A DNA stretch of 64,000 bases from Serendipita indica DSM 11827 (lineage: Eukaryota > Basidiomycota > Agaricomycetes > Sebacinales > Serendipitaceae): the NCBI GenBank assembly GCA_910890315.1, contig CAJVGD010000015.1:434001-498000 (forward strand), read 5' to 3'. The translations under genes were made by a program, and so were the position numbers. Below, piece after piece: positions 1-64,000 of this stretch. The notes beneath the pieces were generated by a model. That model searched no databases and was not told the DNA's origin. It saw only the letters and a list, made by a program, of their open reading frames with translations. Positions within the stretch are counted from its first letter, which is position 1; each line of letters opens with the position of its first letter.

Positions 1-1813
1 GCCTGGTCGTGTAGTGAACAGCGGAGTATCGAAGTCGATCGTGAGATGACGAAGATTCGGCAACATCCCACGCTTTTCGAGCGCCTTGTAGAACGTATTG
101 TGCGGTTTTTCCCCAAGAATGATTGTAAGCGTTTCGATCTGCGGGAGTTTTCTGTAAAGCGGCGCATACTGCTTGTCGTGGATGTAACCATCGATGCTCA
201 GGGTCTTGGGCACCCACATTCCCTCTTTTCCATGAAAGATGCGCGACACAACCCGGTCCGCTTCGGCACGCTTGAGGTCAGAAATCTCAAGATGTAGCGT
301 GTGCATATGAGGCGCAGAGATGGCGATGATATCGGAATGAGAGGCTCCGACGTGGAAGACTTCAAGATTCGGGAGGGGAATGGAATGTGCTGGGACAGGC
401 GCCTGATGTGCGCTGTCCGGAAGAGCCGACCGAATCACGAGGAACTTGACGTTGGAAATCTGGAGCTCCTGCAGACCAGACATCGCGATAGCCCCGACGC
501 GAAGCCACTGTACCTGTGTCAAGGGAACCTTGCGCTTGGGATGCACGGGCAGGTATTCACCTGCGGGTGAGTTAACACGAAGGAGAAGAAAATAACAATA
601 GCAGTTTACTCTTGCATTCGTCCGTCGGATCAAAGTCCGTTTCATTCGAATCCCGGATTCCAAGCGGTCCATGACGAAGTGGTGGAGCTAATGCAGACGA
701 GGAATGAACGAGAAGCTCGCTTGATATAGATAAGAACTCCAGATCGTCGCATCCCTCGAATGCCGTGACGTGAATAGGCGAATACTCGCCCTTGATCGTA
801 ACCCTGCGCAGCTTACGCCAGAACTTGTACTCTCTGGCGGTTAAGATGAATTTTGGGTCACATTCTCGAAGTAGACGGATCGGAGCTTGACCGTCGTCCG
901 CTCGAGCTGGTCGAGAAGAGGATGAAAGACATCGAGGAGGCCGGGAACGGGGAAAGCCGAAGCGATCATCAATGATTCCAAAGCTGGAAACGACGTGGAA
1001 TCATCGAAAAGGCCGTGGAAGGATTCTTTAATGACCTGGAGGGGAGTGTCGGGGTTTATGATGATGCGGAGGAGGGAGATGTGCTGAGAGTGGGACATGA
1101 GTATCTGGAAGGTATCAACCATGAACTCGAGCGTCGGAGAGGACTCTTCAACGCTCTCCACGACGAAGGTGGCCTCTAGTGGCGAGGTGCGTGCGCGCTT
1201 GACGCAAGTTTCAAAGCGACTCTGAGTGGTGCAGACGATTGTACTTCCTGTCTGGAGATCAGAAGGCGTCGTCGTGTCACAGGAAAGCAGAATGCGCCGC
1301 CAGAGTCGTGGCGTATTCTTGACGTGCTTGTTCATTGCACGACACACAAGCATTAATATCGATAATGGAAGATCCATCATGTGATATTCTTCCAAGATCA
1401 TCGCCAGGATCTCGACCGGCAGGGATAGCAGGTGGAGCATGCGAGTTGCGCCCTGCGCAGTAGATTGTGCGGTTTTTGCGATGTGGACGGGTTTCTGGGT
1501 TTCTGGCTCTGTCAAGTAGTTCGCAAGCAGTCAGTCGTCGTGCTGAAGTGCGAACCGAGGAGAGTGACGGGGAGGGTACCACGACGGATTGCTCACGCGA
1601 TGTTTTTTGTATGCCTGATACCCCCGTGCTAGTTGAGTGGACTTGTAATTCACTACCACTTTTAGCGGCTTCGGCGTTTTGTGCGCCGTCGACCTTGGGC
1701 TTCGTTGAGCGCATTTTTCGTTTCGAGCCACGGGTATCGTCTCGTGTAGGGGTGAGTTTCGCTCTCATGGGCTGCTCATGAGCTATGATGGACGATTCGG
1801 TATTATGAGCCAT
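1..1813 (-). pseudogene. F-box/LRR-like protein, cut by window edge, probable pseudogene
   Basis: The F-box sits near the N-terminus (LLSLPVEILAMILEEYH, about 1390-1440), followed by leucine-rich helical segments. F-box proteins usually link substrates to an SCF ubiquitin ligase through Skp1. The start is taken as the ATG at 1811-1813; a first intron ends at an acceptor near 1509 and a second separates about 570-625. The protein is a close paralogue of the gene at 17109-19370. Against that copy it has one missing base near 850-853 (VTQNSS then stop, where the paralogue reads VTREFILAAREY); the paralogous reading continues in another frame to position 1 and beyond the edge. A sequencing error could also explain this. 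The family call is secure and the pseudogene call moderate. Confidence 0.7.
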
Positions 1814-2261
1814 GGCTGGTAGCTTGTAAATCAGAATCGAGGTAAGTTCCAAGAGCTGGCGGAGCAGTGAGAGGCTGACTTAAGAACAGTCGCAAATATT
1901 GGAATAGATGCCAAACTGTCCAAACCCCTGACAGACCAGCGGAGGTTGGTAATTATGGGGTCTGCGGGTTCGGTTGGAGAGACTGACAGCGAAGAGACGA
2001 GACAGGGCATAGGGCAGAGGTCGGACATATGGTGAAGGTCTTCTTTCGGGCGCTCGGAACGCGAAATACTGCCGTTATACGCTATTAAGAGCGCCGTGGC
2101 GCCGGGAACTGACAGTTGGGGACAGTCAGGGTGTTCTATTGTTGATATTTGAATGCACAGCTGTTTAATATATCCGAATGCGATTGCTCCTCCTGTCCTT
2201 AGGTATGTAAAAGAAATTCTGGCAGTGTCTCTCCCCAACTTTGGACCTCGCCTCCACCACA
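1814..2261. other. Intergenic region between divergent genes
   Basis: This is the presumed shared promoter space of the F-box gene (minus) and the NACHT-WD40 gene (plus). Open frames on the minus strand here have no recognisable family features and I do not call them. No clear motif was seen. Confidence 0.4.
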
Positions 2262-5200
2262 ATGTCGTCGAGGAAAACTCGCAAAGCTCAGGACCTGATC
2301 ATACATGATTCCTCTCCTACTAGAAGACGTTCATCACGGAAGCGCAATCAAGCACAAGATGTATCCAGCATCACCGGTGATGTTGTAAGGATAGAAAGGG
2401 CCTCAAATATACTCTTCCATCTCGAGGCAGCATCTAGAACTATCAAATCTATACTCGACGTGTTCCAGGCGAGTTGAACAAACTAAGCTCCAGTCCCCTA
2501 ATCTATATGAACCAGGTTACCGAAGACAATCAAGAACAGTGGAAGGATTTCATGCGGCACCTGGAAGATTATATCTCTACGATTGAGAACCTAATCGAAT
2601 GGTTTGAAAGGGATTCTCCAGAGGCGATGAGCGTGACCGACGCATTTAGCCAACCACTGGTTCATTATGTCAAGTGCGTACACCTAGATAAATCGATTCT
2701 ATATCCTGACCAACCCAGACATCTCGAAGAGCTTCGTTGTGTCATCATGAACCAACAGCATAAAAGAAGTCGCAATGGCCCGGCTACGCGAAGTCGTAAA
2801 GCAAATTTCGATCAGTCCGGGATACGTAGACTCTGGAGAGACATTGAGGGCGAGTATCAGCGGTTCACGGTACTGGTATCGCTATTTTTATACGAAATCT
2901 GAATATGGGAGCAGGAAGCAGCTTACACAGGGTATAAAGTTCATAAATTTGAACGGAGTGTCAAGTCTCCCAAACCTATGTCCGAAATCTCTCAGACCTC
3001 AGGTAACCTCGATCCAAGGTACGGGAAACTCGCTGAACCCTTCTAGTTAACGCAAGTTCCATATGTCAGCTGCCAGTGGTATCGTCTTTTATACCTTCCA
3101 TCCATAGAACCTGTCTTGAGGGAACGCGGCAAGATATCCTTCGGAGGATCCAGCACTGGGGCAGTAACGATAGCTCGGATAAACCGATATTCTGGCTCTG
3201 TGATATTCCTGGGTCAGGCAAGTCTACAGTCGCAATGTCCGCAATCAAAGCGTGGCAGGAACAAGGAACTTTGGGAGCCCATTTCTTTTTCTCTATGACC
3301 AGCAGCGAAAGGTCTGACACAGAGAAGTTTTGCTCTACCATAGCGAGTCATCTAGTCTACTATATCCCCGAACTTGTGCCATCCATTACCGAAGCCGTGG
3401 AGCAGAACCCCTATGTCATGCAACGTCCGTTGACGGAGCAGTTTCAGACGCTCGTCACCAGACCGCTTCGCCATTGGTCGAAGCCTATAGTCATTGTGAT
3501 AGACGGTGTTGACGAGTGCAAGTCTGGAGCCCAGCGAAATAAACTGCTCGAGACGCTTGCGATGGCCGCTGGCGAATCCAGGCTCCTCAAGATATTTATT
3601 ACCAGTCGCCCAGACCCCCTAATCGAACAGGTTCTGCAGCCATTCTCGATCAAGGTGAAGTTGGAAGAGCAACTTCACGATTCCGATAGTCGTGCCAAGG
3701 TCGATGACATTGCACTCTATGTACGTCACTCCCTGCATGAAGTGTTACCAGAGGACAAGAGACAATGTCTCGTTGAAAAGGCGGGAGGGTCGTTTGTTTG
3801 GGCGAACACGGCTTGTATGCTCATTGAAGAAACCAAGTTGGAGCCGGCGAGTATATACGATCTTCTGATCTCAGTAGACAAACGCGGCGATACAGAAGAT
3901 ATATACGACATTGTTCTCGAAAGAACAGACCGAAATTTTCACTCGACCATGTGCAGCATGCTCGCTGTCCTCCTCGCCGCTTTCGAGCCGCTGACTACCA
4001 GAGATTTGAACGACCTCTTCAAGCACACTGGAGTCCAGCAGACTGCCGACATACTAGTACGGAGCCTTCAAAGTGTACTCTCCCTTAACCGGATAACAAA
4101 CGTGATTCAATTTCGTCATCCGACCTTTGTGGAGTACCTTGAGCATCGTTTCACTGTTCCACCCATCAACAACCAGCTCAAATTCTTTATCGACATTGCC
4201 AATGCACATGGCCAGCTCTCATCTTGGAGTCTCAAGCACCTCAAGTCGCCAACGGAAGGCCTCAGGTTTAATATATGTAATATTAAGTCGTCATTCTACC
4301 TGAACAGACAGATCCCAGACCTCGAGGCCAGAATATCCAAATTCATTCCGAGAGCCCTTCGATATGCCAGCTCTCATTTGCTGTTTCATTATAAGGAAAC
4401 GGACAGTAATTGGCGGCGCGAATTGAACAGTGAACTGGCTGACATCCTCAAACATCCATACGTTCTATACTGGATGGAGATCCTCAGCTTTACTGCGGGA
4501 GTCTCAAGAGCAATCTCCGGTCTTAGAGCCGTTTTACGTCACGGCGAGGTAAGCGTCCCTTCGTTTTTACATCATTATTGCTAAGTAATGGCGAAGACTA
4601 GTCTGGATGTAAGAAACCGCATGATGGATATCCGACGATTCATGACAACGTTTTCGGTGCCGATTCAGGACAGCGCTCCACATATCTATATTTCGGCGCT
4701 CCCGTTTACTCCCACCAGCTCAATACTCCACAAGGAAGGCCTAAATCTGTATCCAAATACCCTCACAATAACTCGCGGTCTCGACGCGGAGTACGCCGGA
4801 TTACCGGAGGTACTTCACGGCCACGAAGATTCAGTCAGCGGCATCGCTTTCTCACCAGACGGTTCAAAGCTTGCATCTAGCTCTTACGATGCGACAATTC
4901 GGCTCTGGGATACAGACACTGGCCGACCCTTACAAGAGCCAATCCGAGGTCATGAAGACTCGATCTACACGCTTGCATTTTCTCCAGATGGATCGCGGAT
5001 TGTCTCTGGCTCATCTGACAGGACGATCCGACTATGGGATGCGGAGACCGGAAAGCCATTGGGGGTGCCACTCCGAGGCCATAAACACTGGATCAGTTCA
5101 GTCGCATTTTCACCAGACGGGTCACAACTCGTATCTGGCTCGTGGGACACTACTATTCGCGTTTGGGACGCAGGCACAGGTGCGCCACTTGGAGAGCCGC

Positions 5201-6606
5201 TGCAAGGCCACGAAGAAAGGGTGACTTGTGTCGTATTCTCTCCAAATGGGATGTATATGGCCTCCAGCTCCTGGGATACGACGGTTCGAATATGGGATGC
5301 AAAAACTGGCCACCTTCTTGGCCAGCCACTGCGCGGCCATGAAGGCTGGATCAACTCTGTCGCATATTCACCAGACGGATCCAGACTCGTCACGGCATCA
5401 TGGGATATGACTATGCGTATATGGGATGCAGAAACTGGCCAGCAGCTGGGAGAGCCTCTCCGAGGTCATAAAGACGATGTAAACGTTGCAGTATTCTCGT
5501 CAGATGGCTCGTGCATTATATCCGGCTCTTTGGACACCACAATTCGAGTGTGGGATGGAAATAATGGTAAGCAAATAGGACGTGCACACCGGGGTCATCA
5601 AGACTCAGTCGGAGCCCTTGCGTTCTCTCCGGACTGTTCGAGATTTGCCTCTGGATCATCGGACAACAGCATTCGATTCTGGGACGCCAAATCTGCTCGA
5701 CCTTCGGGAAAGCCAATGCAAGGCCATTCCAATTCTGTACTCGCCGTCGCATTCTCGCCAGACGGATCTCGGATTGTTTCCGGTTCCTCTGACGAGACGA
5801 TCAGACTCTGGCATAAAGACTCTGGCCAGGCGTTAGGTATCCCACTCCACGGTCATGAAAGCGATGTCTGCGTTGTCGCGTTCTCACCAGATGGCTCCAT
5901 AATTGTCTCCAGTTCGGACGACAAGACTGTTCGATCGTGGGATGCGACTACTGGACAACCTTTGGGAGAGCCACTAAGGGGTCACGGAGACTACGTGAGG
6001 ACATTTGCCTTCTCTCCCGATGGTTCCAGAATCGTCTCCGGCTCATGGGACAAGACGATTCGCCTGTGGGACCTAAACACTGGCCAGCCGTTGGGCGAAC
6101 CATTCATAGGCCATGAAGATTCGGTTTGTGCCGTAGCGTTCTCTCCAGATGGCTCAAAAATTGTCTCTGGCTCGGAGGACAAGACGCTTCGACTGTGGGC
6201 GGCGCATACTGGTCAGGGTCTTGGCCCCCCAATTCGAGGTCACGAAGGCGCAGTAATGGCCGTTTCATTCTCTCCTGATGGCTCACGCATCGTATCCGGT
6301 TCTTTCGATAGGACAATTCGATGGTGGGATGCAGCCACTGGACAACCATTGGGAGAGCCACTCCTTGCTCATGAGGACAAGATCCACGCTATCGCCTTCT
6401 CATCAGATGGCTTGAGAATTGCTTCTGGCTCAGAAGACAAGACGATTAGACTTTGGAATGCGTGTGATGGTCGATTGATGGGAAGGCCACTCCAAGGCCA
6501 TCTGCATGGAGTCAATTCTGTGGCCTTCTCACCCGACGGCAAGTATATAGTATCTGGATCGTCAGACAGAACGGTTCGACTATGGGATGCTGAAAGGTGG
6601 CTGGAG
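2262..6606 (+). CDS. NACHT-WD40 (NLR-like STAND) protein, 5' part of an interrupted gene
   Basis: The order is a helical N-terminal region (2262-2900), a NACHT NTPase (about 3080-4548) and fourteen WD40 repeats (about 4807-6600). Walker A is CDIPGSGKST at about 3199-3228 and Walker B is IVIVIDGVDEC at about 3487-3519. Each WD40 unit is 43 residues (129 bp) with a GH...FSPDG...SGS...RLWD pattern; fourteen units suit two seven-blade propellers. The architecture matches fungal STAND proteins such as HET-E, which sense non-self and trigger cell death; that role is inferred. Visible introns are 2469-2515 (GC-AG) and 4549-4596; one or two more lie between 2690 and 3075. Start ATG at 2262. A retrotransposon begins at 6607, so the frame runs about 27 residues into it and stops. 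The original C-terminus lies at 13432-13854. Confidence 0.88.
4807..6597 (+). repeat. Fourteen-unit 129-bp WD40 repeat array
   Basis: Fourteen consecutive units of 43 codons form the WD40 part of the NACHT-WD40 gene. Units share long near-identical stretches (FSPDGSRIVSGS recurs) and differ mostly around the RGHEDSV position, the exposed face in WD40 blades. Such internally similar arrays are known in fungal incompatibility NLR genes, where repeats exchange and change number. Confidence 0.85.
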
Positions 6607-6729
6607 CTGCTTTTCTCGTCGTCATTCTCGCTTGGTCAACGTTTCCGTTTAATCCTCGATTGTTTTCTTGTCCGTCACGACACGTCCTAGGTTTACTCTT
6701 AAGTGGGGGGCCTTCCAGGCGAGGCAGGC
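6607..6729. repeat. 123-bp direct repeat, outer copy (element 3' end)
   Basis: Matches 7091-7213 over its full length by reading. It forms the 3' terminus of the DIRS-order element in its minus-strand orientation and starts directly after host sequence ending CTGGAG. Confidence 0.9.
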
Positions 6730-6821
6730 GTGGGCGGGAGTGGCTCTGGGTGGGATGGTGGGCCAACATCTCACGCTCACGCTCACGCCTGCAGAGCATC
6801 ACCTAGGGCGCGGTGGGTGGG

Positions 6822-7090
6822 TCGACGAATTTTCAGCCTTTTGGGGGCCACGCTACGCCCGTGCTGTCGGCAGCGGGCTTGCGTTGATGTTGGTTGGCGG
6901 AGCCTTTCGTTTGCGGCTCTTGCCACCTCCACCCGCACCTCCATTTTTCGATTTCATATTTCGTCGTTTGTCAATTAATTCTTTCCAATATATTCTCTAT
7001 CTATACTGTTTTCCTTCTAAGTTCTATTCCTGGAGCTCCCATTCCTCGCTCGCTCTCGCAGCATGGCGAGACCTTCTGGTCTCCAACCAG
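6822..7090. repeat. 269-bp direct repeat, inner copy
   Basis: Matches 13163-13431 over its full length by reading and abuts the inner 123-bp copy at 7091. A 92-bp segment unique in this window (6730-6821) separates it from the outer 123-bp repeat. The arrangement is the split direct repeat typical of Ngaro/PAT elements. Confidence 0.9.
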
Positions 7091-7213
7091 CTGCTTTTCT
7101 CGTCGTCATTCTCGCTTGGTCAACGTTTCCGTTTAATCCTCGATTGTTTTCTTGTCCGTCACGACACGTCCTAGGTTTACTCTTAAGTGGGGGGCCTTCC
7201 AGGCGAGGCAGGC
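7091..7213. repeat. 123-bp direct repeat, inner copy
   Basis: Second copy of the repeat at 6607-6729. It is joined head to tail with the inner 269-bp repeat, the structure thought to template circular DNA closure in this order. Confidence 0.9.
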
Positions 7214-7303
7214 TCCCAGTTTTGCGTTTTTCGCATCTTCCTGCCTTCGCCTGGGCCTTTCCGCTGTTAAGCGCCCCCAATTTTGCCCGGTGAAGGTATC
7301 TAT

Positions 7304-8600
7304 TCATAGCCGTTTATCCTTCCATTGTACATTTGCCGCGTGGTATTCGATTATTCCGCCTGTGTTCCTCCAGTATAACTTGAAGCTCTCTGAAGACCAA
7401 CGTCCCATCTTCTTCACAATCTCCACATCCACGCCACTCAGCAGGAATGCCGTCGTTCCACCAATTCGGAAACAGTGCCCGGTAAAACTTCCTGAACCCG
7501 CTGGGCTCCACACCTCGTTGCACATCTTCATGAATTGTGCCTTTGTCATTGTCGTTCTCTCGCCGTTCCGGCTCTTGAATTCACACAGCATCGCCCGAGC
7601 GTCTCCAATTCTTGACTTTGCTAGGTGTCGCTCGATGGCTCTTGACGGGTTAAGCTTGTTCCTTTGCTCGACCAGTTCGATTGTCGCTCCTCTGTTCCCA
7701 GTCGTCTTCGTCCATGGCAGGTAGAGACTTGATGCCGCCGCCCTTCCATTGCCGTCTCGCCTCGTCACTGTCCAATGGTGTCGTTTCGGGTATCGATCCG
7801 TTTCCTTCGTTTCTGGTGACGCTGGCAGGAGCTCGCCCAATCTACATAGGCCACACCATGCCGTCATCGCTATCGCTAGCGCCGCTACCTCTTCCGCCGA
7901 TCCTTCGTACCACTTTCCGATTAGTCTCTCCATCATCTCCGAGGTCACCGGCCGTCTTAGTTCCTTCGGTTCCTTTCTTCTCGGCCACATCCTCTCGATG
8001 CCTCGGATTATTCTGCTCGTGTTTGTAGGTTCGATGAATTCCATCCCGTTGTCTTTGTGCCACGATTTTATGCTCGATAGTTTTTTCCGTGCTGTGCCCG
8101 GTCCGGTTACACCTGCGCCGTCCGCTATGAATAAGCTCACTATCTCCGGTCGGCTTGGCAGGGCTTTTCCGATGGGACCCCGATCCTTCGGCAAACGTTT
8201 CAATTTCTTCACGTAGCCGCTATATCCTTTCCGCGTTTGCTCTGTGAGACCATGATTCAGCGCCGTTGTAAGCTTCTCCTCTGCCTGGTGCCGGCGTTCC
8301 TCTGTCGACTCGGTTCTGATCGTCTGTTTTAGTAGGTTTCCGATATCTTTCTCGTTCTTGTCTGCCCTCGACACCTTCCTCTGCCTCTCGCCATTCGCTC
8401 GCTTGCTTGCGGCTTTTTCTTTTCGATCTTCTTCTCATTTCTTTTCGCCGTTCTCGGCTTCGTTTGATCTCTTTCTGTTTTCTCGCCATCTGGTAGCTTC
8501 GCCTAATTATCATCTGGCGTGGCTTTGTCCAACTTTCATCTTTTGCGTCCTCATCTCTCTCGGGTTCCTTGTTCGTCCAGTCTCTTCTCACCATCGATTC
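7304..8600 (-). other. Tyrosine recombinase region of the retrotransposon
   Basis: The C-terminal half shows the tyrosine recombinase signature: an arginine in the CGLCRLGEL segment, the HxxR box in GHCFRIGG, and a candidate nucleophile tyrosine in SFKLYWR. This enzyme inserts the circular DNA form by recombination without target duplication, which marks the element as DIRS order and not an LTR element with a DDE integrase. The upstream part is basic and low complexity. Treated as a fossil part of the element. Confidence 0.8.
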
Positions 8601-8605
8601 TCATC

Positions 8606-10962
8606 CTAGGCTCTTCGTACATAACCGACCAATGACCTTGGGAATCTCCCCAGCTTCCTCTGAGTGTATCCGGGCGGCTCTACCCCCCTCGATGGCCCGT
8701 CGGCTGGGTTTTCTTCCGACCGCACATATGTCAGTGTCAGGTATGCCTCTGCTCGCACTAGCCGGTGTAGAATTCGCCCGAGAACCTCGTTTTGCGCCTC
8801 GTTTCTCGATAACCGCTTCTTCCAGCCGCCAATTACGCCCTGGTTATCTGTGCAAATCTCTATGTGCGTCCTTTCCGCTTCTGGCCGTTGCAGTATGAAC
8901 TCGACTGCTAGCTCGACCGCCGCAAATTCTGCCCATCCAATCTCTCGTTCTGCGCCATCGCCCTCCCTCGTTCTCCAGTCACTTTCCAACCTGAATTTGT
9001 CGTATTCATCATCGATCACGACGCCCAGTCCCCATCCGTCGACGCGTCTGTGTAGATCCGGTACTTGCAGTTTGGTTCGCGTTGTGTACATAGCTGAATC
9101 TTTATCTCCGGCTTCTCGAGCGTTTCCTTCCACCATCTGAGGTCGCACTTCGCCTTCTCCGGCATGTTCCACTTGATATACTTCGAGTGCTGGTTCGGTA
9201 GGCCCATTTTCGCTACCGTCGCCCATAAAGCTCTCGTGTGCGTTCGTCCTTCAGGAATTATCATTCCTAGGTGCGCCAGCTTCCCGCATAATGACTGCAG
9301 CCTTTCCCCGGACGTCTTCCTTCCTTCTTCCAACACCTCCTGTACCAATGCTAGGTTCTTCTTCCGCTTTGACTCGCTGACACTGACTGCACGTTCTTGC
9401 CAATGCCAGTCAAAGCCGACGTACGTCGTGATGTTGGCGAAGTCGTGCACCTTGTCCGGCGGAAAGGGGATTCCCAGCTCCTCCCCAAGCTCCAATATTT
9501 TCGCTATTCCCATTCCATATATCCATTCCTCCCCGTCTCTCCGTACTGGAAGTCGTCGGATCATCAGGTCGTCTACCCAGTATATGATCGTTCCGAGCTC
9601 TTTCCGTGTGCAGATTTCTACGAACGCTCTGTTCGGTAGTTCGAATATGCCAACGGATGATTTTGCGCCAAACTTTGCCGCCTTGTCGATCCAGAATTTC
9701 CCGTTCCATTCGACTACTCCGTATCTCCAATCCTCTGGACGTATAGGGCAGTTTCTGAACGCCGCTTCCCAGTCTATCGTTGCACCTTGTGCTCCATCTG
9801 GCGAGGTCACGATGAGCTCTATCATCTCTGCCAGTCCTCCCCAGTTCGTTCCGAGGTTCTCGATATTCGTTTGTGCGTTTACTGATTGTTGTTCATCTTC
9901 GTAGGCGAATGATAGGTGTTCAATTACGCGTTTTCCCCTTCCACTCGCCTTGTCGACCGTTCCAAGTGGGTTTGCCACAAATGCGCCCAGCCTTTTCTCG
10001 ACTTCCTCGCGTGTATGTGGGCCGTCATATCGATTTGCTGCAACCTCTTTTTCTATATGATCTTCTATCACTTTGGGGTGCTCGACCGCTGACCTCAGGT
10101 GTGGGTATACTCGTGTTTCGTCAATTGCCAACTGGCACTGCATATTGAAGCCGTTCTTAAGTCCATCTATGAGCGTCGCATGCTCCTCCAAAATATCAAG
10201 ATATTTAAGCGCTTCCTCCCACTTCTTGGCCTGTAGCGGGGTCACTGGCTCTGGTTGTCTTCCATTCGTGTCAGTTTTGTCCGCGCTTGCATGATTGGGC
10301 ACTGTGGCTGGCTGATAGGCATCCCGTGCATACGTGCTTTCCATTTGCACAACGGCTCGCCGAACATCCTTTGGCCGTGTTGAATGACCAGCAGAAGGAC
10401 GTTCCATCGAAAAGCGTCCAGTCCCCTTTGGCATTCTTTTTGACGTTGACGTCTGCGCCATCGATTTGGCGTCTTGCGCCCTCGCCTTTGTTTCCTCTCC
10501 TGATCCTCTCTGCCCTCCATCCTTCCTGCCGTCCGTTTTCCCATTTGACAGGCTCGCCGAGCTTCCCATACTCGCCCCACTCCTTTCGACTCGATTCTCC
10601 AGCGCGTCAAGCCGGTCGACATATCCGACGTTTACCCTCATCTCTGCCCGCATCAGTGCCTTCTCGTCGTTCGGATCTGGCACAAGTCTCGCGCCAGCCT
10701 TCGGGTTTGGGATGCATCGTTGGATTGTCTCGATTGCTAGTTCGCGGAGCACGGGCCATTCGTTCTTCGATATCACCTTACTGTGATATAAGTTGTTCCA
10801 GAACGACTTCCAGAACTTGGCAACATCCGGCCAGTTGCTCTTCATCAGACTGTAGTGCCGCTTGATCGCTGCGATCCCTTCGTCGAGTGGAATCGACTTG
10901 TCACTCTTCTCGTACACCGGGTGTTCGAGTACCCCGTTTTCTGTAGCTAATTCTGTATGCAT
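8606..10962 (-). other. Reverse transcriptase and RNase H region of the retrotransposon
   Basis: The RT core shows ATIDWEAAFRNCPI (motif A-like), KSSVGIFELPN, and IIYWVDDLMI (the catalytic DD box, near 9570). RNase H follows with IYTDAST, an acidic residue in AVELAVEF and CTDNQGVIGG. Upstream of the RT is a charged region with little similarity to known domains. Together these copy element RNA into DNA. Treated as a fossil part of the element. Confidence 0.85.
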
Positions 10963-11034
10963 CTTGTCGTTTCAAGAACTCGTCTGTGAGGAAAGTGAGG
11001 GGGACGGGGTGCCTTCCTTCGGCGAAGGCCTCCA

Positions 11035-13102
11035 TTAACTTCCGTGGGATCGAACCAATCTCGTCGATTTCGTTGTCAACTTCTGTATATATGTCAATAT
11101 TATTTTTTCGATTACTCGGTTAGCCGCGCGACGAGTAGTGCGTCCAGTCATCTCGTCTGCCTTTGGCAGCTGCTGTTCGGTCTCCTCGGTCTCTTCCTTG
11201 ATAGGTACGTAGATGTAGCCTTTCCACTTCGACTTTGGGATTGGCTCGCCGCTCGGTTTCCTCTCCTCCGCCTCTTCTCCTTTGGGCACTTTGCCCGTCT
11301 CTTCCTGGCTTCCTTCGCTCTCGTTTTCGTCGTTTTCATCAGCCATGATGTGATGCTTCTTCTCGCTGTCCTCGCCCTGTACGGCTTCCTCGCTGCCGCT
11401 CAACTCGCTATCCTCGCTTCGCGTGGCCATTTCTGTCGCTACTTGTGCTCTTCCTTCTGCTTCCGAGCCGTCCATATTGTCCTCCTCTCCTTCTTCCGCC
11501 CTTTCCTCCTCCGGCTCTGGCGGTCCTTCAATGCCCTCCAGCAACTTGTCGATCGCGCGCGTCCGTTCGTCGACTTCGCGCTCCGCCTGCTTCTTCTTCT
11601 CCTTCGGTTTGTCCTTTCCTTTGGTCGTCTTTACGGCGATACCCATCTCGCCAAGTCCCAGGGGGTCGTCCCCGCCACTTCCAAACTTGACAAACGTTGT
11701 TGTATCTGCGCTCGCGTAAGTCTCCAATCCATCTTTTCTTGATTCTCGGCGTTCCCAGTCCTTCGGTTGGACGCTCGCGCGCTCTTGGTAGCTCTCGGCC
11801 CATGCGATCGTTCCTCTGGCTCAGTCTCTCGGCCTCGTGCCGGTTTTCCATCGCGTTCGTCTATCCTTTCTCTGTCTGCCGGTTCTCGCTCCGGGTCTCA
11901 TCGTGGCACTGTACTGCCCGCTCAAGTCTAGCAGCCCTGCCTCAGCTGCGCTCGCTGGCTCGTGCCAGTTTCGTCGGTCTCAGTCTCTTCCTCCTCTCCC
12001 TCCGATTCCCGTTCTTGGGATTTTTTGGCTTTGGGGAGGAGGGGTCTGCCTTCGGCTTTGGCACGACCTCGTGGACGCGACACGTCATCTCGATGTATAC
12101 GTATCTTGGAACTACGCTCGATTGCGTACAACGATTGCCATTGTCGAGTCTGGTCCTCCCAGCTCGACTTACGCTCCGTGCGTGCTGGCTCACGTCGCCT
12201 CGCCGGTCCTCTCGGCTCGAGTTCTCCCGCTCTTGCTACACACTGTAGCCATCTAGTACCTTGCGGTACAGCTCGTTCTTTCCCTGGGCATGTCTCTCCT
12301 GCCCCTCCCGTCCTCCAGGCTTGCCATGGTAGTCGGCTATCTCTGGCCTCGGCGCCTGACTTGTCCGCGTTTCCTCCGTGGCGCTCTATACTGTCCAACC
12401 CGGTTCTGATCGCTCGATCGCTTGTCTTGGCTCTGCCGGCCTCCAGCCGACTGCCATCTGACCCTTCGCTCGCGCCGATGTGAGTTTGATCTTTCCTTTC
12501 TCGCCCTTGCCCTTCTTCTTCTTGTTCTTCTTCTCGCCCTTCCCTTTTTTCTTCCGCTTTTTTGCTTCTGTCGCAGACGATGATGATGACTCTGATGCGG
12601 ACGAAGATTCGCTACCAGACGATTGTGATTCGTCCGATTCACTTCCGGACTCGCTGCTGTCCTCATCGCTTGTCGTCTCGTTCTCGCCGGTTTCGTCGAC
12701 ATCCATCTTCTCCATCTCCTTGCGTGCCTTGTCTGCCGCGGCTAATTCTATCTTCTCTTCGATGCTCTCGGCGAGCTCCTTATTCTTTTCGAGTCTTTTG
12801 AGGATCTCCTTCCTCTCCGCTGCCGCCTCGACCGCTTGCTGACGCGCTTTTTTGCTGCTGTCAACCGCAAGCTCCGCAAGCTTGTCGTTGATCTTCCTGC
12901 TTTCCGTCGTGTCCTGGTTGATTGCAGCCTGGAGGCGTGCAATGCCGTCCTGGTACGTCTTTCGGATTTTTGCGGCATGCCTCTTCTTTGCTGCTTCCAG
13001 CGCAGCCTTGGATCTTTCTTTTCTCGACTCGCTGCTTCTTTTCGACGATTTCGACCTTGCACTCTTGCCCTTGGTCGTTTTTGATTTTTGACTTTTCACC
13101 AT
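11035..13102 (-). other. Gag-like, low-complexity 5' region of the retrotransposon
   Basis: The first reading frame starts at about 13102 and encodes a Lys/Arg-rich start, a long coiled-coil-like helix (EAAAERKEILKRLEKN), then Ser/Asp/Glu runs and a Lys/Gly-rich tail. A second stretch toward 11035 is strongly acidic. Position before the RT and composition suggest the gag-like part; no zinc knuckle was recognised. Treated as a fossil. Confidence 0.55.
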
Positions 13103-13162
13103 CTTTGACGTGCTTATTGTCTGCTTTTCTCGGCTGATTCAGGTTGTCTTCTGGTTGTTCTT

Positions 13163-13431
13163 TCGACGAATTTTCAGCCTTTTGGGGGCCACGCTACGCC
13201 CGTGCTGTCGGCAGCGGGCTTGCGTTGATGTTGGTTGGCGGAGCCTTTCGTTTGCGGCTCTTGCCACCTCCACCCGCACCTCCATTTTTCGATTTCATAT
13301 TTCGTCGTTTGTCAATTAATTCTTTCCAATATATTCTCTATCTATACTGTTTTCCTTCTAAGTTCTATTCCTGGAGCTCCCATTCCTCGCTCGCTCTCGC
13401 AGCATGGCGAGACCTTCTGGTCTCCAACCAG
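13163..13431. repeat. 269-bp direct repeat, outer copy (element 5' end)
   Basis: Matches 6822-7090 over its full length by reading. It forms the 5' terminus of the element (coding strand minus) and ends ...CCAACCAG directly before host sequence GATCCACTG. Confidence 0.9.
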
Positions 13432-13854
13432 GATCCACTGCTAGACCATGATGTAATAGTCAATAACGCAATATCCTCTGTAGGAAACTCAGGTAATGAT
13501 TTGGGACTAGGTGAGGAAACAGTCGCCTATGGCATATTACTCGGCACTGACGAGTCATACTTTGCGACATTAGGGCGCTCACAGTCCGAATCCGAGGATA
13601 TCTCTCACGTGACAGGTATCTTGCTACGAACCTCTGTGCCAGGGTTCGGACAATGTTTCCTCATGAAAGATGGCTGGGTGAAGTCATCTGGCAAACATCT
13701 GTTTTGGATACCGCCTGACAATCGGCATGGCTTACAGTACCCACACCTTCTAACGATACCAACGAGTGGCTCTCTGCGAGCAACCAGACTGAATCTGACC
13801 AAGTTTTGTTGTGGGCCATCGTGGGCCAGCGTTCGACGGTTTATCAATCAATGA
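13432..13854 (+). pseudogene. Displaced C-terminal part of the NACHT-WD40 gene
   Basis: This 140-codon stretch matches the tail usually found after the last WD40 blade in Rhizoctonia-type NACHT-WD40 proteins: GQCFLMKDGWVKS, then HLFWIPPDNRHGL, then ATRLNL before the stop. Its frame agrees with the frame at 6606, so both belonged to one open reading frame before the retrotransposon landed. It now lies 6.8 kb from its promoter and is unlikely to be translated as part of the protein. Confidence 0.8.
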
Positions 13855-13859
13855 ATGTT

Positions 13860-14434
13860 CTCCTTTGTTACTTTCATCAACATGCATATTATTTATATCC
13901 CCCTGCACCGAGTTGACAAAGGCCTCGTAAAGTAAGCTGACTTGGGACAAAAAGAGTCCGATCTGCGCAGCCATTCTGAGCTACCATCATTAGATTTGCT
14001 CCTGGTAGTACGGTTGGAGCTGTAAAGCATATCGTCCAACTCAGCGAGGTCGGTGTATCTGTTGGCTACCCCCACAATAGACATTGAGGATATTATCGTT
14101 GGAATATGTGGTCTGCGTAGTGACTGAGGACGCTCGCGTGACTGGTTGATTGGCGAGTTAGACTTGTGTGAGTAAGGAACGCCAAAATCTGGTCATCTAG
14201 CACTGAAACTCGGCATTCCCCAGCACACCTTGGGCACCGTAAGTATGTTAAGTACTGTGGCGGCGATAGAGATTGCAAGGAAACCAGTTATGACGGAGCT
14301 CGAGAAACTCCCGAGCCGTACTCATAAGCTGCTAGCCGGTTCAACTCATAGATACATAGAGGAGCCCGTTTGATTTCTCCGTGGTGATGCTGGTTTGAAG
14401 CCTCCTTTATATTCCCTGTGCGCTGTTCAGCCAT
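13860..14434 (-). CDS. Candidate small membrane protein, uncertain model
   Basis: An ATG at 14432-14434 opens 48 codons (MAEQRTGNIKEASNQ...). In a second frame just downstream lies a clear hydrophobic span, ITGFLAISIAATVLNIL, ending at a plausible splice donor (AAG|gtgtgc). Further short open stretches follow to about 13860. I could not find an intron that links the first and second frames, so either a small indel breaks the gene or the start is wrong. No family recognised. Confidence 0.25.
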
Positions 14435-14718
14435 CGGTTCCGCTGCCCGTCTCAGTGCTATCGACTCGAGATCTCCAGGTCACTGACCTAGGTGTAATTA
14501 TAAGGAGCCGATCTATCGCGGGGTTGTTTTTGCCACTAAATTAGGGATGCGAAGCAACTCAACTCGATTTGAGATGGCACCAACAATATATTGGATATGA
14601 GCTAGCACAATACATGGAGAATAAGGACAAGACATGAGGTAACGAATACAATAGCTACATCGTCCAGCACATCTTTAAGACATATACAAAATTATCAGAG
14701 GAAGGTGAAAGAGTCGAA

Positions 14719-16511
14719 TCAAGTCACTCCATGCTTCTCCAGCTCGAAGTAGCATCTGACAGGACGAAACGTCCGACCTAGTTCCCTATCCATCCGCGCA
14801 ATCTCATGCATTAAGGGGCATGCAGATTGTTCATATCTTAACCCACAACCGGTGTCCAGTGTCGTGCCAGACATGAGCAGCCGTTGGAGGTTTGACCTTT
14901 GACTCTTTTTCCACTCACATACGGCCGATATCCCATCAGGGTATAGAGGTGATGGAGGAAGATGAAGTTCAATCTGGAGGTGAACGAGCTCCTTGAGAAG
15001 ATTGTAGCTCTTTAGTGCACCATAGAATGCGTCGCTTGGCGCATCGTATAGTGTAATCCGCAACGTTTCAACATCTGGGGTACTCTTGAAAAGCGCTTCG
15101 TATAGCTCGTTGCTAACGACGAGGTCGAGGCTGAGGATTTTGGGTCCCCACAAGCGCACTGCATCATGGAAGACATTCGATAGAATGGCATATGTGTCGC
15201 TACCATCGGGCATTCCAAGACACAACGTGCGTAGATTGGGCGCTTTTATGCCGGTCATGTGCGGATGTAATGACCTAGCGTGCAGGATCTCAAGGCTCGA
15301 AAGGTCGATGGACTGATGGGTTGGGACGGGGTCTCTGAGATCATGGAGAATGGAGCCGACTACTAGTCTGTAGAGATAGCGAGGGTCCAAAGCTTGCAGA
15401 CAAGCTATGGTAATAGCGTCCACGCGGAGCGACCGAACTCGCACCGTGCCCGTACAATGAGCTATTCCATATTCCGAGAGAAGAAGATTAGTATGGTGCA
15501 TTAAGAACAAGGAAAGGCGTACCAATTTGTCCGACTGGAATGCATAGACTAAGGGGTCCACCATGGCCACGAAGATTGAACGCAGACTCTGGCCGCGCAG
15601 ATCGCACTCCGGATATCGAGAGATGCTCCAGCTCCTCGCACTCCCTAAACGCAGTCACATCCAGGGGTAGGTCCGAGCCACAAACGACAATTCTGCGTAG
15701 TCTGCGCCAGAATACGAAGTCACTTGCTGCTTGAACGAAGTCGGATGAGACGTTCTCCAAGGTCAAGGAAGTGAGATTGACCGCTGTGTGGCCGAACCGG
15801 TTGAAGAGTGGTTGAAAGGCGGTATAGACGGGCGGATTTGACCAATCGAAGCGAACCACCAAGGATGCGAGCTTCGGAAACTTTGCGCTTCGCGCGGGGA
15901 ATGCCCCTCGCACAAGCTTGGGTGTCGTCCTTGGCCTGATAGTGATGTAGAGCTGCGAGAAGGATTCCGAGTGTGACATGAACCGCTCAAACAACAGTTT
16001 ACTTCGTCGTTCGGGACTGGGATAGTTCGTTTGCAAGGGCCCAACGACGAGAGTGGCATCGACCATAGAGCTGCCGGCGCGTGCGATGCACATATCGAGC
16101 ATCTCTGGCGATACACATGTCATGGTGCTCGAATATTTCGTATCGACCGGAGCTTCGCTGGCTGAAACCAAGATGCGACGCCAGAACCATGGTGCCTCGG
16201 TGATGCGGCGGTTGAAAGCCTGACACGAATGCCTCAGTGGTGTTAGAGAGACATCCATTCTGTAGCACATGTCGAGTATCATCGCGATGATGTCGGTTGG
16301 GAGGTCCAGTAGCCCTAATGAGGGTTGACGAGAGGGGGGTGGGGCCGAGGCGACTATTCGACGATATAATGTCGTATCTAATCAATGAATTAGTCGGCCG
16401 AGATGCTCCCGGATCAGCCGCACCATTGGTTGGGGTTCGCCAGCGGAGACTGGCTGAGCCATTACTCGGGTTTCGGGAACGCCATGAGCCGAGTCCCTCC
16501 TGACTATTCAT
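14719..16511 (-). CDS. F-box protein with divergent leucine-rich C-terminal part
   Basis: The exon model 16511-16424, 16353-15523, 15461-14719 keeps the frame throughout and gives 553 residues. Its introns (70 and 61 nt) have GT-AG ends. The F-box region is LLDLPTDIIAMILDMCYR (about 16265-16320), followed by FWRRILVSASE and repeated leucine-rich strands. It is a distant paralogue of the genes at 1-1813 and 17109-19370, sharing layout (PxWFWRRIL after the F-box, then WGPKILSL and DVETLRITL late). A substrate-receptor role in an SCF ligase is inferred. The start at 16511 rests on splice logic only; a start within exon 2 is possible. Confidence 0.75.
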
Positions 16512-17108
16512 TCTGCCGCTGAGTAGGATGCTCGACGGATCGTCAAGTGGGCAACTGCGTGGTCGAGGTTGACCTCAAGGACGGTGGGTGAAGGGTCCAA
16601 GGAGCGTTTACCACAAAGGCTCGTTGGCAAGCGGTGATCTTATAGGTGATCGAGGACTGTCTGAGACTGCCAATTCGCTCGGCATCAATGGCACTCTCCC
16701 AACCTTATTGACCCCTGTTCTCCGTTTTCTAACCCGCATTTAGTACCAGCCGTAACTAGGTGGGGAGACCAGCCGAGAACCAAGGAATCATATTGACCTC
16801 GCATAAACAGATAGCTACGTACATTTGAGCAGACAACCAGCGCGTCACTTTCGGGCCATAGTACATAGAGTAACTCGTGAGAGTTGGTCCTTTTCTACCA
16901 GATATCTACATAAGTTGGGATATTGCGGGCGATGCACCAATCGAGAGGGGTTCCAGTCGGTGATCATTTTGGCGCCGAGCTAGATCTCTAGTCAAAGCGT
17001 CAGCAAGGTTGGGCCACCGATTGCTCTTCAAGCCGCGGAACGGCTAGATTCACTTTCGGGCAACGTGCTCACCAGCATCTCATTTTTGGTCGCGTATTAA
17101 AGGGCTGG
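16512..17108. other. Intergenic region, no gene seen
   Basis: It separates two F-box genes in the same direction. I see no supported frame, repeat or RNA gene. Confidence 0.4.
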
Positions 17109-19370
17109 TTAGCTAGCCGTTGCAGAGTGATCATTCCCATTGGCGTGGGTTGCTCCTCTGGCGTCCATTTTGGTATTTGTATGCGCACCGTTCGGGTGCT
17201 TACTCGTCGGCCCGACCGTACCGTTCAAATATGCGCTTTTTCGGCATGTATTGCAAATATTCTTCTCGGCGTAGATCTCCTCAAGGTGTTCAGCACCATA
17301 CTTGCAGGCAAGGAGGGCGAATTCGAGACGTTGATTCGATCTCACACGCGCAACCTCGCGCATTGCCGGACGAACTTGCTCAGAGAGTGGATGAGGAGCC
17401 GACTTTCCACCCAGCAGGGTCGACATGGCGCCTCCCCCGCCTCGCCAAAGTTTGTATGATCCAGACAACGCGAGCTCGCCTTCAGTAAGGGGCCCATACC
17501 TCACGGTACGCATCTGAGGAGTCGAGGTCGAGGCTCCGTTTGCTGAAGTGGGTGTCGGAAGTGCGTAGAAATCGAGTGTCAAGCGAAGGAGGTGAGGCAG
17601 TATACCACGCTTCTTGAGCGTCTTGTAAAACGTCTCGCTTGGTTTATCGGCGAGTGTAACCGTCAAGGTCTCTAGGTCGGGAAGACGCCTATAAAGTGTC
17701 TCGTAGTGCTTATCGTGAATAGGTGCATTGATGCTGAGAGTTTTGGGTGTCCACATGCCCTCGCCGCCGTGGAAGATGCTCGACACAACCCGGTCGGCGT
17801 CAGCACGCTTGAGCACAGAGACCTGGAGACATAGCGTATGGAGTTCGGGTGCGGAAATGGCGGTGATCTCGGAATGAGAGGCTGCGACGTGGAATACCTG
17901 GAGGTTTGGGAGGCGAATGGAATGTGCTGGGACAGGCTCCTGACGTGCGCTGTCCGGAAGTGCCGACTGAATCACGAGGAACTTGACGTTGGGAATTTGT
18001 AGTTCCTGAAGGCCAGACATTGCGATGGCCCCAACACGGAGCCACTGAACCTTTGTCAAGGGAACCTTGCGCTCAGGATGTACAGGCAGGTATTGACCTG
18101 ACAGAGGATTAGCGAGACAAAGAAATGAATCAGACAAGAAAACGCACCTTCGTATCCCGATCCCGCGTCAACTTCCATTTTACTAGAGTCGGGGACTGTC
18201 AAGGGAACCTTGGGCTCGGGATGTACAGGCAGGTATTGACCTAACGAAGGATTAGCAAGACGAAGAAATGAATCAGGCAGCAAAAGCGCACTTTCGCATT
18301 TTGATCCCGCGTCAACTTCCATTTCACTAAATTCGGGGATCCCCAGTGGGCCCCCACGAAGAGGCGGGTTCAAGGCGCACGAGGGATGCACAAGAAGCTC
18401 GCTTGATATAGATAAGAATTCCAGATCGTCACACCCCTCGAATGCCGTGACGTGAATAGGCGAATACTCGCCCTTGATCGTGACCCTGCGCAACTTACGC
18501 CAAAACCTGTACTCTCTGGCAGCTAGGATGAATTCGCGGGTCACATTCTCGAAGTAGACGGATCGGAGCTTGACCGTCGTCCGCTCGAGCTGGTCGAGAA
18601 GAGGATGGAAGACTTCGAGGAGGCCGGGGACGGGGAAAGCCGAGGCAATCATCAAAGACTCCAAAGCCGGGAAGGCTGTAGAGTCGTTGAAGAGGCCATG
18701 AAAGGAATCTTTAATGATGTGAAGGGGAGTGTCGGGGTTGATGATAAGGCAGAGGAAGGAAATCTGACTCGAGCGTGACATGAGCATATGAAACCTCGCC
18801 CTCCTAAACTCTGGCGTAGGAGAAGACTCGTCAATGCGACCCACAACAAAGGTGGCTTCGAGCGGCGAGTTGTGAGCGCGCTGGATGCACGTCTGCAGGA
18901 ACTTTTCGGTCGCACAGGCCATGGTACTACCCGCTTTGAGACTCGGAGGCATCGAATCCAAGGATATCAGAATACGCCGCCAGAGTCGGGGTGTATTCTT
19001 GATGACCTCGTTCAGGGCGCGACATACCGTCATGAGTAGCGTCAAGGGAAGGTCCATGAGATGATATTCGTCCAAAATCATCGCCAGGATCTCGACGGGC
19101 ATGGTCAGCAGGATGCTTTGAGAACACGAGCTTGCATCTTGTGCCGTGATTTTCCGCAAAGACTCTGCAAGAGCGTAGCATCTTAGCCATCTTGTCTAAC
19201 TGCAGACAAAGGAAAATGAGGAGGGCGCGCCTGGAATGCCTACGTGATTCTGTCCTGCCGATGAACCGTGGACTTGTCGCACGGCGGTTAGGGATGACGA
19301 CTGTAGATTGAGTACCGCCTAAAGGGGCCGGAATTGGCACGGTCTTGGAGGAGCTGGTTTGATGGTTCAT
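17109..19370 (-). CDS. F-box protein with tandemly duplicated internal exon
   Basis: Four exons, 19370-19244, 19164-18292, 18240-18148 and 18097-17109, join without frame change into 693 residues. The F-box is LTMPVEILAMILDEYHLMDL; the rest is leucine-rich strands, and the C-terminus (TSKHPNGAHTNTK region) is low complexity. Introns are 79, 51 and 50 nt. The 93-nt third exon plus its intron is a 143-bp tandem copy of the start of exon 4 and its flanking intron. It encodes 31 residues (QYLPVHPEPKVPL, then SKMEVDAG) that repeat the neighbouring segment. It is a close paralogue of the broken gene at 1-1813, which has a single copy of this segment. Likely an SCF substrate receptor by family; target unknown. 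Confidence 0.82.
18055..18340. repeat. 143-bp tandem duplication spanning exon and intron
   Basis: The sequence starting GTCAAGGGAACCTTG at 18055 recurs at 18198 with few changes, including the 50-51-nt intron with its splice sites. The duplicated exon is 93 nt, a multiple of three, so both copies can be spliced in. Confidence 0.85.
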
Positions 19371-21601
19371 TTCCAGTAGAGTTGGGCTCGTAAAACTTGG
19401 GATGATTCAGCAAATGGGAAGCACCTATTTATGCGTAGTACGCCTCTATACATAAAAAATGCGTCCAGAGGCTGGTCAGCCGCTGGCCAGGTTCACCAGC
19501 CCACGTGTTGCTGTGTGCGGGTTTAAAGCTGCTACCCTGTTCGGAACTACACCAGTGTGTCAGTTGACGATAGAAATGTCTTTTGTTTTATATCCATATT
19601 GAAACTCGTATTTCTAGGACCCCAGGTATCCCGCGACTTATTCCCAGTGGTCATAACGTTGAGGGAATTGCCGTTCAGCCCTGCACAAGCGCTTTGGGCC
19701 TTGTGAGTACGTTGAGTTGGGCTTCAAAGGCATCCAGTGCCGACCAGCTCCCACGAATCGAGTAGACTGCTCACCAGGTTAAGTCAGTCAATCTGCCCTA
19801 GATGTCATGGGCCCTTTAGTCAACTCGTCGCCTGCAGATCTTGAGCCTCTACTTCTAGAAATATTCGTCACGGGACCGGACAGCATCCTTAGATGGTGTT
19901 TGGTATGCTCGACGTGTTGACTCCCAGTTCCCCAAGCGACTTGGTCTTATAGGTGCCTAGGCGCCAGGCTGACGCTGCCGCCAATTGAGTGAGGTTGAGA
20001 TATTCAATCATGGAGATTCCATTGAATTCAATCCGGGTTGTCGACTTCATTTGGCTATCTACTAGCGAAATTATAAATAAAATTACTATACTTGACTTCA
20101 GTAAACTGTTCGCTTCAGCGCTAGGCCTATTATTTGATCCGAGAAGGATCCTATCCAAGCTTTTCGACTGGTGAACTTCTAATTTGCGGCCAAACTCGAA
20201 TACAAGCCTTGAATCAACTTCAGATCTCGTCAAAAACATTGCACTTCTCATTTTGATTGACTTCGAGGATATGAGCATCGAATGCTCTTCCTGCAGTCAA
20301 GGGGCGGCGTTTCATGAGTCAGCCTTCCCGGCCATCGATTCTATGAGAGGCTTCTCATCTCCTCCACTAGAGATTCAATCGTAGATTATGTATCGTTTCT
20401 CGAGAGAAGATGTACTGTCCATCTTAGTTGCCCCTGTCGGTGGTTTACAGGTTCGCCACTTAGTGATCCTCCTGTTCTTAAGTGTCCGCATGCATGAAAG
20501 TGATGTATGTATCTGTGTACTGGTGCTGAGCCATATAAATCCGGTTAACCAGGTGGGTCGATATGCCTTCGACAGAACTCGTCGAGGGTTCAGGATGGTC
20601 AGTGCTTATGTGGAAACTTGCAAACTACAAATCATCGGACCAATCAATCTAGATCTTTCAAGGCATTGTGCGAACCCTATGGCCGATTCTAAACGGTATC
20701 ATGCAGCAGGAGTAGGGTATGAATCTATTACATAAATGATCACAAGAACACAAAGTGAGCTGGATATCTGGAGTAATGTAGAATAGCTGCTTCTCCGAAA
20801 ATTGAATACATTATCATGCACGGAACCGAGTCAGAATGTGGCGACACGAGGACGGTTAGGCTGCCAAAGAAGTGCTCAGCAATTGCGGTTTCAACGTGCA
20901 TCACCCGCAATGCAGAGCAGTCTTGCGGTGCTTGCAGGTTTGATTGGGATGAGAGCCAATGTGCCCCGGATCGTCAGTCCTTGACTGCCAGAACTGAATA
21001 AAGTCTATAACCACACAGTACCTTTCCAAAAATAGTAATCCACCTCCCACCACTTAGGCGCTCAATATTGCTCCCGGAGTTCTTGATAGTCACGACGATG
21101 CTCGCCACCGAACAACCCTGCTCTGGAACAGAAGGCAGCTAGGAGACTGGAGGACTCGGAGCAGTTTGTGAGGAGGCACTCCTATTCAGTGCTGGTTCAA
21201 ACCTGCGATTGGGCCAGTTACAAAACACGGCATTGTCAATTGAGCCTATTTTAACCCGCATATGGAAACGAGGACGCTGCATGTCCGGGGTTGACCAGAC
21301 GCTTTTGAGAGTATCCCAGCCCAAATTTTCTATGAAACTGAATTCGAGACTTAGCGTGAAGGTAAGACGCGGCGTAGATAGCTGGTTGCTTTCGTCCGAG
21401 CCCTGGCAAGTTGATCTGTGTGGCGCACATCATGTAAGAAGGCATAAATCATAATGTGAAGAGTATGCGAGGAATTATATGACATCAGAGGGAGCGAAAT
21501 GTGTGGGAAGCGAATGGAGTATAGGCTTGACGCCGACCCCGTCTGAGTGTTTTCGACGTCGGCTGCCCGAAGCTAGTTACTCGCAGCTATTATACACTGG
21601 G
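19371..21601. other. 2.2-kb gene-poor region
   Basis: Only short frames on both strands. One minus-strand frame of 129 codons (19889-20278) has a hydrophobic stretch (SSIVILFIISLVDS) but no recognisable family, no good splice context and no paralogue in the window. I see no repeat or RNA gene. Confidence 0.4.
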
Positions 21602-23035
21602 ATGAATAAAAATTCGCCGTCTAATCTGCCGTATGACATTCTACGCCAAATATTCGAATATCTCGGCCGAGCGGACCTCTATGCCCTCTCATTAGTCTGC
21701 ACGACTTTTCTGCACCCAGCATCAGCAGTTTTGTACCAAATTATTCTCCCTCCGTCATCTACGACTCAGTTTATTCGTCTCTTTTGGACGCTTTCCAAAG
21801 CGCCGCTCGTGACGCGGAGCGTACACACACTTCACCTGGCAGCCCGAGGTCTACGAGTTGTTCAGTTAGCATCTACGAATAACCTCGACACATTACTCAA
21901 AGCTCAACCATCCTCCACCTTCTCATCAACGGACGTCGTCACACCCAATGGCGCATCTGACCGTCATCAAGGAGTTAGGAATCCCCAGGAAGAAGATGGC
22001 TTCGGCAGCTTGGAACGGGTTTTTGACGAAGCGCAATTCAGCAATATGCTGCCCCTCGTCGTTGTCGAGCGAGCCTTTTACAACCTCTCTTCCCTTCAAG
22101 AGCTCGTTATCCACCCACACATTCCGTTTCTCTTCTGGTCTTTCACGCGTCAAATGCCCAGTTTGCGGCATGTCCGCATCCTCGGACGAGCAGACTCGAC
22201 GCTGCTGCTATTTTGGCTCGCAAAGCAAACCAACTTGGTGTCATTACATTACGAACCATCTGACCACTACGTGACACAATGGTTCCCGAGCGGTGGGCCA
22301 GAGTCTGAGGGGCATTTCGTTTCAAATCTCAAAACGTTGAGGACAAACGTCCGTGGAGCGATTTTGCTCGCTCCTCAAAGGCCAATCGTCAATCTTCGCC
22401 TTGAATTTGGTGATGTCGTCGAGGTGAAATTGGATGGAAAGGTGTATCGCCGGGGTCAATATTCTCCGACGACCGCAGCCTCAAACTCCTGGTCTCTCCA
22501 TGAGCTTCGGGGAGTCTCTGAGAAAGACACGGGTACCTATCAATTCCTTTACCCTTGGAGATTGCTGCACGACCCACTATGCGCCACTGTTGATCATGGT
22601 TTCGAGATATCTCTCTCAGATCACTCATCTCAGTCTTGCGGTAGAGTACGAATATGTAAGTTGTCACCAGGGGTCAAGATGCGGTCTAACGACTTGTAGC
22701 CGCTCGACCACCTTGTCCAGTCGACCCTGCCGTTGCTACCGCATCTCCTCATACTCGAGGTTCCGACCACCGATCTCTTTCATCTGATGGAAGCCGTTCG
22801 AGGCAAGAGTAATGAAAGTAACTCAGAGGTCTCCGAGCAGTGGAGGGAGGTTCAATCCAACAAGGTATTGAAATGGTCTAAAGCGTCACGCTCACTCCGA
22901 CTGGTTATATTTCATCCTAGTTCGCCACTCATAGAGTCTAAACTCCGATCCTTAGTCAAGTATCGCAACTCACCACATACTAACTGGATAACTGAGCGCA
23001 GTTTCATACATAAATGGCCTGTATCTCGCCCTTGA
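21602..23035 (+). CDS. F-box protein
   Basis: The F-box is at the N-terminus (NLPYDILRQIFEYLGRADLY, then ALSLVCTTF). The remainder resembles the leucine-rich part of Agaricomycete F-box proteins (LVVVERAFYNLSSLQELVI, LRHVRILG, LPLLPHLLILEVP). A model with exons 21602-22423, 22479-22655 and 22700-23035 stays in frame for 444 residues. The second intron (22656-22699, GTAAGT..TAG) is clear; the first (22424-22478, donor GAG|gtgaaa) is chosen because it restores frame. The start is the ATG just before the F-box; an upstream extension of 41 codons is open but lacks domain content. Not closely related to the three F-box genes to the left. Confidence 0.78.
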
Positions 23036-24231
23036 TAACCTACTGTCATTCGCATGAGTTATATTAACTTATCGGCTCCACCAAATAAGACAGAGCTGGT
23101 AGGAGAGGTGGAGGAGGCTTTACCGATTACCCAGGCATCGATATCATGTCAACGATCAAGGGGCTCTTCATCAGAATGTGTCCGACAGCGTCTGTGACAT
23201 CTTGACAAGGTCTTGCAGAGACGAATGATTGGCCTCTGATCTGCCATGAGTCTCAGGTGCGTTCCCTGAGGTGGAACCACCCCTTCTATTGTTCGTCTAC
23301 TGATTCCCTCTCCAAGGGATTCATCTCGGACAGTCTCAGTTATGGGGCTCTGCACAGCCCTGAGCCAGTCTCTTAGGAGACCGCTTGCCGCAGTTCAGTG
23401 AACTTGTTCTGATGGCGGTTGGCGGTACTCCCTTCAGCCTTCAGAGCTTGAATATGACCGCTCGCTGGCGCATGGGCCCCGCCGTCAGACTAGTCGTCCG
23501 ACCAGCACCCCCAATGATTGTTGGGATCAACCAGCAGTTGTGATGAAACTGGCAAGTGAGGTTGACTGCGAGTGCTGCCTTGCAGTTTCTAACCCGCAGC
23601 TACCAGCGATGCGCTATTGAGAGGTCGGGAACGTGGGCGTCTCGAGTGCCAGCAATTCCACCCGCGACCATCTCTTCGAAAGTGTCCCTGGTCACGGTGT
23701 GGGTCAAAGTCACCTCTACATGTCACGAAGATCACCGGCGGAAATCAACTATAACTGTATGGGCGTAATTAACTCGGTCTCTGAACTGCTGCTGTACCAA
23801 GGCTGTCAAGCCATCGCATATTCCGGTGCACAAGCTATTCATGCTATGGATACCATGCATATCATCCCCGTACGCAACATTTCACATTGGCGGGTTCATC
23901 AGGGAAGAAGTACCGCTCAACGTGGTCACGTCAACAAAGCAGACGGAAACGTCCACCCTGATAATTGAAGTCGAGGCCCCCAAGAGCCAGAAGCAGATCG
24001 AAAAGTAACCCCTATCGCTTCAGCCCAGGCCATGAGACGTTGTACACTTTCTAGTTTCGGCCAAATCTTTCAAAGTGCTAGTTAGCCCACCATTGGAAAC
24101 AAAGTCTATCAACACGAGTCGTGCGATTATTGTATTCTAATCATCACACTGTTGGTAACACGAGCGAAGCATTTCGTTGGCGAACCATCTCGTAACGAGG
24201 GTTATCAGAATCGTTGATTCCCCGCTACGAA
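23036..24231. other. Intergenic region, no supported gene
   Basis: Short unlinked frames on both strands only. The stretch lies between convergent F-box genes and could hold decayed gene sequence, but nothing recognisable remains. Confidence 0.35.
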
Positions 24232-25830
24232 TCAGGTTAATCGACACGCTTCAATCCACGAGTCAAGCGAACCCACCAGCCAGCAGCGATTAGCGTTAAC
24301 AATACGCTGTAATGAGGGGACTGCGTCGAACAGTATTTTGGCTTCGGCGATAGCAAAGCGCCCTTGTATCGTATTTGATGCAGATTCTGTCGACTGGAGC
24401 GCTAGCGAGGAAAGAAACGTGTGGAGCCTCTTCGCCTTGGATATCGCACTGGCGACCGATGCCCAACTTCGAGACTGCCTCATGCCTCAGCGTTGATCAT
24501 CTACGGTGCACGATGTATACCTACCCAGTCTATGGATAAATCCGCCCGCAAAACCTCCAAGTTTGGGCACCCTTCGCAGATCCGCTCAAGTTGCTCGTTG
24601 GAGGGTGTGAAGCCGGCGAAGCTTAGCTTTCTCAGCGTCTTGAAGTCTGCATCTCGTACGTTTTCGACGACTTTTGCTGGAAGAGGACAGGCACCAGCAG
24701 ATTCCAGTGTCAATGTTTCGAGTTGGCAGGTACGGAACCTTTCAAGGATACCTGTAATGATTGGTAGCAGTTCGAGAAGACGCCGTCTCAACCCACCGCA
24801 TACAGAGGGAGTGATGTTTTGAGGGGCGCCTTCAGATAGGGCAGCGTTGAAGCGTAGCCAGAGCCGCGTGACTGATGATAATTGAACCACCGCAGGCGGC
24901 GGTGACGAGTAATCCTATGAACCTTCAGTAATAGAGCTCTGAAGAGCTGCCTGCATACCAGAATGGTCAAAGCTAGCGATTTGAGTCTCTCCGCTTGCTC
25001 CAGTGCATCGAAAACTCGCCAATGATCGACATTCCCGCAGTGAAGGAGTTTAAGTTCGGCCAACCTGGGAACTATATTGAGGATTGATTGGAGGGTAGAG
25101 TCGGAAAAACTAAGAGAATGCTACCCTGGGGTTGAGATGTCGAAGGAGACAGGTTCAGAATACTTACCCGAATTGAGAGGCTTTGTAAAGTAGCTTTGTT
25201 TCTCTCTATCCAACGCAAAAGTACCCGATGTAAACCTGGGCTCAGAGTTTTGATATTGAGCTTCTCCAGTCCGAGCCCTTGGTCGAGTGACGGAACTGCT
25301 CCATGACCTGCACCTAACAGGAGCTCCGCGCTCTTGAGGTTGATTCGTTGACCCATGATTGACAACTCCTTGAGCGAGGTGCTTGACGCGAGGCTAGGGA
25401 GGAGGAGGTCAATACTCGAGGATGGGTCCGGAACTGTGAATGCGAATGCACGCAGGTTGCGTAGATGTGGAAATAATGTTTCGAGTTGCTCATAGATGAC
25501 GGAAGATGGCCAGCCTTCCTGCCGTGGGAATGCATGAATAGCAATGCGGCGCACAAATGGGCAGAGATCCCGGTGTTTGAGAAGTGTTTCGAAGGGAGAT
25601 TGCGTCTGGCGCGCCATTAGTCCATTCCAAAGGATCCCAACTGGACAAACTTACGTGTCTTAGTCGCTTGACCAAGCGTGGATGCATCTCAATCTCCTCA
25701 TAAATCAAGGCAAAACCCCTCCAAAGAACGATCTGCTGACGAGGGCAACGGAGAGCAAGTCGACGCCGACTTGAAGCTGACCGAATATCAGCGGCAAGAC
25801 GTCGAAGGGCAGATTGTCCGCTGAAACCAT
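24232..25830 (-). CDS. F-box/LRR protein, multi-exon, possible frame defect
   Basis: The ATG at 25828-25830 opens on an F-box (NLPFDVLPLIFGQLQVGVDL, then LSVALVSRSFF). Later exons read EEIEMHPRLVKRLRH, LETLFPHLRNLRAFAF, SLKELSIMGQRINL, VPRLAELKLLHCGNVDHW, LETLTLESAGACPLP and LRKLSFAGFTPSNEQL, a chain of leucine-rich repeats typical of F-box/LRR proteins. Introns lie near 25617-25665 (gtaagt donor) and 25125-25170. Just after the F-box, near 25712, the frame changes inside GGAGGGG with no intron in sight, suggesting a one-base indel (or sequence error), so the gene may be inactive. The stop is near 24232. Confidence 0.72.
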
Positions 25831-28619
25831 CTCACTCCCTTTAACCGATATTATTGTGCAATAGTCGACTACAATTGCAGTTCGTGTTGGACCATCGACA
25901 AGATACTGGGCATGGTCAAGGTTCAAGAGGAAACCGACGCTAGGGTTGATTCGTCTTCTCCACAGTAGATGTATTATTATAAACTACTGAATCTATTCAT
26001 CATTCTCAATGAGGTCGAACCCGATGTCGGGCCACCTGTTTCGTTCACCGCTTGCATTCAGCAGTCGCGACAAAACAGCTAACGATCCATTTGTCGGATT
26101 TAGGCATATTTACTCAAATTCGCTCAGTCTCTTGTATAGGAGCCTCACTTGGGTAGAAGAGATCGCTTTGACGGAACTTTCTGCCTCCTGAGCTGTGATG
26201 CCGGTCGTAACGGGCTCAAATCAACAACTGGAGGGAGATTCTGAATCATAGTGCTCGATAAATATCCTATTCTCCACCTATTTGGTCGGAATTTCATACA
26301 TTGTCATGGCAAGCCACATATATAGCTTTCGTTCTCATACATAGGTGACGTGATTGCACCCTACAAACCTCTCCTGGGTTTTCGCAACCGCTATTCTGAT
26401 CTAATAGTGCTGGATGCAGATCGTCCCAGCTCCATAAACCATGTTATCTTCCGAAAAGGACAAGGACGCATGTGTGGGGAACCTCCAACATCCGCGAACC
26501 AACTTCTCAACTCCCGGCTCGAAGGAGTGTCCTATGCTGGCCCGGATTTGCCTCAACTAGGAGGGGCGAACAACATCAATCAGGTTGACTCCTACAAAAA
26601 GCCTGCGTACAGAGGAAATTCCATGTTATTCTTTGTGCTGAAGGATGTCAGGTGGGCTTCCTACCGCGATTTCCCCTCCCAGACAGATTTATCTTCGGCC
26701 GTTGGTGTCAGCGCACAGCGGTAAACTAGGACTTGGACATTACCTTCAGGAAATACAGAGGTACCATGATTGTGAGATGCCGAACTAGATGCTGTCAAGC
26801 TGGAGTCCTCCGCTGTGGTCGAAGCTTGGTCCACAGAGTCGTTGGCTGCTGGGCGTGAAAGCAAAGCTACCCCCCGTTTGTCCCACACAACGAGTCTGAT
26901 CAGAATACTAAAGGTCAAGAAGATCTGAACATACAGATTAGTGAGCCCATTATGCCGTTAACAAACGGTGGTGGTCGTTGATATCAATATGGGCAGTACT
27001 GACGCCTGCGGTGGCGCACCACAGTTGCACGTTGATGTCTTATATAATTTCTGCCTATCATTCTTTTACATCATCTCGAATCAAATTTGTCATGGCACGC
27101 TTCCCTCCTCCAAACCTCGCGGGATGATCACCTCTGCTTCGCTGGTATCCCTAAAAGAAATTCTCAAGTAAATTTTCATCTGTTATGGCTCTTATGCCTC
27201 GATTTTTACCAGCCCTTGCCTCGTGGCATCATGGAGAGCTCTCTTCCCATTCGTCCATGGTTTCGATCCTGGTCACAAGCCAAGTGGCCGGGAGTAATGT
27301 CTATTTAAATTATGCGTACGTAAAAATGAGGTATTATCATCTCAGGTGAGAACCTGTGTGTTCGCCAGTAAGGACCCAGGAGGGGACCAAGCATGTTGTT
27401 CACCACCCGAATGGCTTGAAGCGGTACCTTGTCGAGCGCCAAACCATTCGACCTCTCTTCTACACGTTTAGTGTGCGAGGCTGAAACCTGAGTACGTCGG
27501 TCATGAAGCGATCACTGACCCAATTGAGATGATTCATTCCTATTACTAGATGCTCTACCTGGGCTCCAAATTTGCTCGGCCGAAAGAGCCGGCATAGCAT
27601 GACGATGGTAATGTAAGAGAGAGTGCAAAATTTGATGGTTCGTGTGCCCTGAAGAGGCAGGGCTCGTCTTGAAGAGGTGGAATTATTCGGAGAGAGAGAG
27701 GAGAAAATCACACGAGGAATGTGACGCTATTTCTTGTCTCGAGACGTGGAATATCGTCTGCGCCCGAGCTCTGAGTGAACATCTGGGATATCTTTATCGC
27801 TGCGGAGCGAGCGAAGTTTGCGGGCGTGTGCATGACACATCCAATGATTTCTTCGAAGTGACTGGCTATTCCAATATTTCAAAAGTTACATGTATTAATT
27901 GAAATATCACGTAGTAGGCGGGGAATCTCGCCTGGAGCGGCAAATCAAGGTCTTGGGGCTAAGTTCATCGCATGTCGCAGGTTTGCTACACGTATGATTG
28001 AGCTGCGTTGCTTCTGTCACATCGCTGATCTTATCTTCCTTTCAAACAAGACCCTTTGATTGCCCGAGTTGAGGTGGCGCCGGCCTTCCCCGACTGGATG
28101 TATTTCCGTGGCCTTGCTTGGTCGAGACTGTTCCACGTGCGCAGTCTGATAACAGATCTATCCGAGGTACTGATGCGAAGGTCGGTCGCAAATCGGAACT
28201 CGTCCTATGACAAAAAGTCACATTCCTGACCCACCCGAGCCCGAGAATGATTCATTACCGCTCTTATTGACAATATAGTCGGCCAATAGAGCTTGTTTAC
28301 GACCGTCTCACTAGTCCCGACTAATGATTCGATTCACTGTCGTATGAATGGATAATTCACCGCGATATGAACAAACAACATCATGTAAGCCACGCAACAC
28401 GCCGGGGGTATATATCGTGATAAACAGAGAGCTAAGACTTCTGATCAAAAAATGGATCCCTGCTCATGCCGCCAAATACTCTGTGACCGAAATGTCGGGG
28501 TCAGCTATCCCCAGCTCTTGAAATCGGTTGACATACTCACCTTGTCTCATTCCAGTTGGGTTTCTCATCTTTCGCTGTCGAGCATCAGCACTTCTGCGAG
28601 TATTGACTAAGCGGCTACT
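25831..28619. other. 2.8-kb gene-poor region with weak coding traces
   Basis: Two minus-strand traces are worth noting: 26661-26918, a hydrophobic start (FSILIRLVVWDKRG) followed by a Ser/Thr/Ala-rich stretch and a possible donor; and 27460-27711, an unrecognised 83-codon frame. Neither could be extended into a gene. No repeat or RNA gene seen. Confidence 0.35.
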
Positions 28620-28818
28620 TACTCTCAGGAATAGGGCTGCTCTGCTTGTGGCCTTCACAAGGTGGTGGATTGTTGGTTGCGGGGGGAGCTTGGTCCTCGT
28701 CTGATTCCTTCATGACTTCAACCAACTTTCGTAATAGAACCGCGAGTAGAGAGGCGAGTAGTGTCGAGAAGACGAGAAGGGATAATGTGACCCAGTGAAT
28801 TTCTAAAGGTGGTTTCAT
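28620..28818 (-). CDS. Candidate small single-span membrane protein, 5' exon
   Basis: The ATG at 28816-28818 opens a frame with one strong transmembrane span (LSLLVFSTLLASLLAVLL) followed by a positively charged then acidic/proline-rich tail. It ends at a strong donor (GAGA|gtaagt, near 28622). With the acceptor near 28595 the product would be about 75 residues; further exons toward 28464 are possible. No family is recognised. A short N-terminus, one span and a disordered tail suggest a type III or tail-type membrane protein. Moderate-low confidence because it is short. Confidence 0.4.
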
Positions 28819-30427
28819 CCGCGACAGATTGGGATTTAGCGGCGTCCCGGTCTTATATGATCAACCCTCTGGTCGTTCAGAACACGCATTTCAAGGCCTC
28901 ACGAGGTTCTGCAGATCACGAGTGGTTAATCATTGTATGTAGCATGCACATGCCTTGCAGTATGCGGTTAGACCCCGTCTCCGAGCCGTGCGTTTGTGTC
29001 CATTGCCTGCAACCTACGGTGTATAGCCCGGATACTTGCGCCCTTAACCCATACGAGCGTGTAATAGCCTTGTACGCCTGCTGACCTCTCCTTTTGGGAG
29101 AAAACCAGCAATACAGAGCGAACGGAGACTGAACGGTTGCGTCATTTGCCCTTGCCCTGAGGTTGACCGTTGGCATTAGAATTGGAACCATTCAGTGCGG
29201 CGATGCCCCCACCTTTTTTTCCCCACCCCCCACTCCTGTCGCGATACGGAATCCTGTGATCTCCTCTAGAATAGCGGCCTCGGGAGGCGCAAAATTCGCT
29301 GGATTCTTGTCCTTGCGCATCCCATGCGCTTACCAAACGTCGGCCGGCCTCTTCGAAAGCTTGAGAATGGGACAACCTCCACAGTCCAGACCAATGCTCT
29401 TCTCCTGGTCCATGCCTGAGAGTGATTGCTTGGGCAAACGACTACAAAGGCGGTCCACAACGCACCGTTTACGCGAAGGGCATCGAGCGTTCGATTGGAT
29501 CTGGTGCGGTGTATGCAAATTGCTTCCACGCGGTTTTGTGGCTTGCGTGGTGTGTCAAAGACTAGAGTTTGCGCACCGAGTTGATCGATGATCGTTGCGC
29601 CGCAAAAGCCACTTGGCCTTGTCCCTCGGCTTGCCACTCTATTTTTGTTTTATTTGTCGTCTTTTGTTTGTTTGATGCGCGACTGACATGCGGCGGCCGA
29701 GTGCTGGTCAAACGGTTAAGCTTCTAGTCGAACGAGGCAGCAGATCCCCAGGGTCGCTGTCTCATCATGTCCGCTCCGTCCTTTTCTCTTCCCCACGTCT
29801 CGCCTTTTCTCTCCTTGGACCCTCTCTCGGATAGACTTGTTGCTCATTTTCCGTCCCAGCCGTGAATAATCTCCGACGGTAAGCTCGACTCTGCGCACGC
29901 GACCTGTTGGCTCTAAGCGCTGATGGTTTGGTCTTTCTCGACGGATGTTGTCCCATGTTGTCCATCGCCGTTTTGGACGTTATTACTACTCTTTCAACGG
30001 TCATGATACTCTCCTCGACTCTATCTAGGTCGAGTTGCGCTCGCCATCCCATTTGTTTCGGAAAACGGCCAACATTCGACGGGCACGTTTCGGCTACATT
30101 ACGCCCGACCAAACGTATGTCCTGTTCATATCTTGTTTGCAATATTGTCCTCATTTCCTGCGTCGGCTCCATCAGCGCAGTCTCTAGAGCTGGACATCCA
30201 ATCCCCCCGCTCTCCGTTCGGCGACGGAAGTTATTCGACATCCGCGACCCTATAGACGCGTCAAGTCGTGTTTGGTCTCGTCTTCCTCATACCACTTTGT
30301 ACGTTTTCCAGCGACTCTCCTCGCGTTCTATGCTCAACCCCCTCCCCCCCCCCTTGCAGTCGTGTTTCCTCGCAAATAGATCTCGACTTTGCATAGACTA
30401 CCGCTCTCAACGCAACCACCAAGCATA
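28819..30427. other. Upstream region of the 1190-residue gene, with possible small gene
   Basis: The minus-strand frame 29142-29375 (SHSQAFEEAGRRLVSAWDAQ, then a Gly/Arg/Asn-rich tail) might be a gene end, but I could not assemble it. A long C-tract followed by cttgcag near 30340-30358 looks like an intron acceptor in the 5' UTR of the gene that starts at 30428. A T/C-rich tract lies near 29205-29235. Confidence 0.35.
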
Positions 30428-33400
30428 ATGCAGCTTCAGCTCATACCCTTTCCGCCCCATCCGGCAATCCTCTTCGCCTTTACCCTCCCGGCTCTCCCTC
30501 CTACGCTCCCCTTTCCTCCTGCGTATGCCGGTCAGCTACAGCTCCTGCTTCACACCGACCTAGACCCACCGCCGTCTCCCTATGCGCTCGACAAGGCCGT
30601 CTGGGCGGTCCACTTGATCGAAATCGTCACGTTTGATCTCCCCAAACGCAAAGTGCACGTTAAGATGGTTGACGACTCGGTCATCGAATGGGAGATGAGA
30701 GGCGAAGAGCCATGGCTAAAGCGCGTCCAGGAAAATGTGGAAAAGAGCACCAAAGAAGCGGAGCGTGAGCGCAACGAAGAGCTCAATGCCGCTGCAGCTT
30801 CGTCTGTTGCCAACCCCTATCTTCCGCTCACCAACCCGCCACTTTGTCCTCCCGAACTCGAGCGAGAAGTCACGAGCAATAGTCGAAGCCACCGCCGGTC
30901 CAAATCGCTCTTCAACTCGCTCCTCTCCGCGCTCAGCATCGGGTCATACACTCCCTCTGGAACGCAACCGTATCGGATTGGTGGAGGTGTTGGTGGCAGC
31001 GGACGCAAGGACCGATTTGAAACGTCCGCCGAGCACCTAGCGTCGACCATTCGAGCCTTTTCGATTTCGTCGCTCTCCACTTCAGAATTTACGTATCCAC
31101 CCAGAGCACAACTGCGACAAGTCTCGAGTCCAGCCAGCCGCATCCTCCGACGCAATGCGCGGAGCGCCCTCGTCGATTGTTTCCGTCGTTGGGTCGTCCC
31201 CACCGTTCGTGACCGCCTCCGTTGGGGTGCGTTTATCCCCTATGATGAAGACTTGGAGACGGGACTCGACGAGACGAAATGGGGGAAAATGTCAAAGGCA
31301 ACCAATGCCTATGCCGATTGGGCATGTCGGAGCAAGATTCGGCGATGCGAGTCTACCCTTAAGGATGCACTTGCACTCGTTGCGTCGCCGACGGAAGAGT
31401 CTGGTATGCGACACGAGGTCATCTCCGACAAGGACTCTCGTCGGTCGAGCGCGTCGAGTACATTGGCCTCTGCCATTTCTGCATCCAGCCGTGCAAGCTC
31501 TTCTCATCACGAACAACCATCCCCAGACGGCGAGTTTGACGAGTTTCCGGAATCTATCCTCGCCGCCACGCTAAAGACACCACGCCCGGCCGCGCTCAAC
31601 AACTTGACGGGTCCGTATACTCCCATTTCTGGACGCCATGTCTCGGCATTGCAGTCGATCATCACCAAGTTTAAGACGTTGCACGACATGCTGGGTGCCG
31701 ACGCGCGGGGTATGGCAGAGGGCCACAACCTGGCCCTTCGCGCTCTCGAAGAACGAGGCCGTCGAAGAGGCTGGAGCTCCATGGAGAGTGGTGGTATTCG
31801 CAAGTCTCGACTTTGGTACGTGGTGTCTATTCCATGGAATTGTACATTTGGGGCTAAACGAGGCGGAAACAGCATCAGCAACGCCGAGTATGGGTCTGGT
31901 TCGTCCGCCTGGGAGCTTTCGATTCCAGTCGTGCGCAGTGCGCTCGGAGAGATTTCGAGCACCTGGGAGGACTGGCAAATGGAGTGGGAGATGGAACGCG
32001 AGTTTGAGCACGACGAGATTGAAGACTTCAACGTCGACGACTTTCCCGACGTCGTTTCCGAATTCGAAACGGGTCCATTCCGATCAGACATCGAGTTGAA
32101 CGGCCATGGTCGCAACCCCAGCTTGACGGCCACGGAGATTGACCTCAACGACGCCGAATGCCATTCCGAGTTTTCAGATTCTTCGGATGAAGGGGAGTTA
32201 TCGACTGTCAACGAGACGTCGCCCACATCGCCAAGCGACTTTGCGACTCTGCAGCAACTCTCATCCTCTGATCCCAATCTCGAGCTTACCTCTGCCTCTA
32301 TCGTCAAGGCTCATCGTGGGAGAAGGTCAGGCGTGCAAGCACGACTGGGGACGTACGAGGATGTACGCGACGAGATGCCGCCCAGCCCTCCTCTCGTCGC
32401 ATTGAGTCCACCACCTGCGCGTCTACGGACAGGCAAGGAGAATGCAGAAGGAACCTCGACGACAGAGCCCCGCGCAAACGGTATGGTTCCCTCGTGTTGA
32501 TACTCTTGGATGGGTTTTCTGACTCGACGTAGCCAGCGCCAGCCGTCCTCCAAGAGGACTAAAGCCGCTCAAGATGCAGCCGCTTGCCAACCGTGCTACA
32601 TCTCATCGTCGCGAGGGAGCAACATCCGAGCATGCCCAGGGCAATTTTGCTCAGACCCGTGTCGGTGACGTCCAGTCGGGCGTGTTTGACGAGTGGGAAG
32701 AGGACACAGAGGCAGGCGACGTGTTTGGACCGATTAATCACCCCTCCTTGGAGCCACGCCGTTTCCTTGGCTCACTGCGGGATGCGTTAGAGTCGAGGAT
32801 CAACGATGACGGCGGCGTGTCCGTTTTGGAACAAGTCGGTGCCTCTTCCGAGGTTGCATCTGGTCACGTATACCCTCCTGGATTGCATGGTGATTACCCA
32901 TGGGGTGCTCACCCACCTTCGCCGACTCGAAAGGTTCTCGCTGTCAGCCCACGCCGTCGGGATTTCGCCGAGCTGGCTGTGGACGATGCTCGAGAGGCAC
33001 TCGTAATGGACAAGTTGCCTAGTGCGCGCAGCCCGCGGTTGAAGCCGCACCTCACTCTGTCCCTATCCGCCATCAGCAAGCCACTCTCTGCACCAATGAC
33101 AGACTCTCATTTGGGCCAAGCACACGTACCGGTGACTATCATACAAGAGGCGCGACCAGCACCGCTTTCAGCACCCGCTCACGTGTCGTCGTTTGAAGAC
33201 AAGGTGCAAGAAGAACCGCGCACGTTGGAGGGACCGCCGAAGGAGGATGCACCTGCGCTGTTATTAGATACACCCACGGTCGAACACCCTACGAGCACGT
33301 ACCCTTACACGTGGGACATTAGCGTCGTTCCTCGGGGTATGGTCGTCGTTGGGCGGGTTGGCGTCGCCGAAGACGATGCTGCATCGACGATGACGACGAC

Positions 33401-34052
33401 GACGACGACGACAAGCGAAAAGAGCTCGAGTAGCGGGAAACTGGCAAAGCAACCCAGTAAACTGCGCAAGCCGAATCCGAATGCAAAGCCCATTCTTTGC
33501 GTGACGCCTCCACCTCCAGTGCCCCCGCTGCCGTCCAAAGAGGAACAAGCACGTCTTGTGCGATCAAAGAGTTGGAAGGGTCTCTTATCGAGGAGCGAAA
33601 AGGATACGTTGCAGGTCTCGTCCGAGGGCAAGCTCGTCAAACGCCGACGTCGTTCGGCTGAGCCTCTGGCGTCGTCGACTCCGAAAAAGACCAAAGAGGC
33701 CAGTGAACAACGTTCGCTCATGTCGTCGACGTCGTCAGAAAGTCTTGATTCGGTCGATTCTGATGATTTGGGCGAGGTTGTCGTCTCGACGGAAACGTAT
33801 CACATCCCCGACGCGTGGTTTACCATCTCCGAGCCCAAAGTAGTAACACGAAAGTCGTGTACGAGCGTCAACCTTTCTGCGCCAGAACCGGAGCGGAGAC
33901 CTACGCGGACAAAGAGTATGGGGACGTTGAACCGGCCACCGTCGTTTATCGAAATTGACCCGGCAATGGCACCTGCTATTCCTCCACCTCCTCGTCCTGC
34001 AAAGAGTTTGAAGCGGAGTCGGAGTGTCGGGCACATGGTCGCAGAGTCGTAG
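30428..34052 (+). CDS. Large Ser/Pro-rich protein of unknown function
   Basis: Two exons (30428-32480, 32533-34052) with a 52-nt GT-AG intron give 1190 residues in frame. The first 100 residues are ordered-looking and hydrophobic (IPFPPHPAILFAFTLPALPP; KAVWAVHLIEIVTFDLPKRK), then comes a charged helix (KRVQENVEKSTKEAERERNE). Positions about 270-390 and 430-560 hold Trp-containing ordered blocks (VVPTVRDRLRWGAFIPYDED; ALGEISSTWEDWQMEWEMER). The C-terminal half is disordered, rich in Ser, Pro and Glu, with a Thr run coded by ACG repeats near 33389-33411 and polyproline (APAIPPPPRPAKSL) near the end that could bind SH3 domains. I do not recognise a named family. Codon use is regular and GC-rich, unlike its decayed surroundings, so this looks like a conserved gene. 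Confidence 0.82.
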
Positions 34053-35042
34053 ACGGAAAAGCGTCTAGTGCCCCTTGTATTCATACGTCTAGTCTAACCC
34101 CCTTTTCTTTTCGCACTGGTCAAAAGTAATTCTCGTTTTGTGGCCCCTGATTTGGTGGCCATTTTCACTCGTTTGTCCCCTCAAGTCGACGCGGAAGTCG
34201 GAACGGTTGCGCTTGAAGCGTGTATGATAGACGGATCGTGTCCTGTTGAATATAGTAGGATGAATTGGATATATATGGTGCGCGATGAGCTCAGAATGAC
34301 GACGGGTGTGGCCACTTGATCGACGGGGATGGTTCTCGATTTCGAACGTGGGATGAAAACAAGACTAGTTGTCTAGGAATAGTCGGTAGAAAAACCTGTC
34401 GGGTTCGCTCGCTTATGGACCCCGCCTCGTCAGACTAGAGGCCGGTGCGGTGGTTGCTTGTTAACAGGCTGGAAGCGAAAAAGACGGTCTCTATCGAAAG
34501 TGTAGGAATTTATTTTAGAGTTTTGACAGAGGGAGCCACAGGTCTCGCTAGGATCATGCACTCCAAAGGCCGATTAACAGCGAAGGGGCTCAGTGGCGGA
34601 AATTGCGCACGCCGGACGAGTTTCGAGCCAAGCCAAACTGCGCAAAAAGAAAAAACGGTCGTGATCAGACCCGTGATTGAGAAAAAGAGGAGCGGCCGGC
34701 GAGGAATGAATGCCACTCCCGGGTCACGATGGACAGGCGATTGGACACTGAAACGCCGGGAGAAGAGCCAGGTGATCATTTCCAGAACAGGAGACCGGCG
34801 AGAAAACAAACGTTGCTGTGAAGCGCTCTTGGGCGTGATCATCCACACGGACGGATAATGGCTTGCATCATTTTACTCATAACGTAAGGGAGAGCCCCCC
34901 CTCCCGGTCTCCGAATGTCGTGACCTGCCTCTGCTAGCCGAGCTGCTCGACTTTGTTTTGTGCTTTAAAACCAGCAGCTGACAGTGGCGCATCCTCTCCA
35001 GTCCTCTTTCCACTTTTTTCTCCAACGACTATTAGCTTCAAA
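34053..35042. other. Intergenic region and promoter of the Par32-like gene
   Basis: No supported gene. The last 100 bases carry a TATA-like ctttaaaa near 34963-34970 and a pyrimidine-rich tract (34995-35030) before the ATG at 35043, features common in highly expressed fungal promoters. Their function is inferred. Confidence 0.4.
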
Positions 35043-35983
35043 ATGTCCAACGAACGCTCCACTTCCCGCGGTCGTGAGGCTGTCACCTATGTAAGCAACC
35101 CTGATGACTGATGCTGGGTGGCACTTTTGGGCTCACGCGTCGTCAACTCGCAGACCTATGGCCGTGGTGGCGCAGGAAACAAAGTTCGATCTCCTTCTCG
35201 AGACCCTTCTGGACAACCTGGTGTAGCCCCAGACGACTATTCGGCCACCCGTGGACGTGAACTTCCTCCAACGACAAATGTAGAGGTGCGCAACTCCTTC
35301 TAAAAGACGGACAAACGAATGCTCATCAGTCACAGGGAAAGATTATCACTTACGGACGAGGAGGCGCTGCCAATCATCGCTCCCTCTCGCGCGATGCTCT
35401 TGTCGAGTCACGCAATGCCCTCAAGGAAGAGGCAAAATATGTGCGCGAACATGTGACAAATGACGTTCCAGTATGTACATCTCCCTCTATTCAACACAAC
35501 CTCTCGCTAACCCACTCCTCAGGTCTCTCATGGCCGAGGTGGCGCTGGCAATATTTCCAACTCGCGCTCCCGTTCCCGCTCACGAGACCCAACGGCTGCC
35601 GTCGGAAACCCAGCTACCGTCGGTGTCTTGCATGGCAAGGGCGGTTATGGCAATGTGAGCCATCCCGACGGCACAGACTCGACCCTCGAGCGTCTTGCAG
35701 AGGAAGAGGAGCAGAAGCGTATTGGTGCCGAACGCCATGAAAGAGAGGAAAAGGAGGGTCAAGTGTGAGTGTTTCCCCCTTTTTGCTTCTTTGGAGGACG
35801 ACGCTAATGATCCCTTGTAGTCACTCGACTGGACGAGGCGGCTTTGCCAATTTCTTCCATCGCACGAGCACAGACGGCAACTCTACGCGCGACAAATCCC
35901 GTGACGCCTCCAAGACGCGCAAGTCTGGCGAGTTCCTTTCGACTGGACGGGGAGGTGCAGCGAACATTGTCCACCGCGACTAG
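35043..35983 (+). CDS. DUF3602 / Par32-like protein with repeated GRGG motifs
   Basis: Five exons (35043-35090, 35154-35285, 35336-35470, 35523-35764, 35821-35983) join cleanly into 239 residues. The hallmark is the repeated motif (S/T)xGRGGxxN: TYGRGGAGN, TYGRGGAAN, HGRGGAGN, HGKGGYGN, STGRGGFAN and STGRGGAAN. This defines the fungal DUF3602 family. Yeast Par32 acts downstream of TORC1 to restrain ammonium transporters; whether this protein does so is inference. The protein is hydrophilic, rich in Ser/Arg and probably disordered, with one acidic helix (ERLAEEEEQKRIGAERHERE). Several exon boundaries fall at or just before a motif, so the motif may have spread by exon duplication. Moderately conserved; no sign of damage. 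Confidence 0.88.
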
Positions 35984-36242
35984 GCATTAACCCCTATAAG
36001 AATGGTACTGGGATATGAAAACGAAGAATGGTCACGATGGCCTCGCTATTATTCAAAGTCTCCACGCTCCCATATCCGTATAACTCGCTCTAGTCTCAAC
36101 ACTCGTCTGCCGAACACTTCCTGTAGCTTACATGGAATACAATAACTTGTACCTTGTCTACGTGACGCCTGTAAACTGAGGAAGCGTAGCCTGGGTAAAG
36201 CTCCGAGTCGATGAAACTGTCTAGTAGTATACATTCTATTTG

Positions 36243-37764
36243 CTATGCGCTAGGGTGAGAGAGCGTCCGACAATCCTCGAGACAGCTCGAAGTAGGTAGG
36301 CTTATCGAATATGGAACATGGCCCGGCGTATCTGCCAGAGCGACCCCTTGTGCGACGTGGAGTACCGAGAGAGTGATCGACTCTTCCATTTCAACCCGGT
36401 TGGGGGGAAGCTGTATTGTTCCACCAAATCCATCCCAAGCAATCGTTGTGTATCCCGTTGCTCGACTGGATGCGACGATGGACTGGCGGAGCGAAAGAAA
36501 GAAGCGGCTGACAACGATACTCCTCAGCGCCATATTGCAAGAGTCTGAAAAGGATTTGAGACTCCATGGACAGAGAAGCCACTGAAAAATGTCAACGCTC
36601 TACGAATGTGCACACGAGAGGACCGTACCACGAGAGAACCCCATAGGCGAAGGAGAATTGCAACCTTGAAGAGAGCTTTAGCATTATTCCCTCCCCTCTA
36701 AGCAGGAACATTCTCACAGCAAAGTACGTCACACCGTCTCGATACAGACGGTCGAGGACAGGCAAGGCGACGCTATTGCCTTCTGAGAGGAGTATTGGTC
36801 TGGAGCGAAGAGCGTGCTTAATAAGAAGAGCAGTGGCGACAACCTCACACGGAAGCTACTTTCCTTTGAGCGCAGGCCTCGAGCGTGGAAATCAACATAC
36901 AGCACAGAGAAAGGTGGAGGCGACCATGAGGGTCGTATTCGGTGGCGGCGTCTGGGTAACACCGCAACCATGATCTAGAGCACCGACACGAGCTATTGAC
37001 TGTGAGCAAGAAAATAAAACAACAGGACCAGCAACGTACGAAGGAGTAGATAAAAGGCTATACAGGTCATGGGGATTTGAAAGAGGACATAGCCAGTAAA
37101 CACCCAGATAACAAGCAACCGTGACCTTTTGCTCCCTTGGTACAAAGCGCACACCCGCATGCAGTGCAGGGCTACATAGTATGGCATGGGCTGGTTGATC
37201 TGACCATGCGAGCAATACGCACCGGTGGAGGATACTGAGACAACTACTCGACATATTACAGCTCCCAAGGTAAAGTATCGACATCTGGAGACACTTAGAG
37301 ACGAACTAGTCGATGAGAAATCCTTACGCCTAGGGAATACATAGTCAGCCAGAGGACAGGTCGAAAAGGGAAGTCAATGATACCAATTTGGAAATGTCCC
37401 CATCAACGGGTTTTGCCCTGGTTGACTCAGATGGGATCAAACCTCAAAGCTCTAAGAACGTACGAAATAGGCCCAGTGGCAGGCCAATTGCGGGTAGATA
37501 TCGCGTCTATAAGCATTATGGCTGCCAAGATGTGCGACTTTGACCAATTACTGACGATGACAAAGATGGTGCGAACTATCCAACCCCCACCAATCTTCCA
37601 GAAGAATAGTCGCTGGACGAATGAGCAACGTTCATCCGACAGCATGTGACACTGACCTCTTCATCAACTGTGAGTAGGTAATCATAATAGTACGCCACGG
37701 CTCCAGCCACCGACACGTATTGAACGATGCGTGATGCCATCGCCGTCGCTATTGCGGAGCTCAT
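36243..37764 (-). CDS. DUF6533 multi-span membrane protein, array copy 1 (subfamily A)
   Basis: The ATG is at 37762-37764. Exons carry QYVSVAGAVAYYYDYLL (DUF6533 N-terminal span), LFFWKIGGGWIVRTIFVIV, RYLPAIGLPLGLF, LHCMRVCALYQ followed by a hydrophobic span, LDRLYRDGVTYFAV, and VVSRFFLSLRQSI with a 70-residue cytoplasmic-type tail. The family is basidiomycete-specific as far as I know, with about seven predicted spans; its function is unknown and receptor-like topology is inference. The tail motif GGTIQLPP groups it with copies 2 and 3. Introns were placed only approximately. Confidence 0.75.
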
Positions 37765-38494
37765 CACAAAGTAAACAGTCCACCTCCTTGCGGGTGACGG
37801 AATTGGCGAGGTTCAAGGTGCAACGAGCATCTGCATAGACTTGTCGCGTAACCTGTTCCACGCTCAAAGGTTGTAATCACAGCTCCGAGTACCTCGGCTG
37901 GCGCGGAGCGCCGTTCGTAATTTGAGTGGGCGGGTGGATGGGCCAAATAGTCCATTCTATCACTTAATTCAGTAACTTGCCTATCCGACGGAGGGTCTAA
38001 TTGCGATCAAGATGCTTACGACGCAGCATTGGCTGCATTGAGAATATAATAATACGCCGCTGACCTCGGACGTACATTGCTATTCTAATAGAACAGCGCA
38101 TTTGCAGGTGCTCGGTGTGACTTGATGGCGCAAGACAGGTCATGGTCGTGGCATGGTCACATCAAAATTAGCGATATCGAATCAAGAGTATGGTTCGCGT
38201 CACCAGGGAGGCTGCACGAGCGTTCCAACCTCAAAGATGTGCAAATATGACCGCTCCCATGGACGTCAGCCTGCTCTAATCCCAGCTAACTTGTTCATTA
38301 AAGCTACTTCCGAACACAATAGAGGCCAAGCATCCAGTCTATCCGAGTCCGAGATTGCTACAGGGAGCTCTATAGTGCCTTGGTTTACCTCCAGCTTTGC
38401 CGCGTAAGCTCGGTGGGCATTCAGATTATTGCGGATCGTTGCGTAAAGCTCATCTATAGCTCGTTTCAATAGTACATGAAAGCGTGTATAATGT
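37765..38494. other. Intergenic region between array copies 1 and 2
   Basis: No supported gene. Short frames on both strands (38153-38469) lack family features. Confidence 0.35.
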
Positions 38495-39987
38495 CTAGTC
38501 TGGGTCAGAGTGTGTACGGCAGAGCTCTAGGCCACTCGGATTGTCTCCGACAGGGCTATCCACCTCGGTCTGCTTGCGATAGATTGTAGACAGCCGTATC
38601 GAGTCACCGTTCATAGAACGCTGTGGTGGGAGCTGTATAGTCCCGCCGAGCCCGTCAATGGCAATGGTTGTGTGCTGGGCGATCCGACTCGACGCCACGA
38701 TCGACTTGCGGAGAGAGAGGAAGAACCGACTGGATACGGTGCTCCTCAGCGCCATATTACAAGAGTCCGAAAAGAATTTAAGACTCCAAGGGCAGACAAA
38801 CCACTTAAGCCCGCTGAGTCACTCGCAAAGACAGGGACGATAAGATCTTACCACTAGGCAACCCCATAGGCGGAGTAAAAATGCAATCTCGACGAAATGA
38901 TCAGCTGCATTAATCTTTTTACCCGGTAATACTTACAACAAAGTATGCTACACCATCACGGTATAATCGGTCAAGGACCGGCAGCGCGGCGCTATTGCCC
39001 TCCGAAACGAGCATCTGCCGGCATTTGAGGGCGTGTTTGACGGTAAGAACAATCACCAGAGTCTCGCATGGAAGCTATCTCGACTTGAGTGTGGATCTTT
39101 GGCCTTGAATCGACGTACGGCGCAAAGGAAGGTCGAGGCGACCATGTGCGCAGTACCGAATGGACGCCTACTAATGATATCGCAGCCATGGTACAGAGAC
39201 CTCACATGGGCTAGAATTACGCTGAGCGCGCATAATTTTATGTAAAGGGAACTTACGCAGGAGCAAATGGAAAGCGACGCAAGACATTGCGACTTGAAAG
39301 AGGACATATCCAGTAAAGACGGCAATCAGTACTCGTCTCACCTTTCTCCTCTCACGATACAAGGTGTACACCCGAAGACAGTACATGCCTTTACTTCGGT
39401 GAGCTAGGCGAATTGACCAAGTTGACCAATACGCACCGGTGGATGATATAGATACAATTACTCGACAGACAGCGTTGCCGAGGGTGATATAACGACACCT
39501 AGAGGGCGTTCATACGTGAAAAAAGACAATGGAGTTCATACGTCTGAAAGGGCGTCAGTACGCGAAAAACAAGTCGCGAGGAAAGCGCGTACTGGGTCTG
39601 ATAAATGTCCCACGAATGGTTTGTCCCTTTTTCAGCGAATAAGTAAGCTATAACCTCGGATCGTGTATTCGTAGGCTTACGAAGTAGACCGAGCGGCAAG
39701 CCAATAGCTGGCAGATATCGCGTCTACAAGCCATTACTTGCGAAACTAGCAGCTTTGCGAATGTACTCACAAGGATAAAGACTATACGGACGATCCAGCT
39801 GCCTCCAATTCGCCAGAAAAGTTGTCGCTAAAGGGACGACATAGTGAGCTAGTGTGGTCCACTTCCGCTTTATGCCCACCTCAGCGTCAATGGTGAGTAT
39901 AAAATCATAATAATATACCACTGCTCCAGAGACGGAGACGTATTGGGTGACGCGCGAGGCCATTGCCGTCGCCATTGCAGCGCTCAT
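38495..39987 (-). CDS. DUF6533 multi-span membrane protein, array copy 2 (subfamily A)
   Basis: Start ATG at 39985-39987. Recognised segments in order: QYVSVSGAVVYYYDFIL, RYLPAIGLPLGLL, YCLRVYTLYRERRK then a hydrophobic span (IAVFTGYVLFQVAMS), SEGNSAALPVLDRLYRDG, and SSRFFLSLRKSIV. The last exon shares TTIAIDGLGGTIQLPP with copies 1 and 3. The copy looks intact. Interruptions of frame between these segments fall where the paralogues also have introns. Confidence 0.75.
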
Positions 39988-40619
39988 ATTAATGCGCCCA
40001 CAGGTGAACAAGCCCAAGCGAGGACTTTATCTAGGAGCTCACGCGACTGATAAAAGACTGAAGAGGTGGAGTCCAAGCCGTGGCTACGGCTGACTATACC
40101 CCGTTTAGGCATAGGCCATACCCATCAGAGACTCAATGTCGTAATGTTGATTCCTGTGCGCTTCGACTGGCGGTTGATATTCGTTCTCAGAAGCTGCCAG
40201 GAGAAGAATTAGCCCCTCCGAATATTGATTTTGTTGACCTTGACGGAGAGTTGAACGGTCAGGGTCTAAACTTTTCTGTATTCGAAGCTGGGTCTATATG
40301 CCGCAAACCCTGGCAAGAATACTTCTCGGTGACAGTAATCGACTCCGGTGTGTTATATGGCGCGGGGCGTAGCGCGGCTGTTCGGGTGGTAACTGCCATC
40401 CCACAAGGTCGCACGCTTTCCAATCGAGACTAGGTCCCATCGAGTGAGTGAGCTGTCCTTGCGGACCTGTGATGGAATCGGCCGGCGAATTCAAGAGACA
40501 ACTGACAGAGAAGCCCAAATCCCAACAAATTGATGCGCTATCTCATGCTCAATCAGAAATGAATACTCTGTGATAGACAGGACTAAGAGTTTCGCCACAA
40601 AAGAGTGGGATCAAGCCAA
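39988..40619. other. Intergenic region between array copies 2 and 3
   Basis: A 117-codon plus-strand frame (40080-40433) is open but has no recognisable domain and no paralogue elsewhere in the array. I do not call it. Confidence 0.3.
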
Positions 40620-42075
40620 TTAGAACTGGTATTTACTCGTAGGAGGGATATCTTTCTTCTTGCTGCTTACAGTCGAGAGCTGCATTGCCTGACCCAGATC
40701 CTCGCTCTCCGCAGGCGGGAGCTCTATGGTTCCACCGAGACCATCAACGGCGATGGTTGTTGTGTATGGAGCTATACGAACGGAATCGGCGATTGACTTG
40801 CGGAGAGAAAGGAAAAAACGGCTGGCGACTATACTCCTCAGCGCCAGGCTACAAGAATCTGCGAAAGGTGCGAGGCTGCTTGGACAGAGAAACCACTAAA
40901 AACGGTAAGCCACAGATCGGAAGTATAGGCGACAGGAGATATACCACAAAGCAACCTGATATGCGGAGCAGAAATGCGACCTGCATGGGAGTTTGAACGA
41001 GGAATTTTCGCACGAACAGATACCTACGCCAAAGTACACGATACCGTCTTTGTAGAGTCGTTTGAGGATGGGCAACGCGGCGCTGTCAGCCCTCGGAGGG
41101 GAGACTCTGTCTAGACAAGACTGCGTGCCTGACAGTCAGAACGATGACTATTGTCTCGCACGGAATCTATTTCACATCAGTGCACCATTCGAGCGTGGAA
41201 TCGACGTACTGCACAGAGATAGCTGGACGCGACGACGAAGGAGGTATAAGATGGGGGTGCGCGGTTGATGATACAAGCACGGTTGACCGGGCCAATGCGG
41301 GCTTAACAGGCGTAAGTCCAGGAGGCTCTCATAGGGAGAATACTGACGCAGGAGCAGAGAAAGTGCGATGGAGGAGAGTACAAACTGGAAGGCGAGATAG
41401 GCGCCAAAACCTGCCATAAGGAGCCGCTGGGGCCCCTTCTTCTGTCGACATAGGGTATGTACTCTGAGGCAAAACATGGCTATCATTCTGTGAGTACAGG
41501 CTCTCAAATAGTAGGAGCGATGCGCACCGGTAGATGCTATGGACACCAATAACCGACATAGAATGTTTCCAAGTAAAACACCACGACATCTATATAGACT
41601 TAGATATGGATGGATTCAAGGGAAGATCCTACGTCTAAAAATAGTTGGTCAGGATTCAATCAAATTTGAGAAGGCGAACCAGGTTTGAGTTAAGCTCAAT
41701 GAACGGATTGAGACCTATGATTGGGGCGGAAATGAGACTCATTCGAGCAATGAGATTTGTCGGCTCACTAAGTAGACCGAGTGGCAGCCCAGCGAGAGGC
41801 GTATATCGTACCTGGTGAAGCCGTACTTAGTCAATGGTAGAGACCTTGGAAAATCACTGACAGCGATAAAGATTGTCCGGACGATCCAACTACCCCCAAT
41901 TTTCCAAAACAGTCGCCACTACAGAAAACAAACTAAGATTAGGACTTGATTCGCATTCTTTACTGACCTCGTCCTCCAAAGTAAGCGTGTAATCGTAGCA
42001 GTATGTGACAGCTGCGGCTACAGAAGTGTATTGGATGACGCGCGAGCTCATCCTCAGCGTTATTGCGAGTTCCAT
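40620..42075 (-). CDS. DUF6533 multi-span membrane protein, array copy 3 (subfamily A)
   Basis: Start ATG at 42073-42075. Segments: QYTSVAAAVTYCYDYTL, LFWKIGGSWIVRTIFIAV, RYTPLAGLPLGLL, MFCLRVHTLCRQKK plus a span (FGAYLAFQFVLSSIALSL), LKRLYKDGIVYFGV, and IVASRFFLSLRKSIAD. The tail again carries GLGGTIELPP and ends PPTSKYQF. The LLSEGNS part before LKRLYKDG has diverged to SPPRADS. Probably intact. Confidence 0.73.
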
Positions 42076-42714
42076 TATGCTAAGAGGAGGGAGTTAGAGT
42101 AAATAATGAGTGCCGTCCGGAGCCCACGGCGGCGCGAGGGATAGATGACGAGGGGCGAGGTGAGGACCAAGAGAGCTGAACGCTGTCTTGAAGGTTACAT
42201 GCCCGTCAGCGGTCAGAACGCAGACTTGGTCATATGTGGAAAGGTGCGAGCACAACGCTTTAGAGGCCGCAATGTCGCATGATGCGGTATGGGCCCGAGC
42301 TGATCGCATGATAGACGGAGCGGCCGCATGAATTTGCTTTTCTTTTGATCCGATTACTAGGATCTTCCTGTCTCGCAGATGAGCCCGTTTGAATATTACG
42401 GTATGTTGTCGATCTATTCCCTTACGTCTCTAGGTTGCTGGACCCTGCTGCGGTCAGCGGTGATGACCGGAGTCGTAAACGACCGTCTATTGCGATAATA
42501 TCTATCAACATCCATTCCCTGTCTCGATTATTCCACCTGCGCTTGCAACGCGAACCCAACTAGTTCTGGTTAGGTCTAAACTCGTCGCACGTCAGAACTT
42601 GGAGTTGGCCTCGCCGAATCAGGAGTCACCTATGTAGGTTTCTTCCATATGAGATACAAAAAAAGACTAGAAAGTTATACACGGTCCGGGTAGATACAGG
42701 GCCGGTCATACTGT
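42076..42714. other. Intergenic region between array copies 3 and 4
   Basis: No gene, repeat or shared promoter motif seen. This is the switch point from subfamily A to subfamily B. Confidence 0.35.
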
Positions 42715-44129
42715 TCATCTAGTCCGCGAGCTCATGTCTTTCGAACTTGTTGGGCCCATATCAGAGAGTCTGATATCCTCAGATGCCCGCGAATCAGGAT
42801 CGCGCGTCCTTGCAAGCGCTACGCTATACGTATCCACAAACTGAGAGCCCTCCAAGGCAGTGGAATGGCGGGTTTCAACGGGTGGTCTGAACACCAATTC
42901 CCGTAGGCCAAGGAAGAACCTAGTTGAGATCACACTGTTCAGACTATAGATCAGAAGGTCGGAAACAAATTTGAAATCCGAGGGTAATGTGAGCCACTGG
43001 AGATAGTGTCAACGGTGGTCTAAAATGACAAGTTTTTTCATTGGACTCACCACGATGGCACCAAAAAGGCGCAATCCAAAGGCGAGCTGATCTCGGACAT
43101 TAGCTACGTCCCCCATCGAATGAACATATCACACCAAAAAATAGATGGCGCCATCTTGATACATGCGTCGTAGAATTGGCATGGCGGCGGATTCGTGGTG
43201 TAATAAACGTTTCTGCTTTGCTCCTCTTGCATGCAGGTAGGTCGCGACCAGAATTACTACCTCGCAGGGGATCTTGCGAGAATTAAGACGGAGTGGTATA
43301 TTTACAAACGGACGTACCATGGATAAGTAGGATCCTATGACCATCTTGTATTGGTCTTTTGGTGGCGGGCCTATTAATACGCAAGTGGTCCTCCCAAATC
43401 TTACGAGAGCTACAGGATCTTCAGTACAGGTAGATATTTTGAATACTCTTACTCATGATGCTCGAGGTAGCTAAGGCTCCCATTACGACCTGGACAGCGA
43501 CGCTCAGATAAAATGACGATAAGATCAGGGCTTTCGCCTTCCATTCTTCGCGATATAATGTGTATATACGAAGACAGAATATTCCTGTAAAAGCTATAAC
43601 TTGATCTTTTAGCGAACAGGAAACCCACCCGTTGAAGATGCCGACATAGTGATCTGAGCCGTAACATTAATCACTTTAGACGCGCGACAGCTATGGATCT
43701 GTCACATTAGCTCGCACGAATAGGGATTTCACATACATCTATTGAGAGATTAGACCGAAAACGTGAGTAGGAGAAGGCGAACCTGATCCGAAAGATGTAA
43801 CCTAAACGGGTTCAATTCAATAAGGCCGATGGAGAGCCCGAGGATGGGGGCGTATCGAGTCTATTCGGCGTATGAGTCTCTCAACCACAAATTGGTCGGA
43901 TGTCGCACAAAAAGAAAGAGATATCTCCCAACTGGTGCACTCCGTGTCGTCCAAAAAAACTGAATCTAGATAGAAGTTGGTGATTAGACGAGTGAATTGA
44001 CTAGTAGACTCAAGTACGAACCTCTGCGGCCAACGTGAGTGCGAAGTCGTACAGATACACGGCTGCTCCGGCTATGGAGACATATTGGATGATCAGCAGC
44101 CTTTCCACGCGAGTTGCTATTGATTCCAT
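42715..44129 (-). CDS. DUF6533 multi-span membrane protein, array copy 4 (subfamily B)
   Basis: Start ATG at 44127-44129 (MESIATRVERL). Segments: QYVSIAGAAVYLYDFAL, IFCLRIYTLYREEWKA, PCEVVILVATYLHARGAKQK, MPILRRMYQDGAIYFLV, and VISTRFFLGLRELV. The subfamily B tail has LEGS.FVDTYS (here ALEGSQFVDTYS). Upstream similarity to the other B copies ends about 60 bp before the ATG, so this copy lacks the palindrome seen there. Confidence 0.75.
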
Positions 44130-44740
44130 GTCGCCAATGCTTGAACTCGCCTCGCTGGTCGTCCGGAGACGGAGAGGTCAAAGCTGAGGGCCAGAGCGGC
44201 CGTCTGGCGTCACGCCTCAGAGTTGCCTCGAGACCACCGAACACGCTGGCGCCGAGAAATGTCCGGAGAGTGGAGCCCTCGACAGGCACTGGGAGAACAG
44301 GGACACGATGAGACAAGTGACCAGCGTTCAGGGAGGAATTCGGACGGTGTGAGGAGTCGAGTGAAAACTCTTCTGGCTCAATCATCCATCTCCAGGGCGG
44401 TAAACGAGTCATTTATCGCGCAAATTCTAGGCAGATATCCACTCGAGCACGTCGTCGCAGGCGTCGGGGATGCTTCGCCACCTGGGAACATGTTGCAACT
44501 TTTCCCTAAATTCATGTTGCTCATAGGTACATAGTATATCGTAACCAATAGGGGTCTAGTAGAACAAACGAGTGAGGCTATCGATGCGAAGCCCTAAGAG
44601 AAAGCCGGAGGGTGCTTCCAAGGGCGTAAAAGGTAGTCGGTAAAGTCTATGCGGTAACGCTTGTAGATTGCATTATAGGCTACAAAATTGAGCAGAGAAG
44701 TTACACACAGTTCGGGTGGACACAGGGATGGTCATATTGT
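44130..44740. other. Intergenic region between array copies 4 and 5
   Basis: The first 60 bp resemble the region before the other subfamily B starts, then similarity stops. No gene called. Confidence 0.35.
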
Positions 44741-46154
44741 TCATGTAGTCAGCGAACAGCCACCTTCCGGGCCTCTTGGCGTTATGAAAGAGAGTCCTAT
44801 ACCGTCTCGTATACTAGGATCGGGGTTGCGCGTCATTGCGACCGGTAAGCTGTACGTATCGACAAAGAGCGAGCCCTCCAAGGTAGTGGGGCACTGCGTT
44901 TGAACAGTGGGTCTATGTACCAGTTGCCGTAGTCCGAGGAAGAATCTAGTCGAAACCACACTGCTCAGACTATAGATGAGAAAGTCGGAAACAAACTTGA
45001 GCTCTGCAGGGCACGCGAGCCACTGGATGTAAAGTTAGCATTGAGAAGCAATATGAAAAGATGTTGATCAGACATACCACGATAGAGCCACCAAGGCGCG
45101 TTCCAAAGGCGATCTGGTCCCAAACGTGAGCTGGCTTCTCCACCCAATGAACCCACTGTACCAGAAGATAGATGGCACCATCTTGATACATACGTCGTAG
45201 AACCGGTAAAGCAGCGGATTCACGACTCAAGAAGTGCTTTTGCTTTGCCTCTATTGCATGCAGATACGTCGCGACGAGAATCACGGTCTCGCACGGGAGC
45301 TTGCGAGTCATAAGAAGAGGTTTTATATTGGCGAGAGAGCGTACCACAGATAAAAAGCATCCCGCGACCAGTATGTGTAAGCCTTTTGGTGGCGGTCGAG
45401 CAAATGCGCAAATGGTCCCGCGAAACTCTATGATGGCTACAAATCTGTCAGTAAAAGTAGAGTGTTCCGAGTTTCCGTACTTATGAAACTCGAAATAGCA
45501 ACGAATCCGAGTGCGACCTGGACGGCGACGGCCAGATAGAACCACGCTAGCATTAGAGCCTTCATCTTCCATTTTTCCCTGTATAGAGTGCATATACGCA
45601 TGCAAAACATTCCTGTAACGGTTAAAATTACTTTCCTGAATGAGCGAGCAGCCCACCTGTCGAAGAGGCTGATATAGCAATCTGAGCCACGATTGTGATT
45701 ACTCTGGAGACCCGACATCTATATGGCTGTCATAACGACTCGGATGCCAGGATTTACACGTACGTCTATGGAGAGATTAGACCGAAAGCACGAACATGGG
45801 ATAACGGACCTGATCGGACAGATGGGCAACGAACGGATTTAAATCAAGAAGACCGGCTGAGAATCCGAGGAGAGGAGAGTACCGAGTCTATTATACCTAT
45901 CAGTTTCAACCACGGGTTAGTGATACAACGCACAAAGAGGAAGAGGTGTCTTCCAACCCATCCAATCCTTGCCCTCCAAAAGAACTGTATCTAGATTCAG
46001 GTTGTTGATTAGAATGTATAACCCGCTAGCGGACTAAAGCACGAACCTCCGCACCAAACGTGAGCGCCAAGTCGTATAAGTATACGACCGCGCCAGCTAT
46101 GGAGACATATTGGACAATTGTCATGATCTCCAGACGCGTGGTCATGGATTCCAT
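44741..46154 (-). CDS. DUF6533 multi-span membrane protein, array copy 5 (subfamily B)
   Basis: Start ATG at 46152-46154 (MESMTTRLEIM). Segments: QYVSIAGAVVYLYDLAL, RYSPLLGFSAGLLDLNP, MFCMRICTLYREKWKMKAL with the span FYLAVAVQVALGFVAIS, CAFARPPPKGLHILVAG, LPCETVILVATYLHAIEAKQ, LPVLRRMYQDGAIYLLV, and VVSTRFFLGLRQLV. The tail carries TLEGSLFVDTYSLP. This is the best preserved subfamily B copy, and its promoter has the palindrome at 46322-46340. Confidence 0.78.
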
Positions 46155-46724
46155 CTTGAGAAACTGTTGGAAACAGGTTCGCTGGTCGATCAGAGGTGGA
46201 GAGGTCTGAGCGTTGTAGCTTATATTGTTCTGGCGAAATTACGAGAGCTATTTATAGGAATCTTCAATTATAGCTGCCGTCTGATCCGTACTGCGCGCCA
46301 GGGGGCCCCAACCTCTCTCAAACACCGACGCCGTCGGCGTCTAGTCTCTCCCAGTTCTAGCGCGGATGGTGACAACAGAGAACCAATGACAGAAGTGTCC
46401 ACTATCTGATCCAGAAGGCTCGCTGGACTCGGCAAAGTCTCAAAAAGCCGCGTTGAGCCGTTCCCAGTCACGGACTCTGACATCTAGCTCTACCGTCCAC
46501 TCACAAGTGATTAGAAACTGAATTACGGTTTAAGTTATCGAGCACATGTCCATTTCACGGACAGCTATCCAGCCGACGCGGTCGTCGTAGGCTGCAAGGA
46601 TGCATCACCACCTGAGTGTGTCTGCACAACTGACTAGATTCCGATAATATTTAGTTATTGGTGCATAATTTACCCGAACCGATATGACGCTACCAGTATA
46701 GCAATATGGAGCAAACGAGCGAGG
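46155..46724. other. Promoter side of array copy 5 and end of copy 6
   Basis: Contains the palindrome at 46322-46340. No gene found in the rest. Confidence 0.4.
46322..46340. promoter_or_regulatory. Palindrome, array copy 5 promoter
   Basis: Arms ACACCGAC and GTCGGCGT around GCC, 168 bp upstream of the copy 5 ATG. The core CCGAC-N3-GTCGG is shared with three other promoters of the same subfamily. It contains CCG-N7-CGG, the everted triplet layout bound by some Zn2Cys6 factors; binding is inferred. Confidence 0.6.
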
Positions 46725-48168
46725 TCATTCGTGGGGATAGTCCGCATATGTCTCTCTCAAACGCTTTCCATGGGGTTTGAGTCTCGATAGACGAGGTAGA
46801 ATATGACGCGACCTTTTCGGCAGAGTGAAGGTGTCGGCCGTTGGCATGGACAACGACCCAGGCAGCGCGGCATTGGCACGCGAGATGGACCCGCGAAGCC
46901 TTAAGAAGAATCTGGAGGACAGGATGCTCGTGAGCGCGTAAATGCCATAGTCGGCAGAGGGCTTGAGGATGGCTGGCGCCTCAAGCCACTGTAAGAGTGG
47001 TCACCAATCCTGAAGAGAGTTCTGACAGATGCACCTACGACTATTGCGCCACACATCCTCAGGCTGACGGCAAGCTAGCCAATGTTAACCCGGCTATATG
47101 CAAGGGCGAGAGTGGTGCTTACTCTAAAGCATGCGGTTCCATCTCGATAAAGTCGTGTGAGGATGGGTAACGTGGCTGAGGCTCCGTCTAGTAAGTGAAG
47201 TCTCTTCGCGCAAACCGAGTGGGCGAGGGTTGCAAGTAGAATAACCATCTCGCATGGCAACTAAAGCTTGTAAGATAAGAAAAAGGGGGCGAGTATGCAT
47301 ACCATAGATAGGTACGAGCCTGCGACAATCTCGTGCAGGTGCCTTATGTCCCCAGTCGTGCCACAACGCCCATTTATGGAACAAGTGAGGGCTGTCTTGC
47401 GATAAACAGTAGAAAAGACACCGTGAACACTTACGAATGAGGAGTCGTAGCGCCATAATTCCCGACGGCTATAGCACTGAAGAAGCCGAAAGCAGTGATG
47501 AATAGAACAACTCGTCGCTCTCTGTGATAGAGCATGCAAATTCTGAGACCAAATATTGCTAGTAAAATGTTAGGCGTCGCGAATGAAGCCCCACATGAAC
47601 GGACCTGTTGTTGACAGGGAAAGCATGAATTGCAGAACAGTAGTGGCGGACCTTGCCAGTTTACATCTACACAAAGGTAAGAAAAGGGAGAATACGGTGC
47701 TCACTGTACTCACACCTATCGGAGAGTCAGCGATGTCATCGCATACGACGGAATCTGCAAACATTACTGGAGATAGGGGACGCAAACGAATCAACGAGTA
47801 GGAGGGGTAAACCGACTGTGGGCAAATATCGCGTCTGGTTGTCTAAATGAGTGCACTCTTCCAGCCGAGGTTGCACGCACGAAGAAGAACACGCGCTTTC
47901 CAACCCATCCACTCGAAGGAGTCCATATCAAGCCAACCTACTCACAGAGTGTCATCCTTGTCAACGCGATGACATTCGATAGAATTACCTCTGACGGAAG
48001 AGTGAGGGCGTAGTCGTACATAAACACAGTTGTGCCAGAAATAGCGGCATATTGGGCAATTCTTTCGTGTGATAGGACGCACCCATGGCCGCTTGACCTT
48101 CGGTGGTGAGGGAGGGGCCAACGATAGTTCCCGTTCCGCATGGTCGTCGGTTCATGCTCACTGTTCAT
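46725..48168 (-). CDS. DUF6533 multi-span membrane protein, array copy 6 (subfamily C), start unclear
   Basis: Segments: QYAAISGTTVFMYDYAL, RYLPTVGLPLLV, MPCEMVILLATLAHSVCAK, LPILTRLYRDGTACFRV, then QWLEAPAILKPSADYGIYAL and ILSSRFFLRLRGSISR; the stop is at 46725-46727. It groups with copies 9, 10 and 11 by the SRFFL.LR.SIS ending and the short tail. The ATG at the place where copy 9 starts is out of frame here; the in-frame ATG at 48166-48168 adds about 25 unrelated residues. The copy may have lost its proper start or use another 5' exon. Confidence 0.65.
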
Positions 48169-49058
48169 TCGCGAGAAGCTATGTGCACTAGAGTCGTCTT
48201 CAACCGTGACATGCGCCGTATATGAAATGCGAATAGTCCGGGTCCGCGCTTTGGATGCCGGACTAGTCCTCATTATGCAGTGTAACCTACTACTCTAGAT
48301 TTGCAGCTGGGGTCGACTCTAGCCTGCTCAAGCATCGACTGCTGTGCCCACTTGGTCGTGCGGGGCACTGTAATCGCGAGTTCCGTATGGATATGTTCAT
48401 ATCCGGTGGTTGTTGTCGGTCCTGAGATCCTATATATTGGTAAGATTGCCGTGTATGGATTGACATTCGGCATAGTCGGGTTCAAGGTTGGTACCCTTGG
48501 GATTGAGGCGAAAAGAGATGCTGACGGCCGATTGTATAGACCCTGTTGTATGTTACTTCTACTAAGCATCAGTCTAGTCTGTTAAATCTGTGCGGAAGAG
48601 CCTCCAGGAATTCATGAAGCTCAGGCGAGTTCATTTCCCATTGGAAAGGAGATGGACTTCATATTTATTGTGGGGGCTCACGTACGGAGGTGCATTTGGG
48701 AGAATTGTGGATTGCTGGAGCGTACTATGGATGAACGGTGATATCTGGAATGGGAGACTGCCATTCTCGGAGTGACTTTAGCCAAAAACTATGCAGATCT
48801 ATCCTTTATCTTAAGTAGTCCACATGAACTTTGGTTGCCAACTTGATCTAATTATGGTTAGGACCAAACTCGTGCACTCGCGTTGTTCTTTCACGGGGCT
48901 CTAAGCCGGCCAATGCGAATAAATAGTATCCAGCGCAAGATTATTTCGTAAAATGCAAGAAAACGAAAGGGAAGTAGTACAGGGTTTGAGTTGGCACAGG
49001 CTTGGACGTAATACTGTTCATCTGCTCCGCGATCAGGCGCCTTTCGAGCACCTTGGCT
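48169..49058. other. Intergenic region with unassigned minus-strand frame
   Basis: A minus-strand frame (48273-48569) and an ATG near 48760 followed by a gtacgt donor could form a small gene, but no family or paralogue supports it. Confidence 0.25.
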
Positions 49059-50426
49059 CTATGAAAGAGCGTTTGATAATTTGGATGCACCGGAATCAAC
49101 ATTGCGCGTCCTTGCCATGGGATAGCTATACGTGTCGACAAACAGCGAGCCCTCTAAGGAGGTGGTATGGTGCGCTTGAACGGTGGGTGCGGGTACCAAT
49201 TGCCGTAGTCCCAAGAAGAACCTAGTCGAGATGACACTGCTTAAACTGTACATGAGAGGGTCGGAGACAAACTTGAGGCCAGAAGGGCACGCGAGCCACT
49301 GCGCATAATTAGCAGTGACCTCGAATAACGAAATTCTAATTGGACCCACCACGGTGGCAGCGGCAAAGCGCATTACGAAGGCAAGCTGGTTCCAAAGGTT
49401 AGCCGAATCCTACCTCTGGATCAACCCACCATACCAAGAAATAAATGGCACCGTCTTGATACATCCGTTGTAGAATTGGCAAGGCGACTGACTGGTGGCT
49501 CAAAAAATGTTTTTGCTTCGCTTCCCTCGCATGCAAGTAGGTCGCGACTATAATCACGATCTCGCAGGGGAGCTCAAGAACCTTAGGACAGAGTTATAGA
49601 GCTGTAAAGTGAGCTCACCGCTGACAAAATGCATATTGCGACCATGGTGGGTAGGTTTTTGGGTGGCGGACGCGAGAATGTACAAGTAGTTCCGTAGAAT
49701 CCTACGAGGGCTACAGGATTTCAGCACAAGTGGGAGTTGACAAATTTCATACCTTTGATGCTCGAAATTGCAATACCACCGGTTACGACCTGGAACGCGA
49801 CACTTGAATAAAAGCACGAGAGGATCAATGCCTTTGTCTTCTTTTTCTCGCGATACAGTGTGCATATACGAAGACAAAACATTCCTGTAAAGGTTATAAT
49901 TGCCTCTTTAGATGGGAAGTGGCCGACCTGTTGAAGAGGCTGACATGGCGATCTGAGTAATGACAGTGGTTACTCTGGAGACCTGACACCTATAGAGCTG
50001 CCACAATTGTGCGCGCATACAGGAAATTCACATACGTCTGTCGAGAGATCAGACCGGGAGGCTGAGCGTGAGATAGCGAACCTTATCAGACAATTGTGCA
50101 CTGAACGGGTTCAATTCGAGGAGAGCGACGGAAAGCCCAAGGATGGGAGAGTAACGATTCTGGTCCACCTGTGAATCTCAGCGACGGATTATTCAGACGA
50201 CGCACAAAAAAGAAGACGTATTGTCCGACTCGTCCACTCCTTGTCGTCCAAACAAGCTCGGTCTAGATTGGAGTGGGGAATTAGTTTGTTGCATTGGCCA
50301 TCAAATTAAATTACCAACCTCCGCCCCGAACGTGAGCACCAAATCGTATAAATACACGATTGTGCTGGCGATGGAGACATATTGGACGATAAGCATGTCT
50401 TCCAACTTCCTCGTCATCGATTCCAT
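49059..50426 (-). CDS. DUF6533 multi-span membrane protein, array copy 7 (subfamily B)
   Basis: Start ATG at 50424-50426 (MESMTRKLEDM). Segments: QYVSIASTIVYLYDLVL, RYSPILGLSVALLELNP, MFCLRICTLYREK, HQSVALPILQRMYQDG, QWLACPSGLKFVSDPLMYSL and SVISTRFFLGLRQLVP, with tail SLEGSLFVDTYSYP. The intron before the QWLACP exon (donor GTG|gtgggt) is clear. The promoter palindrome lies 167 bp upstream. Confidence 0.77.
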
Positions 50427-50592
50427 CTCGAGACACCGTTGGACCAACGGTTATTCGCTCAGAGACGGAGGGATCCAAGCTTATGCTGTCGCTTATGTAT
50501 TGAGATGATGAGAGCTGCAATAGGGGATTTGTCTATAGGTGCCGTCTGATTGGGTTGTTACTTCTCACACTAGCGAGTCCGTTCCCTCATGA

Positions 50593-50611
50593 ACACCGAC
50601 GGTGTCGGTGT
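50593..50611. promoter_or_regulatory. Palindrome, array copy 7 promoter
   Basis: Perfect 8-bp arms ACACCGAC and GTCGGTGT around GGT, 167 bp upstream of the copy 7 ATG. This is the most perfect of the four copies. Confidence 0.62.
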
Positions 50612-50879
50612 CCAGCAAAGCCCACGGTCGAGGCCTCATATGAGGCCCTAGGAGAACGATCCTGGCGACATAGATCGCCTATATCCTGATTCGGAATCTG
50701 TGCCCGATCAGAAAATGTGTCAAAATGGAGGCTGTTGCAATGCTCCAGTCTAGACGTTCACCCCCGTTGACCATCTGCTACCTAACTAGTCGCAAAGCCG
50801 GTACATAGGTGATATCTCGTGTGGATGTTGATCTCTGCGTGCAGTTATCACTCGGCGCGGTCGTCGTCGGCATCAAGAG

Positions 50880-51445
50880 ACTATCAGCTGGAGCATAACG
50901 CTGAAGAAATGGAAAGCAGTGGTAACTAAGATACTACGTCGCTATCTGTGTTAACTTGAGCGCATTCTGAGACTGCGTATTGCTCGCTCGGGCGCGATGT
51001 CAATGCTCTACAGAGATTCGACGCCTGTAGAGTTGTCATAAATGTGCGCATATCCGGAGATTCCGCGTACATTTAACGAACAGTCAGAATAAAGGCTCGG
51101 ATGCGGGATAGCGAACCTGAGTGGATAAATGAGCGGCGGATAGATTCAATTCTAGAAAGCCGATAGGAACGCCAAAGACAGGAGAGTATCGCGTCTTTCT
51201 CTCTGGTCAGCTTCAATGGACGAGACGACGCACGAAGAGGAAAAGCCATTTCCCGATGCGTCCACTGTTTGCAGCGCAAATGAATTCCGTCTGGGTTTCA
51301 ATTGGTTATTTGGTGAGTTATCCGCTAGAGCACAAACCTCCGCACCCAACGTGAACACCAAGCCGTACAAATAAACGACTGCGCCAGCTATGGAGGCATA
51401 GTGGACAGTCATCGCATCTTTACGACGCACTATTACTGACTCCAT
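50880..51445 (-). pseudogene. Truncated DUF6533 gene, array copy 8
   Basis: Start ATG at 51443-51445, with a subfamily B N-terminus (HYASIAGAVVYLYGLVF, then a WKL/FFVRR-like segment and YSPVFGVPIGFLELN). It retains the region up to about 51000. The remaining part to about 50900 resembles the region around the third span of subfamily C genes (compare 47500-47560), and all later exons are missing. The palindrome upstream is kept. It looks like the product of an unequal exchange between a B and a C copy followed by decay. Confidence 0.6.
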
Positions 51446-51594
51446 CTCCAAAAAACGTCGGAACCAAGTTTGCTAGTCTTTCGGAGGCGGAAGAATCAAA
51501 GCTAAGTATTGCAATATCGCCATTCCAAAAGGTGGCAAGAATTATCATAGGTCGGTCCTAGCTTCGCGCGCCACAGGGCTCCGTTCCCTCAAAG

Positions 51595-51613
51595 ACACCC
51601 ACACCGTCGGCGT
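51595..51613. promoter_or_regulatory. Palindrome, promoter of truncated array copy 8
   Basis: Arms ACACCCAC and GTCGGCGT around ACC, 150 bp upstream of the ATG. The left arm is degraded compared with copies 5 and 7, in line with the broken gene behind it. Confidence 0.5.
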
Positions 51614-51965
51614 CCAACAAATAGATGTGGTCGAGCCCTGGAACGAGGAAAATAGACCCAAGGCCAGACCTATCCTTCCTTTATTGACTCGGCTTTCCTC
51701 GCCTCTATCGAGACAAGTCGTTCAAGAAACTTATTCGGAGTGACGCTTCATCTCCGAAGTAGTAATGGAGCCGAGACGTCCCTTGTTACAAGCGGATAAA
51801 GATCTCCCCAGAATAGCAGTGACTTACCATATCTGTATATATGGGCGTAGGTGTCACGAATGCATCGCCGTCCCAGTGGCGAACGTTGGCCAGGTTTCGG
51901 TGATAGAGATATGATAATGCCAAATAGTGACCACGCATATTAGTATACAAAGGAAATGAACGGAA
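51614..51965. other. Intergenic region between array copies 8 and 9
   Basis: No gene or repeat seen. Confidence 0.35.
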
Positions 51966-53355
51966 TCATGATTGTGATAGCTCAACGTCTAGTTTCTCCA
52001 AGGGTCTGGCAGTTGGCTTGTGTATTGATTGTCCCAGATTGCGATTCGATATTTGGGATAGGGCAAAGGTCTCAGCAGTAGTTGTGGTGGTGGCGAATAG
52101 TCCGGAACTAGTGCTTCTGCTTCTCGAGATAGACTCGCGAAGGCCTAGGAAAAATCTGTATGAGAAGATACTTGTAAAAGCGTAGACGCAATAGTCTGCA
52201 GATAGCTTGAGGTTCGCGGGCGCAACAAGCCACTGGAAGAGCAATTAGGAGCCACGAAGGAGATCTAGGGTCAAAACTCACAACAAGTGCGCCGCATAAC
52301 CTCAGAGCGAGGGCGAGCTGCGAAAATTAGGCTTCTAATGCGAATATAATGTTAGGTTACTGACACCAAAATACAGTACTCCATCACGATAGAGTCGTGT
52401 GAGTATAGGCAGCGTGGAGGATGCATTACCGAGGAGCTGAAGTCTCCTTGCCCATATAGAATGGCCGATTGTTGCGGCCAGAATGACCGTCTCGCATGGC
52501 ATCTAATGCTTGTGAGATGTGAGAAACCATGAAATTATCCGCACCATTGATAAATACGAGCCTGCGATAATCTTGTCGACGTTCCGAGGTGTTTCGCCCG
52601 TCAGAGCGCAGTGGCCATCAATGGACCCAGTAAGAGCTGGTAACGCAGTGAGTAGGAACACGTGAATCCCCCCGGCTACATACGTATCAGAATTCTCATC
52701 GCCAGAATCCCAGCGATTATCTGCCCTACGGCACTGACGAAATAGAAAATGGTCATGAATACGATAATCCATCGCGTCTTCTGGTAGAGAGTACACATTC
52801 TGAGGTAGAATATAGCTGATTGGAAATCAGAAAATGGTGAATAGGATGACTCGAGAGCGTACCTGTCGTCGAGAGGGAGAGTGTAAATTCTAGAGTGACT
52901 CCGGTGGCTCTTATGGCCCTACACCTTGGAAATGATGAGAAATGATGACTACAGCGCGCGTCGTACTCACCCCTGTTGTCAAGTCAGGCGGCTATGCATG
53001 CATTAGTTAATTTCCACACTCTACTGGAGCTGACGGATGCGAATAGGTCTACAAGTAGAAAAGGCAACCCCACTATGGGCGAATATCGTGTCTGATGTCT
53101 TTGATGAGCTCACGCTTCCAATCCCCGTCGTACGCACATAGAAGAAAACAAACTTTCCGAGCCATCCACCCCAACGAGTCCATATAAGGCTGATCTGGAT
53201 TCAGAGTTGAGGCTGACTGGCCGCGTGTCCGTTGACCGAATACCCACCTCGAGCGGAAGTGTGAGGATGTAGTCATAAATGAACACGCTAGTCGCGGAGA
53301 CGGCCGTATACTTTACGATTCGTTCGTACGACAGAAAGAGGACGAATGACTCCAT
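51966..53355 (-). CDS. DUF6533 multi-span membrane protein, array copy 9 (subfamily C)
   Basis: Start ATG at 53353-53355 (MESFVLFLSYERI). Segments: KYTAVSATSVFIYDYIL, RYSPIVGLPFLV, FYLRMCTLYQKTRWIIVF, MPCETVILAATIGHSIWAR, LPILTRLYRDGVLYFGV, QWLVAPANLKLSADYCVYAF and IFSYRFFLGLRESISRSR. The tail is Thr-rich (FATTTTTAET). An in-frame ATG further upstream (53434-53436) is less likely because the family starts close to the first span. Confidence 0.75.
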
Positions 53356-53972
53356 GAACGCTTCAGCGGTCCCGAGGACGACAGGGCCAACTATGCTGGT
53401 TATATAAGTGAACGTGCGGTGTTGGCCGAGATGCACGGGGCACGTTACCTAAAGTAAAAGCCTATTTTGACAGTCGGCATCGGCCGCAGCCTCCAAGTCG
53501 CCGACCAGTCTATTCAAGCGCCACAAACGGAGGACAAAACTATCATCCGATGGGTTTATTGAGATCCCTTTCCGTCCCCTCGAAATTAATGATGATCACA
53601 GACTCCGCGGATCAGGTTGTGGATTATTCTGATCGAACCCTTTGCGCGTTTCAGTTGGTTGGGTCCAAGATTTGGACCCGGCCACATTTAGAACTTTGTC
53701 TCGACAGCCTCAGACCCAAGTTTCGTTGAGGCTCATCGGGTTAGGAACTACTTTATCCTCCAGGCGCGAGCAAACAGGCCTCCGAACCCAACAGCCGGCT
53801 TCATTTGGGACTTTCAGAATGATCCATGTCGGCGCCGTCATGGATATCGTAGAGGTATCGATCAGCCATACTTTTTCGGTGACAAGGGACTACCGAGGCG
53901 TGTACTAGATGGATGGCTGTATGTACATATGAAATACAATAGCACAAGAGCATTGGAAAGCCCCCTCAAGTG
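53356..53972. other. Intergenic region between array copies 9 and 10
   Basis: No gene seen; one 88-codon plus frame (53642-53908) has no family features. Confidence 0.35.
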
Positions 53973-55344
53973 TCACCGTTTTATTTCTGGTTCGTGGCTA
54001 CGTTCTCTGATTGTATTCCGTATCAAGGGAGGAGATAGATTCGGATTCGCGAGTGCAGAGACGTCTGCGGTAGCCATAGTAAATGGTCCAGAACGAATAA
54101 TTCGACCTCTTGAGATGGATTCGCGAAGCTCTAGGAAAAACCTGTATGAAATGATGCTAGTCAGGGCGTAGACGATATAGTCGGCGGAGAATTTGAGGTT
54201 ATCCGGAGCCGCAAGCCACTTGACAAATAGGTTTTCAGTGAACAAGGATCCTCCTTTGGCACCCAGACATACCATCAGTGCGCTACAGAGCCTAAGAACG
54301 AGGGCAAGCTGGCGACAATCAGTCTTCAGAGGTGCAGGGGGGATCGATTGCTTACTACAAAGTAAGCCATTCCGTCACGATAAAGTCGCGTCAAGATAGC
54401 CAAAGAAGTAGAACCCCCTTCTAGTTGATGGAGGGCTCTAGTCCGATTTGAATGGACCAAGGTGGCGATCAGGATAATCACCTCGCATGGTATCTAACGG
54501 TCTTTAGTTAGAGTTAGGTCGTAGAAGATTCCCACCATCGATAGGTATGTGCCCGCAACAAGTCTATGCAACATATGCGGTATCGTTTCCGCTAGGTAGG
54601 TGCAGTATCCATCAGCGGAGCCGGTGATGGCTACTGTGATATGAGCAAGGTAGAGTAGATGTCTGGTGATACGCACGAGCGATGATTGCAAATGTCATAG
54701 CCCCGAGGATCGTCTGCAATGCAGCACTGACGAAATATGAAACAGCGATGAATGAAGTAATTCATCGTTCCTCATGATAAAGAGTGCATATTCTGAGGCA
54801 GAAAATGCCTGGATTGGCATGAGAGAGTAATACACAAGTGTACCACGAAAACGAACCTGTCGTTGAGAGGGAGAGGGTAAGCCCGAAGAAGATGCCACCG
54901 ACTCTTATAAGCTTGCACCTACAAGATAGTGAGCGTTTATGACCAAGACTCTACTGTACTCACCCCTGTTACGACGTGAGTAGAACGGCCAGGTTTCGCA
55001 GTGGCGACGCACATTGCTCGACATTTTGGATCCGAATTGATCAAAGAGTATGATAGGAAAACCGATGATGGGAGAGTATCGAGTCTGATTACTTGAATGA
55101 GCCGTCGCTCAGTGCCAACGTCGTACGCACGTAGAAGAAGACAAGTTTCCCGAGCCAACCACCCCATTTGGTCCACGTAAGAGTAATCTACTCGATGTTG
55201 ATTGGCCTCGGTTGGCGAGATTCGCGTCAAATGACCAACCTCAGAGGGTAGGGTAAGGGCATAATCGTATAAAAACACAGTGGTAGCAGCGAAAGCCGTA
55301 TAATCCAGGCATCTCTCGTACCAGAGCGTCTCGAGTGATTCCAT
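53973..55344 (-). CDS. DUF6533 multi-span membrane protein, array copy 10 (subfamily C)
   Basis: Start ATG at 55342-55344 (MESLETLWYERC). Segments: DYTAFAATTVFLYDYAL, RYSPIIGFPIILF, IFCLRICTLYHEER, PCEVIILIATLVHSNRTRA, LAILTRLYRDGMAYFVV, KWLAAPDNLKFSADYIVYAL and IISYRFFLELRESISRGR. Close to copy 9 in every segment, so the two probably arose by recent tandem duplication. Confidence 0.75.
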
Positions 55345-56299
55345 GAAGATCCGAGACTCGCGAGCGAGCACGGCGGGCACGGGCGGGGCCAATGAGTGAG
55401 ACGATTAGAACCTTGCACGAATTTGCGGATCATTTTTTTGCTATTTTGACATTGTACCTTTTTTGATGGGCGTTGGACATGGAGATTTGCATTGGCGCTC
55501 CGTCGTCCGCTGCTGATTGAGGGCTCGCAATCGACCGCTGCGCTACGGGAATGCCAGCGTTGCGAACTCGCAGAGAGCGGGTATTAAACTAGCCATTGTC
55601 CGCCGTCCTCATTTCGGGTGGCTGTTTAAGATTGGACCCGACCGCCACCATCCTTGGACAAGCTACTCTGACCTAATCATTACCACACCCGAGTTATTCC
55701 CTAAAGGTTTTGGGCCATCAATCCCCCTTGAAGACGTAATCTTGGAGGCGCTAAGTCGCGTTCGCCCCGGCACGTCAATATCCCTAGGTAAGCTTGAATG
55801 GTCGGGACAACCCAAGTTTACAATCTGCCGAGATCTCCGTCCGAAGAGATGAAGATTTGCATGTAGAATGAATCGCGTCCCTAGCACATGGTCAGCCACA
55901 CCTTGGTGTCGCTCGGAGGCAACCGAATCAATTACTGCGGCTGGAAGTGATCAGTCCGAGCTCCCGAAATGCACGGTCAATTCGTGAGGCTAGACCTTGC
56001 TCTAGGCTCAGCCCCTACCGATCATGTCGGGAACACCTAGCGTGCTCGGAGAGCCACTGCTCGCAGAAGACCTCTTGATAGGTCTCGTCTCGTCAACACC
56101 TAGGACTCTTTTCAATTACGACATTGTATCAAGTTAGGCTACTCCGCCGAGTGGACAACATCCGATGGCCGCGGGAAGCCTAAATACTAACAGACAAAAG
56201 GCTTTAATGAGTCTTATAGGCGTAGTTTCACGAATACATCCCAACCCCCATCAAACCCTCACCCTTACTGTCTTACGCTCTCCGAGCATCCTTGCTTTT
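55345..56299. other. Divergent intergenic region between array copies 10 and 11
   Basis: Only divergent promoter space in the array. A 111-codon plus frame (55517-55852) is open but unrecognised. The palindrome is not present. Confidence 0.35.
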
Positions 56300-57704
56300 A
56301 TGACCTCCCCTCTCATATTAGCCCTCAATGTCCAAATGAACAAATACATGGCCGTAGCCGGCACAGCCGTGTATGTGTATGATTCCCTGCTTACATCCTC
56401 ATCAGAAGTAGGTTGGTGCTTTCATGGACGCGTCTTGCTAAGCTGGGCCGAAAGGTTGATCTCATGTGGACGAGTTGGAGTGGCAAAACTGCGAAAACCA
56501 TCTACTTTTACGTGGGTATAACGTCTGATTGTCCGTCCAATTGGCTGATCCATGCCCAGACAAAGTACGTTCCGATGGTTGGACTCCCAATTCACTTCGT
56601 CGCTAATTTCAAAGCTGAATTATCGCCAATAGTGCGTCCTAGTCATACAGTGATGTGCAGCCATAATCATCTCGGCAGACGTTAGCCGCCGTACTTCTCA
56701 CGACGTGTCTCCCTAACCAGCTGAGCGCAGATGCAAATCTGCAATCGTCATTGGTCTTGCCCTTGCAGTTACCTTGCGCCTAACATCGACCGGTTCGTCA
56801 TCTGTGCATTAATCAACCGTGCCGAACTTGCAATCTAGCCATTTTCGTAATGCGCATCTGCACGATATACTGCGAGCGGCGGCGCATTGTCGTGCTCGTT
56901 GTCGGAGCATTCGCCGCTTGTACGATATTACAATTCGGCTTAGCAGCAAGCGGCTTATCGATGGTGTACGGTCAGTCCATTTGATATCTCCAAGTGTCCC
57001 ATCTTACACAAACATTACCTCATCACCATACAGCTGGAGCTACCTCAAATGCTGGAAAGTGCACGTTCGCCCCACTACAGCCTCGGAAATTCCAGCAGGT
57101 TGTCGCAAGCTCATATCTTTCACTAGTATGCCTATCACTCTCGCTCTCCTACTGTTGTCAATAAAGAGTAGATGCCGTGCGATACAGTCATCCTGGTAGC
57201 CACGTTAATCCATGCCGTCAACTCGCGGCATCTCCATGCTCTAGGCGGAGGTTCGGCGGCATTACCCGTACTCACCCGGGTATATCATGATGGCATGGCC
57301 CACTACGCGGTGCGTATATGTTCTTGCTATCTCGTCCATCTCACCTCGAATAGGTTACACTCGCCCTGAGACTTTGGGGAGCATTCTCGGTGCGTCTATC
57401 CTGATCAAATAACCTTTTATTAACACATATGTAGGTGATTATTCCTCCCACTCCTTATAGACTCGCACCCGAGGTGTTTGTCTTGGCCTTTACCAGCATT
57501 GTGGCATCGCGGTTCTTCCTTGGACTTCGGAAATCCATCTCGCAAATGTCAAGGCAGGCCCTTGGACTTTCAGAGACCGGTATAGATACCTTTCTCCTGT
57601 CCCGAGTTCCTCCCAGCCGCTCGCTAGCGTGGACTACGACTACGTCGACAGCGGATGTCGCACCCACACCTCGGTCACAACCCAGGGTCGGTTCACCGTA
57701 GGAT
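56300..57704 (+). CDS. DUF6533 multi-span membrane protein, array copy 11, inverted (subfamily C)
   Basis: Plus strand, start ATG at 56300. Segments: KYMAVAGTAVYVYDSLL, then across a GT-AG intron DLMWTSWSGKTAKTIYFYV, KYVPMVGLPIHFV, IFVMRICTIYCERR with the span VVLVVGAFAACTILQFGL, MPCDTVILVATLIHAVNSR, LPVLTRVYHDGMAHYAV, and IVASRFFLGLRKSIS. It keeps the DUF6533 second-segment pattern (EVDLMW) more faithfully than the other copies, and could be closest to the ancestral form. It is the only full copy in the opposite direction. Confidence 0.75.
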
Positions 57705-57912
57705 ACACCCAATCCACTTTCGTGTAGTACAACTTAGTTACTCTCTTTCCGCTCAGGATTTGGAGACCATTCCACTACGATGTATCATCATTCTCCCTCT
57801 GATCTTTGAGCATGACTTGACCCCTAATTACTGCTCAACATGCCGGGACAGATGAGCCACTGCAAACTTTGAACCCGCTCACGATCACCCACCGAGACGA
57901 TTGCCATTGAAA

Positions 57913-58934
57913 ATGCCAAAACAGTTTACATTTGTTATAGGTATGATGTATGTGATCTCTAAATCACCATTATCAACCTCGACGTATACTCAGAGCACAT
58001 GGAGGAGGACGAGGGACACTCACTGCCCAAATGGGTCCTTCTCGAGTACAAGCACATGCTCAGTCTCGCTGGGCAAGGGAATAAAGTCTGCTTTACGCAC
58101 CTCTCTCAATCATCATGCGCCGCGATCCAAAAAGGATTTGAATCTGTAGCCAATTCAGGTAAGGTTCGTATGTGGTCGAGCATATGTCATTCTAATCCGT
58201 GTATATCTCGCTAGTTGGGACGCAAAAGTCGTCAGAAGCCACATTCGAGGCGACGAGCATTCCATCCTCGAATACATGAAGCTACAAGGTGTCCCGATGA
58301 ACAGAGTTTGCCTTCTGGATCCGAGAGGAAGCAAAGAGTTATCACCAGAAGACGGTAGCGAGTTTGAGTGGTTCCTTTTCGGGGTAGGTGTTTGCGAACC
58401 CTCGCTCCTTTCCCTGATGGTTAGACAGGGTATCCTTGGCATGTCGGGTTCCATGATCCGCAAGTGCTTCGTCTGATACTTGTTAGGCGATGATCCACCT
58501 CGGGATCGCACAGGAGAGCTCCGTGCCCTCGGGTTCGCTGGACGGCGACTGGGTCCAATCCAGATGACAACAGATACAGCTCTTGGCGTCACCAAAATGA
58601 TAGTTCAGGATCAAAGTATGTTTCTCCTTCTTCTGGTGCCCTTCCTTCGTATCTCATCTGGTGGCCGTTAGTGACAATGGAGACAATTCCGTTTGTGGTC
58701 GGTCACACTTCCAGCAATGTGGAGCAAATCCGTTAATCCGACGTACAGGATCACCCTACAATCAAATTCTCAAAGACAGAGAGCGTCGAGATGCCATTTA
58801 GTGGGTAGCTTCTGTCGCTGTCTTGCAGGCGTTGACACTATTCAGGGTATATTATAAAGGAAGGAGAGCCACTACTACCTGGAGGTATGAAGCAACACCT
58901 TTACGATGATTTGAACAGAGGATTCAACGATTAG
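57913..58934 (+). CDS. SFM1: SFM1-like SPOUT protein-arginine methyltransferase
   Basis: Eight exons (57913-57940, 57994-58158, 58229-58383, 58429-58438, 58487-58615, 58672-58697, 58749-58800, 58846-58934) give 217 residues in frame; yeast Sfm1 is of similar length. Signature parts: EHMEEDEGHSLPKWVLLEYK, RVCLLDPRG, FLFGGILGDDPPRDRTGEL, QMTTDTALGVTK, and ESVEMPFR. Sfm1 uses SAM to methylate an arginine of ribosomal protein uS3; the fold is a trefoil-knot SPOUT domain. Exon 4 is only 10 nt and sits inside the conserved GGILGDDPP motif; the intron after it has GC-AG ends. The acceptor of exon 3 is uncertain (58228 fits the frame; 58218 does not). The gene is embedded in the DUF6533 array and its last exons are duplicated at 62122-62310. 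Confidence 0.87.
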
Positions 58935-59444
58935 GGTCGGGAAACTGACTCTATCGTCGAAATAGAGAAAGCAAAAGAATGGTGAATAGGGTTCTGTACT
59001 TTATTGTACCTCACTACCTCAATCCACCTCTTCTATTCTCAGACCATCCTCCACCACCCCAGTCGCGACCTCATCATTGAGAAATCGACGTTCTCGCTCC
59101 CTAATGCGATACGAACTTGTGCCCGGACTGAGTACAACGGATAGGAATTCCATAGGAACAAGCAGACCAGCTCTACGAGTGCCGGTAGGTTCTCACGCAC
59201 TTCCCGACCGCGAAGAATGCTACCCTCTTCGTCTTTGTAAGGCATGAGCCCACATATGGCCAAAAATTCTCGGAAAAGGTCTGGAGAGATCGAGATAACG
59301 ACTGTTCCAAATAACCAGGCGGCAGAATGCTTCTATGGCAAACAGGCTTTTAGGAGCCTATCCACGTCTCCCGCAGTTCTCTGTTGTGCTTGGGACAGAG
59401 TGTAGATCTGACATCATCAGCGAGAGCAGTTTGAACGCGTCTGT
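58749..59444. repeat. Left copy of a 0.7-kb flanking duplication
   Basis: Holds the last two SFM1 exons and a reversed 3' fragment of the gene at 62388-64000. It matches 62122-62846 with clear divergence and several indels. The two copies flank 2.7 kb that contains array copy 12 and a relic. Confidence 0.75.
59039..59444 (-). pseudogene. 3' fragment of the right-edge gene, duplicated
   Basis: Reads GLMPYKDEEGS, REVRENLPALVEL, FLWNSYPLYSVRAQV, paralleling GLMPYEDEDSA, WEVRENLPAFAAL and FLWNYHPLCSVWAQV of the gene ending at 62388. It has no 5' part and the frame is disturbed near 59280-59330. A non-functional duplicate. Confidence 0.7.
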
Positions 59445-59540
59445 AGAGCGCGCTGATGATGATCGTTGGAGCCATCGAACGGCCATTGGTCACGCTAATA
59501 GTGGGATCTGGGTTTATTTCTTCTATATAAGGTACAATTC

Positions 59541-60997
59541 TCAGTGGCAATCAAACTGAGTCATAATACCGCCTAACACATGCTCGGCGTCTTTGGGTAA
59601 GCAGGCGTCTTTCGAGCCTCTTGGTGGCATGACAGAGAGATTGACGCCTTCAGACAAATGCGGATGGGTATTGCGCGACTTCGCAATGGGTAAGCTGTAC
59701 GTATCGACGAACAGTGAGCCTTCTGGGGTTGGATGGTGAGTTTGAACAATTGGTCTCGGTACCAGCCGCCGCAGTCCAAGGAAGAATCTAGTTGAGACTA
59801 CGCTGCTCAGACTATATATTAGAAGGTCGGAGACAAATTTGAGGTCGGGAGGGAACGCGAGCCACTATGTAAACAGTTAGCGGCGAGATCAAAGGACAAA
59901 ACGTTTGCCAGACTCACTATAATCGCGCCACCAAGACGCATTCCAAAGGCAAGCTAGTGTCAAAGTTAGTTTGCCTGTTCCTCCGCTCAGTATGACCGTA
60001 CCAAGAAGTAGATTGCGCCATCTTGGTACATACGTCGTAGAATTAGCAACGCGGCGGATTCGTGATTCAAAAAATGCTTCCGCTTTGCCTCGGTTGCATG
60101 CAGGTAGGTCGCGACCAGAATCAGAATTTCGAATGGCAGCTCGCGGATCTTAAGATGAAGCTGTCTAGTTTCAAAATAGGCTTACCACGGACAGAAAGTA
60201 TCCTGCGACCATTCGATGCAACTCCTTTGGTGGCGGTCCTGTAAACGCGCAGACGGTCTCACGGAATCCCATGAGAGCTGCAGGATTATTAGTACAATGT
60301 GGAATTTTGCGCTTGTCGTACTTATGGCACTTGAAATGGCAATGGCTCCAGTTACGACTTGGATGATGACACTCAGATAGAAGAACGCTAGGATCAGAGC
60401 TTTCGTCTTCCATTTTTCCCGATATAATGTGCATACACGAAGACAGAACATCCCTGTAAATGTTGTTATTGTCCGTTTAGACGAGTCACCAGCGCACCTG
60501 TTGAAGAGGCTGACATTGCTATCTGAGCAATAATGGTGATCACTCTGGAGGCCTGACACCTACAGAGCTGTCACATTAACTCACATGTGTAGGGAACTTC
60601 ACGTACGTCTATTGAGAGATCAGACCGAGGAGGTGAGCACGAGAAAGCGAACCTGATCGGACAGACGGGCAGTAAACGGGTTCAATTCAATGAGTCCGAG
60701 GGAAAGCCCAATGACGGGAGAGTATCGAGTCTATTGTACGTGTCACTTTCGACCACAAGCCAGTTAGACGACGCACAAACAGGAACAGATACCTTCCGAT
60801 GCGTCCACTCCTTTTCATCCAAAGAAACTGCGTCTAGATTCAAAGCGGTGTTTGGACTAGTCAGTTGAGTAGTACGGTAATGCACGGACCTCTGCACCAA
60901 ACGTGAGCGCGAAGTCGTACGAATACACGACCGCGCTAGCGATCGATACGTATTGGACAATTTTTATATTTTCCAGATGCGTCGTCAGCAGTTCCAT
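59541..60997 (-). CDS. DUF6533 multi-span membrane protein, array copy 12 (subfamily B)
   Basis: Start ATG at 60995-60997 (MELLTTHLENI). Segments: QYVSIASAVVYSYDFAL, RYSPVIGLSLGLIELNP, MFCLRVCTLYREKWKTKAL with a hydrophobic span, AFTGPPPKELHRMVAGYFLS, LRRMYQDGAIYFLV and VVSTRFFLGLRRLVP; the tail has PEGSLFVDTYSLP. It is closest to copies 5 and 7. It lies between two copies of a 0.7-kb block that normally joins SFM1 to its neighbour, so it arrived there after SFM1 was in place. Confidence 0.77.
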
Positions 60998-61001
60998 CTC
61001 G

Positions 61002-61849
61002 ACACCGCTGGGACCAGGTTTGCTGGTTATCCAGAGACGGATGGGTCTAAGCTCGGTTATGTTGCTCTGACGAAATGACAAGATCCCGTAAAGAGCCATG
61101 ATTGTAGCTGCCATCCAATTGGTCTATTTCTTTTCACGCCAGGGCCAAGTACCCTAAAATAAGCCGACAGTGTCGGCTGTCGCTCACCAACAATGATGTC
61201 AGTTCTGGACGGCTCCTAATGCAAGGACGAGGAGAAAGGGACTCACTCGAATGACAGAGTTACTCAGGTAGAACGGGAACTGACTCAAATGGGTTCGGTT
61301 TGTGATATCCGAGTGAAAAATCCATAGGGCTCGACCATCTATACCCCAAGCAGTGATAACGCCGGGGCACGGGATATGCATCGAACAGATTCAAAGCTCC
61401 GTATATCGACATCAACTCGGAGCCGCCGTCGTGGCGCCAAGATCTGTCCAATCCGTTACGCTTAGGCAAAAAACCCTCCATAACAGGAGCGGATCCAACT
61501 TCTACACAAGTTTTCCCCTATAAAAATGTGATCAATGTCGGTCTGAAGGTGCGTTTTGTAGATTACTGGCCCGTGCTAGGAAGCAACAGTGAAAAATAAA
61601 GTCGAAGATGGCCGTTTATGGCGCTCGAGTTTACTCACAAATATACATAGTCATTTCATTTCTTGATAAATCCACCCGGGTCGGGGCCGTGAACTTGGTT
61701 CAGTCGTAGTTAGGCCCAGACTCGCGGGATTTGTCGCCGAACTGCAAGTCAGGCGCTGCTGGACTGTAGTAAATCCATGCTGACAGATGCAAATATTTCT
61801 ATTATAAGATATAAAAGACCGAGTGGAGAATAGTACACGGGCCGGGTGG
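61002..61849. other. Promoter of array copy 12 and intergenic space
   Basis: Includes the palindrome at 61162-61178. No gene seen in the rest. Confidence 0.4.
61162..61178. promoter_or_regulatory. Palindrome, array copy 12 promoter
   Basis: Arms AGCCGAC and GTCGGCT around AGT, 165 bp upstream of the copy 12 ATG. The outer bases of both arms changed together relative to copies 5 and 7, so pairing or symmetry is kept. Confidence 0.6.
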
Positions 61850-62040
61850 ATATGAAGTCAGCCATAGTGTCTATCTAATCCGAGTGCAGACATCCTTCGA
61901 GCTTTTTGATACACGACTGACAGTATAGTACCATCAGACACCCTCGGATTGCGATTGCACGTTATTGCCGTGGGTAGGCTATAAGTATCAACGGACAACG
62001 AGCCCTCCAGGGTGGCCATTGATAGATCTTGTAAGACCTA
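61850..62040 (-). pseudogene. Last-exon relic of a subfamily B DUF6533 gene
   Basis: Reads TLEGSLSVDTYSLPTAI with flanks like the C-terminal tails of copies 5, 7 and 12. No other exon remains. It ends next to the duplicated SFM1 fragment. Confidence 0.6.
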
Positions 62041-62121
62041 ATAGAGTGGTTCCCTCATAATGACCGATGAACGAATACATAGCCTCCGGATTCAGTGGAA
62101 GGAGTATTATTTCAGATCCAA

Positions 62122-62310
62122 GATCATCCTACAATCAAGCTCTCGAAGACGGATTGTCGAGATGCCATTTCGTGAGTAATTTCTTTCCTTACATCTGCAA
62201 CCATTGAGTCCGTCGAGGATACAATGTAAAGATGAAGGACCACATCTTCCTGCCGGCATGAAGCAATAGCTCCACGACGACCTGAACGGAGGGTTTGACA
62301 ATTAGCATCA
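62122..62310 (+). pseudogene. Duplicated 3' end of SFM1, broken
   Basis: Keeps DHPTIKLSKTD, MPF at a donor site (gtgagt), and LPAGMKQ with DDLN.GFDN, matching the last two SFM1 exons. A small indel and an early stop are present and no upstream exons exist, so it cannot encode the enzyme. Confidence 0.75.
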
Positions 62311-62846
62311 GGAAACCGACTCTACTATGATACTCAGGTAAATTAGTAATGGAGAGGCGCCACTTTGCCTCCTTGTGGCCCGCTACCTCAGTCTATCTCT
62401 TCTACGCGTGCGCCGTCCTTGACCGTTTCAACCGCAACATCGTCATCGAGGAGCGCCATATCGGTATCAACGTTCTCATTTGCTACCGCGATGAGGACTT
62501 GCGCCCAGACCGAGCACAATGGGTGATAGTTCCATAAGAATAAGAGAACGAGCGCCGCAAACGCCGGCAGGTTCTCTCGAACCTCCCAGCGAGGAAAAGT
62601 GGCACTGTCCTCGTCTTCGTAGGGCATGAGCCCACAGCTGGCCAGAAATTCTCGGAGAAGATCAGGAGGGATCGAGATGACGACTCTTTCGATAACTCGC
62701 TGGCAGAATGCTTCCATGGCGAAGAGGTTTTTGGAGAGCTTATCCATGTCCTCCCGTAGCCTGTTCTCCATTGCGTTTGAGACAGCTCGCAGATCTGCTC
62801 CTCGCAGGTCTCGAGTAAGCGGTGAGAGCAGTTTGAACGCGTCTGT
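62122..62846. repeat. Right copy of the 0.7-kb flanking duplication
   Basis: Counterpart of 58749-59444. Here the SFM1 part is the broken one and the reversed gene is the full one, the opposite of the left copy. Confidence 0.75.
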
Positions 62847-64000
62847 GTCTAAATGCATCCCACGTTCGACCAATCTGCTAGCTAGCACCTCCTTGGATAT
62901 CCCCTCGAGATTGCGACCTGTGCCTAACTTTGGCCTCTTGAGCGCGAGTGCAGGACCCAGCGCGTCAGGTTTGGCCATCTGAGAGCCGGAACATGCGTTT
63001 GATGAACGGGAGGACCATTTCTCCCGCTTGAAGAATTGTCCGGTCCGTTTCCTTCGAAAACTCGCGCACCGGGAGACCCATCCGGAGGCGCCATCTGTTA
63101 TAGAAGAATTCGGCGTTCGAATCCGCTTGTGACGTGGTTGGGCGATTTCCATTGAATACGTCCGAGCCATGTATATGGAGAAAACCCTCCATCTGAGGCC
63201 ATGCCGGGATATCGAGCTGAGTTTCGCGCATCGCATTATAGCTAGGTACTGTAAGAATGGATATCCTCAACGAGGTGATGGACATACACATGCGCGACAG
63301 CAATAAACATTCCACCTTCGTTGTACGCTAGATTCGTCAATAGGTAATAGGCCTCATCGAGAGTTTGTGGATACGTACTTCGGGCCCCATATCGTAGCGA
63401 TTCTGTTAGTAGGTGCGTAGCTCTTGAGCCCCATGTCCACGGACTAAGGCAAATATCCGCTTTTGGCGATGTAAGGGCAACGGCAGTCTTGCTGAATTCG
63501 AACGAGACGTCTTGCGCAATACGGATTCCAACGAGGCGGCCAAAATCTCCCATGCCTTCTTGCCAGACGCCGCGTGAAGCCAGCGATTTGGAAGCGTGAG
63601 TTCGCCTTTCTGATATTGCTGGGATGTCGTCGTCGATGGGAGAAAGTACCATGGTCGGAGTCAGTGCAAAAGAGGTGACGTGCTTCTTGAGTGTTTGGCA
63701 CGATAGCCAGCTCATATATTTGTAAATCTTCTTCCCGAGCAACGCAACGCTCTCTTGATATGGAAAGTCGATGTTGAGGGTAATGGCGGATATGTCTAGG
63801 TAGAGTTGGGAGGCGAATAGGAGACATGGTTTGACGTGACTATGCACAACAATAGTCGAGTTAACCTGCTGCGGCTCGTCCGAATTGTTGAAGCATTCTT
63901 CTTCCGACTCCGTCAGTTGTCGCAATCGAGGAATCGATGGAGTTGGGGCTCTGACGCCAGAGCGAGCCAGTTGGGTAAGCGTACTATGGATGATCAGAGC
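62388..64000 (-). CDS. Unrecognised protein, 3' part, runs off right edge
   Basis: Exons 64000-63316 (open to the edge), 63248-63070 and 62978-62388 join in frame through two GT-AG introns of 67 and 91 nt. The sequence is soluble-looking: PCLLFASQLYLDISAITLNI, DFGRLVGIRIAQDVSFEFSK, SPWTWGSRATHLLTESLRYG, then a helical C-terminus (LLSPLTRDLRGADLRAVSNA) and a hydrophobic LVLLFLWNYHPL segment before an acidic end. I recognise no domain. It converges on SFM1-derived sequence, and its own 3' end is duplicated at 59039-59444. Confidence 0.7.

Follow-up and report, generated by a model that had tools for sequence, protein, structure and literature searches.

What kind of protein has been multiplied in the tandem array of DUF6533-type genes of Serendipita indica, how did the copies arise, and how are their transcripts joined? 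We addressed these questions in a 64-kb stretch of DNA containing the array (the window); all coordinates are positions in this window, and gene models were built by hand. An array of related genes was confirmed. It spans 36243-62136 and contains 11 copies with every exon (A1, A2, A3, B4, B5, C6, B7, C9, C10, C11 and B12) and two truncated relics, b8 (51108-51445) and a remnant of a B-type tail exon (61864-62136). In a tblastn search with eight copies as queries, these relics were the only matches (E-value up to 0.01) beyond the modelled genes, each taken with margins of 400 and 60 nt. The order given in a preliminary description of the locus, A A A B B C B b C C C (inverted) B plus a relic, matches the sequence. 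Its account of the copies as genes holds for 11 full and two partial units, of which only eight of the 11 full copies have an open frame.

All units lie on the reverse strand except the inverted C11 (56300-57701, forward strand). The models contain 10 or 11 exons per gene, one of which measures 2 nt in ten copies. The open copies are A1 (36243-37764; 11 exons, 348 aa, open with its 2-nt exon; PF20151 E-value of 1.3 × 10−8), A2 (38495-39987; 336 aa, open only without the 2-nt candidate at 39542-39543; PF20151 E-value of 1.5 × 10−10), B4 (42715-44129) and B5 (44741-46154) with 328 aa each, B7 (49059-50426; 314 aa), C9 (51966-53355) and C11 with 321 aa each, and B12 (59541-60997; 342 aa); the open B and C copies all have 10 exons. 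Three full copies are broken. A3 (40620-42075) has one extra base in the exon at 41028-41166, in C6 (46725-48141, start codon uncertain) the exon at 47435-47558 lacks 8 of the usual 132 bases, and C10 (53973-55344) carries a single stop codon in the exon at 54677-54808. The relic b8 retains only the first exons, and the AG before the position of the 2-nt exon is gone. An earlier A1 model with an upstream acceptor (353 aa) was replaced by the 348-aa model, which is a choice, as four readings of A1 without a 2-nt exon were also listed. The older model was used in the first Pfam run, the tree, the alignment, the hydropathy analysis and the synonymous divergence, and differs only near the junction of exons 3 and 5; outside this junction, the gene structures are shown directly by the sequence.

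Family membership, as proposed in the preliminary description, is clear. PF20151 (DUF6533) matched all 11 full copies with 35.2 to 49.3 bits, above the Pfam gathering score of 24.1 bits, with E-values of 1.1 × 10−8 to 7.6 × 10−13 in the eight open copies and 5.4 × 10−13 to 1 × 10−12 in the N-terminal pieces of the three broken ones, including A3. For b8, of which a 36-aa piece was searched, Pfam returned no match. Pattern searches of viral and prokaryote contigs yielded 63 and 48 candidates, respectively, none of which could be confirmed as a relative. Of the three subfamilies originally distinguished, A and C are clades in the exon tree (support 100/100 and 100/99). The four B copies, with exon identities of 71-75%, are a distinct but unresolved remainder whose status as a clade is without support.

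DUF6533 had been regarded as a domain without established function. This no longer applies entirely, because SNB1 of Coprinopsis, which is needed for fruiting-body patterning and whose deletion leads to undifferentiated fruiting bodies, is a DUF6533 (IPR045340) protein (PMC10949477). SNB1 is the best-studied relative that we found, in the only functional study of DUF6533 that we found. It is predicted to have seven spans with an outer N end and an inner C end (PMC10949477). The array proteins share the Pfam domain and may have the same seven-span topology with an outer N end and an inner C end, a likeness drawn from domain and description. Whereas the SNB1 family is reported at one to three copies in most Agaricomycetes and four to five in Psathyrellaceae (PMC10949477), the array packs 11 full copies and two relics into 26 kb.

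The copies are old and under purifying selection. Synonymous divergence within B is 0.88-1.18, and pairwise omega between B copies is 0.14-0.25 in the core. Over eight copies omega is 0.203, at a distance where synonymous sites are saturated. Intron identities in C, averaging 45-55%, hardly exceed the 41-47% of shuffled introns; in B they are somewhat raised (54-64% against 46-50%), and intron 3 stands out clearly as the highest of the nine at 73%. A first table was set aside as uninformative, since even shuffled introns reached 75.5% identity under its lenient alignment. The array must have arisen by old duplication and rearrangement. The repeated unequal exchange read from the order of the copies finds no backing as a recent or continuing process, as the highest identity between array copies was 86% among the repeats listed (60 nt or more), and the synonymous divergence of B is high.

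The tails do change fast, as had been noted: omega across the four B copies is 0.488 in the tails and 0.265 in the core. Could the array be a fast-evolving recognition repertoire, chemosensory or for self/non-self, along the lines of the preliminary description? We regard this as possible, though doubtful. Five of the 13 units are broken or truncated, and outer loops are under less constraint than inner ones (omega of 0.375 versus 0.206 in B, and 0.327 versus 0.142 over eight copies, where synonymous sites are saturated). On the other hand, recent exchange was not seen, and the positive selection anticipated in outer loops did not appear: omega there stays well below one, and M2a gave no improvement over M1a (likelihood ratio 0; 313 codons, three trees), a comparison of low power with four B sequences. 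Purifying selection, which the preliminary description had named, together with identical copy number, as counting against its interpretation if found across isolates, is seen here between paralogues. Taken as a whole, that interpretation is partly supported. An array that is decaying and largely unexpressed is very improbable; three of the 11 full copies are broken and two units are relics, but eight frames are open and the B cores are constrained.

What the readable copies may encode can be judged from hydropathy and conserved residues. Hydrophobic segments number seven in four of the eight copies tested, six in three and eight in one, so that the expected minimum of six spans was found in all eight. 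Hydropathy does not pick up span 7 in B7, A2 and C9, span 1 is missed in C11, and A1 gains an extra segment in its tail. C9 counts seven segments, yet these are not the expected seven, as span 4 is split and span 7 goes undetected. The charge sums were confined to the B copies in which seven spans are placed: lysine and arginine in inner versus outer loops amount to 19 and 7 (B5), 22 and 10 (B4) and 22 and 7 (B12), which fits an outer N end. The proteins look like seven-span proteins with the N-terminus outside. C83 and C156 (B5 numbering) are the sole invariant cysteines in the eight-row alignment, and both are present in all 11 exon translations. In the predicted topology, one sits at the top of span 3 and the other in the loop that leads into span 5.

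Many GPCRs carry a disulphide between these two places. Class A GPCRs resemble the array proteins in the cysteine pair and, if the predicted topology is right, in the number of spans and the outer N end. They differ in sequence: no similarity was found, Pfam GPCR families matched neither the first eight proteins nor the later five, and the [DE]RY and NPxxY motifs are absent from all eight proteins. A profile of the eight proteins matched no solved GPCR in the PDB. Its only match up to an E-value of 10, to a riboflavin uptake protein, was not significant (E-value of 0.14, 55 profile positions). These two results leave some room for a reading in which the copies are seven-span small-molecule transporters or channels rather than receptors, with copy number tracking substrate range. 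We consider this unlikely, and the outer cysteine pair suits receptors. The authors of the SNB1 study allow for a transporter, a channel or a receptor, but state that more spans are usual in transporters and channels (PMC10949477). A possible parallel is offered by the DUF6534 proteins, proposed as a new class of fungal GPCRs, itself a prediction (PMC12842992). As described there, they are seven-span, as the array proteins are predicted to be, and like them numerous, without assigned function and found in Agaricomycotina; unlike them, they belong to a different Pfam family, which had no match in our eight and five proteins (E-value up to 1).

The predicted 2-nt exon is what is new in this DUF6533 array. 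Candidates bordered as AG|NN|GT and keeping the frame occur in ten of the 11 full copies: A1 (GC, 37328-37329), A3 (AC, 41633-41634), B4 (AT, 43737-43738), B5 (AC, 45764-45765), C6 (GT, 47714-47715), B7 (AC, 50036-50037), C9 (GG, 52971-52972), C10 (GG, 54964-54965) and B12 (AC, 60607-60608) on the reverse strand, and C11 (AC, 56679-56680) on the forward strand. This is the only arrangement common to all eight B and C copies at the matching place, where A3 has it as well; A1 and A3 each have one 2-nt solution if an extra A intron is allowed. The flanking introns measure 43-54 nt, compared with 42-63 nt (median 47) for the 92 introns in the ten models, and CTNAY occurs within the last 35 nt of the preceding intron in nine of ten cases, versus 27% in shuffled introns. 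If the exon is skipped, the frame shifts in the ten copies, and a stop is first met between residues 81 and 260. The exon-border pattern, chosen post hoc, has six matches in the window, five in array copies and one at 34080, versus 0.68 expected, and was taken no further. A summed chance figure of 10−15 from shuffling overstates the case, because it assumes independent copies and preserves base composition alone; multiplying the shuffled fractions of the four C copies by themselves gives about 4 in a million.

Frame-keeping readings with one intron also exist in every B and C copy. Exons 3 and 5 might be joined by a single intron with no 2-nt exon between them, which we think improbable. The best candidate in B extends exon 3 by nine codons to a GTCTRA donor within intron 3 and splices to an acceptor that precedes exon 5 by 8 or 9 nt. 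The frame is kept in all four B copies, and the resulting intron of 56-58 nt is the only one of normal length among the one-intron readings common to these copies (the others need 83-85 and 116-118 nt, and a reading in A3 needs 115 nt); this candidate would also account for the high identity of intron 3. The same acceptor further allows a 6-nt exon in the four B copies. None of these B readings, however, has a counterpart at the corresponding position of the four C copies, and separate 2-nt solutions exist for A1 and A3. A single intron also gives no reason why AG|NN|GT should recur in ten copies at a constant position. The nine added codons, moreover, vary evenly over codon positions 1, 2 and 3 (6, 5 and 5 sites), whereas 40, 31 and 71% of these positions are variable in B coding exons; an equally flat pattern is found in only 4-7% of nine-codon coding blocks, which is weak evidence.

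Inclusion of the 2-nt exon is, on the letters of the locus, the most likely arrangement in the ten copies. A2 obeys the reverse rule. Its frame is open only if the candidate is skipped, through a 94-nt intron, and inclusion cuts the protein at residue 95; the preceding exon is one base shorter than in A3. The closest precedent we found comes from Fusarium, whose CYP621A genes contain a 1-nt exon (PMC12940212). Like the array's exon, it is ultra-small, was deduced from the reading frame, the splice borders and the lengths of the introns, and is conserved over many genes; it differs in being 1 nt rather than 2 nt long, occurring in orthologues rather than paralogues, and being backed by reads rather than predicted (PMC12940212).

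Our preferred reading, to which we give a probability of roughly 55%, is that these SNB1-type DUF6533 genes form an old tandem birth-death family whose readable copies encode seven-span receptor-like proteins, through transcripts that include a 2-nt exon. Gains and losses of genes would have expanded and reduced the array, leaving eight readable, three broken and two truncated units. Transcripts would pass from exon 3 to exon 5 by way of the 2-nt exon: with the upstream intron removed first, the two added bases would come to lie beside a new donor site, from which the second intron would be removed. Each readable copy would then yield a receptor-like protein with an outer N end and an inner C end, placed by analogy in the plasma membrane, its outer face braced, again by analogy, by a disulphide linking the top of span 3 with the loop that precedes span 5. 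An inner partner would be contacted by the conserved inner loops, namely the RxCTLY-like segment that follows span 3 and the LPxLxRxYxDG stretch joining span 5 to span 6. This partner could be a G protein, although that, like ligand and signalling, is conjecture. The fast-changing tail may tune trafficking or regulation.

A broader proposal, speculative and improbable at present, is that DUF6533 is an unrecognised class of basidiomycete receptors whose genes carry a 2-nt exon that predates the split of A, B and C. The codon of this predicted exon directly precedes the conserved cysteine of span 3. As inclusion would give a full receptor and skipping a frameshift, the exon could, in this proposal, act as an on/off splice switch.

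SNB1 controls mushroom patterning, and the array could inform the function of the family. Its open, broken and truncated copies are natural variation with which to probe the role of DUF6533, and the cysteine pair offers a simple handle for testing the receptor idea. If the 2-nt exon is true, it would escape ordinary gene annotation, and automatic gene models would misplace the sequence where span 3 begins, here and perhaps family-wide. It would also provide a tractable case of how the spliceosome handles an exon too short for recognition as an exon.

Self-comparison of all stop-to-stop frames in the window placed exon-sized repeats between 36.2 and 62 kb. Gene models were built by eye for three copies and then from within-group alignments, with exon borders placed by hand; the A1 model was later revised. 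These models gave 11 copies with a full exon set (A1-A3, B4, B5, B7, B12, C6 and C9-C11, named by group), all of which passed the Pfam cut-off for DUF6533. Ten lie on the minus strand and C11 is inverted. Using tblastn, we found two further truncated pieces, the relic b8 (51108-51445) and a tail piece (61864-62136). The tandem array of DUF6533-type genes in the preliminary description therefore stands (36243-62136), while its count of at least twelve copies holds with the relics included and not for complete copies alone. The B and C genes each comprise ten exons. In A copies, exon 3 is split by one additional intron, and the two pieces in A3 total 78 nt, the length of B exon 3. The reading frame is open in A1, A2, B4, B5, B7, B12, C9 and C11 but broken in A3, C6 and C10, where the breaks may be sequencing errors.

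The models of most copies include a predicted fourth exon of 2 nt. In B and C, exon 3 at its usual end is in phase 0, whereas the first base of exon 5 is the third of a codon, so a direct join breaks the frame. We enumerated the GT/AG choices between exons 3 and 5 for two layouts, either one intron of 40-120 nt or a pair of introns (40-90 nt each) around an exon no longer than 30 nt. A 2-nt exon with AG before and GT after it came up at the corresponding position in each of the B and C copies (four of each) and in A3. Once the additional intron of the A group was permitted, A1 and A3 had exactly one such solution each, next to four solutions lacking the 2-nt exon in A1 and none in A3; A2 had no solution with it and one without, via a 94-nt intron. 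The flanking introns measure 43-54 nt; across ten models (all but A2) the 92 introns, 20 of them flanking ones, span 42-63 nt. AG/NN/GT with room on both sides arose in 1.2-4.8% of gap shuffles per copy and was observed in all ten copies. CTNAY occurs in the final 35 nt of nine of ten introns before the 2-nt exon and six of ten after it, compared with 47 of 81 other introns and 27% of shuffled ones. The preceding intron is 44 nt long in every B copy and 47 nt in every C copy, even though C introns are barely more alike than shuffled ones. Without the 2-nt exon, the frame meets its first stop between residues 81 and 260, depending on the copy. Relic b8 has lost the AG that precedes the place of this exon. 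Variable sites in the last eight codons of B exon 3 number 4, 3 and 6 by codon position, which weakly suggests that this exon extends to its proposed end.

Exons 3 and 5 could also be joined by one intron, as each B or C copy has four to nine frame-keeping readings of this kind. Introns of 116-118, 83-85 and 56-58 nt are common to all four B copies, the last being of normal length. This shortest intron would use a GTCTRA donor and add the 27 nt at the start of intron 3 to the coding sequence, which would account for intron 3 being the most alike of the nine B introns (73% versus 54-64%). Variable sites in these 27 nt, however, number 6, 5 and 5 by codon position, unlike coding sequence (B exons are 40, 31 and 71% variable), a flatness that argues only weakly because 4-7% of nine-codon coding blocks are equally flat. 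A 6-nt exon sharing the acceptor of the 2-nt exon is likewise possible in all four B copies. Neither this exon nor the shared one-intron readings of B have a match at the corresponding place in the C copies, and mainly for this reason we prefer the predicted 2-nt exon over both.

All four B copies keep CGGTCTRATCTCTC in intron 3 on the minus strand (43744-43757, 45771-45784, 50043-50056 and 60614-60627). With a genuine 2-nt exon it would act as a branch-point signal; under a one-intron reading it would be a donor site.

Among the matches listed for literature on micro-exons in basidiomycetes or fungi and on 2-nt exons, we saw no basidiomycete exon of 2 nt described. The nearest case is a 1-nt exon with read support in Fusarium CYP621A genes, described in an excerpt that also states 2-5 bp exons to be known from Arabidopsis, Drosophila and humans (PMC12940212). 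Excerpts of other papers mention P450 genes of Phanerochaete with exons as small as 6 bp (PMC1184071) and, in two basidiomycete studies, "microexon" as a mapping option (PMC3990503, PMC4014442). A Trichoderma microexon is the subject of a further listed paper (PMC11121469).

Hydropathy alone places six to eight hydrophobic segments in each of the eight open-frame proteins: six in B7, A2 and C11, seven in B4, B5, B12 and C9, and eight in A1, whose eighth lies in the tail. The seven in C9 arise with span 4 split in two and span 7 absent. Lys and Arg are in excess in the inner over the outer loops of B4 (22 versus 10), B5 (19 versus 7) and B12 (22 versus 7), which fits an N end outside. Two cysteines are invariant in the eight-row alignment (C83 and C156, B5 numbering), and their equivalents in A3, C6 and C10 extend this to 11 of 11 copies. 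One is predicted to open span 3 and the other to lie in the loop preceding span 5, both outside under the N-outside topology; many GPCRs carry a conserved disulphide at this position. A profile of the eight proteins had no sequence similarity to solved GPCRs in the PDB, and the [DE]RY and NPxxY motifs are absent from all eight.

Literature searched by DUF6533, PF20151 and IPR045340 yielded functional work on SNB1 of Coprinopsis cinerea and no other. The excerpt consulted describes PF20151 as basidiomycete-specific and SNB1 as having seven predicted spans with the N end outside, its loss giving undifferentiated fruiting bodies (PMC10949477). That specificity makes a basidiomycete source for the window probable. 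DUF6533 also appears in part of a Ganoderma comparison (PMC8955403). DUF6534, put forward via machine learning as a new GPCR class in an excerpt of PMC12842992, is a separate family from that of the array.

With the tail exon excluded, exons are 71-75% identical in DNA among B copies, 61-68% among A copies and 48-66% among C copies, and copies of different groups share 42-51%. The exon tree supports A and C as clades and does not resolve the branching order of the four B copies. No sign of recent exchange or conversion was seen: among the listed repeats of 60 nt or longer in the window, the closest array stretch is 86% identical over 80 nt, and synonymous divergence within B is 0.88-1.18. The order of the groups fits long-past duplication and rearrangement.

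Two related minus-strand frames flank B12 (59039-59332 and 62391-63266, the latter with no Pfam match) and apparently represent another small gene duplicated inside the array. Further regions of note are 1-1879, 14722-19406 and 21455-22696, with F-box matches at 844-1530 and 21455-22696; parts of 1-1432 recur some 17.6 kb away at 68-83% identity, and 14722-16381 shows relatedness to these parts. On the plus strand, two adjacent open frames at 3037-6687, one with Pfam matches to NACHT (PF05729, PF24883) and the other with a long WD40 run of 14 stretches, are probably one NLR-type gene. At the end of this run, 6605-13431 looks like a young Ngaro/PAT-type retrotransposon with split direct repeats, all 100% identical (6605-6729 with 7089-7213; 6822-7090 with 13163-13431). 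These repeats surround minus-strand frames that resemble reverse transcriptase, RNase H and tyrosine recombinase by motif; the three frames scanned had no Pfam match.

Among the four B copies, omega is highest in the tail (0.488), followed by the outer loops with the N end (0.375); the core stands at 0.265, the spans at 0.253 and the inner loops at 0.206. Estimates across eight copies, resting on saturated sites, were 0.203 for the core, 0.192 for spans, 0.327 for outer loops and N end and 0.142 for inner loops. Positive selection, named in the preliminary description as support for a repertoire role, was not seen: M2a brought no gain over M1a in our own low-power fits (313 codons of the four B copies, on three trees). 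A possible recognition repertoire has copy number and less constrained outer loops in its favour, and little else. Of these results, the gene structure is of most use; it includes a testable predicted 2-nt exon beside a conserved cysteine.
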